Assembly: GCA_026874595.1 (NCBI GenBank)
Contig: CM049317.1
Coordinates: 42,184,401 to 42,248,400 of the forward strand
Direction of reading: 5' to 3'
Length of the DNA: 64,000 nt
Origin: Sipunculus nudus
Lineage: Eukaryota > Annelida > Sipuncula > Golfingiida > Sipunculidae
Shown here: positions 1 to 64,000 of the stretch, one piece after another
Layout: each line of letters starts with the position of its first letter
How positions within the stretch are numbered: the stretch's first letter is position 1
Position numbers and translations under genes: made by a program
The notes under the pieces: model-generated
The model's input: only the letters and a program-made list of their open reading frames with translations
Databases searched by the model: none
What the model was told of the DNA's origin: nothing

Positions 1-687
1 AAATGGGCTGTTATGGCATATGACTAAATTCAGCTTCCCATAACTGAACTGAGACCATTTGAACAAACTTCAGAAAGCACTACCCAAGGATCATTTCTGT
101 GCGATATTAAACAATTTGGCCAAATGATTTCAGAGAAGAAGTTTTTTGTAGCTGTCAGTATGATACCGGCACTGATGACCCCCGTTCAAAAAAGGCCCAT
201 GCAGGTGGTGCCACCAATACCTGAATTTCAGACATGACTCATATGACCAACATTGGCATAAAATTTGGTGATGACAGCTCCAGTCGTTACTAAGATTGTA
301 ATTTTAGTATGCTTTTTTGGACAGATGACTAAGTTCAACTAGCTGTAACTCGGCCAAAAATCACCGAACTTAAACCATTCCAACAAACTTGAAAGAGATT
401 GTTCCAGGGATCATTTCTGTGAAATATTGGACAATTTGGCTGAACAGTTTCGAAGAAGAAGATTTTAAAATTTTTTTTAGCTTTTTCTCTATAAAATCTA
501 AGAAAATGCAGTTAGCCAAAAAATAAGCTAAATCCAATAGAGTTTTTAGATGACTAATTTTTTGCAGAAAATTTCTTGATGCTAACTCTTGCCGTTTTCA
601 AGATGGGTATGGGTTAACGTACAGACGACGGACGACGGCCGCCGGACGACGCCACACCATCGCATAAGCTCACAGGTTTGCTAAAAA
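1..687 (+). mobile_element. family C element, right (3') part
   Basis: The sequence matches the right half of the full C element at 59047-61130, including the segment 'catatgactaaattcagcttccc' region and the terminal GCTCACAGGTTTGCTAAAAA at about 668-687. A short run of ACGACGG-type repeats precedes the end. The left part lies outside the window. It abuts a B right end, which suggests C inserted into a B copy. Confidence 0.75.
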
Positions 688-903
688 TTGAGGTTTTTCC
701 TTAATTTCTCAAAGGAACAAAGTCGCAAAGACCCAGTTTTCGGATTGGTAGGAGATCTTGGGGACATCTAACACTATGCTGAATTTTGGATTCCTAGGTC
801 TTACGGTTTCAAAACGTGCCACATCTACGGACGGACGGACTGACAGACGGACAATGGACCACGACTATAGCTCAGATGATTTATAGTCAGCTGAGCTAAA
901 AAA
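688..903 (+). mobile_element. family B element, right-end fragment
   Basis: This is about 215 bp of the B right module: a stretch beginning 'ttgaggtttttcc', then ACGG-rich repeats around 825-850, then the terminal hairpin TAGCTCAGATGA..TCAGCTGAGCTA at about 868-898. The same module closes the long B copy at 36782-39416. It probably belongs to a B element interrupted by the C element at 1-687. Confidence 0.75.
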
Positions 904-949
904 GGGAGAGTGTCCACCAATCCTTGTCTTACATCTCTCTCACCCTGTA

Positions 950-972
950 TTACACGTATACACACACACACA
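950..972. repeat. short (CA)n microsatellite
   Basis: Alternating AC/GT dinucleotides (cacgtatacacacacacaca) lie just left of the inverted-repeat element at 986. Confidence 0.7.
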
Positions 973-985
973 AACTACTTTGTAA

Positions 986-1982
986 AGCCATGGTCACACT
1001 AGAGATAGGACCAGGTTATAACCTGTCCACGACTGAAAATTTGAGGAATCGCTGGACAATCATGACCAAAACATGCATCCAATCACAGAGGTCGTGGCTG
1101 ATCACTGGGTGAAAAATCAGTTGCAGGTGGTTTTTGAACATGTTCAAAATCCAGTTGCGACTGATTTGTAAATTTCGAGGTCGTAGGATCTTGCAAGAAG
1201 GTTGTACCACCAGTCTTTAGTCATCGCATGACCAGTCGTGCATCATCATGCGACAACTTGTTGTACAATTGGTCGTGCTACTGCTCGTGCCACCTTGCGA
1301 TTGGTGGCACCACTGGTCGTACGACCTTCTGATCAGAATTGCGACTAGCCAAGATCTCTCCTGACTTGTGGCCAACCATACGACTGGTCGTGCTATCATT
1401 TCGGCAACTGATATTAAATTGTTGGGATCTATGGCTAAGCTTGGTCAGCTGTATTTACCTCCAATTGTCAGTTTGGATCAGCTGATGCCACCCTGTAGAC
1501 TTGAGTGTATGCTACAGCTGGAACAACAACAGCTTGGCGTTTTTGCCACAGCTGTACTTGTGCACCGAAGAAGCAAGCGAAGACAAAGAAGAAAACGTAA
1601 GTACTGGGAACGAATGACTAGGGCTGATATCGGGCCCAGGAATACATATCCATACGATCGATGGCATGACCAGTTGAACGACTAGTTGTAGGTCATTACA
1701 ACAAGTCATACGATTGGTCACTGGTGACTAAGACTTGTCGTACGATCAATATTAATAACAATGACTTGACGCACAACTGATCTTGTGACCGATCGTCACT
1801 AGTCCTGGTTGATCGTGCAACTGAGCGTGCCACCCGTCATACAATTACCTACCACCAGTATCAATTAAGTACTCACGACCATTTCAGAATCAGGACAAAT
1901 TTGTGGAGACTGGTTGTGCAACTCCCTGATTGCAGGTCAATCGCGCAATAAAAGAGTTGTACGATTCAGTGTGACCGTGGCT
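986..1982. mobile_element. 997-bp TIR element, Harbinger-like, TAA duplication
   Basis: The termini are inverted repeats: AGCCATGGTCACACT at 986 and the complement of AGCCACGGTCACACT ending at 1982, 14 of 15 matching. Both sides are flanked by TAA (983-985, 1983-1985), the 3-bp TWA duplication typical of PIF/Harbinger elements. The interior holds many scattered copies, in both orientations, of GGTCGT/ACGACC motifs such as 'gactggtcgtgc'. The open frames inside (for example 1368-1685 +) resemble no transposase, so the copy looks non-autonomous. The superfamily assignment is an inference from the duplication alone. Confidence 0.6.
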
Positions 1983-2150
1983 TAACAGTAATATGTATAT
2001 CATTGTTGTCTGACTTAAAGAGCACAGACTGCCATATACCAGGTGCTTTATTCAGTTTTAAAATGCTTAAACTTTTGCATACTTTTCATTATACCTTGGT
2101 TAAAATATTGTTACTTTATCATGGAAATATGGAAATTAAGCCATACTAAC
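1983..2150. other. chimaerin intron sequence, nothing recognised
   Basis: AT-rich DNA between the Harbinger-like element and the splice donor of exon 2151-2228. No repeat or coding signal is seen. Confidence 0.5.
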
Positions 2151-2228
2151 CTTTATCAAAAGCCATCTTGATGGCTTCAACATCATCATGGAATCCAGCC
2201 ACACGATACAGACCCTCAGCACTCAAAC
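2151..2228 (-). CDS. CHN: chimaerin exon: start of RhoGAP domain with arginine finger
   Basis: A 78-bp exon on the minus strand. The acceptor is CAG at 2229-2231 and the donor GTTAGT at 2145-2150. Read in phase 1, with one base carried from exon 3112-3285, it encodes G-LSAEGLYRVAGF then HDDVEAIKMAFDK. The GLYR[VI].G motif is the RhoGAP arginine-finger loop and the Arg is present. Vertebrate chimaerins usually have Ser where this has Ala after RV. The domain would stimulate GTP hydrolysis by Rac. The exon is too short to be an independent gene. The next exon, expected to continue the RhoGAP fold, is not found in 1-2150 and must lie left of the window. Confidence 0.93.
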
Positions 2229-3111
2229 CTGAGAGTACAAAGCAACATATAAATCTGTCATCCTTAAAAATGCTGTAGTAAACAACAAGTAAGATTTATA
2301 CATTATGTAACAATAAAGACAGGAGAACATCAAGGTTGTTACCTTCATATATAAAATACTAAGGTGTAATTATTGCAGCTTCTGAAAACTGTGTGGGCTT
2401 AGCACCTAATGACCTTGTCTCAAAAAAAAAGGTTTTTGCAATGAGTCTCAGCAAAAGAAAGCCACAAATATCTGTTAATTACAATCTCAGGTAAAATCTT
2501 CATCTTTAATTAAGATTCTAAAGAATACCTTTCATTTTGTGATTTTCTTTCAGATTATGTAAGATGAAAAGCTGTAAGGTTTTTACAGCAGTGTAAATAT
2601 GTTACACCTCTAATGTGGAACTGACCCATTTCATGAAATGGGCAGCCGATTTTCCCATTTTATGAATTGTGTAAACCAGCAGCAAAATAGCTGCCCATTT
2701 CATGAAATGGGTCAATTTTACATTTGGGTGTAACAAGTATATTAAAATCATTCCAAACTAATATTTGGTTCTTCTTACAAATATTTGTTAAATGTTTGTT
2801 CTTATCTTAATTTTCTTTAAAATTATGATATAAAATCTGAAAATTTTAAAATTGGACAAAAAATTGAGAATCAACAGTAGGCCTACACTTTACAAAAACT
2901 GTTTCACATTCATTCATGTCCCATGTGTTATAAATGAAGATAAAATAAAGTAACATTTTACTATAATTATCTTTAATTACTATAATTTTATTAATACCAC
3001 TTTACTTCAATCACCATTAACCTGCACTTCTAGGTCACAGAAAAATGTTTTTATTTTACAAGATTCCTCAATATAAAATTCATGTACAGACATTATGAAA
3101 ACCGTACTCAC
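2229..3111 (-). other. chimaerin intron, 883 bp
   Basis: The shortest intron seen in the gene, between the two RhoGAP-side exons. It is AT-rich and contains the foldback element at 2600-2735. Nothing else is recognised. Confidence 0.85.
2600..2735. mobile_element. 136-bp foldback/MITE-like element with twin 18-bp palindromes
   Basis: The ends are the perfect inverted repeat TGTTACACC / GGTGTAACA. Imperfect complementarity continues inward for about 45 bp. Each arm contains the perfect palindrome CCCATTTCATGAAATGGG (about 2624-2641 and 2695-2712) followed by GCAGC or its complement. The whole can fold into one long hairpin. No clear target duplication is seen. It sits inside the 883-bp intron, and in RNA would form a stem between two coding exons. 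Confidence 0.75.
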
Positions 3112-3285
3112 CTCTTTTTTCTATCTCCTTTATACACAGTTCCACAACTTGTGGGATGAGAGAGTTTTGTGCTTTTACTAGTGTTGTTAAATCCACTCCA
3201 AACATTCGCTTTATGTGTTTCATGTCTGGTAAGCAGTCATTAGGGACCTTTTCTGAACATTTCTTATGTGCATTAAACCCACAAT
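3112..3285 (-). CDS. CHN: chimaerin exon: end of C1 domain and C1-RhoGAP linker
   Basis: A 174-bp exon. The acceptor is CTTTCAG (CAG complement at 3286-3288) and the donor GTGAGT (complement at 3106-3111). With one base from the previous exon it reads (D)[17 protein letters not shown], then [19 protein letters not shown], then [21 protein letters not shown]. The first part completes the C1 zinc site (C-X4-H-X2-C-X7-C). The remainder matches the conserved chimaerin stretch after C1 (DLTTLVKA..., VV..CI.EIE.RG) that leads into RhoGAP. Phase 1 at both borders fits the neighbouring exons exactly. Confidence 0.96.
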
Positions 3286-3515
3286 CTGAAAGTATAGACA
3301 GTTTGTCAAACTCCGTGACACACTCATGCCTGGGATTAATGGCTCCATGGTTATACTCTTGAACTCAAACTGCACAAGCTAATTTAATCATTCTCTGGTA
3401 TTGAATCTTAAAGAAACATTGTCACTAATGGTCAAGTTTTTCAGATAACTTTAAAAAAAATATTGATGGTAGTCGGTGTGAAAATAGCAGAACATGACTA
3501 TATAGCTATCTGCAA
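3286..3515. other. intron sequence between exon and satellite, nothing recognised
   Basis: About 230 bp of AT-rich intron with no repeat recognised. The frame at 3156-3362 (+) is a shadow of the minus-strand exon. Confidence 0.5.
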
Positions 3516-6500
3516 ACAAGGGACTAGAAGGTCACTGCACTCAGCTGTCTATCAGGACCAGAAGGTCACTGCACTCAGCAGTTTATCAGGACCAGAAGGT
3601 CACTGCAATCAGCTGTCTATCAGGACCAGAAGGTCACTGCACTCAGCTGTCTATCAGGACCAGAGGGTCACTGCACTCAGCTGTCTATCAGGACCAGAAG
3701 GTCACTGCACTCAGCTGTCTATCAGGACCAGAAGGTCACTGCACTCAGCTGTCTATCAGGACCAGAAGGTCACTGCACTCAGCTGTCTATCAGGACCAGA
3801 AGGTCACTGCACTCAGCTGTCTATCAGGACCAAAAGGTCACTGCACTCAGCTGTCTATCAGGACCAGAAGGTCACTGCACTCAGCAGTTTATCAGGACCA
3901 GAAGGTCACTGCACTCAGCTGTCTATCAGGACCAGAAGGTCACTGCACTCAGCTGTCTATCAGGACCAGAAGGTCACTGCACTCAGCTGTCTATCAGGAC
4001 CAGAAGGTCACTGCACTCAGCTGTCTATCAGGACCAGAAGGTCACTGCACTCAGCTGTCTATCAGGACCAGAGGGTCACTGCACTCAGCTGTCTATCAGG
4101 ACCAGAAGGTCACTGCACTCAGCTGTCTATCAGGACCAGTGGGTCACTGCACTCAGCTGTCTATCAGGACCAGAAGGTCACTGCACTCAGCTGTCTATCA
4201 GGACCAGAAGGTCACTGCACTCAGCTGTCTATCAGGACCAGAGGGTCACTGCACTCAGCTGTCTATCAGGACCAGAAGGTCACTGCACTCAGCTGTCTAT
4301 CAGGACCAGAAGGTCACTGCACTCAGCTGTCTATCAGGACCAGAAGGTCACTGCACTCAGCAGTTTATCAGGACCAGAAGGTCACTGCACTCAGCAGATT
4401 ATCGGGACCAGAAGGTCACTGCACTCAGCTGTCTATCAGGACCAGAAGGTCACTGCACTCAGCTGTCTATCAAGACCAGAAGGTCACTGCACTCAGCTGT
4501 CTATCAGGACCAGAGGGTCACTGCACTCAGCTGTCTATCAGGACCAGAAGGTCACTGCACTCAGCTGTCTATCAGGACCAGAAGGTCACTGCACTCAGCT
4601 GTCTATCAGGACCAGAAGGTCACTGCACTCAGCAGTTTATCAGGACCAGAAGGTCACTGCACTCAGCAGTTTATCAGGACCAGAAGGTCACTGCACTCAG
4701 CTGTCTATCAGGACCAGAAGGTCACTGCACTCAGCAGTTTATCAGGACCGGAAGGTCACTGCACTCAGCTGTCTATCAGGACCAGAGGGTCACTGCACTC
4801 AGCTGTCTATCAGGACCAGAAGGTCACTGCACTCAGCAGTTTATCAGGACCAGAAGGTCACTGCAATCAGCTGTCTATCAGGACCAGAAGGTCAGTGGAG
4901 TCAGCTGTCTATCAGGACCAGAAGGTCACTGCAGTCAGCTGTCTATCAGGACCAGAAGGTCACTGCACTCAGCTGTCTATCAGGACCAGAAGGTCACTGC
5001 AGTCAGCTGTCTATCAGGACCAGAAGGTCACTGCACTCAGCTGTCTATCAGGACCAGAGGGCCACTGCACTCAGCTGTCTATCAGGACCAGAGGGCCACT
5101 GCACTCAGCTGTCTATCAGGACCAGAAGGTCACTGCACTCAGCTGTCTATCAGGACCAGAAGGTCACTGCACTCAGCTGTCTCTCAGGACCAGAAGGTCA
5201 CTGCACTCAGCTGTCTATCAGGACCAGAAGGTCACTGCACTCAGCTGTCTATCAGGACCAGAGGGTCACTGCACTCAGCTGTCTATCAGGACCAGAAGGT
5301 CACTGCACTCAGCTGTCTATCAGGACCAGAAGGTCACTGCACTCAGCTGTCTATCAGGACCAGAGGGTCACTGCACTCAGCTGTCTATCAGGACCAGAAG
5401 GTCACTGCACTCAGCAGTTTATCAGGACCAGAAGGTCACTGCACTCAGCTGTCTATCAGGACCAGAAGGTCACTGCACTCAGCTGTCTATCAGGACCAGA
5501 AGGTCACTGCACTCAGCTGTCTATCAGGACCAGAGGGTCACTGCACTCAGCTGTCTATCAGGACCAGAAGGTCACTGCACTCAGCAGTCTATCAGGACCA
5601 GAAGGTCACTGCACTCAGCTGTCTATCAGGACCAGAGGGTCACTGCACTCAGCTGTCTATCAGGACCAGAAGGTCACTGCACTCAGCAGTTTATCAGGAC
5701 CAGAAGGTCACTGCACTCAGCTATCTATCAGGACCAGAAGGTCACTGCACTCAGCTGTCTATCAGGACCAGAGGGTCACTGCACTCAGCTGTCTATCAGG
5801 ACCAGAAGGTCACTGCACTCAGCTGTCTATCAGGACCAGAAGGTCACTGCACTCAGCAGTTTATCAGGACCAGAAGGTCACTGCACTCAGCAGTTTATCA
5901 GGACCAGAAGGTCACTGCACTCAGCAGTTTATCAGGACCAGAAGGTCACTGCACTCAGCTGTCTATCAGGACCAGAAGGTCACTGCACTCAGCAGTTTAT
6001 CAGGACCAGAAGGTCACTGCACTCAGCTGTCTATCAGGACCAGAAGGTCACTGCACTCAGCTGTCTATCAGGACCAGAAGGTCACTGCACTCAGCTGTCT
6101 ATCAGGACCAGAAGGTCACTGCACTCAGCAGTCTATCAGGACCAGAAGGTCACTGCACTCAGCTGTCTATCAGGACCAGAAGGTCACTGCACTCAGCAGT
6201 TTATCAGGACCGGAAGGTCACTGCACTCAGCTGTCTATCAGGACCAGAGGGTCACTGCACTCAGCTGTCTATCAGGACCAGAAGGTCACTGCAATCAGCT
6301 GTCTATCAGGACCAGAAGGTCACTGCACTCAGCTGTCTATCAGGACCAGAAGGTCACTGCAGTCAGCTGTCTATCAGGACCAGAAGGTCACTGCACTCAG
6401 CTGTCTATCAGGACCAGAAGGTCACTGCAGTCAGCTGTCTATCAGGACCAGAAGGTCACTGCAGTCAGCTGTCTATCAGGACCAGAGGGCCACTGCACTC

Positions 6501-7698
6501 AGCTGTCTATCAGGACCAGAAGGTCACTGCACTCAGCTGTCTATCAGGACCAGAAGGTCACTGCACTCAGCTGTCTCTCAGGACCAGAAGGTCACTGCAC
6601 TCAGCTGTCTATCAGGACCAGAAGGTCACTGCACTCAGCTGTCTATCAGGACCAGAAGGTCACTGCACTCAGCTGTCTCTCAGGACCAGAAGGTCACTGC
6701 ACTCAGCTGTCTATCAGGACCAGAAGGTCACTGCACTCAGCTGTCTATCAGGACCAGAGGGTCACTGCACTCAGCTGTCTATCAGGACCAGAAGGTCACT
6801 GCACTCAGCTGTCTATCAGGACCAGAAGGTCACTGCACTCAGCTGTCTATCAGGACCAGAGGGTCACTGCACTCAGCTGTCTATCAGGACCAGAAGGTCA
6901 CTGCACTCAGCAGTTTATCAGGACCAGAAGGTCACTGCACTCAGCTGTCTATCAGGACCAGAGGGTCACTGCACTCAGCTGTCTATCAGGACCAGAAGGT
7001 CACTGCACTCAGCAGTCTATCAGGACCAGAAGGTCACTGCACTCAGCTGTCTATCAGGACCAGAGGGTCACTGCACTCAGCTGTCTATCAGGACCAGAAG
7101 GTCACTGCACTCAGCAGTTTATCAGGACCAGAAGGTCACTGCACTCAGCTGTCTATCAGGACCAGAAGGTCACTGCACTCAGCTGTCTATCAGGACCAGA
7201 GGGTCACTGCACTCAGCTGTCTATCAGGACCAGAAGATCACTGCACTCAGCTGTCTTATCAGGACCAGAAGGTCACTGCACTCAGCTGTCTATCAGGACC
7301 AGAAGGTCACTGCACTCAGCAGTTTATCAGGACCAGAAGGTCACTGCACTCAGCAGTTTATCAGGACCAGAAGGTCACTGCACTCAGCTGTCTATCAGGA
7401 CCAGAAGGTCACTGCACTCAGCAGTTTATCAGGACCAGAAGGTCACTGCACTCAGCTGTCTATCAGGACCAGAAGGTCACTGCACTCAGCTGTCTATCAG
7501 GACCAGAAGGTCATTACACTCAGCTGTTTATCAGGACCAGAAGGTCACTGCACTCAGCAGTTTATCAGGACCAGAAGGTCACTGCACTCAGCAGTTTATC
7601 AGGACCAGAAGGTCACTGCACTCAGCAGTTTATCAGGACCAGAAGGTCACTGCACTCAGCTGTCTATCAGGACCAAAAGGTCACTGCACTCAGCTGCC
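3516..7698 (+). repeat. 34-bp satellite array, about 123 tandem copies
   Basis: The unit is 34 bp (GGACCAGAAGGTCACTGCAC, then TCAGCTGTCTATCA). The array opens with ACAAGGGAC at 3516, the same start as family B elements, and ends at CAGCTG near 7696. Two common unit variants are CAGCTGTCTAT and CAGCAGTTTAT, with rarer GAGGGTC, GCAATC, GCAGTC and GAGGGCC forms. One unit contains no + strand stop, so all three forward frames stay open for thousands of bases. The repeating 34-residue peptide is therefore a by-product of a period not divisible by three. A few indels (for example near 7250) shift the phase. The minus strand has a stop in every unit. The array lies in the 23-kb chimaerin intron. Confidence 0.97.
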
Positions 7699-8168
7699 TC
7701 AAAATCAGATATGACATATATGACAAACTTTGGTATAAAATTTTGTGATTATAGCTCTAGCCATTTCTGAGATTTTAATTTTAGTGTGCTTTTTTGGACA
7801 GATGACTAAGTTCAACCTCCTGTTACTAGGCCAAAAATCTCCGAACTGGAACCATTCGAACAAACTTGAGAGAGATTGTTCTAGGGATCATTTCTGTGAA
7901 ATATTGGACAATTTGGCTGGACAATTTCTGAGAAGATTTTTAAAGCTTTTTTAGCTTTTTCCTTATAAAATCTAAGAAAATGCAGTAAGAAAAAAAATAA
8001 ACAAAATCTTATATAGTTTTTTGGATGACTGATTATTTGCAAAAAGTTTGGTGATGCTAGCTCCTGCTGTTTTAGAGATAGATATGGTTAACGTTTAGAC
8101 GACGCACGACGCACGACGTACGACGGACAACGCCGCACCATCGCATAAGCTCACAGGTTTGCTAAAAA
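7699..8168 (+). mobile_element. family C element, right part, following the satellite
   Basis: From about 7700 the sequence matches the C right half ('cagatatgacatatatgacaaac' onward, as at 60690 and 40551). It ends with GCTCACAGGTTTGCTAAAAA at about 8149-8168, preceded by an ACGACGCACGACG run. The left part of a C element is missing and the satellite takes its place. Confidence 0.75.
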
Positions 8169-8880
8169 TTTGATACAAAAGCTCAAATATCTGAACAACT
8201 AATGCATTAATCACCATCATTCTTTGTGTGGATATTGATCATGGAGTGTTTCATCAGTTTCTGCAGACTGGTAGCGCCACCTGTATTTTTTTTCCAATTT
8301 TTACGAATTTTGTTCTTTATTTTTGAGACTTTCAAAGAAGCTGTCATCTGTTAACAGGGCACAAATCGTAACCGCTGGACCTAGATTCTTCTAACTTGAC
8401 ATCAAGGGAGGTTCATGAAAAGTCTCTGTGAAAACATGAAATTAGGTCTCTCTTACCCATATCCTTCGTAGTAATTACCCCTCAGAATAATTAAAAATTT
8501 AATAAAAAAGCTCTAGTATCTGAATAACTAATGCATTGATCTCCATGATTCTTTGCAGGCATATTTATCATGGAGTGTTCCATCAGTTCCTGCAACCTGG
8601 TGGCGCCACCTGTATTTTTCCAATTTTTTTTTCTCTATTTATGAGACCTTCAAATGAAGTGGTAATCTGTTAACATTGCACAAACTGTAACTGCTGAACC
8701 TAGAATCTTCTTACTTGACATCCAGGGAGACTAATGAAAAATCTCCCTGGAAACCTGACATTAGGTTTCTGTTATCCATATTCTCCGAGCTATAGGGCTC
8801 ATAAATACCCCCAAGAATAATTAAAAATTTGATACAAACAAAAGCTCCAGTATCTGAATAACTAATGCCTTGATAGACTT
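8169..8880 (-). mobile_element. family B core units in inverted orientation
   Basis: Two core units of roughly 340 bp, each the reverse complement of those at 13700-15200 and 45200-46500. Landmarks are 'gatattgatcatggagtg', 'ctgcagactggtagcgcc' and 'cccatatccttcg'. The terminal hairpins are missing. A short tail at 8884-8897 (GTCTGGGGATACAA) resembles the right end of family E. With the A copy at 19927, this is one of only two inverted copies noticed. Confidence 0.65.
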
Positions 8881-8893
8881 GGTCTGGGGATAC

Positions 8894-9113
8894 AATTACT
8901 GCATAACATTTGGTGGGTTTGGTTTGCAAGGGGGGGGGGGGGATATGGGTGGTGATATTAGAATAACTGTACACCTGTCACAGCAAGGGATCTTCCCCAG
9001 TGACTGTAACAAATCAGAAACCCTGGCATAGCTGACTTTCAGTGACCTGGAGTGGGACCCAGCATCTGGACAAAGCAAATGACTACAATAAAGCCTCAAG
9101 AAAACAAGGGACC
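8894..9113 (+). mobile_element. family B internal fragment with G-run
   Basis: It matches 42225-42430 inside another B copy: 'attactgcataaca', a G homopolymer at 8929-8942, then 'tgtacacctgtcacagca' and 'gcctcaagaaaa'. A new B left end at 9114 interrupts it. Confidence 0.55.
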
Positions 9114-9150
9114 CATGGGTCACGGCGCTCAGCTGTTATCTAATACTTAT
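9114..9150 (+). mobile_element. family B left terminus
   Basis: ACAAGGGACCCATGGGTCAC followed by GGCGCTCAGCTGTTAT: the B left-end palindrome and subterminal motif. The sequence beyond is not shared with other B copies until about 10322. Confidence 0.7.
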
Positions 9151-10321
9151 AAAAGGAATTCGATTCACGTTTGTTCGCAGTGTTCTCTATAACCGCGCTG
9201 TGTACAATATTATGCCATACATCATTTTAAAGGTTATTATCCCCGCAGTGACATAGGCTATATGAAAATAAATAATTTTTAATATACATATAATTTTGAG
9301 TGATTTTTCCGTTTTTTTTTTACCGAGCACAGCCGAACTGCCTTCAGCAATCACCGGAATGCGTGCATCGTGGTCACTTAACCTCTAACACTAAGGACTA
9401 TTGTTCATATGAATAACGCTTGCTTTTAGTGAGGGATTTGACCCACGTGCGTGGTCAGTAAAAGGGTAAAACACATGTTTCTCGCTTTATGAAATGGAGA
9501 GTTCAACCCAGGAGGATTAATGACAAAACCTAATTCAAGGTCCCAATTTCAGGAACAGGGCTGGGGTGGTGTCGGGGGTTTCAGGCCTCAAAATTTGTCT
9601 GATACGATAAAAAAAAGTTTGCGGCGGTTGAAAATGAATACGGGCCCTCTGCATGCAGTCCCGTTGGGTCCGCTTCTGCTGCTTACGAGGTATGCATATT
9701 TCTGTTTCTTTCTTCAGGAACAGTTTCCTTGCAACATACAATTTAATAAATCTTTCATGTGTTCCTCACATCAACCTAATCTTTATACGTCCAATGTTAG
9801 AATCCAGTCAAATAACATTGAAAACCTGAATGCCCCCACTTCTCATTCCGGTTCGCAATGTAAACACCATCACTGTCAAGGTCTTCAAGGTAAATATACC
9901 GGGGTATAAATTTCATGCCACGAGGAGAGCCCCACAAAATAAATGTTAAAAATATTGGAGCGACTGCAGGATCTCTCATGCATTGTCTCCACCAGGTTAT
10001 GAGTTTATTCGGACGGGCGGTATGATGTTTAGGATTCATGTAATTTAAAAGTAAGAGGCAGATAAAAATAAGTGGCAAAATTAAGATACAGGCAGCTGGA
10101 CATAGAAACGTTTTTTGTTCATAGAACTGTTGTGCCTCATAGAGGTTCGTGAGTTATTCTGAAGTCGTGCCAAAATGTTTATACATATCTTATGGAGACA
10201 GTTTCCCACTGAAAACCTATATTTTCTGTTAACTTTTAGAATAAAAAAATGAGCATACATTTCACATCTCAGTTTATAAATCTCCCCAACCCCGGTAATA
10301 AGCCCGGTATACTGGGTCTAT
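9151..10321. other. unassigned intron DNA
   Basis: No chimaerin exon, RNA gene or complete element was recognised. The 390-bp open frame at 9520-9909 (+) has no recognisable domain. It overlaps 9490-9635, which is weakly similar to the small hAT-like element at 35814-35997 (shared 'aacccagga', 'gtttgcggcggttg'/'ggttgttgcggct'). That makes it more likely decayed repeat than gene. Confidence 0.4.
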
Positions 10322-12942
10322 CAGCTAGTATATGATAAAAAATTTGATTTGGGAATGAGGCACATGCTGGTTTTGTGTGGTAATAAATATATAAGCTTTA
10401 TTATGAGTTTTTGGTGTTTAGCTTATGTATGATTTTGATAGTATCTTTGGAGACAGGGAAGAGGATTGATTTCATTTATTTTATTAACAAATGGAGTGCT
10501 ACTGTCACACAGATTTAGACTTGGCCATATAACTTATAAGCAGCACATATAATAAAGAGTTTAACTGTTTATTAAAATTCAATAACAAATATTATGCCAA
10601 TATATTTTTCATTAAAAAATAATAAGAAAATCATATGATTTTTTAAAAATAAAATATAACTGAAATGATTATTAAAATAATATTATAGAATATATTCATG
10701 AATGCATTCATGAATACATTTTGAAAGTATCTGCACTGGTATTCAAATACTTTGATTTTTACCTGAATTCCCATTCTTATGCATTAACATTTTTTAATGC
10801 AGTACATATTCATATTCGTATTCAAGTACATTTGGAAAGCATTTGCACCATGTCTAGTATTTATTCAGTTTTAGCCAAACAATGATGTTGAGAATCCAGA
10901 ATATACAAAATTCACAAATTTAAATAATGATCATAAGTACCTGGTTTTATAGCTTTTATTTATATTAAAAAAATAAATGTAATATATTCACTTTGGACTA
11001 CTTTCACATAATCTACACACTAGACACAGTAGGAATCTAGATTAATATCATCAACTGCATCTTTGTCTATCATTAATTTCCCTTAATATGATCCCTAATG
11101 ATTAGTAATGAATAATATGATTTATTTTTTTTTTATCATTAAAATTGAACTGAAAAATACCATATGTGACTGCATGGTGTTATTTGGAATAACAATGACA
11201 CTGACATTCTATCTATCCATACAAGATTCTTACATCATCAGTAACTGCAAGTTAATTTTCTGTTACTCATCAACTAACAAATTCCTTTTCTATTAATTTT
11301 TCTTTAATTTGTTATTAAAAACCAATAAAAAATTATCTATTTATTGTTTATTGTTATGTTGTTTTTCAAAACAACTACTAGATGAGTTGGGTTGGACACC
11401 TGGATCAACTGTGGCTGGGCATTAGCTGCCTGGCTGCCCCAGTGTATGTCTCGCCTCAAGCGTGCATAATCTGATGAAGGGTCAACAAGGTCAACATACA
11501 GGTGACTGAAGAGGGGCTGGATTGAGCCTGGGTCTGACATGGTCTCATAAAAACATTAATAAAAGCTACAATATTTGGCCAATTTCTTTCAACTTTCTAA
11601 ACTACAAAGATAAAATCCTTATGTGTGTGCATCATATGAAAATTATATCTACAATGCTCTCAGGAAACCAACGTGCCATGGTCAAAGTTGGGCAAAATTT
11701 AAGGTACTAATTTTATATTTATACTAATAACTTATAAAATTTGAAAAATTCAGAACTAATTTTTGGTATTCAATTGAATCTTGATTAAATAATGTTACAT
11801 CCCTGACAAAAAATCTCTAGCTTCAGCAATCCTCTTGTTAAGGGAGTAAATATATTTCTTGATTTTTTTAAAAGTGCATTATGTTTGGGCCCATAACTCA
11901 AAACAATTACGCAATACTGACATCATTTCTGGCATGTGCATAGGGAATGTATAGAAAAATATGTATATCATATATGATCAAAGTCATATCAGTGGTTTTG
12001 ATATTAGGCTGTCTTACAATGTAACAATGGGTTTTTTAATGGAAAAAATGAAGTTTCTCAAAGGAATTAAGTCCTAGTGATCAAATTCTTGGCATGGTAG
12101 GGGATTTTGGAGATGTCTAACTGCATGCCAAATTTAAGGAACTTAGAGCTGAAGCTGGGGAGCTGATCTCTAGCAAACTGCATAACACTATCTTGATGTA
12201 AACAATAAGTGACATGGTGCTTGAAAACTTGAATGAAATCTACAGTTTTTGATCAACTGGTTTCCAATTTTCGGTGTTAACAGTTGAAATGGTAACAAAA
12301 ACATGCTTTGAAAATTAAATCCACAACAGTTACAGGAAAAAAACGTGCCATGGTCAAACTTGGGCAAAATTTAAGGTACCAATTTTATATTTTTGCCAAT
12401 ATTTAAAAAAATTTAACAGATTTTGATCTAATTTTTGGTATACAATTAAATTTTGATATATTAAAGTTGTATTACTGAAAAAAAGTCCCTAGCTTTAACA
12501 CTTTTGGTCTTAAGTGACCAAATATCTTTCCTGATTTTTTTACAAAGTCCATTATGTTTGGGCCCATAACTTTTTTAAATTAAATAATACTGACTTGATT
12601 TCTAGCATGTACATAGGAACTATATAGAGGAATATTTATGGAAAATATGAAGAAAACCAGGTGAGTGGTTTTGATATTAGGCAGTCCTGAAGTGTGAAAA
12701 TAGATTTCTAATAAAAAAATTGAGGTTTTTCCTTAATATCTTGAAGGAACAAAGTCCTATTGACCCAATTTTCGGCATGGTAGGAGATTTTGGGGACATC
12801 TAACTGTATGGTGAATTTCAGATTCGTATGTCCAATGGTGTTGAAATGTGCCAGTCTTACGGACGGACATCCGGACGGACGGACAGACGACGGACAATGC
12901 GCCACGACTATAGCTCAGATGACTATTAGTTAGCTGAGCTAA
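10322..12942 (+). mobile_element. family B long copy, left terminus missing
   Basis: About 2.6 kb collinear with B copies 36782-39416 and 42991-47154, including 'gaggcacatgctggttttgtg', the ATTCATGAATGCATTCATGAAT palindromic stretch near 10695 and the right module. It ends in the hairpin TAGCTCAGATGAC..TAGCTGAGCTAA near 12911-12942. The ACAAG terminus is absent and the copy starts abruptly within the shared sequence. Confidence 0.78.
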
Positions 12943-13161
12943 TAAAAAATTGAGGTTTTTCCTTAATTGCTTAAAGGAACAAAGTAGCAAAGACCCAGTT
13001 TTTTCAGTTTGGTAGGAGATCTTAGGGACATCTAACATTATGCTGAATTTTAAATTCCTAGGTCTTATGGTTTTAAAAGGTGCCACATTTATGGATGGAC
13101 AGACGATGGACAATGCACCACGACTATAGCTCAGATGACTTATAGTCAGCTGAGCTAAAAA
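12943..13161 (+). mobile_element. second B right-end module in tandem
   Basis: About 215 bp repeat the right module of the preceding copy ('ttgaggtttttcc' to GTCAGCTGAGCTAAAA at 13161). The element therefore carries two consecutive right ends. Confidence 0.75.
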
Positions 13162-13262
13162 TGGGCCTATGGTAAGTGTTATATAAAAATTACATTTCAT
13201 AAACTAATAATGTGTTAAGGTAATTAAGTTTTCAAAAGTTAAATATATGGCCATATGAGTTA

Positions 13263-15256
13263 ACAAGTGACCCATGGGTCATGACATTCAGCCGACTGAC
13301 ATGTTGACTATAAGTCCTTGCACAGGAAACTACTTAAGATAATGTAGGTGGCATCATTGTTCATGCATCTTAGCTTAAGTTCATCAAGACCCATAAGTCT
13401 TGGGTGCTCAAACATACCCCAAAACTCTGAGAATTTAGGTCACAGTGGCCGAATTTCAGGTTTCTGGGGGGAACTTTTGAGGAACTCTCAGGATGTCAAG
13501 TAAGAAGTTTCTGGGCCAAATGGTTATGATTTGTACCCTACTTTTGTAATCAAATTTTTAGTTATACTGGGGGGTACTTTTGAGCCCCATAGCTCAGACA
13601 ATATGGGTGACAGAGACCTAATTTCAGGTTTTCAAGAAGACTTTTTCATGGGCGTTCCTGCATGTTAAGATACAAGATTCTAGGTCCAGTCATTACAATT
13701 TGTGCCCTGTTAACAGATGACCACATCTTTAAAGGTCTCAAAAACAAAGAAAAAAATAGTAAAAAATAAAAAAAATCTAGATGGCACCACCAGTCTGCAG
13801 AAACTGATGAAACACTTCATGATCAATATCCATGCAAAGAGTCATTGTGATCAATGGATTAGTTGATCAGATACTTGAGCTTTTGTTTCATATTTTTCAT
13901 TATTCTGGGGGGGGGGGGGGGGTACTCCAGAGCCCCATAGCTTGAAGAATACAGGTAACAGAGACCTCATTCCAGGTTTCCAAGGAGATTTTTCATGAAC
14001 CTCTCTGGATGTAAGGTTAGAAGATTCCAGGTCCAGTGGTTAAAATTTGTGCCATGTTAACAGACAGACTGCCAGACGGCCGGACAGATGATGGACAATG
14101 AGTGATCGCTATAGCTCAGCTGATTCACAAGTCAGCTGAGCTAAAAAATTGTAAAAAAATAGGAAAAATACAGGTGGCGCCACCAGTCTGCAGAAACTGA
14201 AGAAACACTCCATGATCAATATCCATGCAAATAAACATAGTGATCAATGCATTAGTTGGTCAGATACCTGAGCTTTTGTATAAAATTTTTCATTATTCTG
14301 GGGGAGGGGGGGTACTCCAGAGCCCCATAGCTTGAAGAATACGGGTAACAGAGACCTCATTCCAGGTTTCCAAGGAGATTTTTCATGAACCTCTCTGGAT
14401 GTAAGGTTAGAAGATTCCAGGTCCAGTGGTTACAATTTGTGCCATGTTAACAGACAGACTGCCAGATGGCCGGACAGATGATGGACAATGAGTGATCGCT
14501 ATAGCTCAGCTGATTTACAAGTCAGCTGAGCTAAAAAATTGTAAAAAAATAGGAAAAATACAGGTGGCGCCACCAGTCTGCAGAAACTGAAGAAACACTC
14601 CATGATCAATATCCATGCAAAGAAACATAGTGATCAATGCATTAGTTGGTCAGATACTTGAGCTTTTGTATCAAATTTTTCATTATTCTGGGGGGGGGGG
14701 GGGTACTTTGGAGCCCCATAGCTTGAAGAATATGGGTAACAGAGACCTAATTCCAAGCTTCCATGGAGACTTTTCATGGACCTTCCTGGATGTAAAGTGA
14801 GAAGATTCCAGTGGCAGCAGTTACGATTTGTGCCCTGTAAATAGATGACCACATCTTTAAAGGTCTCAAAAATATGGAAAAAAAAATGTAAATAATCGAA
14901 AAAATACAGATGGAACCACCAGTTTGCAGAAACTGATGAAACACTCCATGATCAATATCCATGCAAAGAATCATGGTGATCAATGCATTGGTTGTTCATA
15001 TACTTGAGCTACTGTATCAAATTTTTCATTATTCTGGGGGGTACTTCAGAGCCCCATAGCTTGAAGAACAAGGGTAACAGAGAACTAATTCCAGGTTTCC
15101 AAGGAGACTTTCATGGATCTCTCTTGATGTAAAGTTAAAAGATTCCAGGTCCAGTGGTTACAATTTGTGCCCTGTTCACAGACAGACGGCCGGAAGGACG
15201 ACTGACAAAGAGAGATCGCTATAGCTCAGATGACTAACAGTCAGCTGAGCTAAAAA
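13263..15256 (+). mobile_element. family B element with tandem core-plus-end units
   Basis: The left end ACAAGTGACCCATGGGTCAT is at 13263 and the final right end TCAGCTGAGCTAAAAA is at 15256. The interior consists of about 340-390-bp core units with landmarks 'caccagtctgcagaaactga', 'catgatcaatatccatgc' and 'attctgggg..tact'. Two further right-end hairpins close units at 14147 and 14537, so the repeated unit there is core plus right end. G-runs of variable length sit at the same core position (13908-13922, 14301-14313, 14692-14703). ORFs inside (14615-14800 and others) are not credible genes. Confidence 0.78.
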
Positions 15257-15360
15257 TTAATCCCACAAAGTTTGACCAATATTCCTGATTTTAAAACTAA
15301 GTTTAACAGTGTTATTCACACCTAGGCTTGGCCATCTTAAAAGATATATGAATGAAATGC

Positions 15361-15912
15361 TACAGAGTATTTTTATCTTCTTAAATCTTGTCAGTTAGCA
15401 CTTACATTAGATCCTAATATTTTATCATATTTGACTATTAGGATTCAAATCCTGAACATTTTTTCTTTAAAAAAATCAAAATTGTCAATGTCTCAACAAA
15501 ATAATTAATTTAACATTAAAATTATAAGATTCATCTTGTTTATAAGTCCCGTGTATTGAAGGGGTGGGTGGGGAGGGGTCTCTGTTGTTACTGCTTGTTG
15601 CTGAAAAAAATGTAAAATTATAAGATTCATCTTGTTTACAGAGTATTTTTATCTTCTTAAATCTTGTCAGTTAGCACTTACATTAGATCCTAATATTTTA
15701 TCACATTTGACTATTAGGATTCAAATCCTGAACATTTTTTCTTTAAAAAAATCAAAATTGTCCATGTCTCAACAAAAGAATTAATTTAACATTAAAATTA
15801 TAAGATTCATCTTGTTTATAAGTACCGTGTATTGAAGGGGTGGGTGGGGAGGGGTCTCTGTTGTTACTGCTCGTTGCTGAAAAAAATGTAAAATTATAAG
15901 ATTCATCTTGTT
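15361..15912. repeat. 276-bp tandem duplication
   Basis: 15361-15636 and 15637-15912 are near-identical, with about five substitutions by eye (for example TCATATTT/TCACATTT, GTCAATG/GTCCATG). Each unit runs from 'tacagagtattttt' to 'ttcatcttgttt' and contains a GGGGTGGGTGGGGAGGGG stretch. This is a recent local duplication. Confidence 0.92.
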
Positions 15913-15943
15913 TATAGTACAGGTCTGTCAACAGAATGGGGAT

Positions 15944-15985
15944 GGGGGGGGGGGGGGGGGGAATGAGAGAGAGAGAGAGAGAGAA
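15944..15985. repeat. G homopolymer and (GA)n microsatellite
   Basis: A run of about 15 G is followed by GAATGA and nine or so GA repeats. A similar arrangement (G-rich then GA-rich) is found at 42254-42310 and 52905-53060. Confidence 0.85.
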
Positions 15986-16070
15986 AGGCTCCCTGTGATG
16001 TGCTCCTAAGTTATATACAGCAAATATGAAGCGATAAACATTGTGTGACTTTATTTCACGGTTGATCATT

Positions 16071-17017
16071 CATACGTTGCGAAGCTGCATATTTTCGCTC
16101 GACCGCGGGGTCATTAAATGGATTAAACGGCTACCGATTACCCATGCGTACCTGATCTCACCACGCAGTATCTAACTGTAAAATTAGCCACTTTGTTATA
16201 GCAGGCTGTTTGATATTAATTTATCGGTTTTGCTCAGTATATCTCAAACTGAAATGCTTAGTGTCAAACATCTGCTCGCTCCGTAGCTGTTTGTACCATG
16301 CCGCCATGCACAAGTTCCTTGGGGTTCGTTAAATCTCGGGCTTCCTTCAACATTAAAGCAAATCAAATGAAACAACCATCATCAAAGAAAGTTTATTTTA
16401 GGCTGAAGCTACATTCACCAATAAAAACAAATGTTCCCAGGTTCATTGTCATTACAATCTTCGCAATATCAACGTCGTCATTATCTTTGAGATTATCGCA
16501 TTTGGACAGCTGAACAAAGACAGTTTTAGGCAATGCCGCCAGGTGGCACCACACTTACTCCTAGGCGGGAGCTTATGCTATCTGAGAAAGTCAAGCTAAA
16601 TTGACTGACTGAATCAGCAAAAAAGAGCATACGCGAGTAAATGAAAATTGTTGATGTCGTCATAGACTTTTTCCTTATATTGTTCACTACTTGAGATAAG
16701 TAAAAATAATCACAGTTTGTATATGAATATTGAATGCAGGATGTGTGCATGAATTTGTATTACATATACATGAAATCTGATATAATACAATAAACTCGTC
16801 CTTGTAGCTGTTCGCTGTCTATTTTTATCATCCCTCAGTTATCAACCAAGGTCAACCTGCCTAATAAGGACACCTCACTATTAAGGACAAAATGATTGAG
16901 TCCCTTGACTGTCCGCTGTAGACAGGTTTCACTGTATATATGCTACCAACTTGGGAGGAGAGGTCACCAGTACATCATTCCCGATCCGACTCTTTACCAG
17001 CAAGTTCCTCTTAAAAT
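16071..17017. other. unassigned region flanking the gypsy remnant
   Basis: Less AT-rich than its surroundings in 16075-16560. No recognised exon, RNA or element terminus. On the minus strand 16930-17017 follows the pol stop and could hold the start of a 3' LTR, but I could not delimit it. The frame at 16298-16513 (+) shows no known domain. Confidence 0.35.
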
Positions 17018-18357
17018 TCACTTACCGTAAACAAAGTCGGAGCAAACTGATTTCTTTATAGTTCTGCCATATCTGGTATGGGTGGTTGCGCTTGGAGTAG
17101 GTGGTACTGCTTCTGGCTCTGGAGGTGCTAGTTCCATGTGCCTGATCATCCTGTTGAGACTGTGAGGTGTCAACAGAAACTGGTGGTTTTGATCTATGCA
17201 CACTAGTTTGTGCTGTTCTAAGAACTGGAAAGGGTATCAGCTGCTCTGGTTGCTGATGCTCTTGGGTTTGTCGCAAATGTTGGTGGTTCCTCCTTAATAA
17301 TCTACCATCTTCAGTACATACCTCATAAGATCTGATGTCTGCTTTCCGCTAAACTCTAGCTTTGATACATCCTTTCTGGTAATTTAGCAGTTTGATTCTG
17401 ACAGTATCACCTGGTTTCAAATCATCAAGTTCTCTGGAACCAACATTATAATATCTGAACTGTTTTGCTTTACGTGTATACAGCTGATTATGCACATTTT
17501 CGACAGTCTGTGGCTTTAAAAGCTTACGAGATGTAGGAAGCTTTGTTCTGGTTCACCTACTGAATAATCTCTGACAAGGGGCACTGGAGGTGTATTCCTC
17601 CAGTCAAACGGGGCTATAAGTACGGATCTCTGTGGTCGTCCTGGGCTTTCCTCATCAGATTCTTAGCTGTCTTAACTGCATTATCAGCTTTACCATTGGA
17701 CTGTGGGTATCCAGGTGAACTAGTTATGTGCTCAAAATCATACAAGTCTGTGAACTTGGCGAAATCAAATAAATTGAATGATGGGCCATTATCAGATATT
17801 ACAGTATTGGGAAGTCCATGTCTAGCCATATGCTGCTTGAGCTTTCTGATCACAGTCTTAGCAGTTTTATTCTCAAGCAGATCGATCTCAAAAAGTTTGA
17901 ATAGTAGTCATTGTCTCTACCATTCAGCTCGAACAAATTGGTGCCCAGTTTAGCCCATGGCCAGGAATGCTATGAGTAATCATTGGTTCTTTCTGTTGAG
18001 ATGAACTGTACTTGTTACATGTTTCACACTTTGTAATGTAACTGTTTATGTCCTGACTCATACCTGGCCAATACACCACTTCCTTAGCCCTTGTATACCT
18101 CTTTGACCCTCATGGAGTCTCCACAGTACATCTTGCCAAGCTCTAGCTGGAACAACTAACCTCTCACCTTTAAAGATGAGGCCATCTTAAACTATCAGTT
18201 CCTCTTTGAATGTTGCATAGTGCCAGACTGGCTCTTGTTACTGTGTAGAGTCCTCTGGCCAGACATTCTGTATTGTGCTTTTAAGACTCTCCTTCTCACA
18301 ATCATGGTCTGCTGCCTGCTGAATGATTGTTAGTGTTTTATCTGAGATGGGCAGGTA
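17018..18357 (-). pseudogene. Ty3/gypsy pol remnant: RNase H tail, integrase, C-terminal tail
   Basis: Reading leftwards on the minus strand. Around 18300-18357 there is an RNase H/linker end (LPISDKTL). Next comes an integrase zinc-binding region with YWPGMSQDI and KCETCNKY near 18000-18090. The catalytic core spans about 17614-17930 with ISDNGPSF and GYPQSNGKAD. A GDTVRIKLLNY segment follows near 17400, then RSYEV and LRRNHQHLR near 17280-17350, then a basic tail ending at the stop near 17018. At least two frame changes and in-frame stops (for example a TAG after KARV near 17350) disable it. In the DDE core the first Asp position reads Asn (GTNLFEL) and the Glu position reads Asp (KADN), with the usual 35-residue spacing after SDNG. 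It belongs with the fragment at 19196-19926. Confidence 0.88.
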
Positions 18358-19195
18358 CTGTGGTTGCCTTTATATCGGCGAGGCTTATTTTTCGCGGTTT
18401 TTGTATTTTTAAATGTTTCACGGGGTTCCTTTTTCACGCTCTCATTAGTCTAGTAGTATATTTTATTATCAAATATGAAACTATGAACTGTAACAACCAA
18501 ATTATTTAATAAAGCGCAGATTTCACTATTATCTAGGTCTACTATTTCTCTGTCCGGATATCTCATGTTCAAACAGTCATGGACGGCTGAGCTGCCACGT
18601 GTGGGAAGCATTGACCCCACTGGTTGTGATTAGTTCAGGGCAAAGACTAACTCTAAACAACTCATTTTCCACTCTTCTACGGCAATTTGACCCCATAATG
18701 AACTGTGGCCTTTCAAATATATTCAAAATTCACGTCAACACTAGCCAATCAAACATCATTTGGCGTGTCACGATTTCAGTTGTGACAGAATTGGTCCTTT
18801 ATACAGTTACAAGGTGGCGCTACCCTAGTGGCTACATTCACTATTTTAATGGCAAATTTTATTCATTAACAATAAATAAATACGGACAATGTGAAAAAGT
18901 ACCCTCTACTTAATATTCATTTTAAGCGGCACTCAATGTGATCTGGCTTGGTACACATACACTTAATTTTTAAATAATACTGCCCGGCGGACACTGACAT
19001 TTTCCAGAGTCTTGTCATGTGCGGGGAGGCAGGAAAAACTGCCAGGTAGGCCCACCCGGTCAGCATATCCCTGCAAAGGGCACAGTTTTTGCATCTAAGC
19101 CAACGAATATTATTTTACGTGGACCCTGTTATTCTCCCTGAATCACGTTAAAGTATATGCACCAGGCTCGATGGACATCACTACGTAGCTGAAGA
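18358..19195. other. 838 bp interrupting the gypsy pol remnant, unassigned
   Basis: This replaces most of RNase H between the RT thumb (19196) and the RNase H end (18357). It contains 'ggtggcgctaccctagtggc' near 18815 but no terminus I recognise. It could be an inserted element or host DNA captured at a deletion. The 104-codon frame at 18599-18913 (+) shows no known domain. Confidence 0.4.
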
Positions 19196-19926
19196 TTTAT
19201 TTCAAATGTCGCCAACTATCGGTAGCCTCTGAAATTAACGATAAAGACCTGAAAAAATTGGTGTCTTCCCTAACAACTGTCAAAGTTGGTCGGTAACCTC
19301 TGCTAAATTCGGAATATAGTCTCTCACAAAGTTGACCTTCTTTAACAGATGCTTTATTGATGTCTGGTATAGGCATCTGTTGTATTGCAGTCACTTTATC
19401 TGGATCTATTTCGAGGCCTTCGTTTGTGATTATGTGAACTAAATAAGGTAGTGATGCCTGTTTAAATTTCAGTTTGTCTTTGTTCAGTTTCAGACCACAT
19501 GCGAGTGCATCAGAGTAATCAGATTCCATATCCATGCCATTTTGACCGTCTGAACTGGCTCAGTCCTTTCCCTATGTAACTCATTACATTTTATGGCAAA
19601 ATGGTTTCTGCCTGAGCATTTCCTACATTGTTTTCCATAGGCTGGGTGCTGTTCCCTGCCATAAGCATGACTCTGTCCACAAAACTTACAGGATTGCCTG
19701 TTGCGATTAGTCAAGGGTCTCTGATGGCACTGTCCATGGACTTGTCTCTAGTCTGCTGGCCTTTTGGGTTTTGTTTTCATGATATGTACCACTTCCTGAG
19801 TTATGGTTTTGACTTGTTGCGTAGTTATTTTCTGTGCTCTACATTTGTCAATACACAACTGAAGTGTTAGGTCTTTTTCTGCTAATAGAGCTTTGCATGC
19901 AGTGTGGTCCCTGATGCCAACTACTA
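19196..19926 (-). pseudogene. Ty3/gypsy gag zinc knuckle joined to RT thumb
   Basis: From right to left: gag capsid end (VVGIRDHTACKALLAEKDL near 19860-19926); then a nucleocapsid region with CKFCGQSHAYG and the knuckle CRKCSGRNHFAIKC (C-X2-C-X4-H-X4-C) near 19570-19700; then, in another frame, an RT thumb ([34 protein letters not shown]) at 19200-19510. Protease and the catalytic part of RT, including the YxDD region, are missing between knuckle and thumb, so a deletion has fused them. The element cannot encode an active polymerase. Gag continues at 21096 beyond an inserted A element. Confidence 0.88.
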
Positions 19927-21095
19927 ATTGTATCCGCCAAAACAGAGTTTTGCGGATACTGTTTTCAGCTGGCCGCCGCTGCGGCCGCTGCGTAGGTGTC
20001 CCGAGAACTCCTCCGTAGCGGCTGGGTGGAATTCTACGAAACCTGGGATTATGTTCGGGTCACATGTGAACTGCTGCGCCCCGATTTTGTTTTGACCTCT
20101 GACCTTTCCTCTGCGTTCTGCGTCCGTTTGTGCGTCTGTATCCACACATAAACCCACATATCTCGGGAACCATTTGACCGATCAGGCTAAACATTTTACA
20201 CAAATGTAGCCCTTGGATAGCTTTATAACATACACAAAAAATGGTGGCGCCACCTGCAACCATTTTTGAACAGTGTCCATCTGTTCATCTGCCTTTGGAT
20301 AAAATCAGTCATATCTCTGCATTGGTTGGACTTATTCACCTGAAATTCGGCATGCGAATACATCCTGGATAGCTTTTCTGATTTTATGACAGGTGGCGCC
20401 ACCTACATTCATGTTTACGCTGCAGACATCCAAGCTCATATCTTGGGAACCGTTTGACCCATCAGGATAAAAATTTTATACAAATGTAGCCCTTGGATAG
20501 CTTTATAAAATACACTAAAAATGGTGGCGCCCCCGCAACCACTTTTGCACAGCGTCCGTCTGTTTGTCTGCCATGGGATAAAATCACTCGTATCTCGGCA
20601 GTGGTTTGACATATCTGCTAAAAATTTTGCAGGTTTATACATCCTGGATAGCTTTTTCGATTTTATGACAGGTGGCACCACCTACATTCTAGTTTATGCA
20701 GCAGACATCCAAGCTCATATCTTGGGAACCGTTTGACCGATAGGGCCAAAGTTTTGCATGTGTGTAGTTCTCACATAGCTCTTTATCATAAGCCACCTGC
20801 AACCATTTTTGCACAGCGTCCATCTGTTTGTCTGTCGTGGGCTAAAATCACTCATATACATGTAGTGGTTTGACCTATCTGCCTTAAATTTTGCAAATGT
20901 ATACAACTTGGACGGCTTTCTGGTTTTTGTGGTAGGTGGCGCAACCTACATACACAATTTGGCTGCAGACATCCATGCTAATATGCAACACTTCACTCTA
21001 TTTCCCCTTGCCACTCAATCCATGCCTCACTTCACCCATTCCACTCTGATTTAGGCGGATACACGTAGTCGCTTGTCGACTACCTGTATTCTAGT
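19927..21095 (-). mobile_element. family A element inserted in gypsy gag
   Basis: On the minus strand the left end is ACTAGAATACAGG, then the hairpin GTAGTCG-acaag-CGACTAC, then GTATCCGCCTAAATCAGAG. The right end is ACTCTGTTTTGGCGGATAC then AAT. These share an inverted subterminal motif. Core units are bounded by GGTGGCGCCACC or variants at about 20240, 20391, 20525 and 20669. Removing about 19927-21095 rejoins gag in frame across RDR and VVGIRD with no target duplication, consistent with insertion between A and T. On the plus strand the right edge reads hairpin, 7 nt, CTAG, T, exactly the layout of a canonical Helitron 3' end. Confidence 0.85.
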
Positions 21096-21321
21096 TCCTA
21101 TCTCTAATCAGTTCTTCCTCCAAGGGCCCATATATTGCATGACTTAGAAAGAGTACGTAGTACAGTAATGTAAGTGTCAATACTCTCATGTGGCTCTTGA
21201 TCATGTTTGTTAGATACATATTATTCATTTTAGTAGTTTCAATCGTAGTTTCCATTTTGGGTGGAGGCAGTAGACTGCTGAATCTTGGACATACTGCGCC
21301 ACTGTGTCCTCCGTCTGCCAT
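21096..21321 (-). pseudogene. Ty3/gypsy gag N-terminal remnant
   Basis: The minus-strand frame from an ATG at 21321 begins MADGGHSG, passes a PPPKMETT stretch and ends with YGPLEEELIRDR at the A insertion. The last motif continues as VVGIRD on the far side of the insertion. Much of the capsid between the N-terminus and YGPLEEE seems deleted. The N-terminal assignment is tentative; the RDR end is solid. Confidence 0.6.
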
Positions 21322-21725
21322 TTTGTTTACAGCTGATTTTAGTCCACGTATATCAAACAAGATGGCACACCATTTATTCTGAGTCTCTATGTTAATAACA
21401 GACATACCTGGTCCTGTATTCTGACGATAACGACACATGGGCTGATTTTCTTACTTATGACACCATGTGTCAGACGGCATTGAGTGATTTAACACCAACA
21501 AACAGATGTGCATGACTTCAGATGGTTTAATCTAGCTATAGACTACTGTACAGACAGGTAACATTAGTAACATTATGAGCCAAGTTGATAATTCACGGAC
21601 TGGTTATGTTACTTTAAACAGATAAACCGCATATCGTAAATATCGTCACAAGGAGCATAAAGCTGCACTGAATGACCTACAGTGACCAAAGTGGACTGCT
21701 TGACAATGTAATGGAATACAACAAG
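21322..21725. other. unassigned region right of the gypsy remnant
   Basis: A 5' LTR and leader of the minus-strand gypsy element could lie here, but I saw no terminal TG/CA pair or primer-binding site. No other feature recognised. Confidence 0.35.
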
Positions 21726-22419
21726 AGCCTCCAAAAAAAAATCAACAACTAGCTTAATTTTGCAGCTTTTATTTTCAAATTTCAGATTTTAACAGATTAA
21801 ATCCTTATGCGTACATGCTGTGAAAATTAAATCCAAAAAAATGCCGTGGCCAGTTTGGCAAAATTTATGGTACTGATTTTATAATTATGCTAATAACTTA
21901 AAAAAATGCAAAATTCCGATCTCATTTTCAGTATACAATTGAATCTTGATTAAATGAAGTTATATCCCTGAAAAAAAGTCTCTAGCTTCAGCAATTCTTA
22001 TTTTAAGTGAGTAAATATATTTCCTGATTTTTTACAAGGTGCATTATGTTTTGGCCCGTAACTTGAACAAATTACACAATACTGACCTAATTTTTGGTAT
22101 GTCAATAGGAAATGTATGTAAGAATATGCATATTTACTATGATCAAATTCAGATCAGTGGTTTTGATATTAGGCAGTCTTGAACTGTAACATTGGGTTTT
22201 TAATGGAACATTGAGGTTTTTCCTAAATATCTCAAAGGAATGGAGTCCTAGTGACCGAATTTTTTTAATGGAAGGAGATTTTGGGGACATCTAACTGTAC
22301 ACAAAATTTTGGATTCATAGGTCCAATGGTTTCAAAATGTGCCCTGTTAACGGCGAGACAGACAACGGACAAAGGACCATGACTATAGCTCGGATGACTT
22401 AAAGTCAGCTGAGCTAAAA
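21726..22419 (+). mobile_element. family B element, right part
   Basis: It is collinear with 11560-12160 and 42420-42770 ('cttatgcgtacatgctgtgaaaattaaatcc', 'aggttt ttcctaaatatctc') and ends in the hairpin TAGCTCGGATGACT..AGTCAGCTGAGCTA at 22387-22416. It abuts the next B left end directly. Confidence 0.65.
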
Positions 22420-23709
22420 ACAAGGGACCCATGGGACACTGTGCTCAGCTGAAGTTGACCTTGAAGGTAAAAATCTAAAATAATATCAAATGGAGATAAA
22501 GTCTAAAAGGAAAAGGTAATATATGCAATGGCTGGTTGACATGACTGGTTTGTATTGATGAGTAAGAAATTGTTGCAAATAATATTTTGTGGCGCAACCA
22601 TGCATTTCCTAATGTTAAAATTGAAGCATGTAAGCAGTTTGTGACCATAAGATGTATAGTAATACCATGATCATTGGTTGGCTTTTTGATAAACTGTTGA
22701 CAGTTCAGTAGTTTACACATTTGTTTAATTGGACCTATATTTTTTAATATATATATCATTAAATATGGTTTTTTTTATATTATAAAATGTATTCAGTTTA
22801 AATATAACTAATGTCCCCAGTCCACAGATGCAAGGACATGGTGGTGGTGGTGTGTGTGTGGGGGGGGGGGGATAACAGGTGAAATGATGGGATTAAAATT
22901 TAACACATGCAATATTACAGACTTAAATTTAAAATTTCAGACTTCAATAGCATAAATCCATACACATACAGCATATGAAAGTTATTTCAACAGTGCTAAT
23001 AGGAAAAATTTCATAATTAATATATATTAAATGAAAACGGAGAGATGATGGACAGACAGAGCTGATCACTTTATGTTCCATTCTCCTGAGGAAATAATAT
23101 ATTTCAATCAGATCTTAATTTTTTTTAATCCAATTATTTTTAAAATAAATTTTACACATTTGCAATAAAAACTAATGTCCCTGTGCACATGTGCATGCAC
23201 AGGTGCAAAGGAATCAATGGGGGGGGGGGGGGATGGTTGGTTTAACAACACTTCTGCATATACATACAGGGCAAACAAAGCCTGATCTCAAATTCTGCTA
23301 AGGCAGGAAATTAATGAACAAATGTTTATAATAGATCCTCATTTTTTTATCACATCATTTTTTTAAGTTTATATTTATATAAATTTCCAATATAATTTAT
23401 ATTTCTGTATAAAAGTTGATTCATAATTCCAAATTGCATCAACATAAATCTCAACCAGATAACACCACATCATGCATACAAATGTATATTTATTTTTACC
23501 ACAAAAATATATCTTTTAAATTTGCAAAACAATAAATATGCTACATTAACACAACATTGGCATCTTCTGGATTACTCCTTGAATTACTTTTCCAGAAAAG
23601 TTTTGTATACTGGGGTGGAAAGAGCAATAAAGGACAACCGGATGGACAGCTGGACGGATGAAAGGACCATCACTATAGCTCAGACGAAATACAGTCAGCT
23701 GAGCTTAAA
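22420..23709 (+). mobile_element. family B element, complete, 1.29 kb
   Basis: It starts with a variant left end ACAAGGGACCCATGGGACAC and CTCAGCTGAAG. It ends with TAGCTCAGACGAAATACAGT then CAGCTGAGCTT at 23709. The interior matches 41445-42200 ('aaaatctaaaat', 'gttgacatgact', 'taagaaattgttgcaaa'). G-runs lie at 22859-22871 and 23220-23232. The junction at 22419/22420 is head-to-tail with the preceding B copy. Confidence 0.75.
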
Positions 23710-24665
23710 GTTTCTTGGACTGATAGTTCTAGCACTGAAAGGTACTACATAAATGAAGTAAATGTCTTTCCTGCCAGTTTAACTATGTACATCATGTCCC
23801 CTCCTACAAGTTCTACAAACCAAGCAATATTGACCTAATTTTTTAACATGTACACAGAAAAACATATTGTACATGCAATTTATGTATGATGTAACAAAAG
23901 CATCGCAAACATGCATAATATACCTGTCTTATATCTCGTGACCTCTGAACTCATTAAATATGGGTGAATTTTGCTGAGAATTAAGTTCAGGCAAAAAACT
24001 TTTGATTAGTATTTATACTGAAATTCATGTATGTCCATAAGAATTTTGTTAAGTCATCATGGCACCACCAAAGTTTGGTGACCACTGACTTCATTAAATA
24101 TGCGTGGGTTTTGCTGGGAATTGAACTTAGGCAAGATATTATATTGGTTTATATTTTGTTTGAGTTTCATAAAAATCCATCACATTCCTGATAAGTTATT
24201 GCAGCGAAGTAGACTTGTGACATCTGACCTCAATAAATATGCATGGATTTTGCCTACAATTGAACTTAATGAGATAATCTATTGGAAAGTAGTTATGGTG
24301 AGTTTCATGAAAATCCATCAAAGCTCTGGTAAGGTAGTATGGCACATTAAAAGTTAAGGGACTGACGGATGGACAGTGGGTATATCATAATACGTCCCAT
24401 CATAGATGGGCATATCAAAATCAATAATTTTAATATTAAGCCAACTTGTATGGTAACTATAGGGTTTAAATGGAAAACAAAAGTTTTTGATTAATTTCTT
24501 AAAGGAATGAGGTTACCCTGGCCTAGTCTTAGGAATGGTAACAGTCTTTGCAACTAATTATATGCAAAATTTCAGGTCTGAAACTATGATGGTTTTTTTT
24601 TGTGCTCTGTTCACAGATACCAAGACACTATAGCTCAGATGACTTACATGGATCTGAGCTAAAAA
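23710..24665 (+). mobile_element. family B right part with three ~140-bp core units
   Basis: Core units begin near 23946, 24087 and 24224 (each 'aactcattaaatatg'-like followed by 'ttttgct..aattgaac'). The copy ends with TATAGCTCAGATGACTTACA then TGGATCTGAGCTAAAAA at 24665, a B right end whose right hairpin arm is altered. Confidence 0.62.
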
Positions 24666-24719
24666 TATTATCCTCCAGTTTGGAATGCTCTGGTTCCTGG
24701 TGTATAACACAGAAGGGTA

Positions 24720-26060
24720 TCAAGGAACAGTCTGCATGGTATCTGGGAGCATTCTGCATGGTATCTGGGAGCATTCTGAATGGTATCTGGGAGCATTCTG
24801 TATTCTATATTGGAACAATTTATATGATATCTGGGAGCATTCTGAATGGTATATATCTGGGAGCATTCTGAATGGTATCTGGGAGCATTCTGTATTCTAT
24901 ATTGGAACAATTTATATGATATCTGGGAGCATTCTGAATGGTATCTGGGAGCATTCTGAATGGTATTGTGGCGCATTCTGTATTCTATATTGGAACAATT
25001 TATATGATATCTGGGAGCATTCTGAATGGTATCTGAGAGCATTCTGAATGGTATCGTGGAGCATTCTGTATTCTATATTGGAACAATTTATATGATATCT
25101 GGGAGCATTCTGAATGGTATCTGGGAGCATTCTGAATAGTATCATGGAGCATTCTGTATTCTATATTGGAACAATTTATATGATATCTGGGAGCATTCTG
25201 AATGGTATCGTGGAGCATTCTGTATTCTATATTGGAACAATTAATATGATATCTGGGAGCATTCTGAATGGTATCTGGGAGCATTCTGAATGGTATTGTG
25301 GAGCATTCTGAATTCTATATTGGAACAATTTATATGATATCTGGGAGCATTCTGAATGGTATCTGGGAGCATTCTGAATGGTATCGTGGAGCATTCTGTA
25401 TTCTATATTGGAACAATTTATATGATATCTGGGAGCATTCTAAATGGTATATACCTGGGAGCATTCTGAATGGTATCGTGGAGCATTCTGTATTCTATAT
25501 TGGAACAATTTATATGATATCTGGGAGCATTCTGAATGGTATCTGGGAGCATTCTGAATGGTATCGTGGAGCATTCTGTATTCTATATTGGAACAATTTA
25601 TATGATATCTGGGAGCATTCTGAATGTATCTGGGAGCATTCTGAATGGTATCGTGGAGCATTCCGTATTCTATATTGGAACAATTTATATGATATTTGGG
25701 AGCATTCTGAATGGTATATATCTGGGAGCATTCTGAATGGTATCGTGGAGCATTCTGTATTCTATATTGGAACAATTTATATGATATCTGGGAGCATTAT
25801 GAATGGTATCTTGAAACATTCTGAATGGTATCTTGGAGCATTCTGTATTCTATATGGGAACAATTTATATGATATCTGAGAGCATTCTGAATCGGATCTT
25901 GGAGCATTCTGAAAGGTATCTTGGAGCATTCTGTATTCTATATGGGAACAATTTATATGATATCTGGGAGTATTCTGAATGGTATCTTGGAGCATTCTGT
26001 AAAGTATATAGTTGCATTCTGTCTGCTATCCAGATACATTCTGTATTATCTAGGAACATT
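24720..26060 (+). repeat. 22-bp minisatellite with 88-bp higher-order unit
   Basis: The basic unit is GGTATCTGGGAGCATTCTGAAT (22 bp) and diverged units follow in fixed order. The marker TATTCTATATTGGAACAA recurs at 24801, 24893, 24981, 25069, 25157, 25223, 25311, 25399, 25491, 25579, 25666 and onward. Spacings are mostly 88 bp, with 92, 66 and 87 as exceptions. Long forward and reverse frames across it are products of the repeat. It lies 200 bp downstream, in the gene's direction, of the C1 exon's donor. Confidence 0.95.
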
Positions 26061-26262
26061 ATATCCTGGACCCTGAAATTACCTATGCTGGGACCTTTAT
26101 TAGACCACCACACTTTAGCTGGTGCCATTTTAACCTGATGAAGAGCATGTGTCCACATACCATGAAAAGAAAATGTACCACAACAGCAGTAAAAGTTTTG
26201 TCAGCATTGTCATAAAAAGCTTTATACCAATATCATTATATATTTCCATAAGAGACTCTAAC
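26061..26262. other. intron next to the C1 exon, nothing recognised
   Basis: About 200 bp between the minisatellite and the donor of exon 26263-26347. Confidence 0.5.
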
Positions 26263-26347
26263 CTTGACATTTGACCCCCTGAGCTATAAGTCCCCACAGG
26301 AAGTTGGCACAGAAATCACACCAGTGTGGACCTCGGAATGTTGTTCC
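26263..26347 (-). CDS. CHN: chimaerin exon: first half of C1 domain
   Basis: An 85-bp exon. The acceptor TTACAG has its complement at 26348-26353 and the donor GTTAGAG has its complement just below 26263. In phase 0 it encodes [19 protein letters not shown] then LIAQGVKCQ plus one base that joins exon 3112-3285 to make Asp. With its neighbours it gives a complete H-X12-C-X2-C-X13-C-X2-C-X4-H-X2-C-X7-C zinc site. The RGPHWC and AQGVKC stretches, including the Gln of the QG motif, are typical of C1 domains that bind diacylglycerol and phorbol esters. It lies between introns of 35.3 kb and 23.0 kb. Confidence 0.97.
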
Positions 26348-26403
26348 CTGTAAGTCACATTAAGAATAAAAATATTACACCATATCGTACAGATTTAATA
26401 AAA

Positions 26404-27196
26404 ACAAGGGACCCATGGGTCAAGGCGCTCATCTGATCGTGATTTGACTATAAATGTATCACCATTGTGCTTTTTAGATTTTGATGCGATAAAGATTATA
26501 AATCTCATGGAAATGTTTGGCTATTTTAAAGGAATATAATGTAATAGGTGAGTAAATAATACATGAAAAACTATTTTAAAGCTATTTTAAAGGAATATAA
26601 TGTAATATGTGAGTAAATAATACATGAAAAACCTGACTGATGGATTAATATGGAGTAAAATATAGTGGTTTATTTTTTATTTATTTAGGAGGGGTTGAAA
26701 AAAGCAATTTATTTGAACAAATATAAATGCAATGACAGTATACTAAGCAGTGGTAAAATGATGATAAGGCTGTAGTGTATTTAAAAATTTCAATTTGACA
26801 GATATAATGTTATGATTAACTATGCTGATGAGGGGATTTATGAATTTTTGACTGTATGATATGATATCTCTTTGGTCTTGACAAGGTACATTATTTTGAT
26901 GCACACCACATCTACATATTACACAATATTAACATAATTTCTGACCCAGACACTCAGAGGCAGTAGGTCAGAAGTGAAAGTGTTAAGTAACAGCCTAGCA
27001 CACTGCATTTACACTGACTTGATGTAAACAATCAAGACATGGTGCTTGAAAACTTGAATGAAATATACAGTTTTTGATCAATTGGTTTCAAATTTCAGAT
27101 TTTAACAGATGAAATGCTTATGTGTAAATGCTGTGAAAATTAAATCCACGGCACTAACAGGACAAATTTGAATATTTTTTTTTAATTGTATCAGAA
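26404..27196 (+). mobile_element. family B element, left part, interrupted by a C element
   Basis: The left end is ACAAGGGACCCATGGGTCAA at 26404. The interior matches 51558-53345 ('gactataaatgtatcaccattgt', 'gtggtttatttttatttattt', 'tatgctgatgaggggatt'). It breaks at about 27196, where the C terminus ACAAGGCC begins, and resumes at 40988 with 'aaaagaaaagtattctc'. The uninterrupted counterpart of this junction is at 53340-53360. Confidence 0.78.
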
Positions 27197-27386
27197 ACAA
27201 GGCCTACAGGCCTAATGCAAACCTGTGCAATGAGATTACACCAGGTATAATGCTTCAAGGCTGGACCATTACTTTTCAAGAACATGTGTAACATGTATAT
27301 GAACAATGCAAGTACTAACAACTCAGAACAAGAAACAATTAAACAAACATCACTGCTGAAATTCTGGCATGGGTGCACACAACACA
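27197..27386 (+). mobile_element. family C element, left segment
   Basis: ACAAGGCCTACAGGCCTAAT then GCAAACCTGTGC: the C left hairpin (AGGCC-taca-GGCCT) and subterminal motif. It matches 59047-59250 down to 'gtgcacacaacacaa', where D is inserted. Confidence 0.8.
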
Positions 27387-28920
27387 ACTAGATGTGTCGG
27401 AACGACACAAATGCCCCCACCTGGGGCAAATTAGAAACATTTGTTAAATTTTGTAAAATTTTTTAAGTTCAGGAGGTGTTGTATGGTCAAAAGTAGGTCA
27501 ACAAGGGCAAAATGCAACTCGATCTGTAACGGGTCATTATCAAGCAACACACCAAAAATCAGGCCAGTATCTGCAGGCATTGTGAAAAAGGTCCATATGC
27601 ATGTGCATTTTTCATAAAAATTCTGTCTTTCATGAAATTTTCTATGTTCAGGATCTGTCATATGGTCAAAAATAGGTTAACTGGGACGAAACGCGAACTG
27701 GATCTGTAAGTGGTCATTATGCGCCCACAGACCAAACATTAGGCCAGTATCTGTAAGCATTGCATTGCGAAACTAGAATATTAGCAAAAGCTGATAATCA
27801 GTTATAAATTTAAATTGGAGAGGTATGTACCATGTTTCATAACAATTCACCAAATGCTTCCTGAGAAATAAGCTCCTAAGTTTTTTTCTATACCAAGCTC
27901 TGTGACCTTGAAAAGTAGGTCAAGACCACCCATCTTTGAACTTGACCAAGATTTTGTTAATATAATGCAATAGCACTGAAGTAATGAAGTTCCTGTGTTG
28001 AATACCTTTGGAGATATCCTGCACAAAAGGCCAAAATTGAAAAATCTGATAAAATTTCATAAAAAATCAGAAATTGCAGGTGGCGCCACCAAAATTGTGT
28101 AGCACGTACAGACCATCAGTCCCAATGATCATAGTAAGTTTTGTGAAAATCCACACAATGCTTCCTGAGATATAAGCTTCTGAGTGTTTTTCTATAATCA
28201 GCTCTAAAATGTAGAAAAATGGGTCAAGGTCACCCATCTTCCAACTTAATCTCGATTTTATTGATATACATCTTCACTGATGAAATAAAATTTCAATAGT
28301 GAATCCTTTTATAGATATCCCGCTCACAAGGTAAAAGTTAACAGACGCAGAACGGACAGACGGACGGACACCGGACAGACAGATGGACGGACGAATAGAC
28401 GAATAGCTTGGGTGACGACAATAGCCCATCAGCCTATGAGCTGAGGGCTAAAACCGGCTGTACATGTACATTTGTCATAAAAATTTCTATTTTTCATGAA
28501 ATTTTCTATGTTTAGGAGCCGTAAAAAAATCGAAAGTAGGTCAACCAGGACGAAACGTGAACTCGATCTGTAACTGGTCATTATCTGCCCATACACCAAA
28601 AATTAGGCCAATATCTGCAGGCATTGCGAACAAAAGTCTGTACATGTGTATTTGTCATGAAAATATCTATTTTTCATGAAATTTTCTAAGTTTAGGAGCC
28701 GTAAAACGGTAAAAAGTAGGTCAACCGGGAGGAAACTCGAACTCATTCTGTAACTGGTCACTATCTGCCCACACACCAAAAATCAGGCCAATATCTGCAG
28801 GCATTGCGAAAAAAAGTCCGTACAACTGTTTGATTTTGGAATGACAGAATGACAGAAGGACAGAATGACGGACATGGGTAAAACTATATGCCCTGGCCAC
28901 TTTGTGGCGGGGGCATAAAA
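27387..28920 (+). mobile_element. family D element
   Basis: The left end is ACTAGATGTGTCGGAACGAC followed by ACAAATGCCCCCACC. It contains the hairpin GTGTCG-gaa-CGACAC and the subterminal ATGCCCCCACC. The right end is TATGCCCTGGCCAC-ttt-GTGGCGGGGGCATA then AAA, a near-perfect hairpin carrying the inverted motif. Core units of about 200 bp repeat 'aggccagtatctgcaggcattg' and 'ttcatgaaattttct', and ACGG-like repeats precede the right end. An F element is nested at 27772-28453. Confidence 0.78.
27772..28453 (+). mobile_element. family F element nested in D
   Basis: It begins ACTAGAATATTAGCAAAAGC and ends TAGCCCATCAGCC..CTGAGGGCTAAAA, with the stem TAGCCC/GGGCTA. ACGG repeats lie at about 28355-28400. 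Flanking D core reads through ('gcattgcgaa' left, 'gctgtacatgtac' right), so the insertion lacks an obvious duplication. The core includes GGTGGCGCCACC at 28080. The left subterminal motif is degenerate, so the family definition is less secure than A-E. Confidence 0.65.
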
Positions 28921-30384
28921 AAGAGAATACGGGTTGTCAACTAGCGACTACGTGTATCCACTAAAATCAGAGTGGGACAGGTGAAGTGAGGCATGGATTG
29001 AGTGGCAAGGGGAAACAGAGTGAGGTGTGTTGCATAATAGCCTGGACGTCTGCAGCCAAAATGTGTATGTAGGTTGAGCCACCTACCACAAAATCCAGAA
29101 AGCTGTCCAAGTTGTATACATATGCAAAATTTTAGGCAGATAAGTCAAACCACTACTTGTATATGAGTGATTTTATCCCACAGCAGACAAACAGATGGAT
29201 GCTGTGCAAAAATGGTGGCAGGTGGCGCCACCAATTTTGTGTATGATTAAGAGCTATGTGAGATCTATACACTTGCAAAATTTCAGGGGGATATGTCAAA
29301 CCAGTCCTGAGATATAAGCATGAATGTCTGCAGCGCATACATAAATGTAGTTGGCGCCACCTGCCAATCAAGAAAGCTATCCAAGATGTATAAACATGAA
29401 AAATTTTAGGCAGATAAGTCAAACCACTACTGAGTTATGAGTGATTTTAGCCCATGGCAGACAAACAGACGGATGCTGTGCAAAAATGATGGCAGGTGGC
29501 GCCACCAATTTTGTGTATGATAAAGACCTATGTGAGATCTATAAATTTGCAAAATTTCAGGGGGATATGTCAAACCAGTCCTGAGATTTAAGCCTGAATG
29601 TCTGCAGCGTATACATAAATGTAGGTGGCGCCACCTGCCACAAAATCGAGAAAGCTATCCAAGATGTATAAACCTGCAAATTTTATGCAGATGTATCAAA
29701 CCACTGCCAAGATATGAGTGATTTTATCCCATGGCAAACAAACAGACGGACATGCTGTAAAAATGGTTGCAGGTTGCACCACCAGTTTTGCATATGATAA
29801 AGAGCTATGTGAGATCTATTAACATGCAAAATTTTTGCCTAATCGATCAAATAGTTCCTGAGATATGAGCTTAGATGTCTGCAGTGTAAATGTGAATGTA
29901 GAGGCCCCACCTGCCACAAAATCGTGTAAGCTATCCAAGATGTATAAACATGAAAAATTTCAGGTGGATAAGTCAAACCACTGCTGAGATATGAGTGATT
30001 TTATCCCAAGGCAGATGAACAGATGGATGCTGTGCAAAAATGGTTGCAGGTGGCGCCACCATTTTTAGTGTATGTTATAAAGCTATCCAAGGGCTACATT
30101 TGTGCAAAATTTTTAGCCTGATCGGTCAAACAGTTCCTGTGATATGTGGGTTTATGTGTGGAAACAGAGGCACAAATGGACGCTGGGCAGAGAGGAAAGG
30201 TCAGAGGTCAACCAAAAATGAGGGGGCAGCAGTTCACATGTGACCCGATCATAATTCTGAATTTAAAAAAATTCTGCCAAGAGGTTACGGAGGAGTTCTC
30301 TGGAAACCTATGCGACGGTGGAGGTCGCCGAGGCAGCTGACTGAAAACATAGTATCCGCTAAACTCTGTATTGGCAGATACAAT
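28921..30384 (+). mobile_element. family A element
   Basis: The left end is degenerate (AGAGAATACGGGTTGTCAAC, TAGCGACTACGTGTATCC) and directly follows the D right end. Core units of about 165 bp are bounded by GGTGGCGCCACC (29222, 29497, 29624, 30049). The right end is GTATCCGCTAAACTCTG..GGCAGATACAAT at 30384. The frame 30040-30243 recurs in other A copies as part of the conserved right-hand module and is not a gene. Confidence 0.82.
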
Positions 30385-31224
30385 GATTGTATGAATGATA
30401 TGATATATCAGAATGATATGTCAAACTCCTCCAGTGAAATAAGCAGGGACATACACAGTGCAAAAATTATTGTAGGTGGCGCCACCAGTCTTGTACACTA
30501 TAAAGCTACCCAATATGTATAAACATGCCCAATTTTAGGCTGATGTATCAAATTCCTCTGTAGAAATAAGCAGGTGCGTACCCAGCAAAAGTAAATGTAG
30601 ACGGCACCACCTGTCTTGTAAATGAGAATACCATCAAAGATGCACAGACAGGTCAAGATATCAGGCCAATACATCAAACTTCCCTTGAGTTTGATGCAAT
30701 GGGCTGACCAGGCTTAGGAGAGTAAGGCAGTTGCCCCCGAGTGAAGTGTGACAAATTGCTGCCTCAAGCTACTGCACTGAGTGAACTCTTGACCTGAACC
30801 TGGCTAGACTGAGTGACTTTGGCCTGTACCTACCTGCACTGAGTGAACTCTTGACCTGTTGCATAATCTGACACAGTTGGCAGTCTGCCAAAGCTATAAA
30901 TAGATCCAGGCTGAACTTTGGTGCCAAATCTGATGCAGTAAGCAGTCTGCCAAAGCTATAAATAGAATGCAGCAACTGCACTGAGTGAACTCTTGACTTA
31001 TACCTGGCTGCACTTCTTCCAGTCCTGGCACTGTGCCAAAACTTTATAGAGCTGACATCATCTTGGCTAATGGCAACATCAAGGCATCTGCCAATGGTAA
31101 ACCAAGTGCTGCCATCTGTACACAAAAGTGGTCCCTACTTGTAATAACTTTGGAATTTATTTTCCCAATACAAAATGATTTTCAGCTGACTTTTTATAAG
31201 AAAGAAATCAGGAATATATGTAAA
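30385..31224 (+). mobile_element. family C element, middle segment
   Basis: It matches 59310-59990 of the intact C copy: 'gaaataagcagggacata', 'caatacatcaaacttccctt', 'gggctgaccaggctta', and the repeats 'gagtgaactcttgacct' and 'gcagtctgccaaagctataaatag'. The last 200 bp (31000-31224) are not in that copy, which may carry a deletion. Confidence 0.65.
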
Positions 31225-32759
31225 ACTAGACATTTCTTGGCACCGCAGGTGCCAGAGTATCCCCAGACATAGTACGGCCCCCCTCCTTTAAGAATAGGCC
31301 CCCATTTTTAGCAGCATATACTGACACTTGACAAGCAATTATTGTTTCTTCCATCTATCAATCCACAACCTTTTTGAAGATGTTGGTCTTGTGACCTTGA
31401 ACTTTTGGCACATCACAAGGCTATCCAAGATCTTCTGTCACCTTGATTTTGGGACAAATCCATGCAAATGATCTTGAGATATTCACTCTCTTAGCCTCCT
31501 GTGACCTTGACCTTTGACCTCATGACCCCAAAATCAATTCAGGTCTTGCTTTTCCAATGGGACATATACAAGTCAAGTTTGAAATCCATACATCAATAAA
31601 AGCAGGAATTATCATCCAGAAACTATTTTTTGGACAGATGGCTCCTGTGACCTTCACCTTTGACCTTGTGACCTCAAAATTGATAGGGGTCTTCCACTCT
31701 TGGCAGGTGAACTATATGTGCAAGATGAAAGATCTGAGATGAATTGTTTGGCTGAAAATACATCCACAATCTTTTTAAAGATGTGTCCTGTAACCCTTAC
31801 CTTTGACCTCATGACCCCAAAATCAATTCGGGCCTTGCTTTTCCAATGGGTCATATACAAGTCAAGTTTAAAATCCATACATCAATAAAAGCAGGAATTA
31901 TCATCCAGAAACTAATTTTTGACAGATAGCTCCTGTGGCCTTGACCTTTGACCTTGTGACCCCAAAATTGATATGGATCATCCACTATTGGCAAGTGAGG
32001 TATATATTCAAGATGGAAGACCTGGGATGAATGTTTGGCTTAAAATGCATCCACAGTATCTTTTAAGATGCCAGTCCAGTGACCTTGACCTTTGACCTCA
32101 TGACCCTAGAACCTATACGGTTCTTACTTTAGTGGTGGGCCATACATAAGTCACGTTTGAAATCCATATGGCTATCAACACTGGAGATATCACAAGAGGT
32201 GTGTGATTTTCACAAAATATGGACACATTAAAGGTCAAGGCCACTCTCATGGTAAAGGTCATGACCCAAATGTAAACAGACCTCATCCCATATCCCATCT
32301 CTCTACATGGGCATAATATGAAAGAAATCTGTCCATTAGTTTTTGACTTATAATGCTTACAGTACTGTCAAGTGGCAATTATGGGGGTATTAAAAGGCGT
32401 AAAAACAAGAAAAGGATAATAGGTGGTGCCACCAGTTTCCAGTATATCACAAGGCTATCCAAGATCTTCAGTCACCTTGATTTTTGGACCAGTCCATGCA
32501 AGCTGACTTGAGATATTTAAGAATTTGTGTTATTTTCAGCAAAAATGGACCTATTCAAGGTCAAGGTCACTCTCCTAACATTGGTCATGACCCCATTTTA
32601 AATAGGCTTCGTCCCCTGACCTATATCTATACAAATGTATAGTTTGAAAAAGATCAGTGAAATATGTTTTGAGTTATCCCGCTCACAAGGTTTTTCTGCG
32701 GCGGTGGCAGCGGGATCATCGTGAAACCATAGTATCCCGACTTCGTCTGGGGATACAAT
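31225..32759 (+). mobile_element. family E element
   Basis: The left end is ACTAGACATTTCTTGGCACC with the hairpin GGCACC-gca-GGTGCC, then GTATCCCCAGAC. The right end is TATCCCGACTTCGTCTGGGG then ATACAAT, with GTCTGGGGATAC as the exact inverse of the subterminal motif. Core units of about 300 bp contain 'gaccttgacctttgacc' and 'caaggctatccaagatctt'. It lies inside the interrupted C element. Confidence 0.8.
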
Positions 32760-32827
32760 TATTACAGATGCATACTGAATGCAAAATTAAAATACAGATA
32801 TATATCTCATTGATGGCAAATTCCTGA
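32760..32827 (+). mobile_element. probable remnant of the host C element
   Basis: 68 bp between E and A copies. It has no counterpart in the shorter intact C copy and is assigned to C by position only. Confidence 0.4.
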
Positions 32828-33995
32828 ACTAGAATTCAGGTAGTCTACAAGCGACTATGCGTATCTGCCAAAATCAGAGTGGAACAGGTGAAGTGAGGCA
32901 TGGATTGAGTGGCAAGGGGAAATAGAGTGAGGTGTGTTGCATATTAGCATGGATGTCTGCAGCCTAAATGTGTATGTAGGTTGCGCCACCTACCACAAAT
33001 CCAGAAAGCTGTCCAAGTTGTATATATATGCAAAATTTCAGGCGGAAAAGTCAAACCACTACATGTATATGAGTGATTTCAGCCCATGGCAGACAAACAG
33101 ACAGACGCCGTGCAAAAATGGTTGCAGGTGCGCCTCCAGTTTGTGTATGATAAAGACCTATGTGAGATCTATACACATGCAAAATTTTGGCCCAATCGGT
33201 CAAATGGTTCCCGAGATATGAGCTTGGATGTCTGCAGCGTAAACTAGAATGTAGGTGGCGCCACCTGTCATAGAATCAAGTAAGCTGTCCAGGATGTATA
33301 AAACTGCAAAAATTTAGGCAGATATGTCAAACAACTGCCGAGATATGAGTGATATTATCCCACGGCAAACAAACAGATGGATGCTGTGCAAAAATGGTTG
33401 CAGATGGGGCCACCAGTTTTGCGTATGATAAAGAGGTATGTGAGATCTATAGACAAGCAAAATTTTGGCCCAATCAGTCAAACAGTTCCCGAGATATGAG
33501 CTTGGATGTCTGCAGCCTGAACATGAATGTAGGTGGCGCCACTTGTCATAAAATCAAGAAAGCTATCCAGAATGTATACGCATGCCGAATTTCAGGTGGA
33601 TAAGTCCAACCAATGCATAGAAATTAGTAATTTTATCCCAAGGCAGATGAACAGATAGACACTGTGCAAACATGATTGCAGGTGGCACCACCAATTTATG
33701 TGTATGTTATAAAGCTATCCAAGGGCTACATTTGTACAATTTTTTTTCCTGATGGGTCAAACGGTTCCCGAGATATTTGGGTTTATGTGTGGAAACAAAC
33801 CAACAAATGGATGCTGGGCAGAGAGGAAAGGTCAGAGGTCAAAACAAAATCGGGGCGCAGCAGTTCACATGTGACCCGAACATAATCCAGGGTTTTTGTA
33901 AAATTCAGCCCAGCAGTTACGGAGGAGTATGGACACCTACGGTGGCAGGGGGCTGAAAACATGTTATCCGCAAAACTCTGTTTTGGCGGATACAA
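32828..33995 (+). mobile_element. family A element, complete, 1.17 kb
   Basis: It starts ACTAGAATTCAGGTAGTCTA, with a hairpin carrying one substitution and CGTATCTGCCAAAATCAGAG. It ends TATCCGCAAAACTCTG..GGCGGATACAAT at 33995. About six core half-units with GGTGGCGCCAC boundaries lie between. Size and order match the inverted copy at 19927-21095. Confidence 0.87.
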
Positions 33996-34852
33996 TTAAG
34001 TTGAGTAAGGGATACCAATAAACTATAATCCATGTAGAGTTGTCTTTATATAGCCACAGAGCTGAACATCCATGATTGTAACATTGCCTGGTATGGTGAA
34101 TCACTTACATCATAAATCTAATTTTCTTAAAAGCTTTTAAAAAAAAATTTCTTGTCAATATTAACAAAAGATAACCTAAATCTAAATGTCTAGTGGCATG
34201 ATATAAAAGATGCTGATAGACTGGTGCCAGGCTAGATGTAACAGCATCATCACACCGCTAACTTATATGGTAAATTGACTCAATTCAATCTCCATAATTC
34301 AGCCCAAAATCATTCATGTTGAACTATTAATGACAATTTTTATAAGAATTATTGTAGGGATTATTCTTGTAAAATATTTAACAAACTGGCTTCAGTGGCA
34401 TCAGTAGAAAAAAGTTTCGCAGGTTTGTAACTCATATAGGAAGATACAGCAAAGTGGCAAAGTTCAGCTTCCCGTAACTAAGCCAACAAGCACTGAACCA
34501 AAACCATTTGAACAAACTTGAATTATCAACATCTGAGGATAATTAATGTGTGAGATTTAAGAATTTGGCCCAATGGTTTTTGTTGAGAAGATCTTTGTAG
34601 CCACTGAGCTTAAATTGGCTGTTATGGCATATGACTAAATTCAGCTTCCCATAACTTAGCCAAAAATCACTGAACAGAGACCATTTGAACAAACTTCAAA
34701 AAGCACTACCCTAGGATCATTTCTGTGCGATATTAATCATTTTGGCCATATGGTTTCAGAGAAGAAGTTTTTTGTAGCCCTCAGTGTGATACAGGCACTA
34801 ATGACCCTGTACAAAAAAGGCCGATGCAGGTGGCGCTACCAATACCACAATT
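33996..34852 (+). mobile_element. family C element, fourth segment
   Basis: From about 34165 the match is to 60013-60680 of the intact C copy ('aaatctaaatgtctagtggcat', 'taatgtgagatttaagaatttggccca', 'catttgaacaaacttc'). It breaks at 34852 within 'accaataccacaatt' and resumes at 40547. Confidence 0.72.
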
Positions 34853-35345
34853 GACGTGACGGCATGGACGAGTTAGCTCCGCCCACCTTGGATACGGTTG
34901 CTAGGTAGGACATAAAACCAAAAAAGCGTGCTTCTTATACACGTGGAACCGGCACTTCAGCCGTATATCGCACCAGGCTTCAAACAGTATTAATTTTACC
35001 AAGAAAGCACCCTTAGGTTAAAAGTGTACATATGTAGGCTACAGAGATGTTTTAAATATAAAATTGAGAAGTTTGATGAATTTGCGCCCGTTTCTGCTCG
35101 GTGCGGCTGGTGTCAGAGAACGAATCAGCTGACCCCTCTCATCAGCCTTGACACCTCAGCGGTTGGTTAAAATTTACAACTTGTTCAAGTCTAGCAGAAC
35201 AAATTTGAAAAACAACAAAGTAACAGTTATTAAAATATTTGTCTATGACATAGGGTGCAGTTTCATCAAAAAATTAAAGATGACAACGTAAAAAGTGTTG
35301 CTTCCATACAAGTTAAAGCGACATATATGCTGTCATTGGATATAG

Positions 35346-35357
35346 GGGGGGGGGGGG
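35346..35357. repeat. G homopolymer
   Basis: A run of about 12 G inside the TIR element. Confidence 0.8.
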
Positions 35358-35813
35358 CAACTCCTTTTTAATAATCATTAAAGGAAGCCTTGCTTAATAT
35401 GGTTTGCTCAAGCAGAGATTTTATAACCTTTGAAAGTTAGTTAATTGGTCATCTAATTAAAATTAATAATAAAAATCGAACAAGTGTCAAAACCAGTATT
35501 CAAACAATAAATTATTGAAGGGCAAGTAAAATCACAGATGGTGTGTCAACATCACAATGTGTTTTTTTATAAAATTTAATTTTCTGAGAAAATTATGAAA
35601 TAAAACTGAAGTTGAAATTATTATAAAATATTGCATGTATATTGATGTTTTTAATAGGAAGCCTCCTGTTTATACACAGGAAGAAAGATGTGTGTACAAG
35701 AAGAAATTTAAATGCATGTATGATATAGATATTATTTATGAAGGTCCTTAAGTCTTTTGTACATATTGTTTTAAAAGATGTGATGGGACAAATGCATATA
35801 TTTATATATATAT

Positions 35814-35997
35814 CAGGGGCGAATCAAGGGTTTGTAAACCGGGGAGGGTCCAACCCAGGAAGACTAATAAGAAACCTATAAAAGGGTCCCCTGCTCCAGA
35901 ATGTGACGGGTCCATGTAGGCCAGAAAAAATAGTTTAAAATTCTGAAGAAAGGTTGTTGCGGCTCAACCCCTCCCCCACGCCCTCTGGATCTGCCTG
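35814..35997. mobile_element. 184-bp hAT-like MITE
   Basis: It starts CAGGGGCGAATCAAGGG and ends with the complement of CAGGCAGATCCAGAGGG: imperfect inverted ends of the CAGGGGCGGATCC type found in hAT elements. TATATA-rich sequence flanks both sides, so an 8-bp duplication cannot be verified. It is nested in the 34853-40546 element. Confidence 0.5.
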
Positions 35998-36710
35998 TAT
36001 ATAAACATTTGTGTTTATGTGTGAGGGTGTGTGTTAAAAATAACTGTTTTATTTTATACATGTGCATATTATAGAAAATCTGCTGTTCTGTCAGTTAAGG
36101 TAACCTGTGGCAATAATTTTTAGAATCTTCCTTTAGGCTTTAAACACTCAAGAGTCAGTGACCCATGCATGTAATAATATAAATATATTGTATATATGTC
36201 AAGGAGAACTGAAGTGATGCTCCATTTGTGACATATACCTGTGGTATTTGTTTAGTATAAAAGAAACTGTGACACATCAAAATATTATCTTCATGAAGAT
36301 AATAACCATTAATGTTTAATGGTGTTTTTATTTCATTTCTTTATAATTCAGTCATTGAAAGTAAACACCGTTTCACTTCGTTATTACAACTTACAAGTAT
36401 TTGTTATATATTCTGGTGTAATGCATCATTATAGCCTAAATGAACTGTGAATTATTTTTTAATAATTTCTCACTCAATTTCAATGAAATGTACATAATAG
36501 GTGTTAACACATATTGTCAGCGAAAAATTTTATCTTGTTTATTGTTGAACAGGAACATTTTAAGGATTATTTTTTAATTATGACTCATGGCTGTCATAAT
36601 GTCTGATTCCAAGTGGATTAATTATAATAACAAATATGAATTTTTTATCGCTTTTTGTTTCTTACTAGCTAAAAAATAGCATTTTTCCCTTCTCTTTCTT
36701 AAACCCCCCT

Positions 36711-36726
36711 GCCCCCCCCCCCCCCC
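36711..36726. repeat. C homopolymer
   Basis: A run of about 15 C, the complement of the G-runs common in this window. Confidence 0.8.
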
Positions 36727-36781
36727 AGCAGGATACATATGTGGCCATAGAATGCAATATTATCATTGTTTATATTATAAA

Positions 36782-39416
36782 ACAAGGGACCTATGGGTCA
36801 CGACGCTCAGCTGTTATATATGATAAAAAAATATTATTTAGAAATGAGGCACATGCTGGTTTTGTGTGGTAATAAATATAAGCTGTATTATGAGTTGTTG
36901 TTGTTTAGCTTATGTATGATTTTGATAGTACCTTTGGAGACAGGGAAGAGGATTGATTTCATTTATTTTATTAACAATTGGAGTACTATTGTCACACAGA
37001 TTTTGACTTGGCCATATAACTTATAAGCAGAACATATTATATAAGAGTTTAACTATTTATTTAAAAAAATTACAAATATTGTCCCAAATATAATTTTTAT
37101 TAAAAATAATAAGAGAATCATATGATTTTTTTAAATGAAATATAACTGATATGATTATTAAAATAATATTAAAGAATATATTCATGAATGCATTCATGAA
37201 TACATTTTGAAAGTATTTGCACGAGTATTCATATACTTTCATTTTTACCTGAATTCCCATTCTTCATGCAGGAAATTTTATAATGGAGTACATAATCATA
37301 TTCGAATTTAAATACAATTACAAAGTATTCGCACCATGTCTGGTATTTATTCAATTTTCACCAAACAATGATGTTGAGAATCCAGAATATACAAAATTCA
37401 CACATTTAAATAATGATCATAAGTACCTGGTTTTATGGCTTTTATTTATATTAAAAATAACTGTAAAAAATTCATTTTGGACTAATTTCACATCAATGTA
37501 CACACTAGACACAGTAGGAATCTAGATTAATATTATCAACTGCATCTTTGTCTATCATTAATTTCCTTCATATGATCCCTAATGATTAGTAATGAATAAT
37601 ATTATTTACTTCTTTATCATTAAAATTGAACTGAAAAATGCCATAGGTGACTGCATGGTGTTATTTGGAATATGTGACATTCTACCCATCGATACAAGAT
37701 TCTTATATCATCAGTAACTGCAAGTTAATTTCCTGTTATTATAAACTAACAAATTCCTTTTCTATTTTTCTTTAATTTGTTATTAAAAACCAATAAAAAT
37801 TTATTAATTTGTTGTTTATTGTTATGTTGTTGGTTAAAACTACTACCGGTAGATGAGTTCGGTTGGACACCTGGATCAACTGTGGCTGGCCATAAGCTGC
37901 CTGGATTCCTGTATGCCTCGCCTCAAGCGTGCATAATTTGATGAAAGGTCAACAAGGTCAACATACAGGTGACTCAAGAGGGGCTGGAGAGAGCCAAAGT
38001 CTGACAGGGTCTCATAAAAAACATTAATAAAAGCTACAATTTTTGGCCAATTTCTTTCAGCTTTCTAAACTAAAAAGCTGAAATCCTTATGTGTGCATGA
38101 TATGAAAATTATATCAACAGTGCTCACGGTAAACAAACGTGCCATGGTCACAGTTGGGCAAAATTTAAGGTTATAATTTTATATTTATACTAATAACTTA
38201 TAAAATTTGAAAAATTCAGAACTAATTTTGGGTATTCAATTGAATCTTGATTAAAAAATGTTACATCCCTGACAAAAAAATCTCTAGCAATGCCCTTGTT
38301 AAGGGAGTAAATATATTTCTTGATTTTTTACAAAGTGCATTATGTTTGGGCCCATAACTTAAAACAATTACGCAATACTGACATCATTCTGGGATGTGCA
38401 TAGAGAATGAAAAATATGTATATTGTTTATGATTAAAGTCAGATCAGTGGTTTTGATATTAGGCAGTCTTGAAGTGTAACAATGGGTTTTTAATGGAAAA
38501 ATGAAGTTTTTCATTAATATCTCGAAGGTATTAAGTCCTAGTGACCAAATTCTTGGCATGGTAGGGGATTTTGGAGACATCTAACTGTATGCTGAATTTA
38601 AGGAACTTCGAGCTGAAGCTGGGGAGCTGAGCTTTTGCAAACTGCATAACACTAGCTTGATGTAAACAATATGTTACAAGGTGCTTGAAAACTTGATTAA
38701 AATCTACAGTTTTTGATCAACTGGTTTCAAATTTTTGGTGTTAACAGTTGAAATGCTGACAAAAACATGCTGTGAAAATTAAATCCACAGTACTTACAGG
38801 AAAAAAACGTGCCATGGTCAAAGTTGGGCAAAATTTAAGGTACCAATTTTTTATTTTTATTAATATTTTAAAAAATTTAAAAGATTTTCATCTAATTTTG
38901 GGTATACAGTTTAATTTTGATTAATTAAAGTTATAATACTGGTAAAAAGGTCCACAGCTTTAACATTTTTTGTGTTAAGTGATCAAATATCTTTCCTTAT
39001 TTTTTTCAAAATGCATTATGTTTGGGCCCAGAACTTTTTAAAATTAAATAATACAGACATAATTTCTGGCATGTACATAGGAACTATATAGAGGAATATT
39101 TATGGTAAATATGAGGAAAAACAGATGAGTGGTTTTGATATTAGGCTGTCCTAAAGTGTGAAAATAGGTTTTTAATAAAAAATTGAGGTTTTTCCTTAAT
39201 TTCTCAAAGGAACGAAGTTGCAAAGACCCAGTTTTCGGCTTGGTAGGAGATCTTGGGGACATCTAACATTATGCCGAATTTTGGATTCCTAGGTCTTACG
39301 GTTTCAAAACGTGCCACATCTACGGACGGACGGACGGACGGACAGACGGACGGACGGACGACGGACAATGGACCACGACTATAGCTCAGATGACTTATAG
39401 TCAGCTGAGCTAAAAA
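36782..39416 (+). mobile_element. family B element, complete long form, 2.63 kb
   Basis: The left end is ACAAGGGACCTATGGGTCAC then GACGCTCAGCTGTTATATA. The right end is an ACGG microsatellite at 39323-39362, then TAGCTCAGATGAC-ttata-GTCAGCTGAGCTA then AAAA. The same 2.6-kb body is found at 10322-12942 and 42991-47154. It contains a near-palindromic ATTCATGAATGCATTCATGA stretch near 37178. Short frames at 36793-37525 recur in the other copies but show no domain. This is the best reference copy of the long B form. Confidence 0.87.
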
Positions 39417-40546
39417 ATCAACAAGCTATGTTATCACTAAATATATTAAGTTTTGTAAATAACAGACAAATGAACAGACCAAATTTTTGTGAAAAATATA
39501 AACATTATACCTTTAATATAGCCGACAGAACTTTACACATATTAATTTTATTAAAGAACAGCTCAATGATTCAAGATTGTACCTTTGTCATTCGGTAGTT
39601 TATTGACGATTTTTTGTATTTTTTTTTTTTTTTTTTTGTCAATTGAACAATCAGAAGATCTAGGTCGATCACCAAAATCTGAGTTCGCGCTTTTATCACA
39701 CCAACAGGTCTGTGAGTTGTTAAGTTCTAACACCAGTAATCAGTAAGGCAGTAATAGCCGTCTTGCATCTTTGAGTGCCAATAAATGCATACTGTTATGT
39801 AAATTGTCGACATGGTTACAATATAAAGCAGAGGGCTATACAATTAAACTTGTATCCTCGTCAATAAAAGTTACTGACCTTTTACCAGAGATATATCAAA
39901 TATATTTTTGGTAACAGGAGATAGTATATCGTCGCATGCATATGAACACATGAATACTGCATATCGTCCCATGCACATGAACACATGGGAGTGGGAGACG
40001 CTCTGATTCGACAGGGCCAAGATTGATACATTTTGTTTATACCCATCAACTTTAAAGAGTGAAGCGCTGGTGTGGGGAAAATGTAACACTTTTTAGCACT
40101 GGTTACAGGCCAGTGTTTACCAGTAGATGGTATATAGGATCATATAGGCTGCGTCTTTTGACTAACTGAAAATTTCATGTGTCATTATGGACTCAATATA
40201 TGACAGGGCCAAATCGGGCCTGCATGCCTTGTCCCATCTCTGCGTTTCTCTTCGTCTTGTGATTTTATTACGAAGAGAAGGAAGAAAACAGATTGCTGTT
40301 ACTTTGAATGATAACTGGGGTAACTTTTATAAAAATTATCAATATATGCCTCGACCGTACTAAAAATAAAACATATTATTATGAGAGGTCCATCGAGCAT
40401 TTATGGTTGAAAGTTTACACACGTGTCAGGAATGTCCGACCTGATGTCCGACCTCCACGTGTGTTTACATGGCCTCGTTTTCAGTCTGGCAATAACGTTC
40501 GCTGATTGGCTAATAGAGCTGTCGATCATGCACTCGCCGTCAGGTC

Positions 40547-40987
40547 AATTTCAGATACGACCTATGTGACCAACATTGGCATAAAATCTGGTGATGATAG
40601 CTCCAGCCGTTTCTGAGATTGAAATTTTAATATGCTTTTTGGACAGATGACAAAGTTCAACCTCCTGTAACTCGGCCAAAAATCTCTAAACTGGAACCAT
40701 TCGAACAAATTAGAGAGATTGTTCCAAGGATCATTTCTGTGAAATATTGGAAAATTTGGCTGGACAGTTTCGTAGAAGAAGATTTTGAAAGCTTTTTTAG
40801 CTTTTTCCTTAAAAATGCAATGAGAATAAAAATAAACAAAATCCCATAGTGTTTTTGAGATGATTGATTATTTGCAAAAAATTTGGTGATGCTAGCTCCT
40901 GCCATTTTTGAGATAGCTATGGTTAACATACAGACGACGCACAACGGACGCCGCCGCACCATCGCATAAGCTCACAGGTTCGCTAAA
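40547..40987 (+). mobile_element. family C element, right-end segment
   Basis: It resumes with AATTTCAGATACGACC and ends CACAGGTTCGCTAAAAA near 40987, preceded by ACGACGCACAACGGACG. This closes the C element opened at 27197. Adding the segments 27197-27386, 30385-31224, 32760-32827, 33996-34852 and this one gives about 2.4 kb, close to the 2.08 kb of the intact copy. Confidence 0.78.
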
Positions 40988-41444
40988 AAAAAAAGAAAAG
41001 TATTCTCAGCTATGACATTAATACATGTATTAAAAATAATCCAAGGATAAAAACACCCAATATATTATATAAGGAGCAAACTGGAGTAGGAAATGTTTAA
41101 TTTTATTAACTGAAATAAAGGAATCAGTAATATAAATTTTGATTATTTAGCCAGTATCATGTAACAACTGATACAGCCATGAGCCATGTCATTAGTCAAA
41201 CTTATTAACATCTTTAATGAGCACTTCTCTGAGTAATATTTTAAATTTTTGACATATTTACTTTTTTTTATTTTGTAATAAATATAAACCAACAAATTTA
41301 ACACCTGGAAAAGACCTGGAAATTTAGATTAATATAATATAATTAACTGCACCCTTGTCTATCATTAACTTGCTTCATATAATACCTAACAGTGAACAAA
41401 CATTTTATTTAATTATTTTATTTTCAATTTGATGATTGAAATTA
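40988..41444 (+). mobile_element. family B element, right side of the C insertion
   Basis: 'aaaagaaaagtattctcagc' onward matches 53347-53560 almost base for base, so this continues the B element begun at 26404. It is cut at 41445 by another B left end. Confidence 0.78.
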
Positions 41445-42775
41445 ACCAGGGACCCATGGGTCTCTGTGCTCAGCTGATGATGACCTTGAAAGTAAAAATC
41501 TAAAATATCAAATGGAGATAAAGTCTAAGAGGAAAAGGCCATGGCTGGTTGACATGATTGTTTTGTATTGATGAGTAAGAAATTGTTGCAAATAATATTT
41601 TGTGACCAAACCATGTATTTCCTAATGTTAAAATTGAAGCATTGTGAACATAAGATGTATATTATTAACATGATCATTGGTTGGCTTTTGGATAAATGGT
41701 TTATAGTTCAGTAGTTTACACATTTGTTCAATTGGATCTTTTGTTTTATAATATATATATATTATTAAATATGGAAGGTAGAGTTACCCTCCGTTGCAAA
41801 GTGCTTAATGGCCTACAGACCAGGCCAGAGCAGTATAACTCTGAAGAAAAACAACACTGTAAATTCACAACAGTCTGTTTCACAGGATGCGACCCGATCA
41901 TCAGGTGAATGTGGTTCTTTCTAAAAATGTATCTTTTAAGTTTGCAAAACAATAAATATCTAAAAAATAATTGATTGAGATTTCACAATTGTGCATGTTT
42001 TCATCCATAATTTGCTTAATTTTTAATAAATTTATGCATACCAATGGGTTTAATTATATTTCAATTTGTTAAAATCATTTAAAAGAAAATTGATTTCATT
42101 AAAAATGCTACACTAACACAATATGGCATCTTCTGGATTACTCCTTGAAATACTTTTTCATGGAAAGTTTTGTATATTGGAGTGGAAACAGCATTACAAT
42201 TAAGGAAATAATTACTGCATTATAATTACTGCATAACACTTGATAGGTAGGGTTGGGGGGGGGGGGGGGGGAGGGAGAGGGAGAGAGGGGAATGAGGGGG
42301 GGGGGGGGGGATATGAGAATAACAGTACACCTGTCACAGCAGGGGATCTCCCCCAGTGACTGAAGCTGATTTCCTGTGACCTGGAGTTGGCTACCTGCAT
42401 CTGGACAAAAGTAACTGACTATAACAGAGTCTCAAGAAAAAAATCAATAACTGGCCTAATTTTCAAGCTTTCATATTAAAAATTTCAGATTTTAACAAAT
42501 TAAATATGTATGTTTGCATGTTATGAAAATTAAATCAACACTACTCACAGGAAAAAAATGTGCCATGGTGAAAGTTGGGCAAAATTTAAGGTAATAATTT
42601 TATTTTTATGCTAATAAAATACAGATCCAATTTTGGTATACAATTGAATCTTAATTAAACAAAGTTATATACTTGGGGAAAAAGTTTATAGCTTCAAAAA
42701 TTTTCATGTTAAGTGAGTAAATATTTTTCCTGATTTTTACAAAGTCCATCATGTTCGAGTCCATAACTTAAAGAA
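41445..42775 (+). mobile_element. family B element, right end missing
   Basis: The left end variant is ACCAGGGACCCATGGGTCTC then TGTGCTCAGCTGATGA. The interior matches the B copy at 22420. G-runs with GA repeats lie at 42254-42310. Before any right hairpin it is interrupted at 42776 by an A left end. Confidence 0.7.
42254..42310. repeat. two G homopolymers separated by GA-rich DNA
   Basis: Runs of about 16 and 15 G with gagggagaggg between them. Confidence 0.85.
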
Positions 42776-42990
42776 ACTTGAAAACAGGTAGTCGACAAGC
42801 GAATACGTGTATCCGCAGAAATCAGAGTGGAACGGGTAAAGCGAGGCATGGATTGAGTGGCAAGGGGAAATAGAGTGAGGTGTGTTGCATATTAGCATGG
42901 ATGTCTGCAGCCGAAATGCATATGTAGGTTGCGCCACCTACCACAAATGCAGAAAGCTGTCACATAAATGTAGGTGGCGCCACCTGCCAA
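42776..42990 (+). mobile_element. family A element, left segment
   Basis: ACTTGAAAACAGGTAGTCGA then CAAGCG and TATCCGCAGAAATCAGAG: an A left end with a slightly altered start. The core is shortened and ends at CACCTGCCAA, where a B element is inserted. It resumes at 47155. Confidence 0.78.
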
Positions 42991-45022
42991 ACAAGGGACC
43001 CATGGGTCATGGGGCTCAGCTGTTATATATGATAAAAAAATATGATTTAGAAATGAGGCACATGCTTGTTTTGTGTGGAAATAAATATAAGCTGTATTAT
43101 GAGTTGTGGGTGTTTAGCTTATGTATGATTTTGATAGTATCTTTGGAGACAGGGAAAAGGATTGATTTCATTTATTTTATTAACAAATGGAGTGCTACTG
43201 TCACACAGATTTTGACTTGGCCATATAACTTATAAGCAGAACATATAATTTAAGAGTTTAACTATTTATTAAAAATAATTACAAATTGTCCCATATATAA
43301 TTTTTATTAAAAAAGATAAGAGAATTGTATGATTTTTTAAAATAAAATACAACTGAAATGATTATTAGAATAATATCAAAGAATATATTCATGAATGCAT
43401 TCATGAATACATTTTGAAAGTATTTGCACTGGTATTCATATACTTTCATTTTTACCTGAATTCCCATTCTTATGCAAGAAATTTTATAATGGAGTACATA
43501 TTCATATTTGTATTCAAATACATTTGCAAAGTATTCGCACCATGTCTGGTATTTATTCAGTTTTCACCAAACAATGATGTTGAGAATCCAGAATATACAA
43601 AATTCACACATTTAAATAATGATCATAAGTACCTGGTTTTATGGCATTTATTCATATTAAAAAAAATAAATGTAATATATTCATTTTGGACTAATTTCAC
43701 ATCAATGTACACACTAGACACAGCAGGAATCTAGATTAATATTATCAACTGCATCTTTGTCTATCATTAATTTCCTTCATATGATCCCTAATGATCAGTA
43801 ATGAATAACATGATTTATTTTTTTATCATTAAAATTGAACTGAAAAATACCAAAGGTGACTGCATGGTGTTATTTGGAATATGTGACATTCTTCTAATAG
43901 ATACAAGATTCTTATATCATCAGTAACTGCAAGTTAATCTCCTGATATTATCAACTAACAAATTCCTTTTCCATTTTTCTTTAATTTGTTATTAAAAACC
44001 AATAAAAATTTATTAATATATTATTTATTGTTATGTTGTTAGTTAAAACTACTAGATGAGTTGGGTTAGACACCTGGATCAACTGTGGCTGGCCATAAGC
44101 TGCCTGGCTACCCCAGTGTATGCCTCGCATCAAGCGTGCCTAATTTGATGAAAGGTCAACAAGGTCAACATACAGGTGACTCAAGAGGGGCTGGGGTGAG
44201 CTAAGGTCTGACATGGTCTGATAAAAACATTAATAAAAGTTACAATTTTTGGCCAATTTCTTTCAGCTTTCTAAACTAAAAAGCTGAAATCCTTATGTGT
44301 GCATGATATGAAAATTATATCATCATTGCTCACAGGAAACCAACGTGCCATGGTCAAAGTTGGGCAAAATTTAAGGTACTTATTTTATATTTATACGAAT
44401 AACTTATAAAATTTGAAAAATTCAGAACTAATTTTGGGTATTCAATTGAATCTTGATTAAATAATGTTACATCCCTGACAAAAAATCTCTAGCTTCAGCA
44501 ATCCTCTTGTTAAGGGAGTAAATATATTTCTTGATTTTTTACAAAGTGCATTATGTTTGGGCCCATAACTTAAAACAATTACGCAATACTGACATCATTT
44601 CTGGCATGTGCTTAGAGAATGTATAGAAAAATATGTATATTATATATGATTTAAGTCAGATCAGTGGTTTTGATATTAGGCAGTCTTGAAGTGTAACAAT
44701 ATTTATTTTTTTTAATGGAAAAATGAAGTTTTTCATTAATATCTCGAAGATATTAAGTCCAAGAGACCAAATTCTTGGCATGGTAGGGGATTTTGGAGAC
44801 ATCTAATTGTATGCCAGATTTTAGGAACTGAGAGCTGAAGCTGGGGAGCTGAGCTCTTGCAAACTGCATAACACTAGCTTGATGTACACAATATGTTACA
44901 TGGTGCTTGAAAACTTGAATAAAATCTACAGTTTTTGATCAACTGGTTTCACATTTTGTTGTTAACAGACAAAATGCTAACAAAAACATGCTTTGAAAAT
45001 TAAATCCACAGTACTTGCAGAA
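42991..45022 (+). mobile_element. family B element (long form), left part
   Basis: ACAAGGGACCCATGGGTCAT then GGGGCTCAGCTGTTATATA. It is collinear with 36782-38790 and breaks at 'gtacttgcagaa', where another B begins. It resumes at 46608. Confidence 0.83.
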
Positions 45023-46607
45023 ACAAGTGACCCATGGGTCATGACGCTCAGCTGACTGGGAAGAGATTTGCAAAAGGAAATTTTATCATCTGAATGGTAG
45101 TATAGAACCATTCAACTGAAGCATCAAACAGATTAACCAACAGGGTGAGATTGTGTCTGTATTAATATATCTTAAAAAAAAAGAGAAAAAATGTGTAAAC
45201 TTTAAAAAAAATACAGGTGGCTCCACCAAGTCTGCAGAAACTAATAAAAACACTTAATGGTCAATATCCATGCAAAGAAGCATGGTGGTCTCTGGATTAG
45301 TTGTTCAGATACTTCAGCTTTTGTATCAAATTTTCCATTATTCTGAGGGATACTTTGGAGTCCTATAGCTTGAAGGATATGGGTAACAGAGACCTAATTT
45401 CAGGTTTCTGTAGACACTTTTCATGGGCCTCCTTGCATGACAAGAATGAAGATTCTAGGTCCAGTTGTTACAATTTTTACCCTGTTGACAGATAACCACA
45501 TCTTTAAAGGTCTCAAAAATAGAGAAAAAAATTCGTAAATATATGAAAAAAATAGAGGTGGCAAACCCAGTCTGCTAAAACTGATGGAACATGTCATGAT
45601 CAATACGTATGCCAAAAATCATGAGCATCAGTGTTGTAGTAATTGAGATACTGGATTTTTTGTATCAAATTTTTCATTATTCTGGGGGGTATTTTGGAGC
45701 CATACAGCTGAATGGATATGGGTAACAGAGACCTTATTTCAGGTTTCCATGGAGATTTTTCATGGGTCTCATGGGTCTACCTGTGTGTAAAGAATGAAGA
45801 TTCTAGGTCCAGTTGTTATGATTTGTGCCATGTTAACAGATGCTCATATCTTTAAAGGTCTCAAAAATAGGGGGGAAAAATCGAAAAAAGCCCAAACAAA
45901 TATATGTGGTGCCACCAGGTTGCAGAAACTGATGAAACACTCCATGATCAATATCCATACAAACAATCATGGTGGTCTCTGCATTAGTTGTTCAGATACT
46001 TCAGCTTTTGTATCAAATTTTCCATTATTCTGAGCTGTACTTTGGAGTGGCATAGCTCAAAGGATATGGGTAACAAAGACCTAATTTCAGGTTTCCATGG
46101 AGACTTTTCATAGGTCTCTCAGAATGTCAAGAATGAAGATTCTAGGTCGAATGTTTACGATTTGTGCCCTGTTAATAGTGTTAACAGATGTTCACATTTT
46201 TAAAGGTCTCAAAAATAGAGAAAAAAATTCGTAAAAAATTGAAAAATACAGGTGGCGCCACCAGTCTGCAGGAACTGATGATACATCTCATGATCAATAT
46301 GTATGCCAAAAACCATGACCATCAGTGATGTGGTTAATGAGATATTCAAGTTTTTGTATGAATTTTTTTACTATTCTGGGGGGTACTTTGAGGCCCCATA
46401 GCTCAAAGGATATGGGTAACAGAGACCTAATTCCAGGTTTCCAAGGAGATTTTTCATAGACCTCTCTAGATGTAAAGTAAGAAGATTCCAGGTCAAGTGG
46501 TTACGATTTGTGCCGTGTTAACGGACAGATGGCCGAATGGCCGGACGGACGACGGACAAAGAGTGATCACAATAGCTCAGATGACTTACAATCAGCCGAG
46601 CTAAAAA
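45023..46607 (+). mobile_element. family B element (short core form) nested in a long B
   Basis: The left end ACAAGTGACCCATGGGTCAT is at 45023. The right end TAGCTCAGATGACT..AATCAGCCGAGCTA is at 46603. Three to four core units of about 340 bp ('tctgcagaaact', 'gatcaatatccatgc', 'attctggggggta') lie between, with one GGTGGCGCCACC at about 46251. The host B is contiguous across the site in the copy at 38790 ('acttacaggaaaaaaacgtgcc'), so the insertion lies in an A-run without a visible duplication. Confidence 0.83.
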
Positions 46608-47154
46608 AATGCGCCATGGTCAAAGTTGGGCAAAATTTAATTTGTTAATATTTAAAAAAAAATTAAAAGATTTTGATCTAATTTAATTTTGATTAATTAA
46701 AGTTATATTACTGGAAAAAAGTCCATAGCTTTCTCATGTTTTAAGTGATCAAATATTTTTCCTGATTTTTTACAAAATGCATTATGTTTGGGCCCATAAC
46801 TTTTTTAAATTACACAATACAGACATAATTTCTGGCATGTACATAGGAAAAATATATGGGGGAATATTTATGGTAAATATGAGGAAAAACAGATGAGTAG
46901 TTTTGATATTAGGCAGTCCTGAAGTGTGAAAATAGGTTGTTAATAAAAAATTGAGGTTTTTCATTAATTTCTCAAAGGAACGAAGTCGCAAAGACCCAGT
47001 TTTCGGCTTGGTAGGAGATCTTGGGGACATCTAACATTATGCCAAATTTTGATTCCTAGGTCTAACGCTTTCAAAACATGCCACATCTACGGACAGACGA
47101 CGGACAATGGACCACAACTATAGCTCAGATGACTTATAGTCAGCTGAGCTAAAA
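46608..47154 (+). mobile_element. family B element (long form), right part
   Basis: It continues the host of 45023-46607 ('atgcgccatggtcaaagttggg') and ends with the B right hairpin TAGCTCAGATGAC..GTCAGCTGAGCTA at about 47121-47150. Confidence 0.82.
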
Positions 47155-48224
47155 AATCGAGAAAGCAATCCAAGATGTATAAACATGCAAAATCTTTAGG
47201 CAGATAAGTCAAACCACTACAGAGATGCAAGTGATTTTTGCCCACGGCAGACAAACAGACAAACGCTGTGCAAAATGGTTGCCGGTGGCCCCTCAACTTT
47301 TGTGTATGAAAAAGAGCTATGTGATATCTATACACATGCAAAATTTTGGCCGAATCAGTCAAACGGTTCCCGAGATATGAGCTTGGATGTATGCAGCATA
47401 AACTAGAATGTAGGTGGCGCCACTGGTCATAAAATCAAGAAAGCTATCCAGGATGTATAAACCTGCAAGATTTTAGGAAGATATGTCAAACCACTGCTGA
47501 GATATGAGTAATTTTATCCCATGGCAGACAAACAGACGGATGCTGTGCAAAAATAGTTGCAGGAGGTGCCACCAGTTTTGCATATGATAAAGAGCTATGT
47601 GAGATCTATACACATGCAAAATTTTGGCCCAATCGGTCAAACGGTTCCCGAGATATGAGCTTGGTATCTGGAGTGTAAACGTGAATGTAGGTGGTGTCAC
47701 CTGTCACAAAATCCAGAAAGCTATCCAGGATGTATAAACATGCAAAATTTTAGGTTTATATGTCAAACTATGTTATCCCATGGCACACAAACAGATGGAC
47801 CCTGTGCAAAAATAGTTGCAGGAGGTGCCACCAGTTTTGCATATGATAAAGAGCTATGTGAGATCTAAACACATGCAAAATTTTGCCCCAATTGGTCAAA
47901 CGGTTCCAGAGATATGAGCTTGGATGTCTGCAGCATAAACTAGAATGTAGTTGGCGCCACCTGTCATAAAATCAAGAAAGCTATCCAGGATGTATAAACC
48001 TGCAAGATTTTAGGCGGATATGTCAAATCACTGCCGTGATATGAGTAATTTTATCCCACGGCAGATAAACAGATGGACGCTGTGCAAAAATAGTTGCAGA
48101 AGGCGCCACCAGTTTTGCATATGATAAAGAGCTATGTGAGATCTATACATATGCAAAATTTTGGCCCAATCAGTCAAATGGTTCCTGAGATATGAGCTTG
48201 GTTTGCAGCGTAAACGTGAATGTA
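47155..48224 (+). mobile_element. family A core units (continuation of the A element at 42776)
   Basis: It resumes with 'atcgagaaagcaatccaaga', the sequence expected after the B insertion point. Half-units of about 165 bp carry 'gatatgagcttggatgtctgcagc' and 'gcagacaaacagacgga'. It is broken at 48224 by a TIR element. Confidence 0.78.
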
Positions 48225-49411
48225 CCGTAAAATCTGTGAAATTTTGTACAGAAAAAAATAATTAAATTTGTGGAAGTCCGAAATTTAACAGTCGATTTCA
48301 GCAGTTTTAAAATTATGGTCTTGACAAGTTAAGATGCCTCGTTGGCAGTGGGCGATAATAGGAGCCTCAAGTATTCACTCGCCGATTTTTCATTCATCCG
48401 TGTGAACCATGAAGTTTCATGAATAAAAACATAATTTTCTATACTTGTGTTGTTTTTTTCATATTAAATCAGTTTGGAAAAGGAATCTGAAAAGTATATC
48501 TGAAGGATTTAATCCTGTCATGAGGCTCGACACCCGTACATGCTTGCGTGACATCCGGGGCTTTGCCCGGAGGGAACGTTTTTCAGGTGGCTTTCGCATG
48601 GAAATCCCCACTAATGGTGCACAAAAAGTTAGAGGTCTTTAGATCACTTGAAGAGTTAATTGATGCTGATTATCCAATATCAAATATCCAACCTCCGTTA
48701 AACTTCATGAACGTATGCCAGCGCTTTGATGTACCGTTTGATCTCGTGCGACTTGTTTGTTGGGTGATACAGAGCCCGGGAACTCGAAACTGAGTCTTTC
48801 TGGTGTGACATTTTAAATGTTTTAATGGAAATTAGCATTAATTTTCAAACTGATTAACATGGGCATTACATACACCGGAACGCCAAGCTTGCTTGAAAGA
48901 GACAAATTTGAACCTGGCTTACACACGGAAATCCCCCTTTACGGTGCACGTTAAGCTAGTGGTCTTGAGATCATTTACGGAGTTAATCCTGATTATCGAA
49001 TTTCCACCCTCTGTAAAACTTCATGGACGTCTGTCAGTTATTCACGGCATGTGGCTCGCATCCCGGACAATTAAGCAACTCACATTCGAGATATTTTAAG
49101 TTTTTTTTTATTGTCGCTGAAACAAAAATCTTAGTTTTCAGTCAAATTACATTCTATATGATGTAGATATAATTCATATTAATTATCAATAGCATGGCAA
49201 TCACATCGATGGGACCGGTCGGCTTGTTCAAAACCAGATAACAGTGTGAGGTTACGTCAGGGTTACATTCACGGCAGTCCTGCTAACGTCAAATGTGGCG
49301 TAACAGACCATCGGCAGTTCGAAATTTAACATGTCATTTTAATAATTATGGTTACTGAAGAAAGACTGTGTATGAAATTCATCGAGGTACAAAATTTCAC
49401 AGATTTTACGG
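48225..49411. mobile_element. 1.19-kb TIR element with TA duplication
   Basis: The terminal inverted repeats are perfect for about 25 bp (starting CCGTAAAATCTGTGAAATTT) and are flanked by TA on both sides (48223-48224, 49412-49413). Uninterrupted A cores read GTGAATGTAGGTGG at this point, so TA is a true target duplication, as in Tc1/mariner and relatives. Inside, two diverged direct copies of about 110 bp start 'ggaaatcccc' near 48600 and 48930. Subterminal copies of 'cgaaatttaaca' occur near both ends. No transposase is seen; the short frames (48548-48793, 48893-49099) come from the duplicated segment. Confidence 0.85.
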
Positions 49412-49413
49412 TA

Positions 49414-50632
49414 GGTGGCGCCAACTGTCACAAAATCGAGGAGGCTATCCAGGATGTATAGGTGGATATGTCAAACCCCTGCCGAGATATGAGTGATATT
49501 ATCCCACAACAAACAAACAGACGCTGTGAAAAATGGTTGCAGGTGGTGACAAAGAGCTATGTGAGATCTATACACATGCAAAATTTTGGCCCAATCGGTC
49601 AAACAGTTCCTGAGATATGAGCTTGGATGTCTATAGCTTAAATGTAAACGTAGGTGGAGCCACCTGTCATAAAATCAAGAAAGCTATCCAGGATGTATAA
49701 ACCTGCAAGATTTTAGGCGGATATGTCAAATCACTGCCGAGATATGAGTATTTTATCCCACGGCAGACAAACAGACGGACGCTGTGCAAAAATAGTTGCA
49801 GGAGGCGCCACCAGTTTTGCATATGATAAAGAGCTATGTGAGATCTATACATATGCAAAATTTTGGCCCAATCAGTCAAATGGTTCCCGAGATATGAGCT
49901 TGGATGTCTGCAGCATAAACGTGAATGTAGGTGGCGCCAACTGTCACAAAATCGAGGAGGCTATCCAGGATGTATAAACCTGTAAAATTTTAGGTGGATA
50001 TGTCAGACCCCTGCCGAGATATGAATGATATTATCCCACAACAGACAAACAGACGGACGCTGTGCAAAAATGGTTGCAGGTGACGCCACCAGTTTCGTGT
50101 ATGACAAAGAGCTATGTGAGATCTATACACATGCAAAATTTTGGCCCAATCGGTCAAACAGTTCCTGAGATATGAGCTTGGATGTCTATAGCTAAAATGT
50201 AAATGTAGGTGGCGCCACCTGTCAAAAAATCAAGAAAGCTGTCCAGGATGTATACGCATGCTGAATTTCAGGTGGATAAGTCCAACCAATGCAGAGATAT
50301 GAGTAATTTTATCTTAAGGCAGATGAACAGATGGATGCAGTTCAAAAATGGTTGCAGGTGGTGCTACCATTTTATGTGTATGTTATAAAGCTATCCAAGG
50401 GCTACATTTGTGTAAAATGTTTAGCCTGATCGGTCAAACGGTTCCCGAGATATGTGGGTTTATGTGTGGAAACAGACACACAAATGGACACAGAGTGCAG
50501 AGGAAAGGTCAGAGGTCAAAGCAAAATCAGGGCGCAGCAGTTCACATGTGACTTGAACATAATCCCAGGTTTAATAAAATTCCGCCCAGCAGTTACGGAG
50601 GAGTTCTCCGGACACCTACGCTGCGAATACAA
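49414..50632 (+). mobile_element. family A core and degenerate right end
   Basis: The A core continues after the TIR element (GGTGGCGCCA variants at 49417, 49802, 49930, 50088, 50210). The right module 'gtttatgtgtggaaacagac' follows, and it closes with CTGCGAATACAAT at about 50632, a truncated form of the A right end. Confidence 0.75.
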
Positions 50633-50702
50633 TTACACTCAACGGACTTAATTTCTGGCATGTATATAGGAAATATATAGGTAAATACTTCTTGTAAAAA
50701 TA

Positions 50703-51277
50703 ACAAGTGACCCATGGGTCATGACGCTCAGCTGACAAGCATGACCTGTATTTAAAGCCTGATGGTTTACCATATGGTTTCTGACCATACTTGGAAGATG
50801 GAAGGTTTGGGATGAAAAGTCTGACTTGAAATGCATCCACAACTTTTTTCAAGAAGCTGGTCCTGTGACATTGACCTCTGACCCTAAGACCTAAATATCA
50901 AAAGGTTTGTTCCTCTATTGAAATGTAAGGTTTGGGATGATTATTTTGGCTATAAGAATTAATTCTGGGAAGTGCAAACACACCCCGTAACTCAGAGAAA
51001 AAACAGGTTAGTAGTTTTGATATTAGGCAGTCCTGAAGTGTGATAATAGGTTTTTAATGGAAATTTGAGGTTTTACCTTAATTTCTCAAAGTAAAAAAGT
51101 CGCAGTGACCCAGTATTCGGTTTGGTAGGAGATCTTTGGGACATCTAATAGTATGCTAAATTTTGGATTCGTAGGTCTAACGGTTTCAAAACATGCCAGT
51201 CTAACAGACTGACAGACGGACAACGGACAATTGACCGCGACTATAGCTCAGAAGACTTATAGCAACTGAGCTAAAAA
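50703..51277 (+). mobile_element. family B element, short, 575 bp
   Basis: The left end ACAAGTGACCCATGGGTCAT then GACGCTCAGCTGACAAG. The right end CTATAGCTCAGAAGACTTAT then AGCAACTGAGCTAAAAA, with one arm altered. The interior is a deleted mixture of B sequences and 'gtcctgtgacattgacctctgacc' of the E-core type. Confidence 0.72.
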
Positions 51278-51342
51278 TACCCAATGGTGACTGCATGGTG
51301 TCTTTTGAAATACATTTTCGGCCATTACTCATTAACTATAAA

Positions 51343-51557
51343 ACTAAAATACAGGTAGTCAACAAGCGACTACGTATATCCGCCGAAATCAGAGTGGGAC
51401 GGGTGAAGTGAGGCATGGATTGAGTGGCAAGGGGAAACAGAGTGAGGTGTGTTGCATGTTAGCATGGATGTCCGCAACCGAAAGGCATATGTAGGTTGCG
51501 CCACCTACCACAAATGCAGAAAGCTGTCACATAAATGTAGGTGGTGCCACCTGCCAA
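51343..51557 (+). mobile_element. family A left segment interrupted by B
   Basis: ACTAAAATACAGGTAGTCAA then CAAGCGACTACGTATATCCGC. The 215 bp align fully with 42776-42990 and stop at the same base (CCTGCCAAA) where a B element starts. Confidence 0.78.
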
Positions 51558-52402
51558 AAAAAAGGGATCCATGGGTCACGGCGCTCAGCTGATCATGATT
51601 GGACTATAAATGTATCACCATTGTTATACTATATTGAGTAGAAAAAGCTTATGAATATCATGGTCATGTTGGGCTTTTATAAAGGAATATAATGTAATAT
51701 GTGAGTAAATGATATATGAAATAATCTGACTGATGGATTAATATGGAGTAAAATATAGTGGTTTATTTTTATTTATTTGGGAGGGGTCGAAAAAAACAAT
51801 TTATTTGAGCAAATATGAATGCAATGACAGTATACTAAGCAGTGGTATAATGATGATAAGGCTATTTGTTTAAGGATCTATAGTGTATGGAAAACTGCAA
51901 GCTTTCAATTTGACAGATACAAGGTTATGATTAACTATGCTGATGAGGGGATTAATGAATTTGTGACTGTATGACATGATATCTTGACAAGATTGTTCTT
52001 GACAAGGTACATTATTTTGATGACCCTCACGTCTACATATTACACAATATTGACATAATTTCTGGCATGTACATCGGTACCTATGGACAAATGGTCAACA
52101 TTACTGAACCATCTAGAAGGTTAAAATATTAAAAATATGATGAAATGTAGATAAAGTTTGAGAGGAAGAGGTAATTTGGGCCATGGTTGGTTGGTTTATA
52201 TGATTGAAGAAAATGTTGCAAATAATATTTGAGATCTGACCATGCCTTTCCATTGGTTACATTTTTGATAAGCTGTTGACAGTTCAACAGTTTACACATT
52301 TGTCTGATGAGATCTAATTTATTTGTTAAACCTTTTTTATCAATTTTATGATATGTATACAGTTGCCATAACGTCCCCACTCAACAGGTGCAATGACCTG
52401 AT

Positions 52403-52417
52403 GGGGGGGGGGGGGGG
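52403..52417. repeat. G homopolymer
   Basis: A run of about 15 G within B-derived sequence. Confidence 0.8.
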
Positions 52418-52904
52418 GTGTTGTGTTGTGTTATGATCAGAGTTACAACGCCTCTGTCTCTCTGCAGATATTTTCTTTAATTATTAAATTTTATGCTATA
52501 GCCATAGAACTATTGTTCACAGTGCCAAGGAGCAAAGCCTCAGTGGGATGAAGAAGGGGATGGTGAGAGTTACAACACCCTTGCATATACATACAGGATA
52601 TGAAATTTAATTCAACAGTGCTTATAAAAAAAAGTTTATTCATGAACATTAAATATTTTAAACAGACAGAAAGATGGAGAAACAAAGCAAATTATTTTTC
52701 CCCATTCTACTGAGCCAATAAAAAATTAACAATATTTGCATTTATTCCTTTTTTTCATTACATAATTTTTATCCAGGTTAACGAATGTTACTATTAATTT
52801 ACAGTATAACATTCATGTGATTGTTAATATTTCAATTGATTCACATTTCTAAATTGCATCAACATTTATAGCTAATGTATCTAGTTTATAGTACCTGTCA
52901 ACAG

Positions 52905-52937
52905 AATGGGATGGAGGGAGGAGGGGAGGCAATAAGG

Positions 52938-52999
<62 letters not shown>

Positions 53000-53022
53000 G
53001 AGAAAAAAAGAGCTGGACTACC

Positions 53023-53055
<33 letters not shown>

Positions 53056-53060
53056 GAGGC
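52905..53060. repeat. (GA)n microsatellite
   Basis: A G-rich lead (gggagggaggaggggagg) is followed by about 25 GA repeats from 52939, then interrupted AAAGAG and GA blocks to 53057. The Arg/Glu-rich frame over it (52875-53081) is a repeat artefact. Confidence 0.95.
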
Positions 53061-54450
53061 TCTCTGGTAATTACTGCCTGACCCAGCCTGACCCTGACAC
53101 TTGGCAGTAGGTCAGACCTGAAGGTGTTATGTAACTGCCCAGTACACTGCATTTATACTGACCTGATGTAAACAATGAAGACTTGGTACCTTGGAACTTG
53201 AATAAAATCTACAGTTTTTGATCAATTAGTTTCAAATTTCAGATTTTAACAGATGAAATGCTAATGTGTACATGCTGTGGAAATTAAATCCACAGCACTA
53301 ACAGGAAAAATTTAGATATTTTTATTTTTTTTAAATGGTATCAGGAAAAAAGAAAAGTATTCTCAACTATGAAACTAATACATGTGTTAAAATTAATCCA
53401 AGGATCAAAACACCCAATATATTATACCAGGAGCAAACTGGAGTTGGGAATGTTTAATTTTATTAACTGAAATAAAGGATCAGCAATATGAATTTTGATT
53501 ATTTAGCCAGTATCATGTAACAACTGATACAACCATGAGTTATAAGTCAAACAAATTAAAATCTTTAATGAGCACTCTGATGAACATCCACACTTTCATA
53601 GCAATACATCACTTTGTGGACACAATTAAATGTGCACTTTAACCATTGTAACCCTGGTGGTACAATACAAAATCTAAAATGTAGCATAGCCAAAAATAAA
53701 ATAAAATACAGAAAATTATAACATTCATCTAGTTTATGCACCAGCTGGGGGGTGGGGGGTGGGAGTGCAGGGCAGAGGGGAAGCCTGCTAGTAGTGGCCA
53801 AGCTTAGCCAAGGCAAGCTGCCTGGGGTGGGTTACATAATGCAAGTGAAGACTGTATTACTAGGTGGGCTAGATGTAAACAACACTTGACATGGTGTGTG
53901 AAAACATGAATAAAAGCTATTCTTTCCAATCAATATCTTTGAAATTTCAGATTTTAAAAGATTAAATTCTTATGTATATATGGAGACTTTTAACAGTATG
54001 CCAAATTTTAGGAACTGAGAACTGAAGCTGGGGAGCGGAGCTCTAGCAAACTGCATAACACTAGCTTGATGTAAACAATATGTGACATGGTGCTTGAAAA
54101 CTTGAGTAAAAACTACAGCTTTTGATCAACTGGTTTCAAATTTTTGGTGTTAACAGATGAAATGCTAACAAAAACATGCTGTGAAAATTAAATCCACAGC
54201 AGTTACAGGAAAAAAATGTGCCATGGTCAAAGTTGGGTAAAATTTAAGGTACCAATTTTTTATTTTTGTTAATATTTAAAAAAATCTAAAAGATTTTGAT
54301 CTAATTTTGGGTATACAATTTAATTTTGATTAATTAAAGTTATATTACTGGAAATAACTCCTTAGCTTTAACATGTTTTGTGTTAAGTGATCAAATATCT
54401 TTCCTGATTTTTTACAAAATGCATTATGTTTGGGCCCATAACTTTTTTAA

Positions 54451-55161
54451 ACTAGAATACAGGTAGTAAAAAAGCGACTACGTGTATCCGCCTAAATCAG
54501 AGTGGAACGGGTGAAGTGAGGCATGGATTAAGTGGCAAGGGGAAATAGAATGAAGAGTTGCATATTAGCATGGATGTCTGCAGCCAAATTGTGTATGAAG
54601 GTTGCCCCCCCCCTACCACAAAATCCAGAAAGCCGTCCAAGTTGTATACATATGCAAAATTTAAGGCAGATAAGTCAAACCACTACATGTATATGACTGA
54701 TTTTAGCCCGTGGCAGACAATCAGATGGACGCTGAGCAAAAATAGTTGCAGGAGGCGCCACCAGTTTTGCATATGATAAAGAGCTATGTGAGATATATAC
54801 ATATGCAAAACTTTGGCCCAATCAGTCAAACGGTTCCCAAGATATGAGCTTGGATGTCTGCTGCATAAACTAGAATGCAGGTGGCGCCACCTGTCATAAA
54901 ATCAAGAGAGCTGTCGGGGATGTATAAACCTGCAAAATTTTAGCCAGATATGTCAAACCACTGCCGAGATATGAGTGATTTTATCCCATGGCATACAAAC
55001 AGACAGGAGCTGTGCAAAAATGGCTGCAGGTAGCGCCACCAGTTTTGCGTATGATAAAGAGCTATGTGAAACCTATACACATGAACAATTTCAAGTTCCC
55101 GAGATATGAGCTTGGATGTCTGCAGCATAAACGTGAATGTAGGTGGCGCCACCTGTCATAA
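54451..55161 (+). mobile_element. family A element without right end
   Basis: ACTAGAATACAGGTAGTAAA then AAGCGACTACGTGTATCCGCC. Core half-units carry GGTGGCGCCACC at 54880 and 55141. It ends at 'tgtcataaaatcaga', where a B right hairpin takes over. Confidence 0.75.
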
Positions 55162-55696
55162 AATCAGATGACTTATAGTCAGCTGAGCTAAAAATTTGCA
55201 AAATTCAAATCTAATTTTTGGTTAACAATTGAATGTTGATTTATTAAAGTTATATCCCTGAAAAATTCTCATGTTAAGTGAGTAAATATATTTCCTGATT
55301 TTAAAAAAATTGCATTATATTTGGACCCATAACTTTAAAACAATACTCAATACTGACCTAATTTTTGGTAGGTAAATAGACAATGTATGGAAGAATATGA
55401 ATACAAAATATAATCAAAAACAGACCAGTGGTTTCAATATTAGGCAGCCTTGAAGTGTAACAATGGCTTTTTTATGGAAAACGGAGGTTTTTCCTTAATA
55501 TTTCAAAGGAACAATGTCCTAATGACGCAATTTTCAGTATGTCAGGAGATTTTGGGCACATCTAACTGTATGCAAAATTTTGGAATCATAAGTCCAACGG
55601 TTTCAAAATGTGCCCTGTTAACAGACAGACAGCCGGACGACGGACAAAGGGCCATGACTATAGCTCAGATGACTTATAGTCAGCTAAGCTAAAAAC
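55162..55696 (+). mobile_element. family B right-end modules
   Basis: Two B right ends: AGATGACTTATAGTCAGCTG then AGCTAAAAA near 55163-55192, joined straight to A core, and a full module ending TATAGTCAGCTAAGCTAAAA at about 55696, preceded by an ACGG-type run. The first may mark an A/B recombination. Confidence 0.7.
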
Positions 55697-55862
55697 ATCT
55701 AATTCTCGCCAACTCTTAATACGGCTTCAATTGGATGATTCTCCAGAAATAAAATGATGCAGATTAACATTGTGTGAGCTTTGGACAGGTTGTGAGCGAT
55801 AATGGGGAAGAAACAATCGACCTCAAGACTAATAGCTCTGATGACCAGTTAGAATGAACCTA
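55697..55862. other. unassigned intron DNA
   Basis: 166 bp between a B right end and an E left end with no match recognised. Confidence 0.4.
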
Positions 55863-57964
55863 ACTAGATATTTCTTGGCACCACAGGTGCCATAGTATCA
55901 CCAGACTATCAATCCCCCCCCCCCTTTAAGAATACTCCCCCCATCTTCAGCAGCATATACTGACATTTGGCAAGCTCCTATGGTTTCTTCCATCTAACAA
56001 CTGAAACAATATTTTTCACCAAATATGGGGGCCAATAAAGAGAAGCACTCAGAATCAAAAAGGGGATAAATTTATACTATAAAATGGTAGGTGGCACCAA
56101 CTGTTTGGTGACAAGAAAACTCTCCAAGATGGATCTTCATGCCATATTGGAGACCAACACATTGAAGGACTCCTCAGATATGAGCAATTTTCATCTAAAA
56201 CAAATAAACAGATGGACATCATGGCAAAACAATTGCAGATGGTGCCACCAGTCTTATGTACAAGATGGAGGAGTCCAAAATCTATGGATATGCACGTTTT
56301 CAGGCCAATAGGGCAAACCACTCCTCAAAAAAGGGCATTAATTTATACTACAAAAACGGAAAGGTAGGTGGTGCCACTTGTTTGGTTTATGAGAAAACTT
56401 TCAAAGATGGATGGACATGCCAAATTTTAGACATATACCTTGAATCATTCCGGAGATATAAGCAAATTTCACCAAAAGCACATGTATAGATGGACCCCAC
56501 AGCAAAACGATTGCAGATGGCGCCACCTGTCTTGAGTAGAAGATGAAGAAGTGCAAGATCTATAATGGATAGGCACAATTTCAGGCCAATATTGCAAACA
56601 CTCCTCAGAAAAGGGCATTAAAATATTCTACAAAAACAGGAAGGTAGGTGGCACCACCAGTCTGGATTACAAGAAAACTTTCCAAGATGGATGGACGTCA
56701 AATTTCAGATGTATAACTTGGACCACTCTGGAGATATGAGCAATTTTCCCCCAAAGCACATGTACAGATGGACTCTACAGCAAACGATTGCAGATGGCAC
56801 CACAAGTTTTGAATACAAGATGGAGGTATCCAAGATCAATGTACAAGCACAATTTCAGCCCTATCTGTCAATAAGTTTTAGAGTTATAATGCTCATAGTA
56901 CTGTCAAGTGGCAATGATTGGGTATTAAAAGGCACAAAAACAAGAGAAAGACAGAAGGTGGCACCACCTGTCTTTTGCAAAAGACAAAGCTATCCAAGAT
57001 CTTCTGTCAATTTGATTTTTGGACCATTGCATGCATCCCTTATTGAGATATTTATGATTAAGTATGATTTTCACCATATATGGCAAAATTCAAGGTCAAG
57101 GCCACTCTCACAGGAAAGGTCATGACACCAATTTAAATATACTTCATCCCATAACCCGTGTCTATGTATATGCATAATATGAAAGAAATCTTTCCATTAG
57201 TTTTTGACTTAGGCCAAAAAAAATAAAAGGTATGATTCTCAGGCACCGCCCGCATCAATTTAAACCCTTGCATCAAACATTTTTATTTTGATTTTCAATA
57301 GAAACTCACCAATTTCGACCTGCAGTCGCTCAGACATTTCTTTCAAGAAGAAAAAATCATACAATTTCCTTTGTTTTGTAGTGTTGTTACTTGTTTAGCA
57401 AAATAAATCTATTATTTTAATGGTTTTCCCTATTCATTTGACATTTTTATCGAAACATATAAAAAATTAAAAATAAAAAAAACGCCCGCCCGCACTGATT
57501 TCTGAAAAAAAGTGCCTGAGAACCATACCTTTTTTTTATTTTGGCCTTATAATGCTCACAGTTCTGTTAAGTGGCATTGATGAAGGTGTTAAATGGCATG
57601 AAAACAAGAAAAGGATAACAGATGGCGCCACCAGTTTCAGGTACATGACAACACTATCAAAGATCTTTGGTCAAGTTGATTTTTGGATCAATCAATGCAA
57701 GAATTCTTGAGGTATTTAGAATTTGTCTGATTTTCCCTCAAAATGGACCTATTCAAGATCAAGGTCACCCTCCTAGTAAAGGTCATGACCCCATTTTAAA
57801 TAGGCATCGTCCTCTCACCCATATCTCTGCACATGTCATGTTTGGTAAAGATCGGTAAATATTTTTTGAGTTCGCGTCCAAACGAAAACTCTGTGGGGGC
57901 GGCGGCGGAGACGCCGCAACCCTGCCTAAACCATAGTATCTCCAGACTTTGTCTGGCAAAACAA
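55863..57964 (+). mobile_element. family E element with nested MITE
   Basis: The left end is ACTAGATATTTCTTGGCACC with GGCACC-aca-GGTGCC and GTATCACCAGAC. The right end is AGTATCTCCAGACTTTGTCT then GGCAAAACAA near 57964, degenerate against the other E copy. Core units of about 170 bp have 'ggtggcaccacc'-like borders and 'gcaaaacgattgcagatgg'. A C-run lies at 55914-55922. The element at 57212-57546 is inserted in it. Confidence 0.77.
57212..57546. mobile_element. 335-bp Harbinger-like MITE, TTA duplication
   Basis: Terminal inverted repeats of about 33 bp: GGCCAAAAAAAATAAAAGG with GTATGATTCTCAGGCAC on the left, and GGCCAAAATAAAAAAAAGG with GTATGGTTCTCAGGCAC as the inverse on the right. TTA flanks both sides (57209-57211, 57547-57549). 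The related E copy near 32345 reads GACTTATAATGC without insertion, confirming the duplication. No coding capacity. TWA duplication suggests PIF/Harbinger. Confidence 0.83.
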
Positions 57965-57989
57965 CTATAGGTACATAATCTATTGAATA

Positions 57990-58297
57990 ACAAGGCCAAC
58001 AGGCCTAATGCAAACCTGTGCAATAGGATATACATCAGGTATAATGCTTCCATGCTGGACAGTTTCTTTTCAAGTACATGTGTGACATGTATATGAATGC
58101 AAGCACTGAACATTTTGAACCTGAGTGCATGCACCAATTACAAAAACATCACAGCTAAAATACTGGCATAGGTGCACAGAACACAAAAATGAATGTAAGT
58201 GGCACCACCACTTCCGAGAAAGCCATTAAAGATGTATGGATGTAAAAAATTTCAGGTTTCAAACCACTCTTCGGTTATGTGCACAAATGCATGAAAC
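57990..58297 (+). mobile_element. family C left fragment
   Basis: ACAAGGCCAACAGGCCTAAT then GCAAACCTGTGC, matching 27197 and 59047 to about 'gtgcacagaacacaaaaatga'. Truncated by an A left end at 58298. Confidence 0.72.
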
Positions 58298-58440
58298 AAC
58301 TAGATACAGGTAGTTGAAAGGGACTATGTGTATCCTCCAAAATCAGAGTAGCACAGGTGAAGTGAGGCATGGATTGAGTGGTAAGGGAAAATAGTGTGAA
58401 ATGTATATCTGCCATGATTGTAGGCTGCACCACCAGAGGC
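58298..58440 (+). mobile_element. family A left fragment
   Basis: ACTAGATACAGGTAGTTGAA then AGGGACTATGTGTATCCTCC, followed by 'gtgaagtgaggcatggattg'. The hairpin is degraded. It stops after about 140 bp. Confidence 0.7.
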
Positions 58441-59046
58441 CAATACTGCAAAATCACTCCTGAAAAAAGGGCATTAATTCATTCAACACAAATGGAAAGG
58501 TAAGTGGTGCCAGCTGTCTGGTTTACAAGGAAACTTTCCAAGATGGATGAACATACCAAATTTCAGACCAATACCTTGACCCAATCCTGAGATATAAGAA
58601 ATTTTCACCAAAAGCACATGTACAAATAGACGCCACTGGAAAACGATTGCAGATGGCACCACCAGTCTTTAGTATAAGAGGGAGGAGTCCAAGATCTATA
58701 TATATGCACAATTTCAGGCTTATAATGCAAATCACTCCGGGGAAAAGGGCATTAATTTATTCTACAAAAAAAGGAAAGGTAAGTGGCGCCACCTGTCTGG
58801 TTTATGAGAAAACTTTCCGATATGAATGAACATGCCAAAATTCAGACCAATAACTTGACCCACTCCTGATATATGAGCAATTTTCACCCAAAGCATATGA
58901 ACGGATGGACACCACATGAAAACAATTGCAGATGGCGCCACCATTCTTGAGTACAAGATGGCAGACTCCAAGATCTATGGATATGCACAATTTCAGGCCG
59001 ATACTGAAAATCACTCCTGAGAAAAGGGCATTAATTTATTCTACAA
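58441..59046 (+). mobile_element. family E-type core units
   Basis: Tandem units shared with 56050-56900 ('gagaaaactttcc', 'gcagatggcgccacc', 'aagggcattaatttattctaca'). No termini. Confidence 0.65.
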
Positions 59047-61130
59047 ACAAGGGCCTACAGGCCTAATGCGAACCTGTGCAATTGGATATACACCAGGTAT
59101 AATGGTTCAATGCTGGACCATTACTTTTCAAGTAACATGTGTAACATGTATACATGAACAATGCAAGAACTAAACATTTTGAACAAGAAATAATTACACA
59201 AACATCACTGCTGAAATTCTGGCATTGGTGCACACAACACAAAAATGATTGAAGCTGGCACCACCAGTTTTATACAACGAAGCTATCAGAGATATATACA
59301 TATGCCCAATATCAGACTGATATGTCAAACCCCTCCTGAGAAATAAGCAGGGACATACACTGTGCAAAAATGATTGTAGGTGGTGCCACCAGTCTTGTAC
59401 ACAATATAGCTCCGATATGTATAAATATGCCTAATTTCAGGCGGATACATCAAATTCCTCCGTAGAAATGAGCAGGCACATACATTGTGCAAAAGTAATT
59501 GTAGGTGGTGACACCTGTCTTGTGAACAGGAAATCCATCAATAATGCATAGACAGGTCATAATATCAGGCCAATACATCAAACTTCCCTTGAGTTTGATG
59601 CACTGGGCTGACCAGGCTTAGGTGAGAAAGGCATTGAAAAGCAAGTTAACTGTGACAAATTGCAGGCTCAAGCAACTGCACTGAGTGAACTCTTGACCTG
59701 CACCTGGCTAGACTGAGTGAACTTTTGACCTTTACCTGGCTGCACTGAGTGAACTCTTGACCTGTGGCATAACCTGACACAGTTGGCAGTTTGCAAAAGC
59801 TATAAATAGATCCAGACTAACCTTTGCTGCCAAATCTGATACAGTGGGCAGTCTGACAAAACTGTAAATAGAATGCAGCTACTGAACTGAGTGAACTCTT
59901 GACTGTTGCCTAATCTGATACAGTTGCCAGTCTGCCAAAGTTTTAATTAGATCCAGGCTGACCTTTGGCCTGTTGCCAAATCTGAAATAGTTAGCAACCT
60001 GCCATGCTATTTAACCTGAAATCTAAATGTCTAGTGGCATAATGTAATAGATGCTGATAAACTGGTGCCAGGCTCAATGTAACTGCTTCACACAGCTAAC
60101 ATACATGGTAAAATGACCCAATTCAATCTCCCTAATTCAGCCAAAAAATCATTCATGTGGAACCATTAAAGACAATTATTATAAGAATTATTGTGGGAAT
60201 TATTCTTGTAGATACTAAACAAATTGGCTTCAGTGGTGTAAGTCAAAAAACATTTTGCAGGTTTATAACTCACATAAGAAGATACAGCAAACTTGCTAAG
60301 TTCAGCTTCCCGTAACTCAGCCAAAAAGCTCTGAACCAAAACCATTTAAATAAACTTGAATTATCAACATCTGAGGATAATTAATGTGAGAGATTTAAGA
60401 ATTTGGCCCAGTGGCTTTTGAGAAGAAGATCTTTGCAGCCACTGCGCAAAAATGGGTTGTAATGCCATATGACTAAATTCAGCTTCCCATCACTCAGTCA
60501 AAAGTCACTAAACAGAGACCATTTGAACAAACTTAAGAAAGCACTACCCTAGGAGCATTTCTGTGCAATATTAAACAATTTGGCTTTAGGCTTTCAGAGA
60601 AGAAGTTTTTTTAGCCTCTGTATGCTTCGGGCACCGTTGGCCCCCGTACAAAAAGAGCAATGCAGGTGGCGCCAAAAATACCTCAATTTCAGATATGACA
60701 CAAGTGACCAAAATTAACATAAAATTTGATGATGATAGCTCAAACCGTTTCTGAGACTGTAATTTTAGCATGCAAATGAGTTAGTTCAACTTCCTGTAAC
60801 TTGGTCAAAAGTCACCGAACTGGAACCATCTGAACAAACTTGAGAGAGATTGATCCAGGGAACATTTCTGTGAAATATTGGACAATTTGGCTGGAAAGTT
60901 TCAGAGAAGAAGATTTATAAGGTTTTAACGCTTTTTCTCTAGAAAATCGAAATCAATGCAGATACCCAATAATAAGCTCTAGGGCACCAAGTTTCACATG
61001 TGACAAATTCTTACATGTAATTTGGAGCTGCTAGATCCGAAGACTTCCAGCCATAGACAGCCAACCTATGATGGCAGATGGCGGACGGCCGTCGCGGCGC
61101 CATTGCATAAGCTCACAGGTTCGCTAAAAA
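59047..61130 (+). mobile_element. family C element, complete, 2.08 kb
   Basis: The left end is ACAAGGGCCTACAGGCCTAA then TGCGAACCTGTGC. The right end is GCTCACAGGTTCGCTAAAAA. GCGAACCTGTG and CACAGGTTCGC are exact inverses. Internal landmarks are tandem 'gagtgaactcttgacct' units (59680-59910) and the conserved right half from 60000. There is an imperfect GACGGCCGTCGCGGCGCC stretch near 61083-61101 before the end. No clear right-end hairpin was found, unlike A, B, D and E. This is the reference copy for reading the broken C element at 27197-40987. Confidence 0.83.
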
Positions 61131-61311
61131 TATAGACTGTAATGTATTATGGTAAGAGGGATTTAATATTTGTCAATCGATTTCTCACCAAATGAGAATG
61201 CTTGAGTTCAGTGTGCACCTTTGTGTTATTTATAGAGTGGCAAATACTAGTATACTGCTAAATATTATTTGTGATGTCAAAGGTGTACAAAGGTTCTTAC
61301 CAGGATTTTGA

Positions 61312-61312
<1 letters not shown>

Positions 61313-61366
<54 letters not shown>

Positions 61367-61371
61367 TATAT
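61313..61371. repeat. (TA)n microsatellite
   Basis: About 29 TA repeats with one C interruption near 61361. Confidence 0.97.
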
Positions 61372-61459
61372 CATTATATGATTATTTGACTTGTTTAAAT
61401 TTGTGAGTTTATTTATTTTTACTTAAATTATTTTACTTTACTGAGGGGTATGAGAAACT

Positions 61460-61652
61460 TTTCAGAAGATATGTAAGGCCTTACTTTATCTTGAAGATAT
61501 ATGGCTTTAGCCTGCAAGCTACTCGACAAGATGTTGTTTTTATCTAAATATTACTTGAAGATGTGGTTTGTATCTGCACATTACTTTATCTTCAAGATAT
61601 GTAGTCTTTATCTGCATGTAACTTTACCTTGAAGACATGTGGTTTTTCATAG
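61460..61652 (-). repeat. ~32-38-bp degenerate repeat that includes the exon's splice donor
   Basis: Read on the minus strand, the exon end AACCACATGTCTTCAAG plus GTAAAGTTACATGCAGAT is followed by diverged copies: ACTACATATCTTGAAG-ATAAAG, AACCACATCTTCAAG-TAATAT, CAACATCTTGTCGAG, CCATATATCTTCAAG-ATAAAGTAAGG. Spacing is 32-38 bp. Only the exon copy has GT at the donor position. Confidence 0.72.
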
Positions 61653-61714
61653 TCTAAGACCTGGATGCTGGGAGGGGGGCTGCTGGGTAACTCTGGCTCA
61701 CGGGTCTCCAACAT
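61628..61714 (-). CDS. CHN: chimaerin exon: linker leading into C1 domain
   Basis: An 87-bp exon, phase 0 at both ends. The acceptor is TTCTTTTTTCAG (complement ends at 61715) and the donor GTAAAG (complement 61622-61627). It encodes MLETREPELPSSPPPSIQ then VLDYEKPHVFK. YEK-H-FK matches the end of the variable linker before C1 in chimaerins, and its His is the first zinc ligand, 12 residues before the first Cys in exon 26263-26347. The proline-rich front is not conserved. It could be an internal exon following SH2 exons to the right. An ATG is its first codon, so use as an alternative first exon cannot be excluded, although the strong acceptor argues against it. Confidence 0.88.
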
Positions 61715-61737
61715 CTGAAAAAAGAACATCCATAACA

Positions 61738-62054
61738 TTAGCACAAAACCAAACATATGTTATATATCACCCCAAAAAAAAACAAACATCTGTTACAGAT
61801 CACTAACACATTACCAAACATTGGTAATATATGATCATCACAAAAATCAAACATCTGTCATATATCATCACCATATTACCAAACATCTGTAATATATCAT
61901 CACCACAAAACTGAACATCTGTCATATATCATCACCACAGAACCAAACATCTGTCACATATCATTACCAAAAAACCAAATATCTGTAATATATCATCACC
62001 ACAAAACCAAACATCTGTAATATATCATCACCTCAAAAATCAAACATCTGTAAT
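61738..62054 (-). repeat. ~32-bp minisatellite next to the splice acceptor
   Basis: About nine imperfect units of ACATCTGTAATATATCATCA plus CCACAAAACCAA. It ends where the LTR begins. On the gene's strand it lies just upstream of the acceptor, in the usual branch-point neighbourhood and beyond. Confidence 0.88.
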
Positions 62055-62826
62055 TGTTACAGGTGCCCTATTTTATTGTGTGTAGCAGTCTTGCATGAGT
62101 TTCTTTTATTGTGCGCAGGGGAGCTCCATGCGTTGTTGACATTTGGTTGGTGCCATGCGTAGCTCGTGTTGTAGGGGCCTCACCTAGCCGAATGTTGCAG
62201 GCTTGGTTTAATCCGCATTGGTTGAACACTGGCGTGTAGATAGAGAGCATTCTTGTTCTAGTATGTTCTTTGAGCGTGTTTATAATGTTAGATTCTTTAG
62301 ATTGTTCGAGAAGTGGAAGGTTCTCGGCTTGAGGTGAAAAGTTATATAAAGAGGCTGTGTTTTATAGCCGAGAGAGGTGAGAGAATATTCCAGCGGACAC
62401 AGAAGCGTGTGTGTCAGTTTGTGGGACCTATTCTGATAAGTGTGGCAATTATAGATTTTCTTCAGATTTTCTTCTGGATTTGTGATGAATCTTATTTGGT
62501 CTTCAGTTTACTTTCGGGATTGTTACAAGAGCTTTACATTGGACTGTTATTTTCTGAGAGAATTTGTGTGAACTGATCGTCCAGCTTATACATTTTAAAG
62601 GATTTACCGCTGTGAGTGGTGGTATCCAGGTATTGTGCACTTTGTTTATTTTACTTTGTGATTGTACTGATTTGTTGTTATCCTGCTGTTTTACTGTGTA
62701 ATTGTATTGATTTAGTGTATTGTAATGTTAGGGTTGTTTTAAGAATAAATTATAGTTATTTGTTCACAAAAAACCACTGACTTCTTTATTCATTCCCCTA
62801 GACATTTTACGCTGCCTAGTGTTACA
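62055..62826 (+). mobile_element. LTR of a Ty3/gypsy-type retrotransposon
   Basis: It begins TGTTACAGGTGCC and ends CCTAGTGTTACA (TG...CA). Inside are a TATA box (TATATAAA, 62343-62350) and a polyadenylation signal AATAAA at 62744-62749 followed by a T/G-rich stretch. A primer-binding site and gag follow on the same strand, so this is the 5' LTR. The second LTR is not in the window. An alternative end at about 62905 (TGTGACA) is possible; see the inverted repeat that follows. Confidence 0.78.
62343..62350 (+). promoter_or_regulatory. LTR TATA box
   Basis: TATATAAA about 400 bp before the AATAAA signal, in the expected order for U3-R of an LTR. Confidence 0.6.
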
Positions 62827-62905
62827 GAATCTGATTTTTTTATCTCCTTGACAAAATTTATGCTCATCATGCATACATGATCTTTTGATATTAGGTTCTG
62901 TGACA
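62819..62905. repeat. inverted repeat between LTR end and primer-binding site
   Basis: TGTTACAGAATC at 62820 and GGTTCTGTGACA near 62905 are inverse with two mismatches, separated by about 62 bp. A primer-binding site normally follows an LTR directly, so these roughly 80 bp are either an insertion into the LTR/PBS junction or the true LTR end. Confidence 0.55.
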
Positions 62906-62911
62906 TAAAAT

Positions 62912-62929
62912 TGTGGGCTCGTCCAGGAT
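62912..62929 (+). other. putative primer-binding site (tRNA-Pro type)
   Basis: TGTGGGCTCGTCCAGGAT differs at two of 18 positions from the tRNA-Pro-complementary site used by many retroelements. It lies between the LTR and gag on the + strand. Confidence 0.65.
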
Positions 62930-63074
62930 GGCTTAATAGTTGTGAAAATTTTTTAGGCCTTGACCTGGACACATTGTTTTATTATACATTGTTTACAAGA
63001 TTACATATTGTTTACAGTACATTGTTAACAGGATTTATCTCAGTGGTTTTTTATTATTGTTTAAACATCTTAAC

Positions 63075-63893
63075 ATGGCAGATTTCAAACCTGAGACATT
63101 TGTTGATGATCCTAACCCTGATCAACCTGAACAGTTGACAAAGGATCAGTTGTTGCGTTTGGGACAACACTTGGGGCTAAGTGTGAAAAAAGCTTTGAGA
63201 AAGCCTGATATCATTGCTAAAATCATGCAGGATCTGGTTGGCAAAGGTTTAATTTAAGAGAGAGTGAAGTGGAAACATAAAAAAATGACAGCCTTGCTAT
63301 GCAGTTGGAATTAAAAAAGTTAGAAATGCAACATGAGCTAGCATTGAAACAGTTAGAGAGGGAAGAACATCAAAGGTTGAAACAATTAGAATTAGAAAAA
63401 CAAAGAGAAGAGAGAGAAGAACATGAAAGGTTAGAAAGAGACAGACTAGAAAAAGAAAAAGAAATTGAGTTAAAATGACTAGAGTTAGGAAGACTTAAAC
63501 TAGAACATAGTCTACGTGCTGCCCCAATGCACAGTTTTGATGTTGCTAAACACATTAGACTTGTCCCACCTTTTCAAGAAAAAGAGGTTGATTTATATTT
63601 CTTACACTTTGAGAAGGTAGCTGAAAATTTAAAATGGCCTGAGGAAAATTGGACTATGCTGTTACAAAGTGTGTTGACTGGCAAGGCCAGAGAAATTATA
63701 CAGAGCTCTCAGTAGAAGCCGCTGCTGACTATGACCAGGTTAAACGGTTAATCGTGAAAGGTTATGAGTGAGTTCAGGAAGCTTACCACCAGAAATTCAG
63801 AAATTGGAAAAAGCACAAAGAACAGACCTATGTCGAATTTGCTAGGAAAAAAGAGCAGTTGTTTGATCGCTAGTGTAGTTCTAACAAGTGACC
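63075..63893 (+). pseudogene. Ty3/gypsy gag, decayed and truncated by a B insertion
   Basis: From ATG 63075 (MADFKPETF) an N-terminal region runs to a TAA near 63255. A frame change leads to a Lys/Glu/Leu-rich coiled coil (QLELKKLEMQHEL onward, 63299-63475) with an in-frame TGA. A capsid of the SCAN-like type follows (FDVAKHIRLVPPF, VDLYFLHFEKVAENLKWP, LLQSVLTGKA; 63535-63700). A small deletion near 63705 shifts frame, and the later part (DYDQVKRLIVKGYE, YVEFARKKEQLFDR) has two more stops. The reading frame is cut at 63894 by a B left end. It is a different gypsy lineage from the minus-strand remnant at 17-21 kb, with no knuckle reached here. Confidence 0.87.
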
Positions 63894-64000
63894 CATGGGT
63901 CATGACGCTCAGCTGACTGGGAAGAGATTCACAAAAGGAAATTTTATCACCAGAATGGTAGTATATACCCATTCAACTGAAGCATCAATCAGATTAACCA
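63894..64000 (+). mobile_element. family B element left end, runs off the window
   Basis: ACAAGTGACCCATGGGTCAT then GACGCTCAGCTGACTGGG, over 90% like the short-form B at 45023 across the whole 107 bp. Inserted into gag. Confidence 0.85.

Follow-up and report, generated by a model that had tools for sequence, protein, structure and literature searches.

The five families of repeated elements (A-E) found in the window, a term used here for the whole stretch of 64,000 nucleotides of Sipunculus nudus DNA that was analysed, are with high confidence assigned from their sequences to the HINEs, the non-autonomous Helentrons. They are short elements lacking protein genes (Table 1), and show subterminal inverted repeats, a 3' stem-loop, no evident target duplication at T-rich sites (seen for a single insertion each of B and A) and, in the case of B and D, autonomous partners. 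The partners, located elsewhere in the genome, are elements of ~12-16 kb whose two ends and 5' tandem array are those of the HINEs, and the B and D HINEs match these drivers as internally deleted relatives would. The HINE kind itself is known, so that families A-E are fresh members of an established class. The original prediction of Helentron-associated non-autonomous elements was supported by the ends, by the two insertion sites and by the autonomous elements of B and D.

Table 1. Elements and one palindrome copy in the window, numbered from its first letter
Feature	Position	Strand	Remarks
Family B HINE, complete	13263..15252	-	true 5' end 15252, 3' end (GGGTCACTTGT) 13263; from sequence and end test
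Palindrome GGTGGCGCCACC in B array	14173..14184	.	17 exact copies in the window, among them also 20243 (A), 28079 (D) and 30475 (C-like piece)
Family A HINE, complete	19927..21095	+	5' ATTGTATCCGCC ... CTAGT 3'
Family D HINE	27387..28917	-	180-bp array units common to D drivers, up to 89%
Family E HINE, complete	31225..32759	-	
Family A HINE, complete	32828..33996	-	end test run on 32829-33997, start read one base lower
Larger B-like repeat, split by the B HINE at 45023	42991..47156	-	3' end ...GGGTCCCTTGT, of the type seen at driver copy d; right boundary approximate
Family B HINE within larger B-like repeat	45023..46603	-	empty paralogues near 12335 and 38800; 5' boundary in A run, approximate
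Family A HINE without true 5' end, fused to B-like 5' hairpin	54451..55166	-	
Family E HINE, second copy	55863..57955	-	5' end position approximate
Family C HINE, complete	59047..61127	-	end test used start 59048

Every family follows the same plan, with a subterminal repeat at the 5' end and, at the 3' end, a subterminal repeat, then a hairpin and then CT[A/T]GT. Inverted subterminal repeats of 11-14 bp with at most one mismatch join both ends in all six full elements (A1, A2, B1, C1, D1 and E1), an equal or longer match arising in 0-1 of 200 letter shuffles of each element; for the A motif alone, the window has 15 occurrences (up to two mismatches) where 1.06 are expected. Perfect stems of 6-7 bp adjoin the 3' terminus in the listed copies of A-E (minimum stem set at 6), and in the C copy at 59047 the stem, judged by eye, has 5 bp. 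The 3' termini are CTAG in A, D and E and CTTG in B and C, the 5' termini are ATTG, TAGC and TATG, and the ends of A and E are related (ATTGTATCC...CTAGT). The ends, inverted motifs and hairpins had been correctly placed in the original prediction, but in reversed orientation: its "left" end, a hairpin followed by CTAGT or CTTGT, is the true 3' terminus, and the 5' terminus is what it called the "right" end. The TAAAAA reported after the right-end hairpin is in B mostly the T-run target. A microsatellite said to precede many right ends did not emerge from counts of GTC[CTG] between bases 21 and 220, numbered from the true 5' terminus, which were above letter shuffles in none of six elements. 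Short GTCC/GTCT runs are visible by eye in B and D.

Covariation of the hairpin arms was checked in the B 3' hairpin, with a weakly positive outcome. One of the seven pairs swaps between A:T and G:C (A:T in 17, G:C in 10 and mispaired in 1 of 28 distinct sequences, chosen by similarity to three references of which one had the G:C form), but the outermost pair, T-A in 17 of the 28, is unpaired in the other 11.

Exact 3'-end words occur throughout the genome (508 for A, 9,702 for B, 6,965 for C, 2,556 for D and 3,982 for E, both strands), with 0 occurrences of each reversed control word. The claim that the families have different bodies was nearly right. After trimming of the ends most pairs do not match, but A-C, A-D and C-E share 18-35 bp at one palindrome, and A2 and C1 are additionally 67% alike over 215 bp. 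At E 1e-3 nothing was matched between the remaining pairs, all those involving B among them, though B too carries the palindrome. A-like arrays inside drivers align with the E arrays of the window at ~66-68%.

Autonomous elements were sought with a Rep profile (PF14214), which gave 143 matches (150 of 195 candidates scored) and open frames of up to 2,426 aa. In the B driver, lineage c, a single frame of 2,342 aa encodes a Rep with HUH and two-tyrosine motifs (Helitron_like_N, 2.3e-27), then a PIF1 helicase (2.8e-23) and an endonuclease-like C-terminus (Exo_endo_phos, 1.9e-4), this last match being weak at 21.7 bits, under the Pfam cut-off of 24.5. Lineage a, to which c is alignable through the same region, matches Exo_endo_phos at 1.7e-13. 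The B 5' end is present in driver copies in C17 (31/34 and 34/36) and C10 (34/36 twice), and homology between the C17 and C10 drivers starts at the outer B 5' end. Each array unit of the complete B HINE at 13263 holds a copy of the 5' hairpin end, and the 5' part of driver copy c_C10 can be aligned with bases 1-1772 of this HINE, taken in true orientation, at 79% over 1,795 columns.

The 3' limit of the B driver was examined with a query that starts at the 3' end of the ORF (ORF to q700) and extends beyond the B terminus at q1724. Among 39 other scored loci, eight reach the terminus (two of them in two pieces), all stopping at q1722-1729 with none running past, and 31 diverge before it. For sister lineage d (terminus q1094), 29 of 39 loci stop at q1094-1101, nine fall short and one, a 99% copy on the same chromosome, runs on. 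B-type 3' ends also lie downstream in 12 of 16 further relatives of c, and were not found in the remaining four (L019, L020, L022 and L028); lineage b, a 93% relative of c, had none in the 5 kb read downstream of its ORF. In lineage a none of the A-E ends was found, and two places where a hairpin is followed by CT[AT]GT are candidates.

The D driver is represented by copies C3 and C5, which carry the D 5' end (25/25) and 3' end (31/32) and whose mutual homology starts and stops at these ends. The terminus is at q772, and 27 of 39 other loci stop at q772-778, five of them also covering at least 200 bases of the ORF end and the others starting at q360 or later; five loci run beyond the terminus, all from q717 to ~901, and seven stop short. 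Both copies have a Rep match above cut-off in frames cut down to 964 aa and, with one stop, 915 aa, and their C-terminus, which has an in-frame stop in the sequence examined, is homologous to the C-termini of a, b and c. The notion that the B and D ends belong to separate HINEs lodged beside Rep genes is contradicted by the shared homology limits.

The drivers of B and D, with 31-33% identity over ~310 C-terminal residues, are judged by this comparison to be separate, divergent lineages, and the proposal of one machinery with family-specific recognition is therefore unsupported as stated. The data fit one kind of machinery with one lineage per end-family, and A, C and E presumably have, or had, cognate drivers of their own. 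Each driver's Rep would nick its own end-family at the 5' end; a strand would then be peeled off by the helicase in a rolling-circle process that terminates at the 3' hairpin and CT[A/T]G-T. Each HINE would therefore follow whichever driver matches its ends.

The search for autonomous elements with matching ends was successful for B and D, but no driver bearing A or E ends was found among 68 sampled loci (16 relatives of c and 52 loci from the Rep list, 4 + 16 + 20 + 12, most of the 52 read only 2-3 kb downstream). Of 13 Rep loci on contig C1, just one has an exact A 3' end no more than 10 kb away, and this end belongs to an A copy upstream of a Rep of the B-driver lineage. The candidate driver of C, lineage g, has a C-family tail ~340 bp after its ORF and the C 3' end (30/30) further on, with no second copy of ORF plus tail among 39 other matches, all of which begin within C sequence (38 at q398, one at q408). 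Other C 3' ends, beside Rep loci L044 and L066, have only 38 bp in common and were put down to HINEs lying nearby. In L060, where the A 3' end overlaps the frame and follows an A body, an A copy was taken to have inserted into a c-like ORF, rather than to mark a terminus. The remaining end matches near Rep loci lie in both orientations, as expected from dense HINEs.

The missing A and E drivers and the single occurrence of the C tail beside lineage g would agree with a mobilisation of A, C and E by the drivers of other end-families acting in trans, or with extinction of their own drivers. This is considered somewhat unlikely, the sample having covered 52 of the 143 Rep matches, mostly read over a short distance. 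A single autonomous machinery serving all five families through family-specific end recognition could likewise draw on the common plan of the ends, the A copies inside the B-driver lineage and the lack of a separate A or E driver in the sample, but is improbable given that B and D have divergent cognate drivers, each with its own ends.

Both insertions examined, one of B and one of A, are within T runs with no evident target duplication. Compared with two empty paralogues, the B insertion has one extra A in the run, and a duplication of 1 base is possible; comparison of the A site with one diverged relative revealed no fixed-length duplication. Target duplications had been named in the original prediction as evidence against it, and none of fixed length is present at these two sites. 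An empty site for the E and A copies inside a C copy was also considered, but the flanks align poorly with the paralogue. MITE-like cut-and-paste elements of a DDE transposase, which the high copy number, short length and inverted repeats near both ends might recall, are hardly credible here, since the repeats are subterminal rather than terminal, the empty paralogues of B reveal no duplication past one base of the A/T run, and Rep-bearing drivers carry both ends of B and D.

The palindrome common to several bodies, GGTGGCGCCACC, is 12 bp long and has 111,729 copies genome-wide against 14 for its reversed control, a density of about one exact copy per 13 kb. It is found in otherwise dissimilar HINE bodies, of which it is the common core. 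Among mixed monomer types collected with seeds outside the palindrome, its 12 columns are kept best (0.66 vs 0.54 and 0.72 vs 0.56), with 0 of 32 windows as good in each case (74 and 72 overlapping sets of windows). Within monomer types the palindrome is not special (0.83 vs 0.84, 0.92 vs 0.87 and 0.85 vs 0.83 in clusters of 20, 19 and 6), its conservation being equalled by 22, 11 and 11 of 38 windows, respectively; a further cluster, of 6 copies, could be aligned only poorly, and the clusters holding 38 of the 89 copies were too small for use. The palindrome columns alone gave 0.86 (35 sites) and 0.76 (16 sites), in a measure without comparison windows. Conservation within types thus gives no sign of selection in the three clusters and, the palindrome being better kept only across mixed types, it is a shared core for which selection is not demonstrated. 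Its arms, YAGGTGGCGCC, resemble the CTCF core, a resemblance only. That it functions in cis, whether by binding a host factor or as a breakpoint for exchange of central repeats between Helentron lineages, is doubtful. A search of open PMC text found no literature joining Helentron with CTCF, and only unrelated usage of the palindrome as a string.

The closest described counterparts are the Cg_HINE elements of Crassostrea gigas, which have a 5' subterminal inverted repeat with its complementary inverted repeat, a 3' subterminal repeat followed by a palindrome, a short GTCY-type microsatellite (here not above shuffles), central satellite-like repeats, no target duplication, T-rich sites and several co-occurring families with unrelated modules (PMC7492417). 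The most abundant dispersed satellite-like arrays of that oyster are located inside HINEs, and the string GGCGCC is absent from the main text of the paper (PMC7492417). As in the HINE/DINE-1 elements with Helentron partners, there are autonomous Rep/helicase/endonuclease partners (here in B, with a weak endonuclease match) of which HINEs are deletion derivatives, subterminal inverted repeats, a 3' stem loop, a TT preference and a variable number of terminal Ts (PMC4067079); here, in addition, drivers and HINEs have a common 5' tandem array, and that of B repeats the 5' end itself. By description, the pearl family of oysters (CvA, CvE, CvG) is also similar in its conserved ends and central repeats (PMC7492417, PMC11136912). 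Canonical Helitrons, defined by 5' TC, 3' CTRR and insertion between A and T, resemble the present elements in their rolling-circle Rep/helicase and in the CTAG of A, D and E, which fits CTRR (PMC4067079). However, the 5' end here is not TC, B and C end in CTTG, insertion (B, A) is in T runs, and an endonuclease-like C-terminus and subterminal inverted repeats are present.

None of the 10 autonomous Helentrons of the C. gigas study could be related to its HINEs (PMC7492417), whereas here B and D are tied to drivers at both ends and by the array, and the links matter for this reason, addressing a question left open in the Pacific oyster. With two end-families each tied to its own driver lineage, the pairing of Rep to end becomes testable. 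For chromatin biology the palindrome raises a simple question of its own: if it does act in cis, rolling-circle hitchhikers would have dispersed more than 100,000 such sites across the genome of one animal.

The ends described in the original prediction are present in the sequence where it had placed them (window G000:C12:42184401-42248400 of the 1.43 Gb genome examined). An inverted motif of 11-14 bp links both end regions in six complete elements of the HINE (non-autonomous Helentron) families A-E, two of A and one each of B, C, D and E, and shuffles matched the inverted end motif as well in 0-1 of 200 cases per element. As described in two published accounts, HINEs have a 5' subTIR at a distance of 2-4 bases from the 5' terminus, and a palindrome after the 3' subTIR (PMC4067079, PMC7492417). 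The proposed "left" end (AC[T/A]AG plus hairpin) is therefore the true 3' end, which reads ...hairpin...CT[A/T]GT; the 5' end is the one called "right", so that the orientation first given is reversed. Counted as exact words, diverged copies being excluded, the 3' ends occur genome-wide 508 (A), 9,702 (B), 6,965 (C), 2,556 (D) and 3,982 (E) times, with 0 for the reversed controls.

A Rep profile search (PF14214) gave at least 143 matches, of which several lie in open frames of 1,600-2,426 aa. The sequence around four matches was read, as was the 3' side of 48 more (16, 20 and 12) and of 16 relatives of element c, the B driver (autonomous Rep/helicase relative) on contig C17, taken from matches to its 3'-end query. 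With 8 B-like 3' cores in its 64 kb, the window is so rich in them that a lone B end near Rep means little; the argument for a driver rests on shared homology limits. The B 3' end of c lies 1 kb downstream of a 2,342-aa ORF. Of 39 other loci matched by a query spanning this end, 31 diverge before the terminus and 8 end at it, with none extending past. In a sister lineage, d, matches across the terminus stop there at 29 of 39 loci, fall short at 9 and pass at 1. A B-type terminus is retained in 12 of the 16 c-relatives, mostly as the variant TGGCCCATGGGCCA + CTAGT in place of TGACCCATGGGTCA + CTTGT; it was not found in the other 4, nor in the 5 kb read for relative b. At the 5' side, c and its second copy on C10 have B 5' ends, where their mutual homology begins. 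The tandem unit of family B includes the whole 5' hairpin end, giving several successive 5' ends per element. The first 1,772 of 1,990 bases of the B HINE at 13263-15252 align at 79% with the C10 copy in its 5' part; the HINE is in effect the driver's 5' array joined to its 3' end.

Similarly, two copies of a D driver share homology that begins and ends at D ends, and their arrays have 180-bp units with matches of up to 89% to the D HINE. With a query over the D terminus, matches end there at 27 of 39 other loci (5 of these also span at least 200 bases of the ORF end), before it at 7 and beyond it at 5. All five passing loci (two on C15; one each on C7, C2 and C1) run from query position 717 to about 901 and continue into a common flank (C-like in the sampled Rep locus L034), as though a D end and C sequence had multiplied jointly. 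Among the Rep loci sampled, which are part of the total, no Rep element had an A or E terminus as its homology limit; for C there was at most a candidate driver.

Drivers of families B and D and B 5' hairpin ends in tandem units
Feature	Position	Length	Remarks
B driver c	about C17:35625477-35640366	14.9 kb	limits by arithmetic from end positions
B driver copy	about C10:71595571-71611305	15.7 kb	limits by arithmetic from end positions
B 5' hairpin ends in tandem units	window 14107-14151, 14497-14541, 15218-15258		also in C17 and C10 driver copies
D driver copy	C3, about 41766494-41778502		D 5' end 25/25, D 3' end 31/32
D driver copy	C5, about 20300939-20313328		D 5' end 25/25, D 3' end 31/32

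Element c encodes Herpes_teg_N-like, DUF6570, Helitron_like_N and PIF1 domains, with Exo_endo_phos below cut-off; lineage a, alignable with c over this last region, has PIF1 together with an unambiguous Exo_endo_phos match. At L010, the N-terminal part of the B driver, Herpes_teg_N-like (5e-12) and DUF6570 (8.9e-17) precede Rep in the same frame. Element c also carries an HUH motif, SPHIHMLMW, and a two-tyrosine motif, YACATYIVSYVSK. The D driver copies have frames of 964 aa and of 915 aa with one stop, and their C-terminal ~310 residues share 31-33% identity with a and with c; the B and D end-families thus belong to different lineages.

After removal of their ends, the otherwise dissimilar bodies of A-C, A-D and C-E share matches of 18-35 bp at the palindrome GGTGGCGCCACC, and A2-C1 a further match of 67% over 215 bp. 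Trimmed B bodies had no match to other families at E 1e-3, although B carries GGTGGCGCCACC. The word occurs exactly 17 times in the window (sites across 8599-55153) against 0 in 100 shuffles, 84 times within 3 mismatches, and 111,729 times genome-wide against 14 for the reversed word. The B driver carries it in its 5' array; in the D driver 5' parts read it was not found at up to 2 mismatches. Comparison across monomer types shows it as the best-kept stretch, but inside a type its conservation does not exceed that of its flanks, so this does not demonstrate selection. The plain explanation of its presence in A, C and E is common descent of a central repeat, a relation that was not detected for B and D. 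The window also holds a 34-bp tandem array (3521-7696; about 123 copies, 96% matches) and an array of 22/88-bp units (24716-26030), separate from the HINE arrays.

At the B right end the TAAAAA tail is mostly target. Where the B element at 45023 is inserted, two paralogues, near 12335 and 38800, have an unbroken A run (T run on the true strand), and against them any target duplication amounts to at most one base of that run. For an A copy within driver c, one diverged alignment with relative b is compatible with insertion between two Ts. This A HINE occupies the matching place in both the C17 and C10 copies, relative b being without it, and was therefore probably copied together with the driver. 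Within the window, about 16900-19900 resembles by eye a decayed retroelement and adjoins the A element at 19927.

The A-E elements are further members of an already known kind, the HINEs, and the links of B and D to their drivers make end recognition testable.
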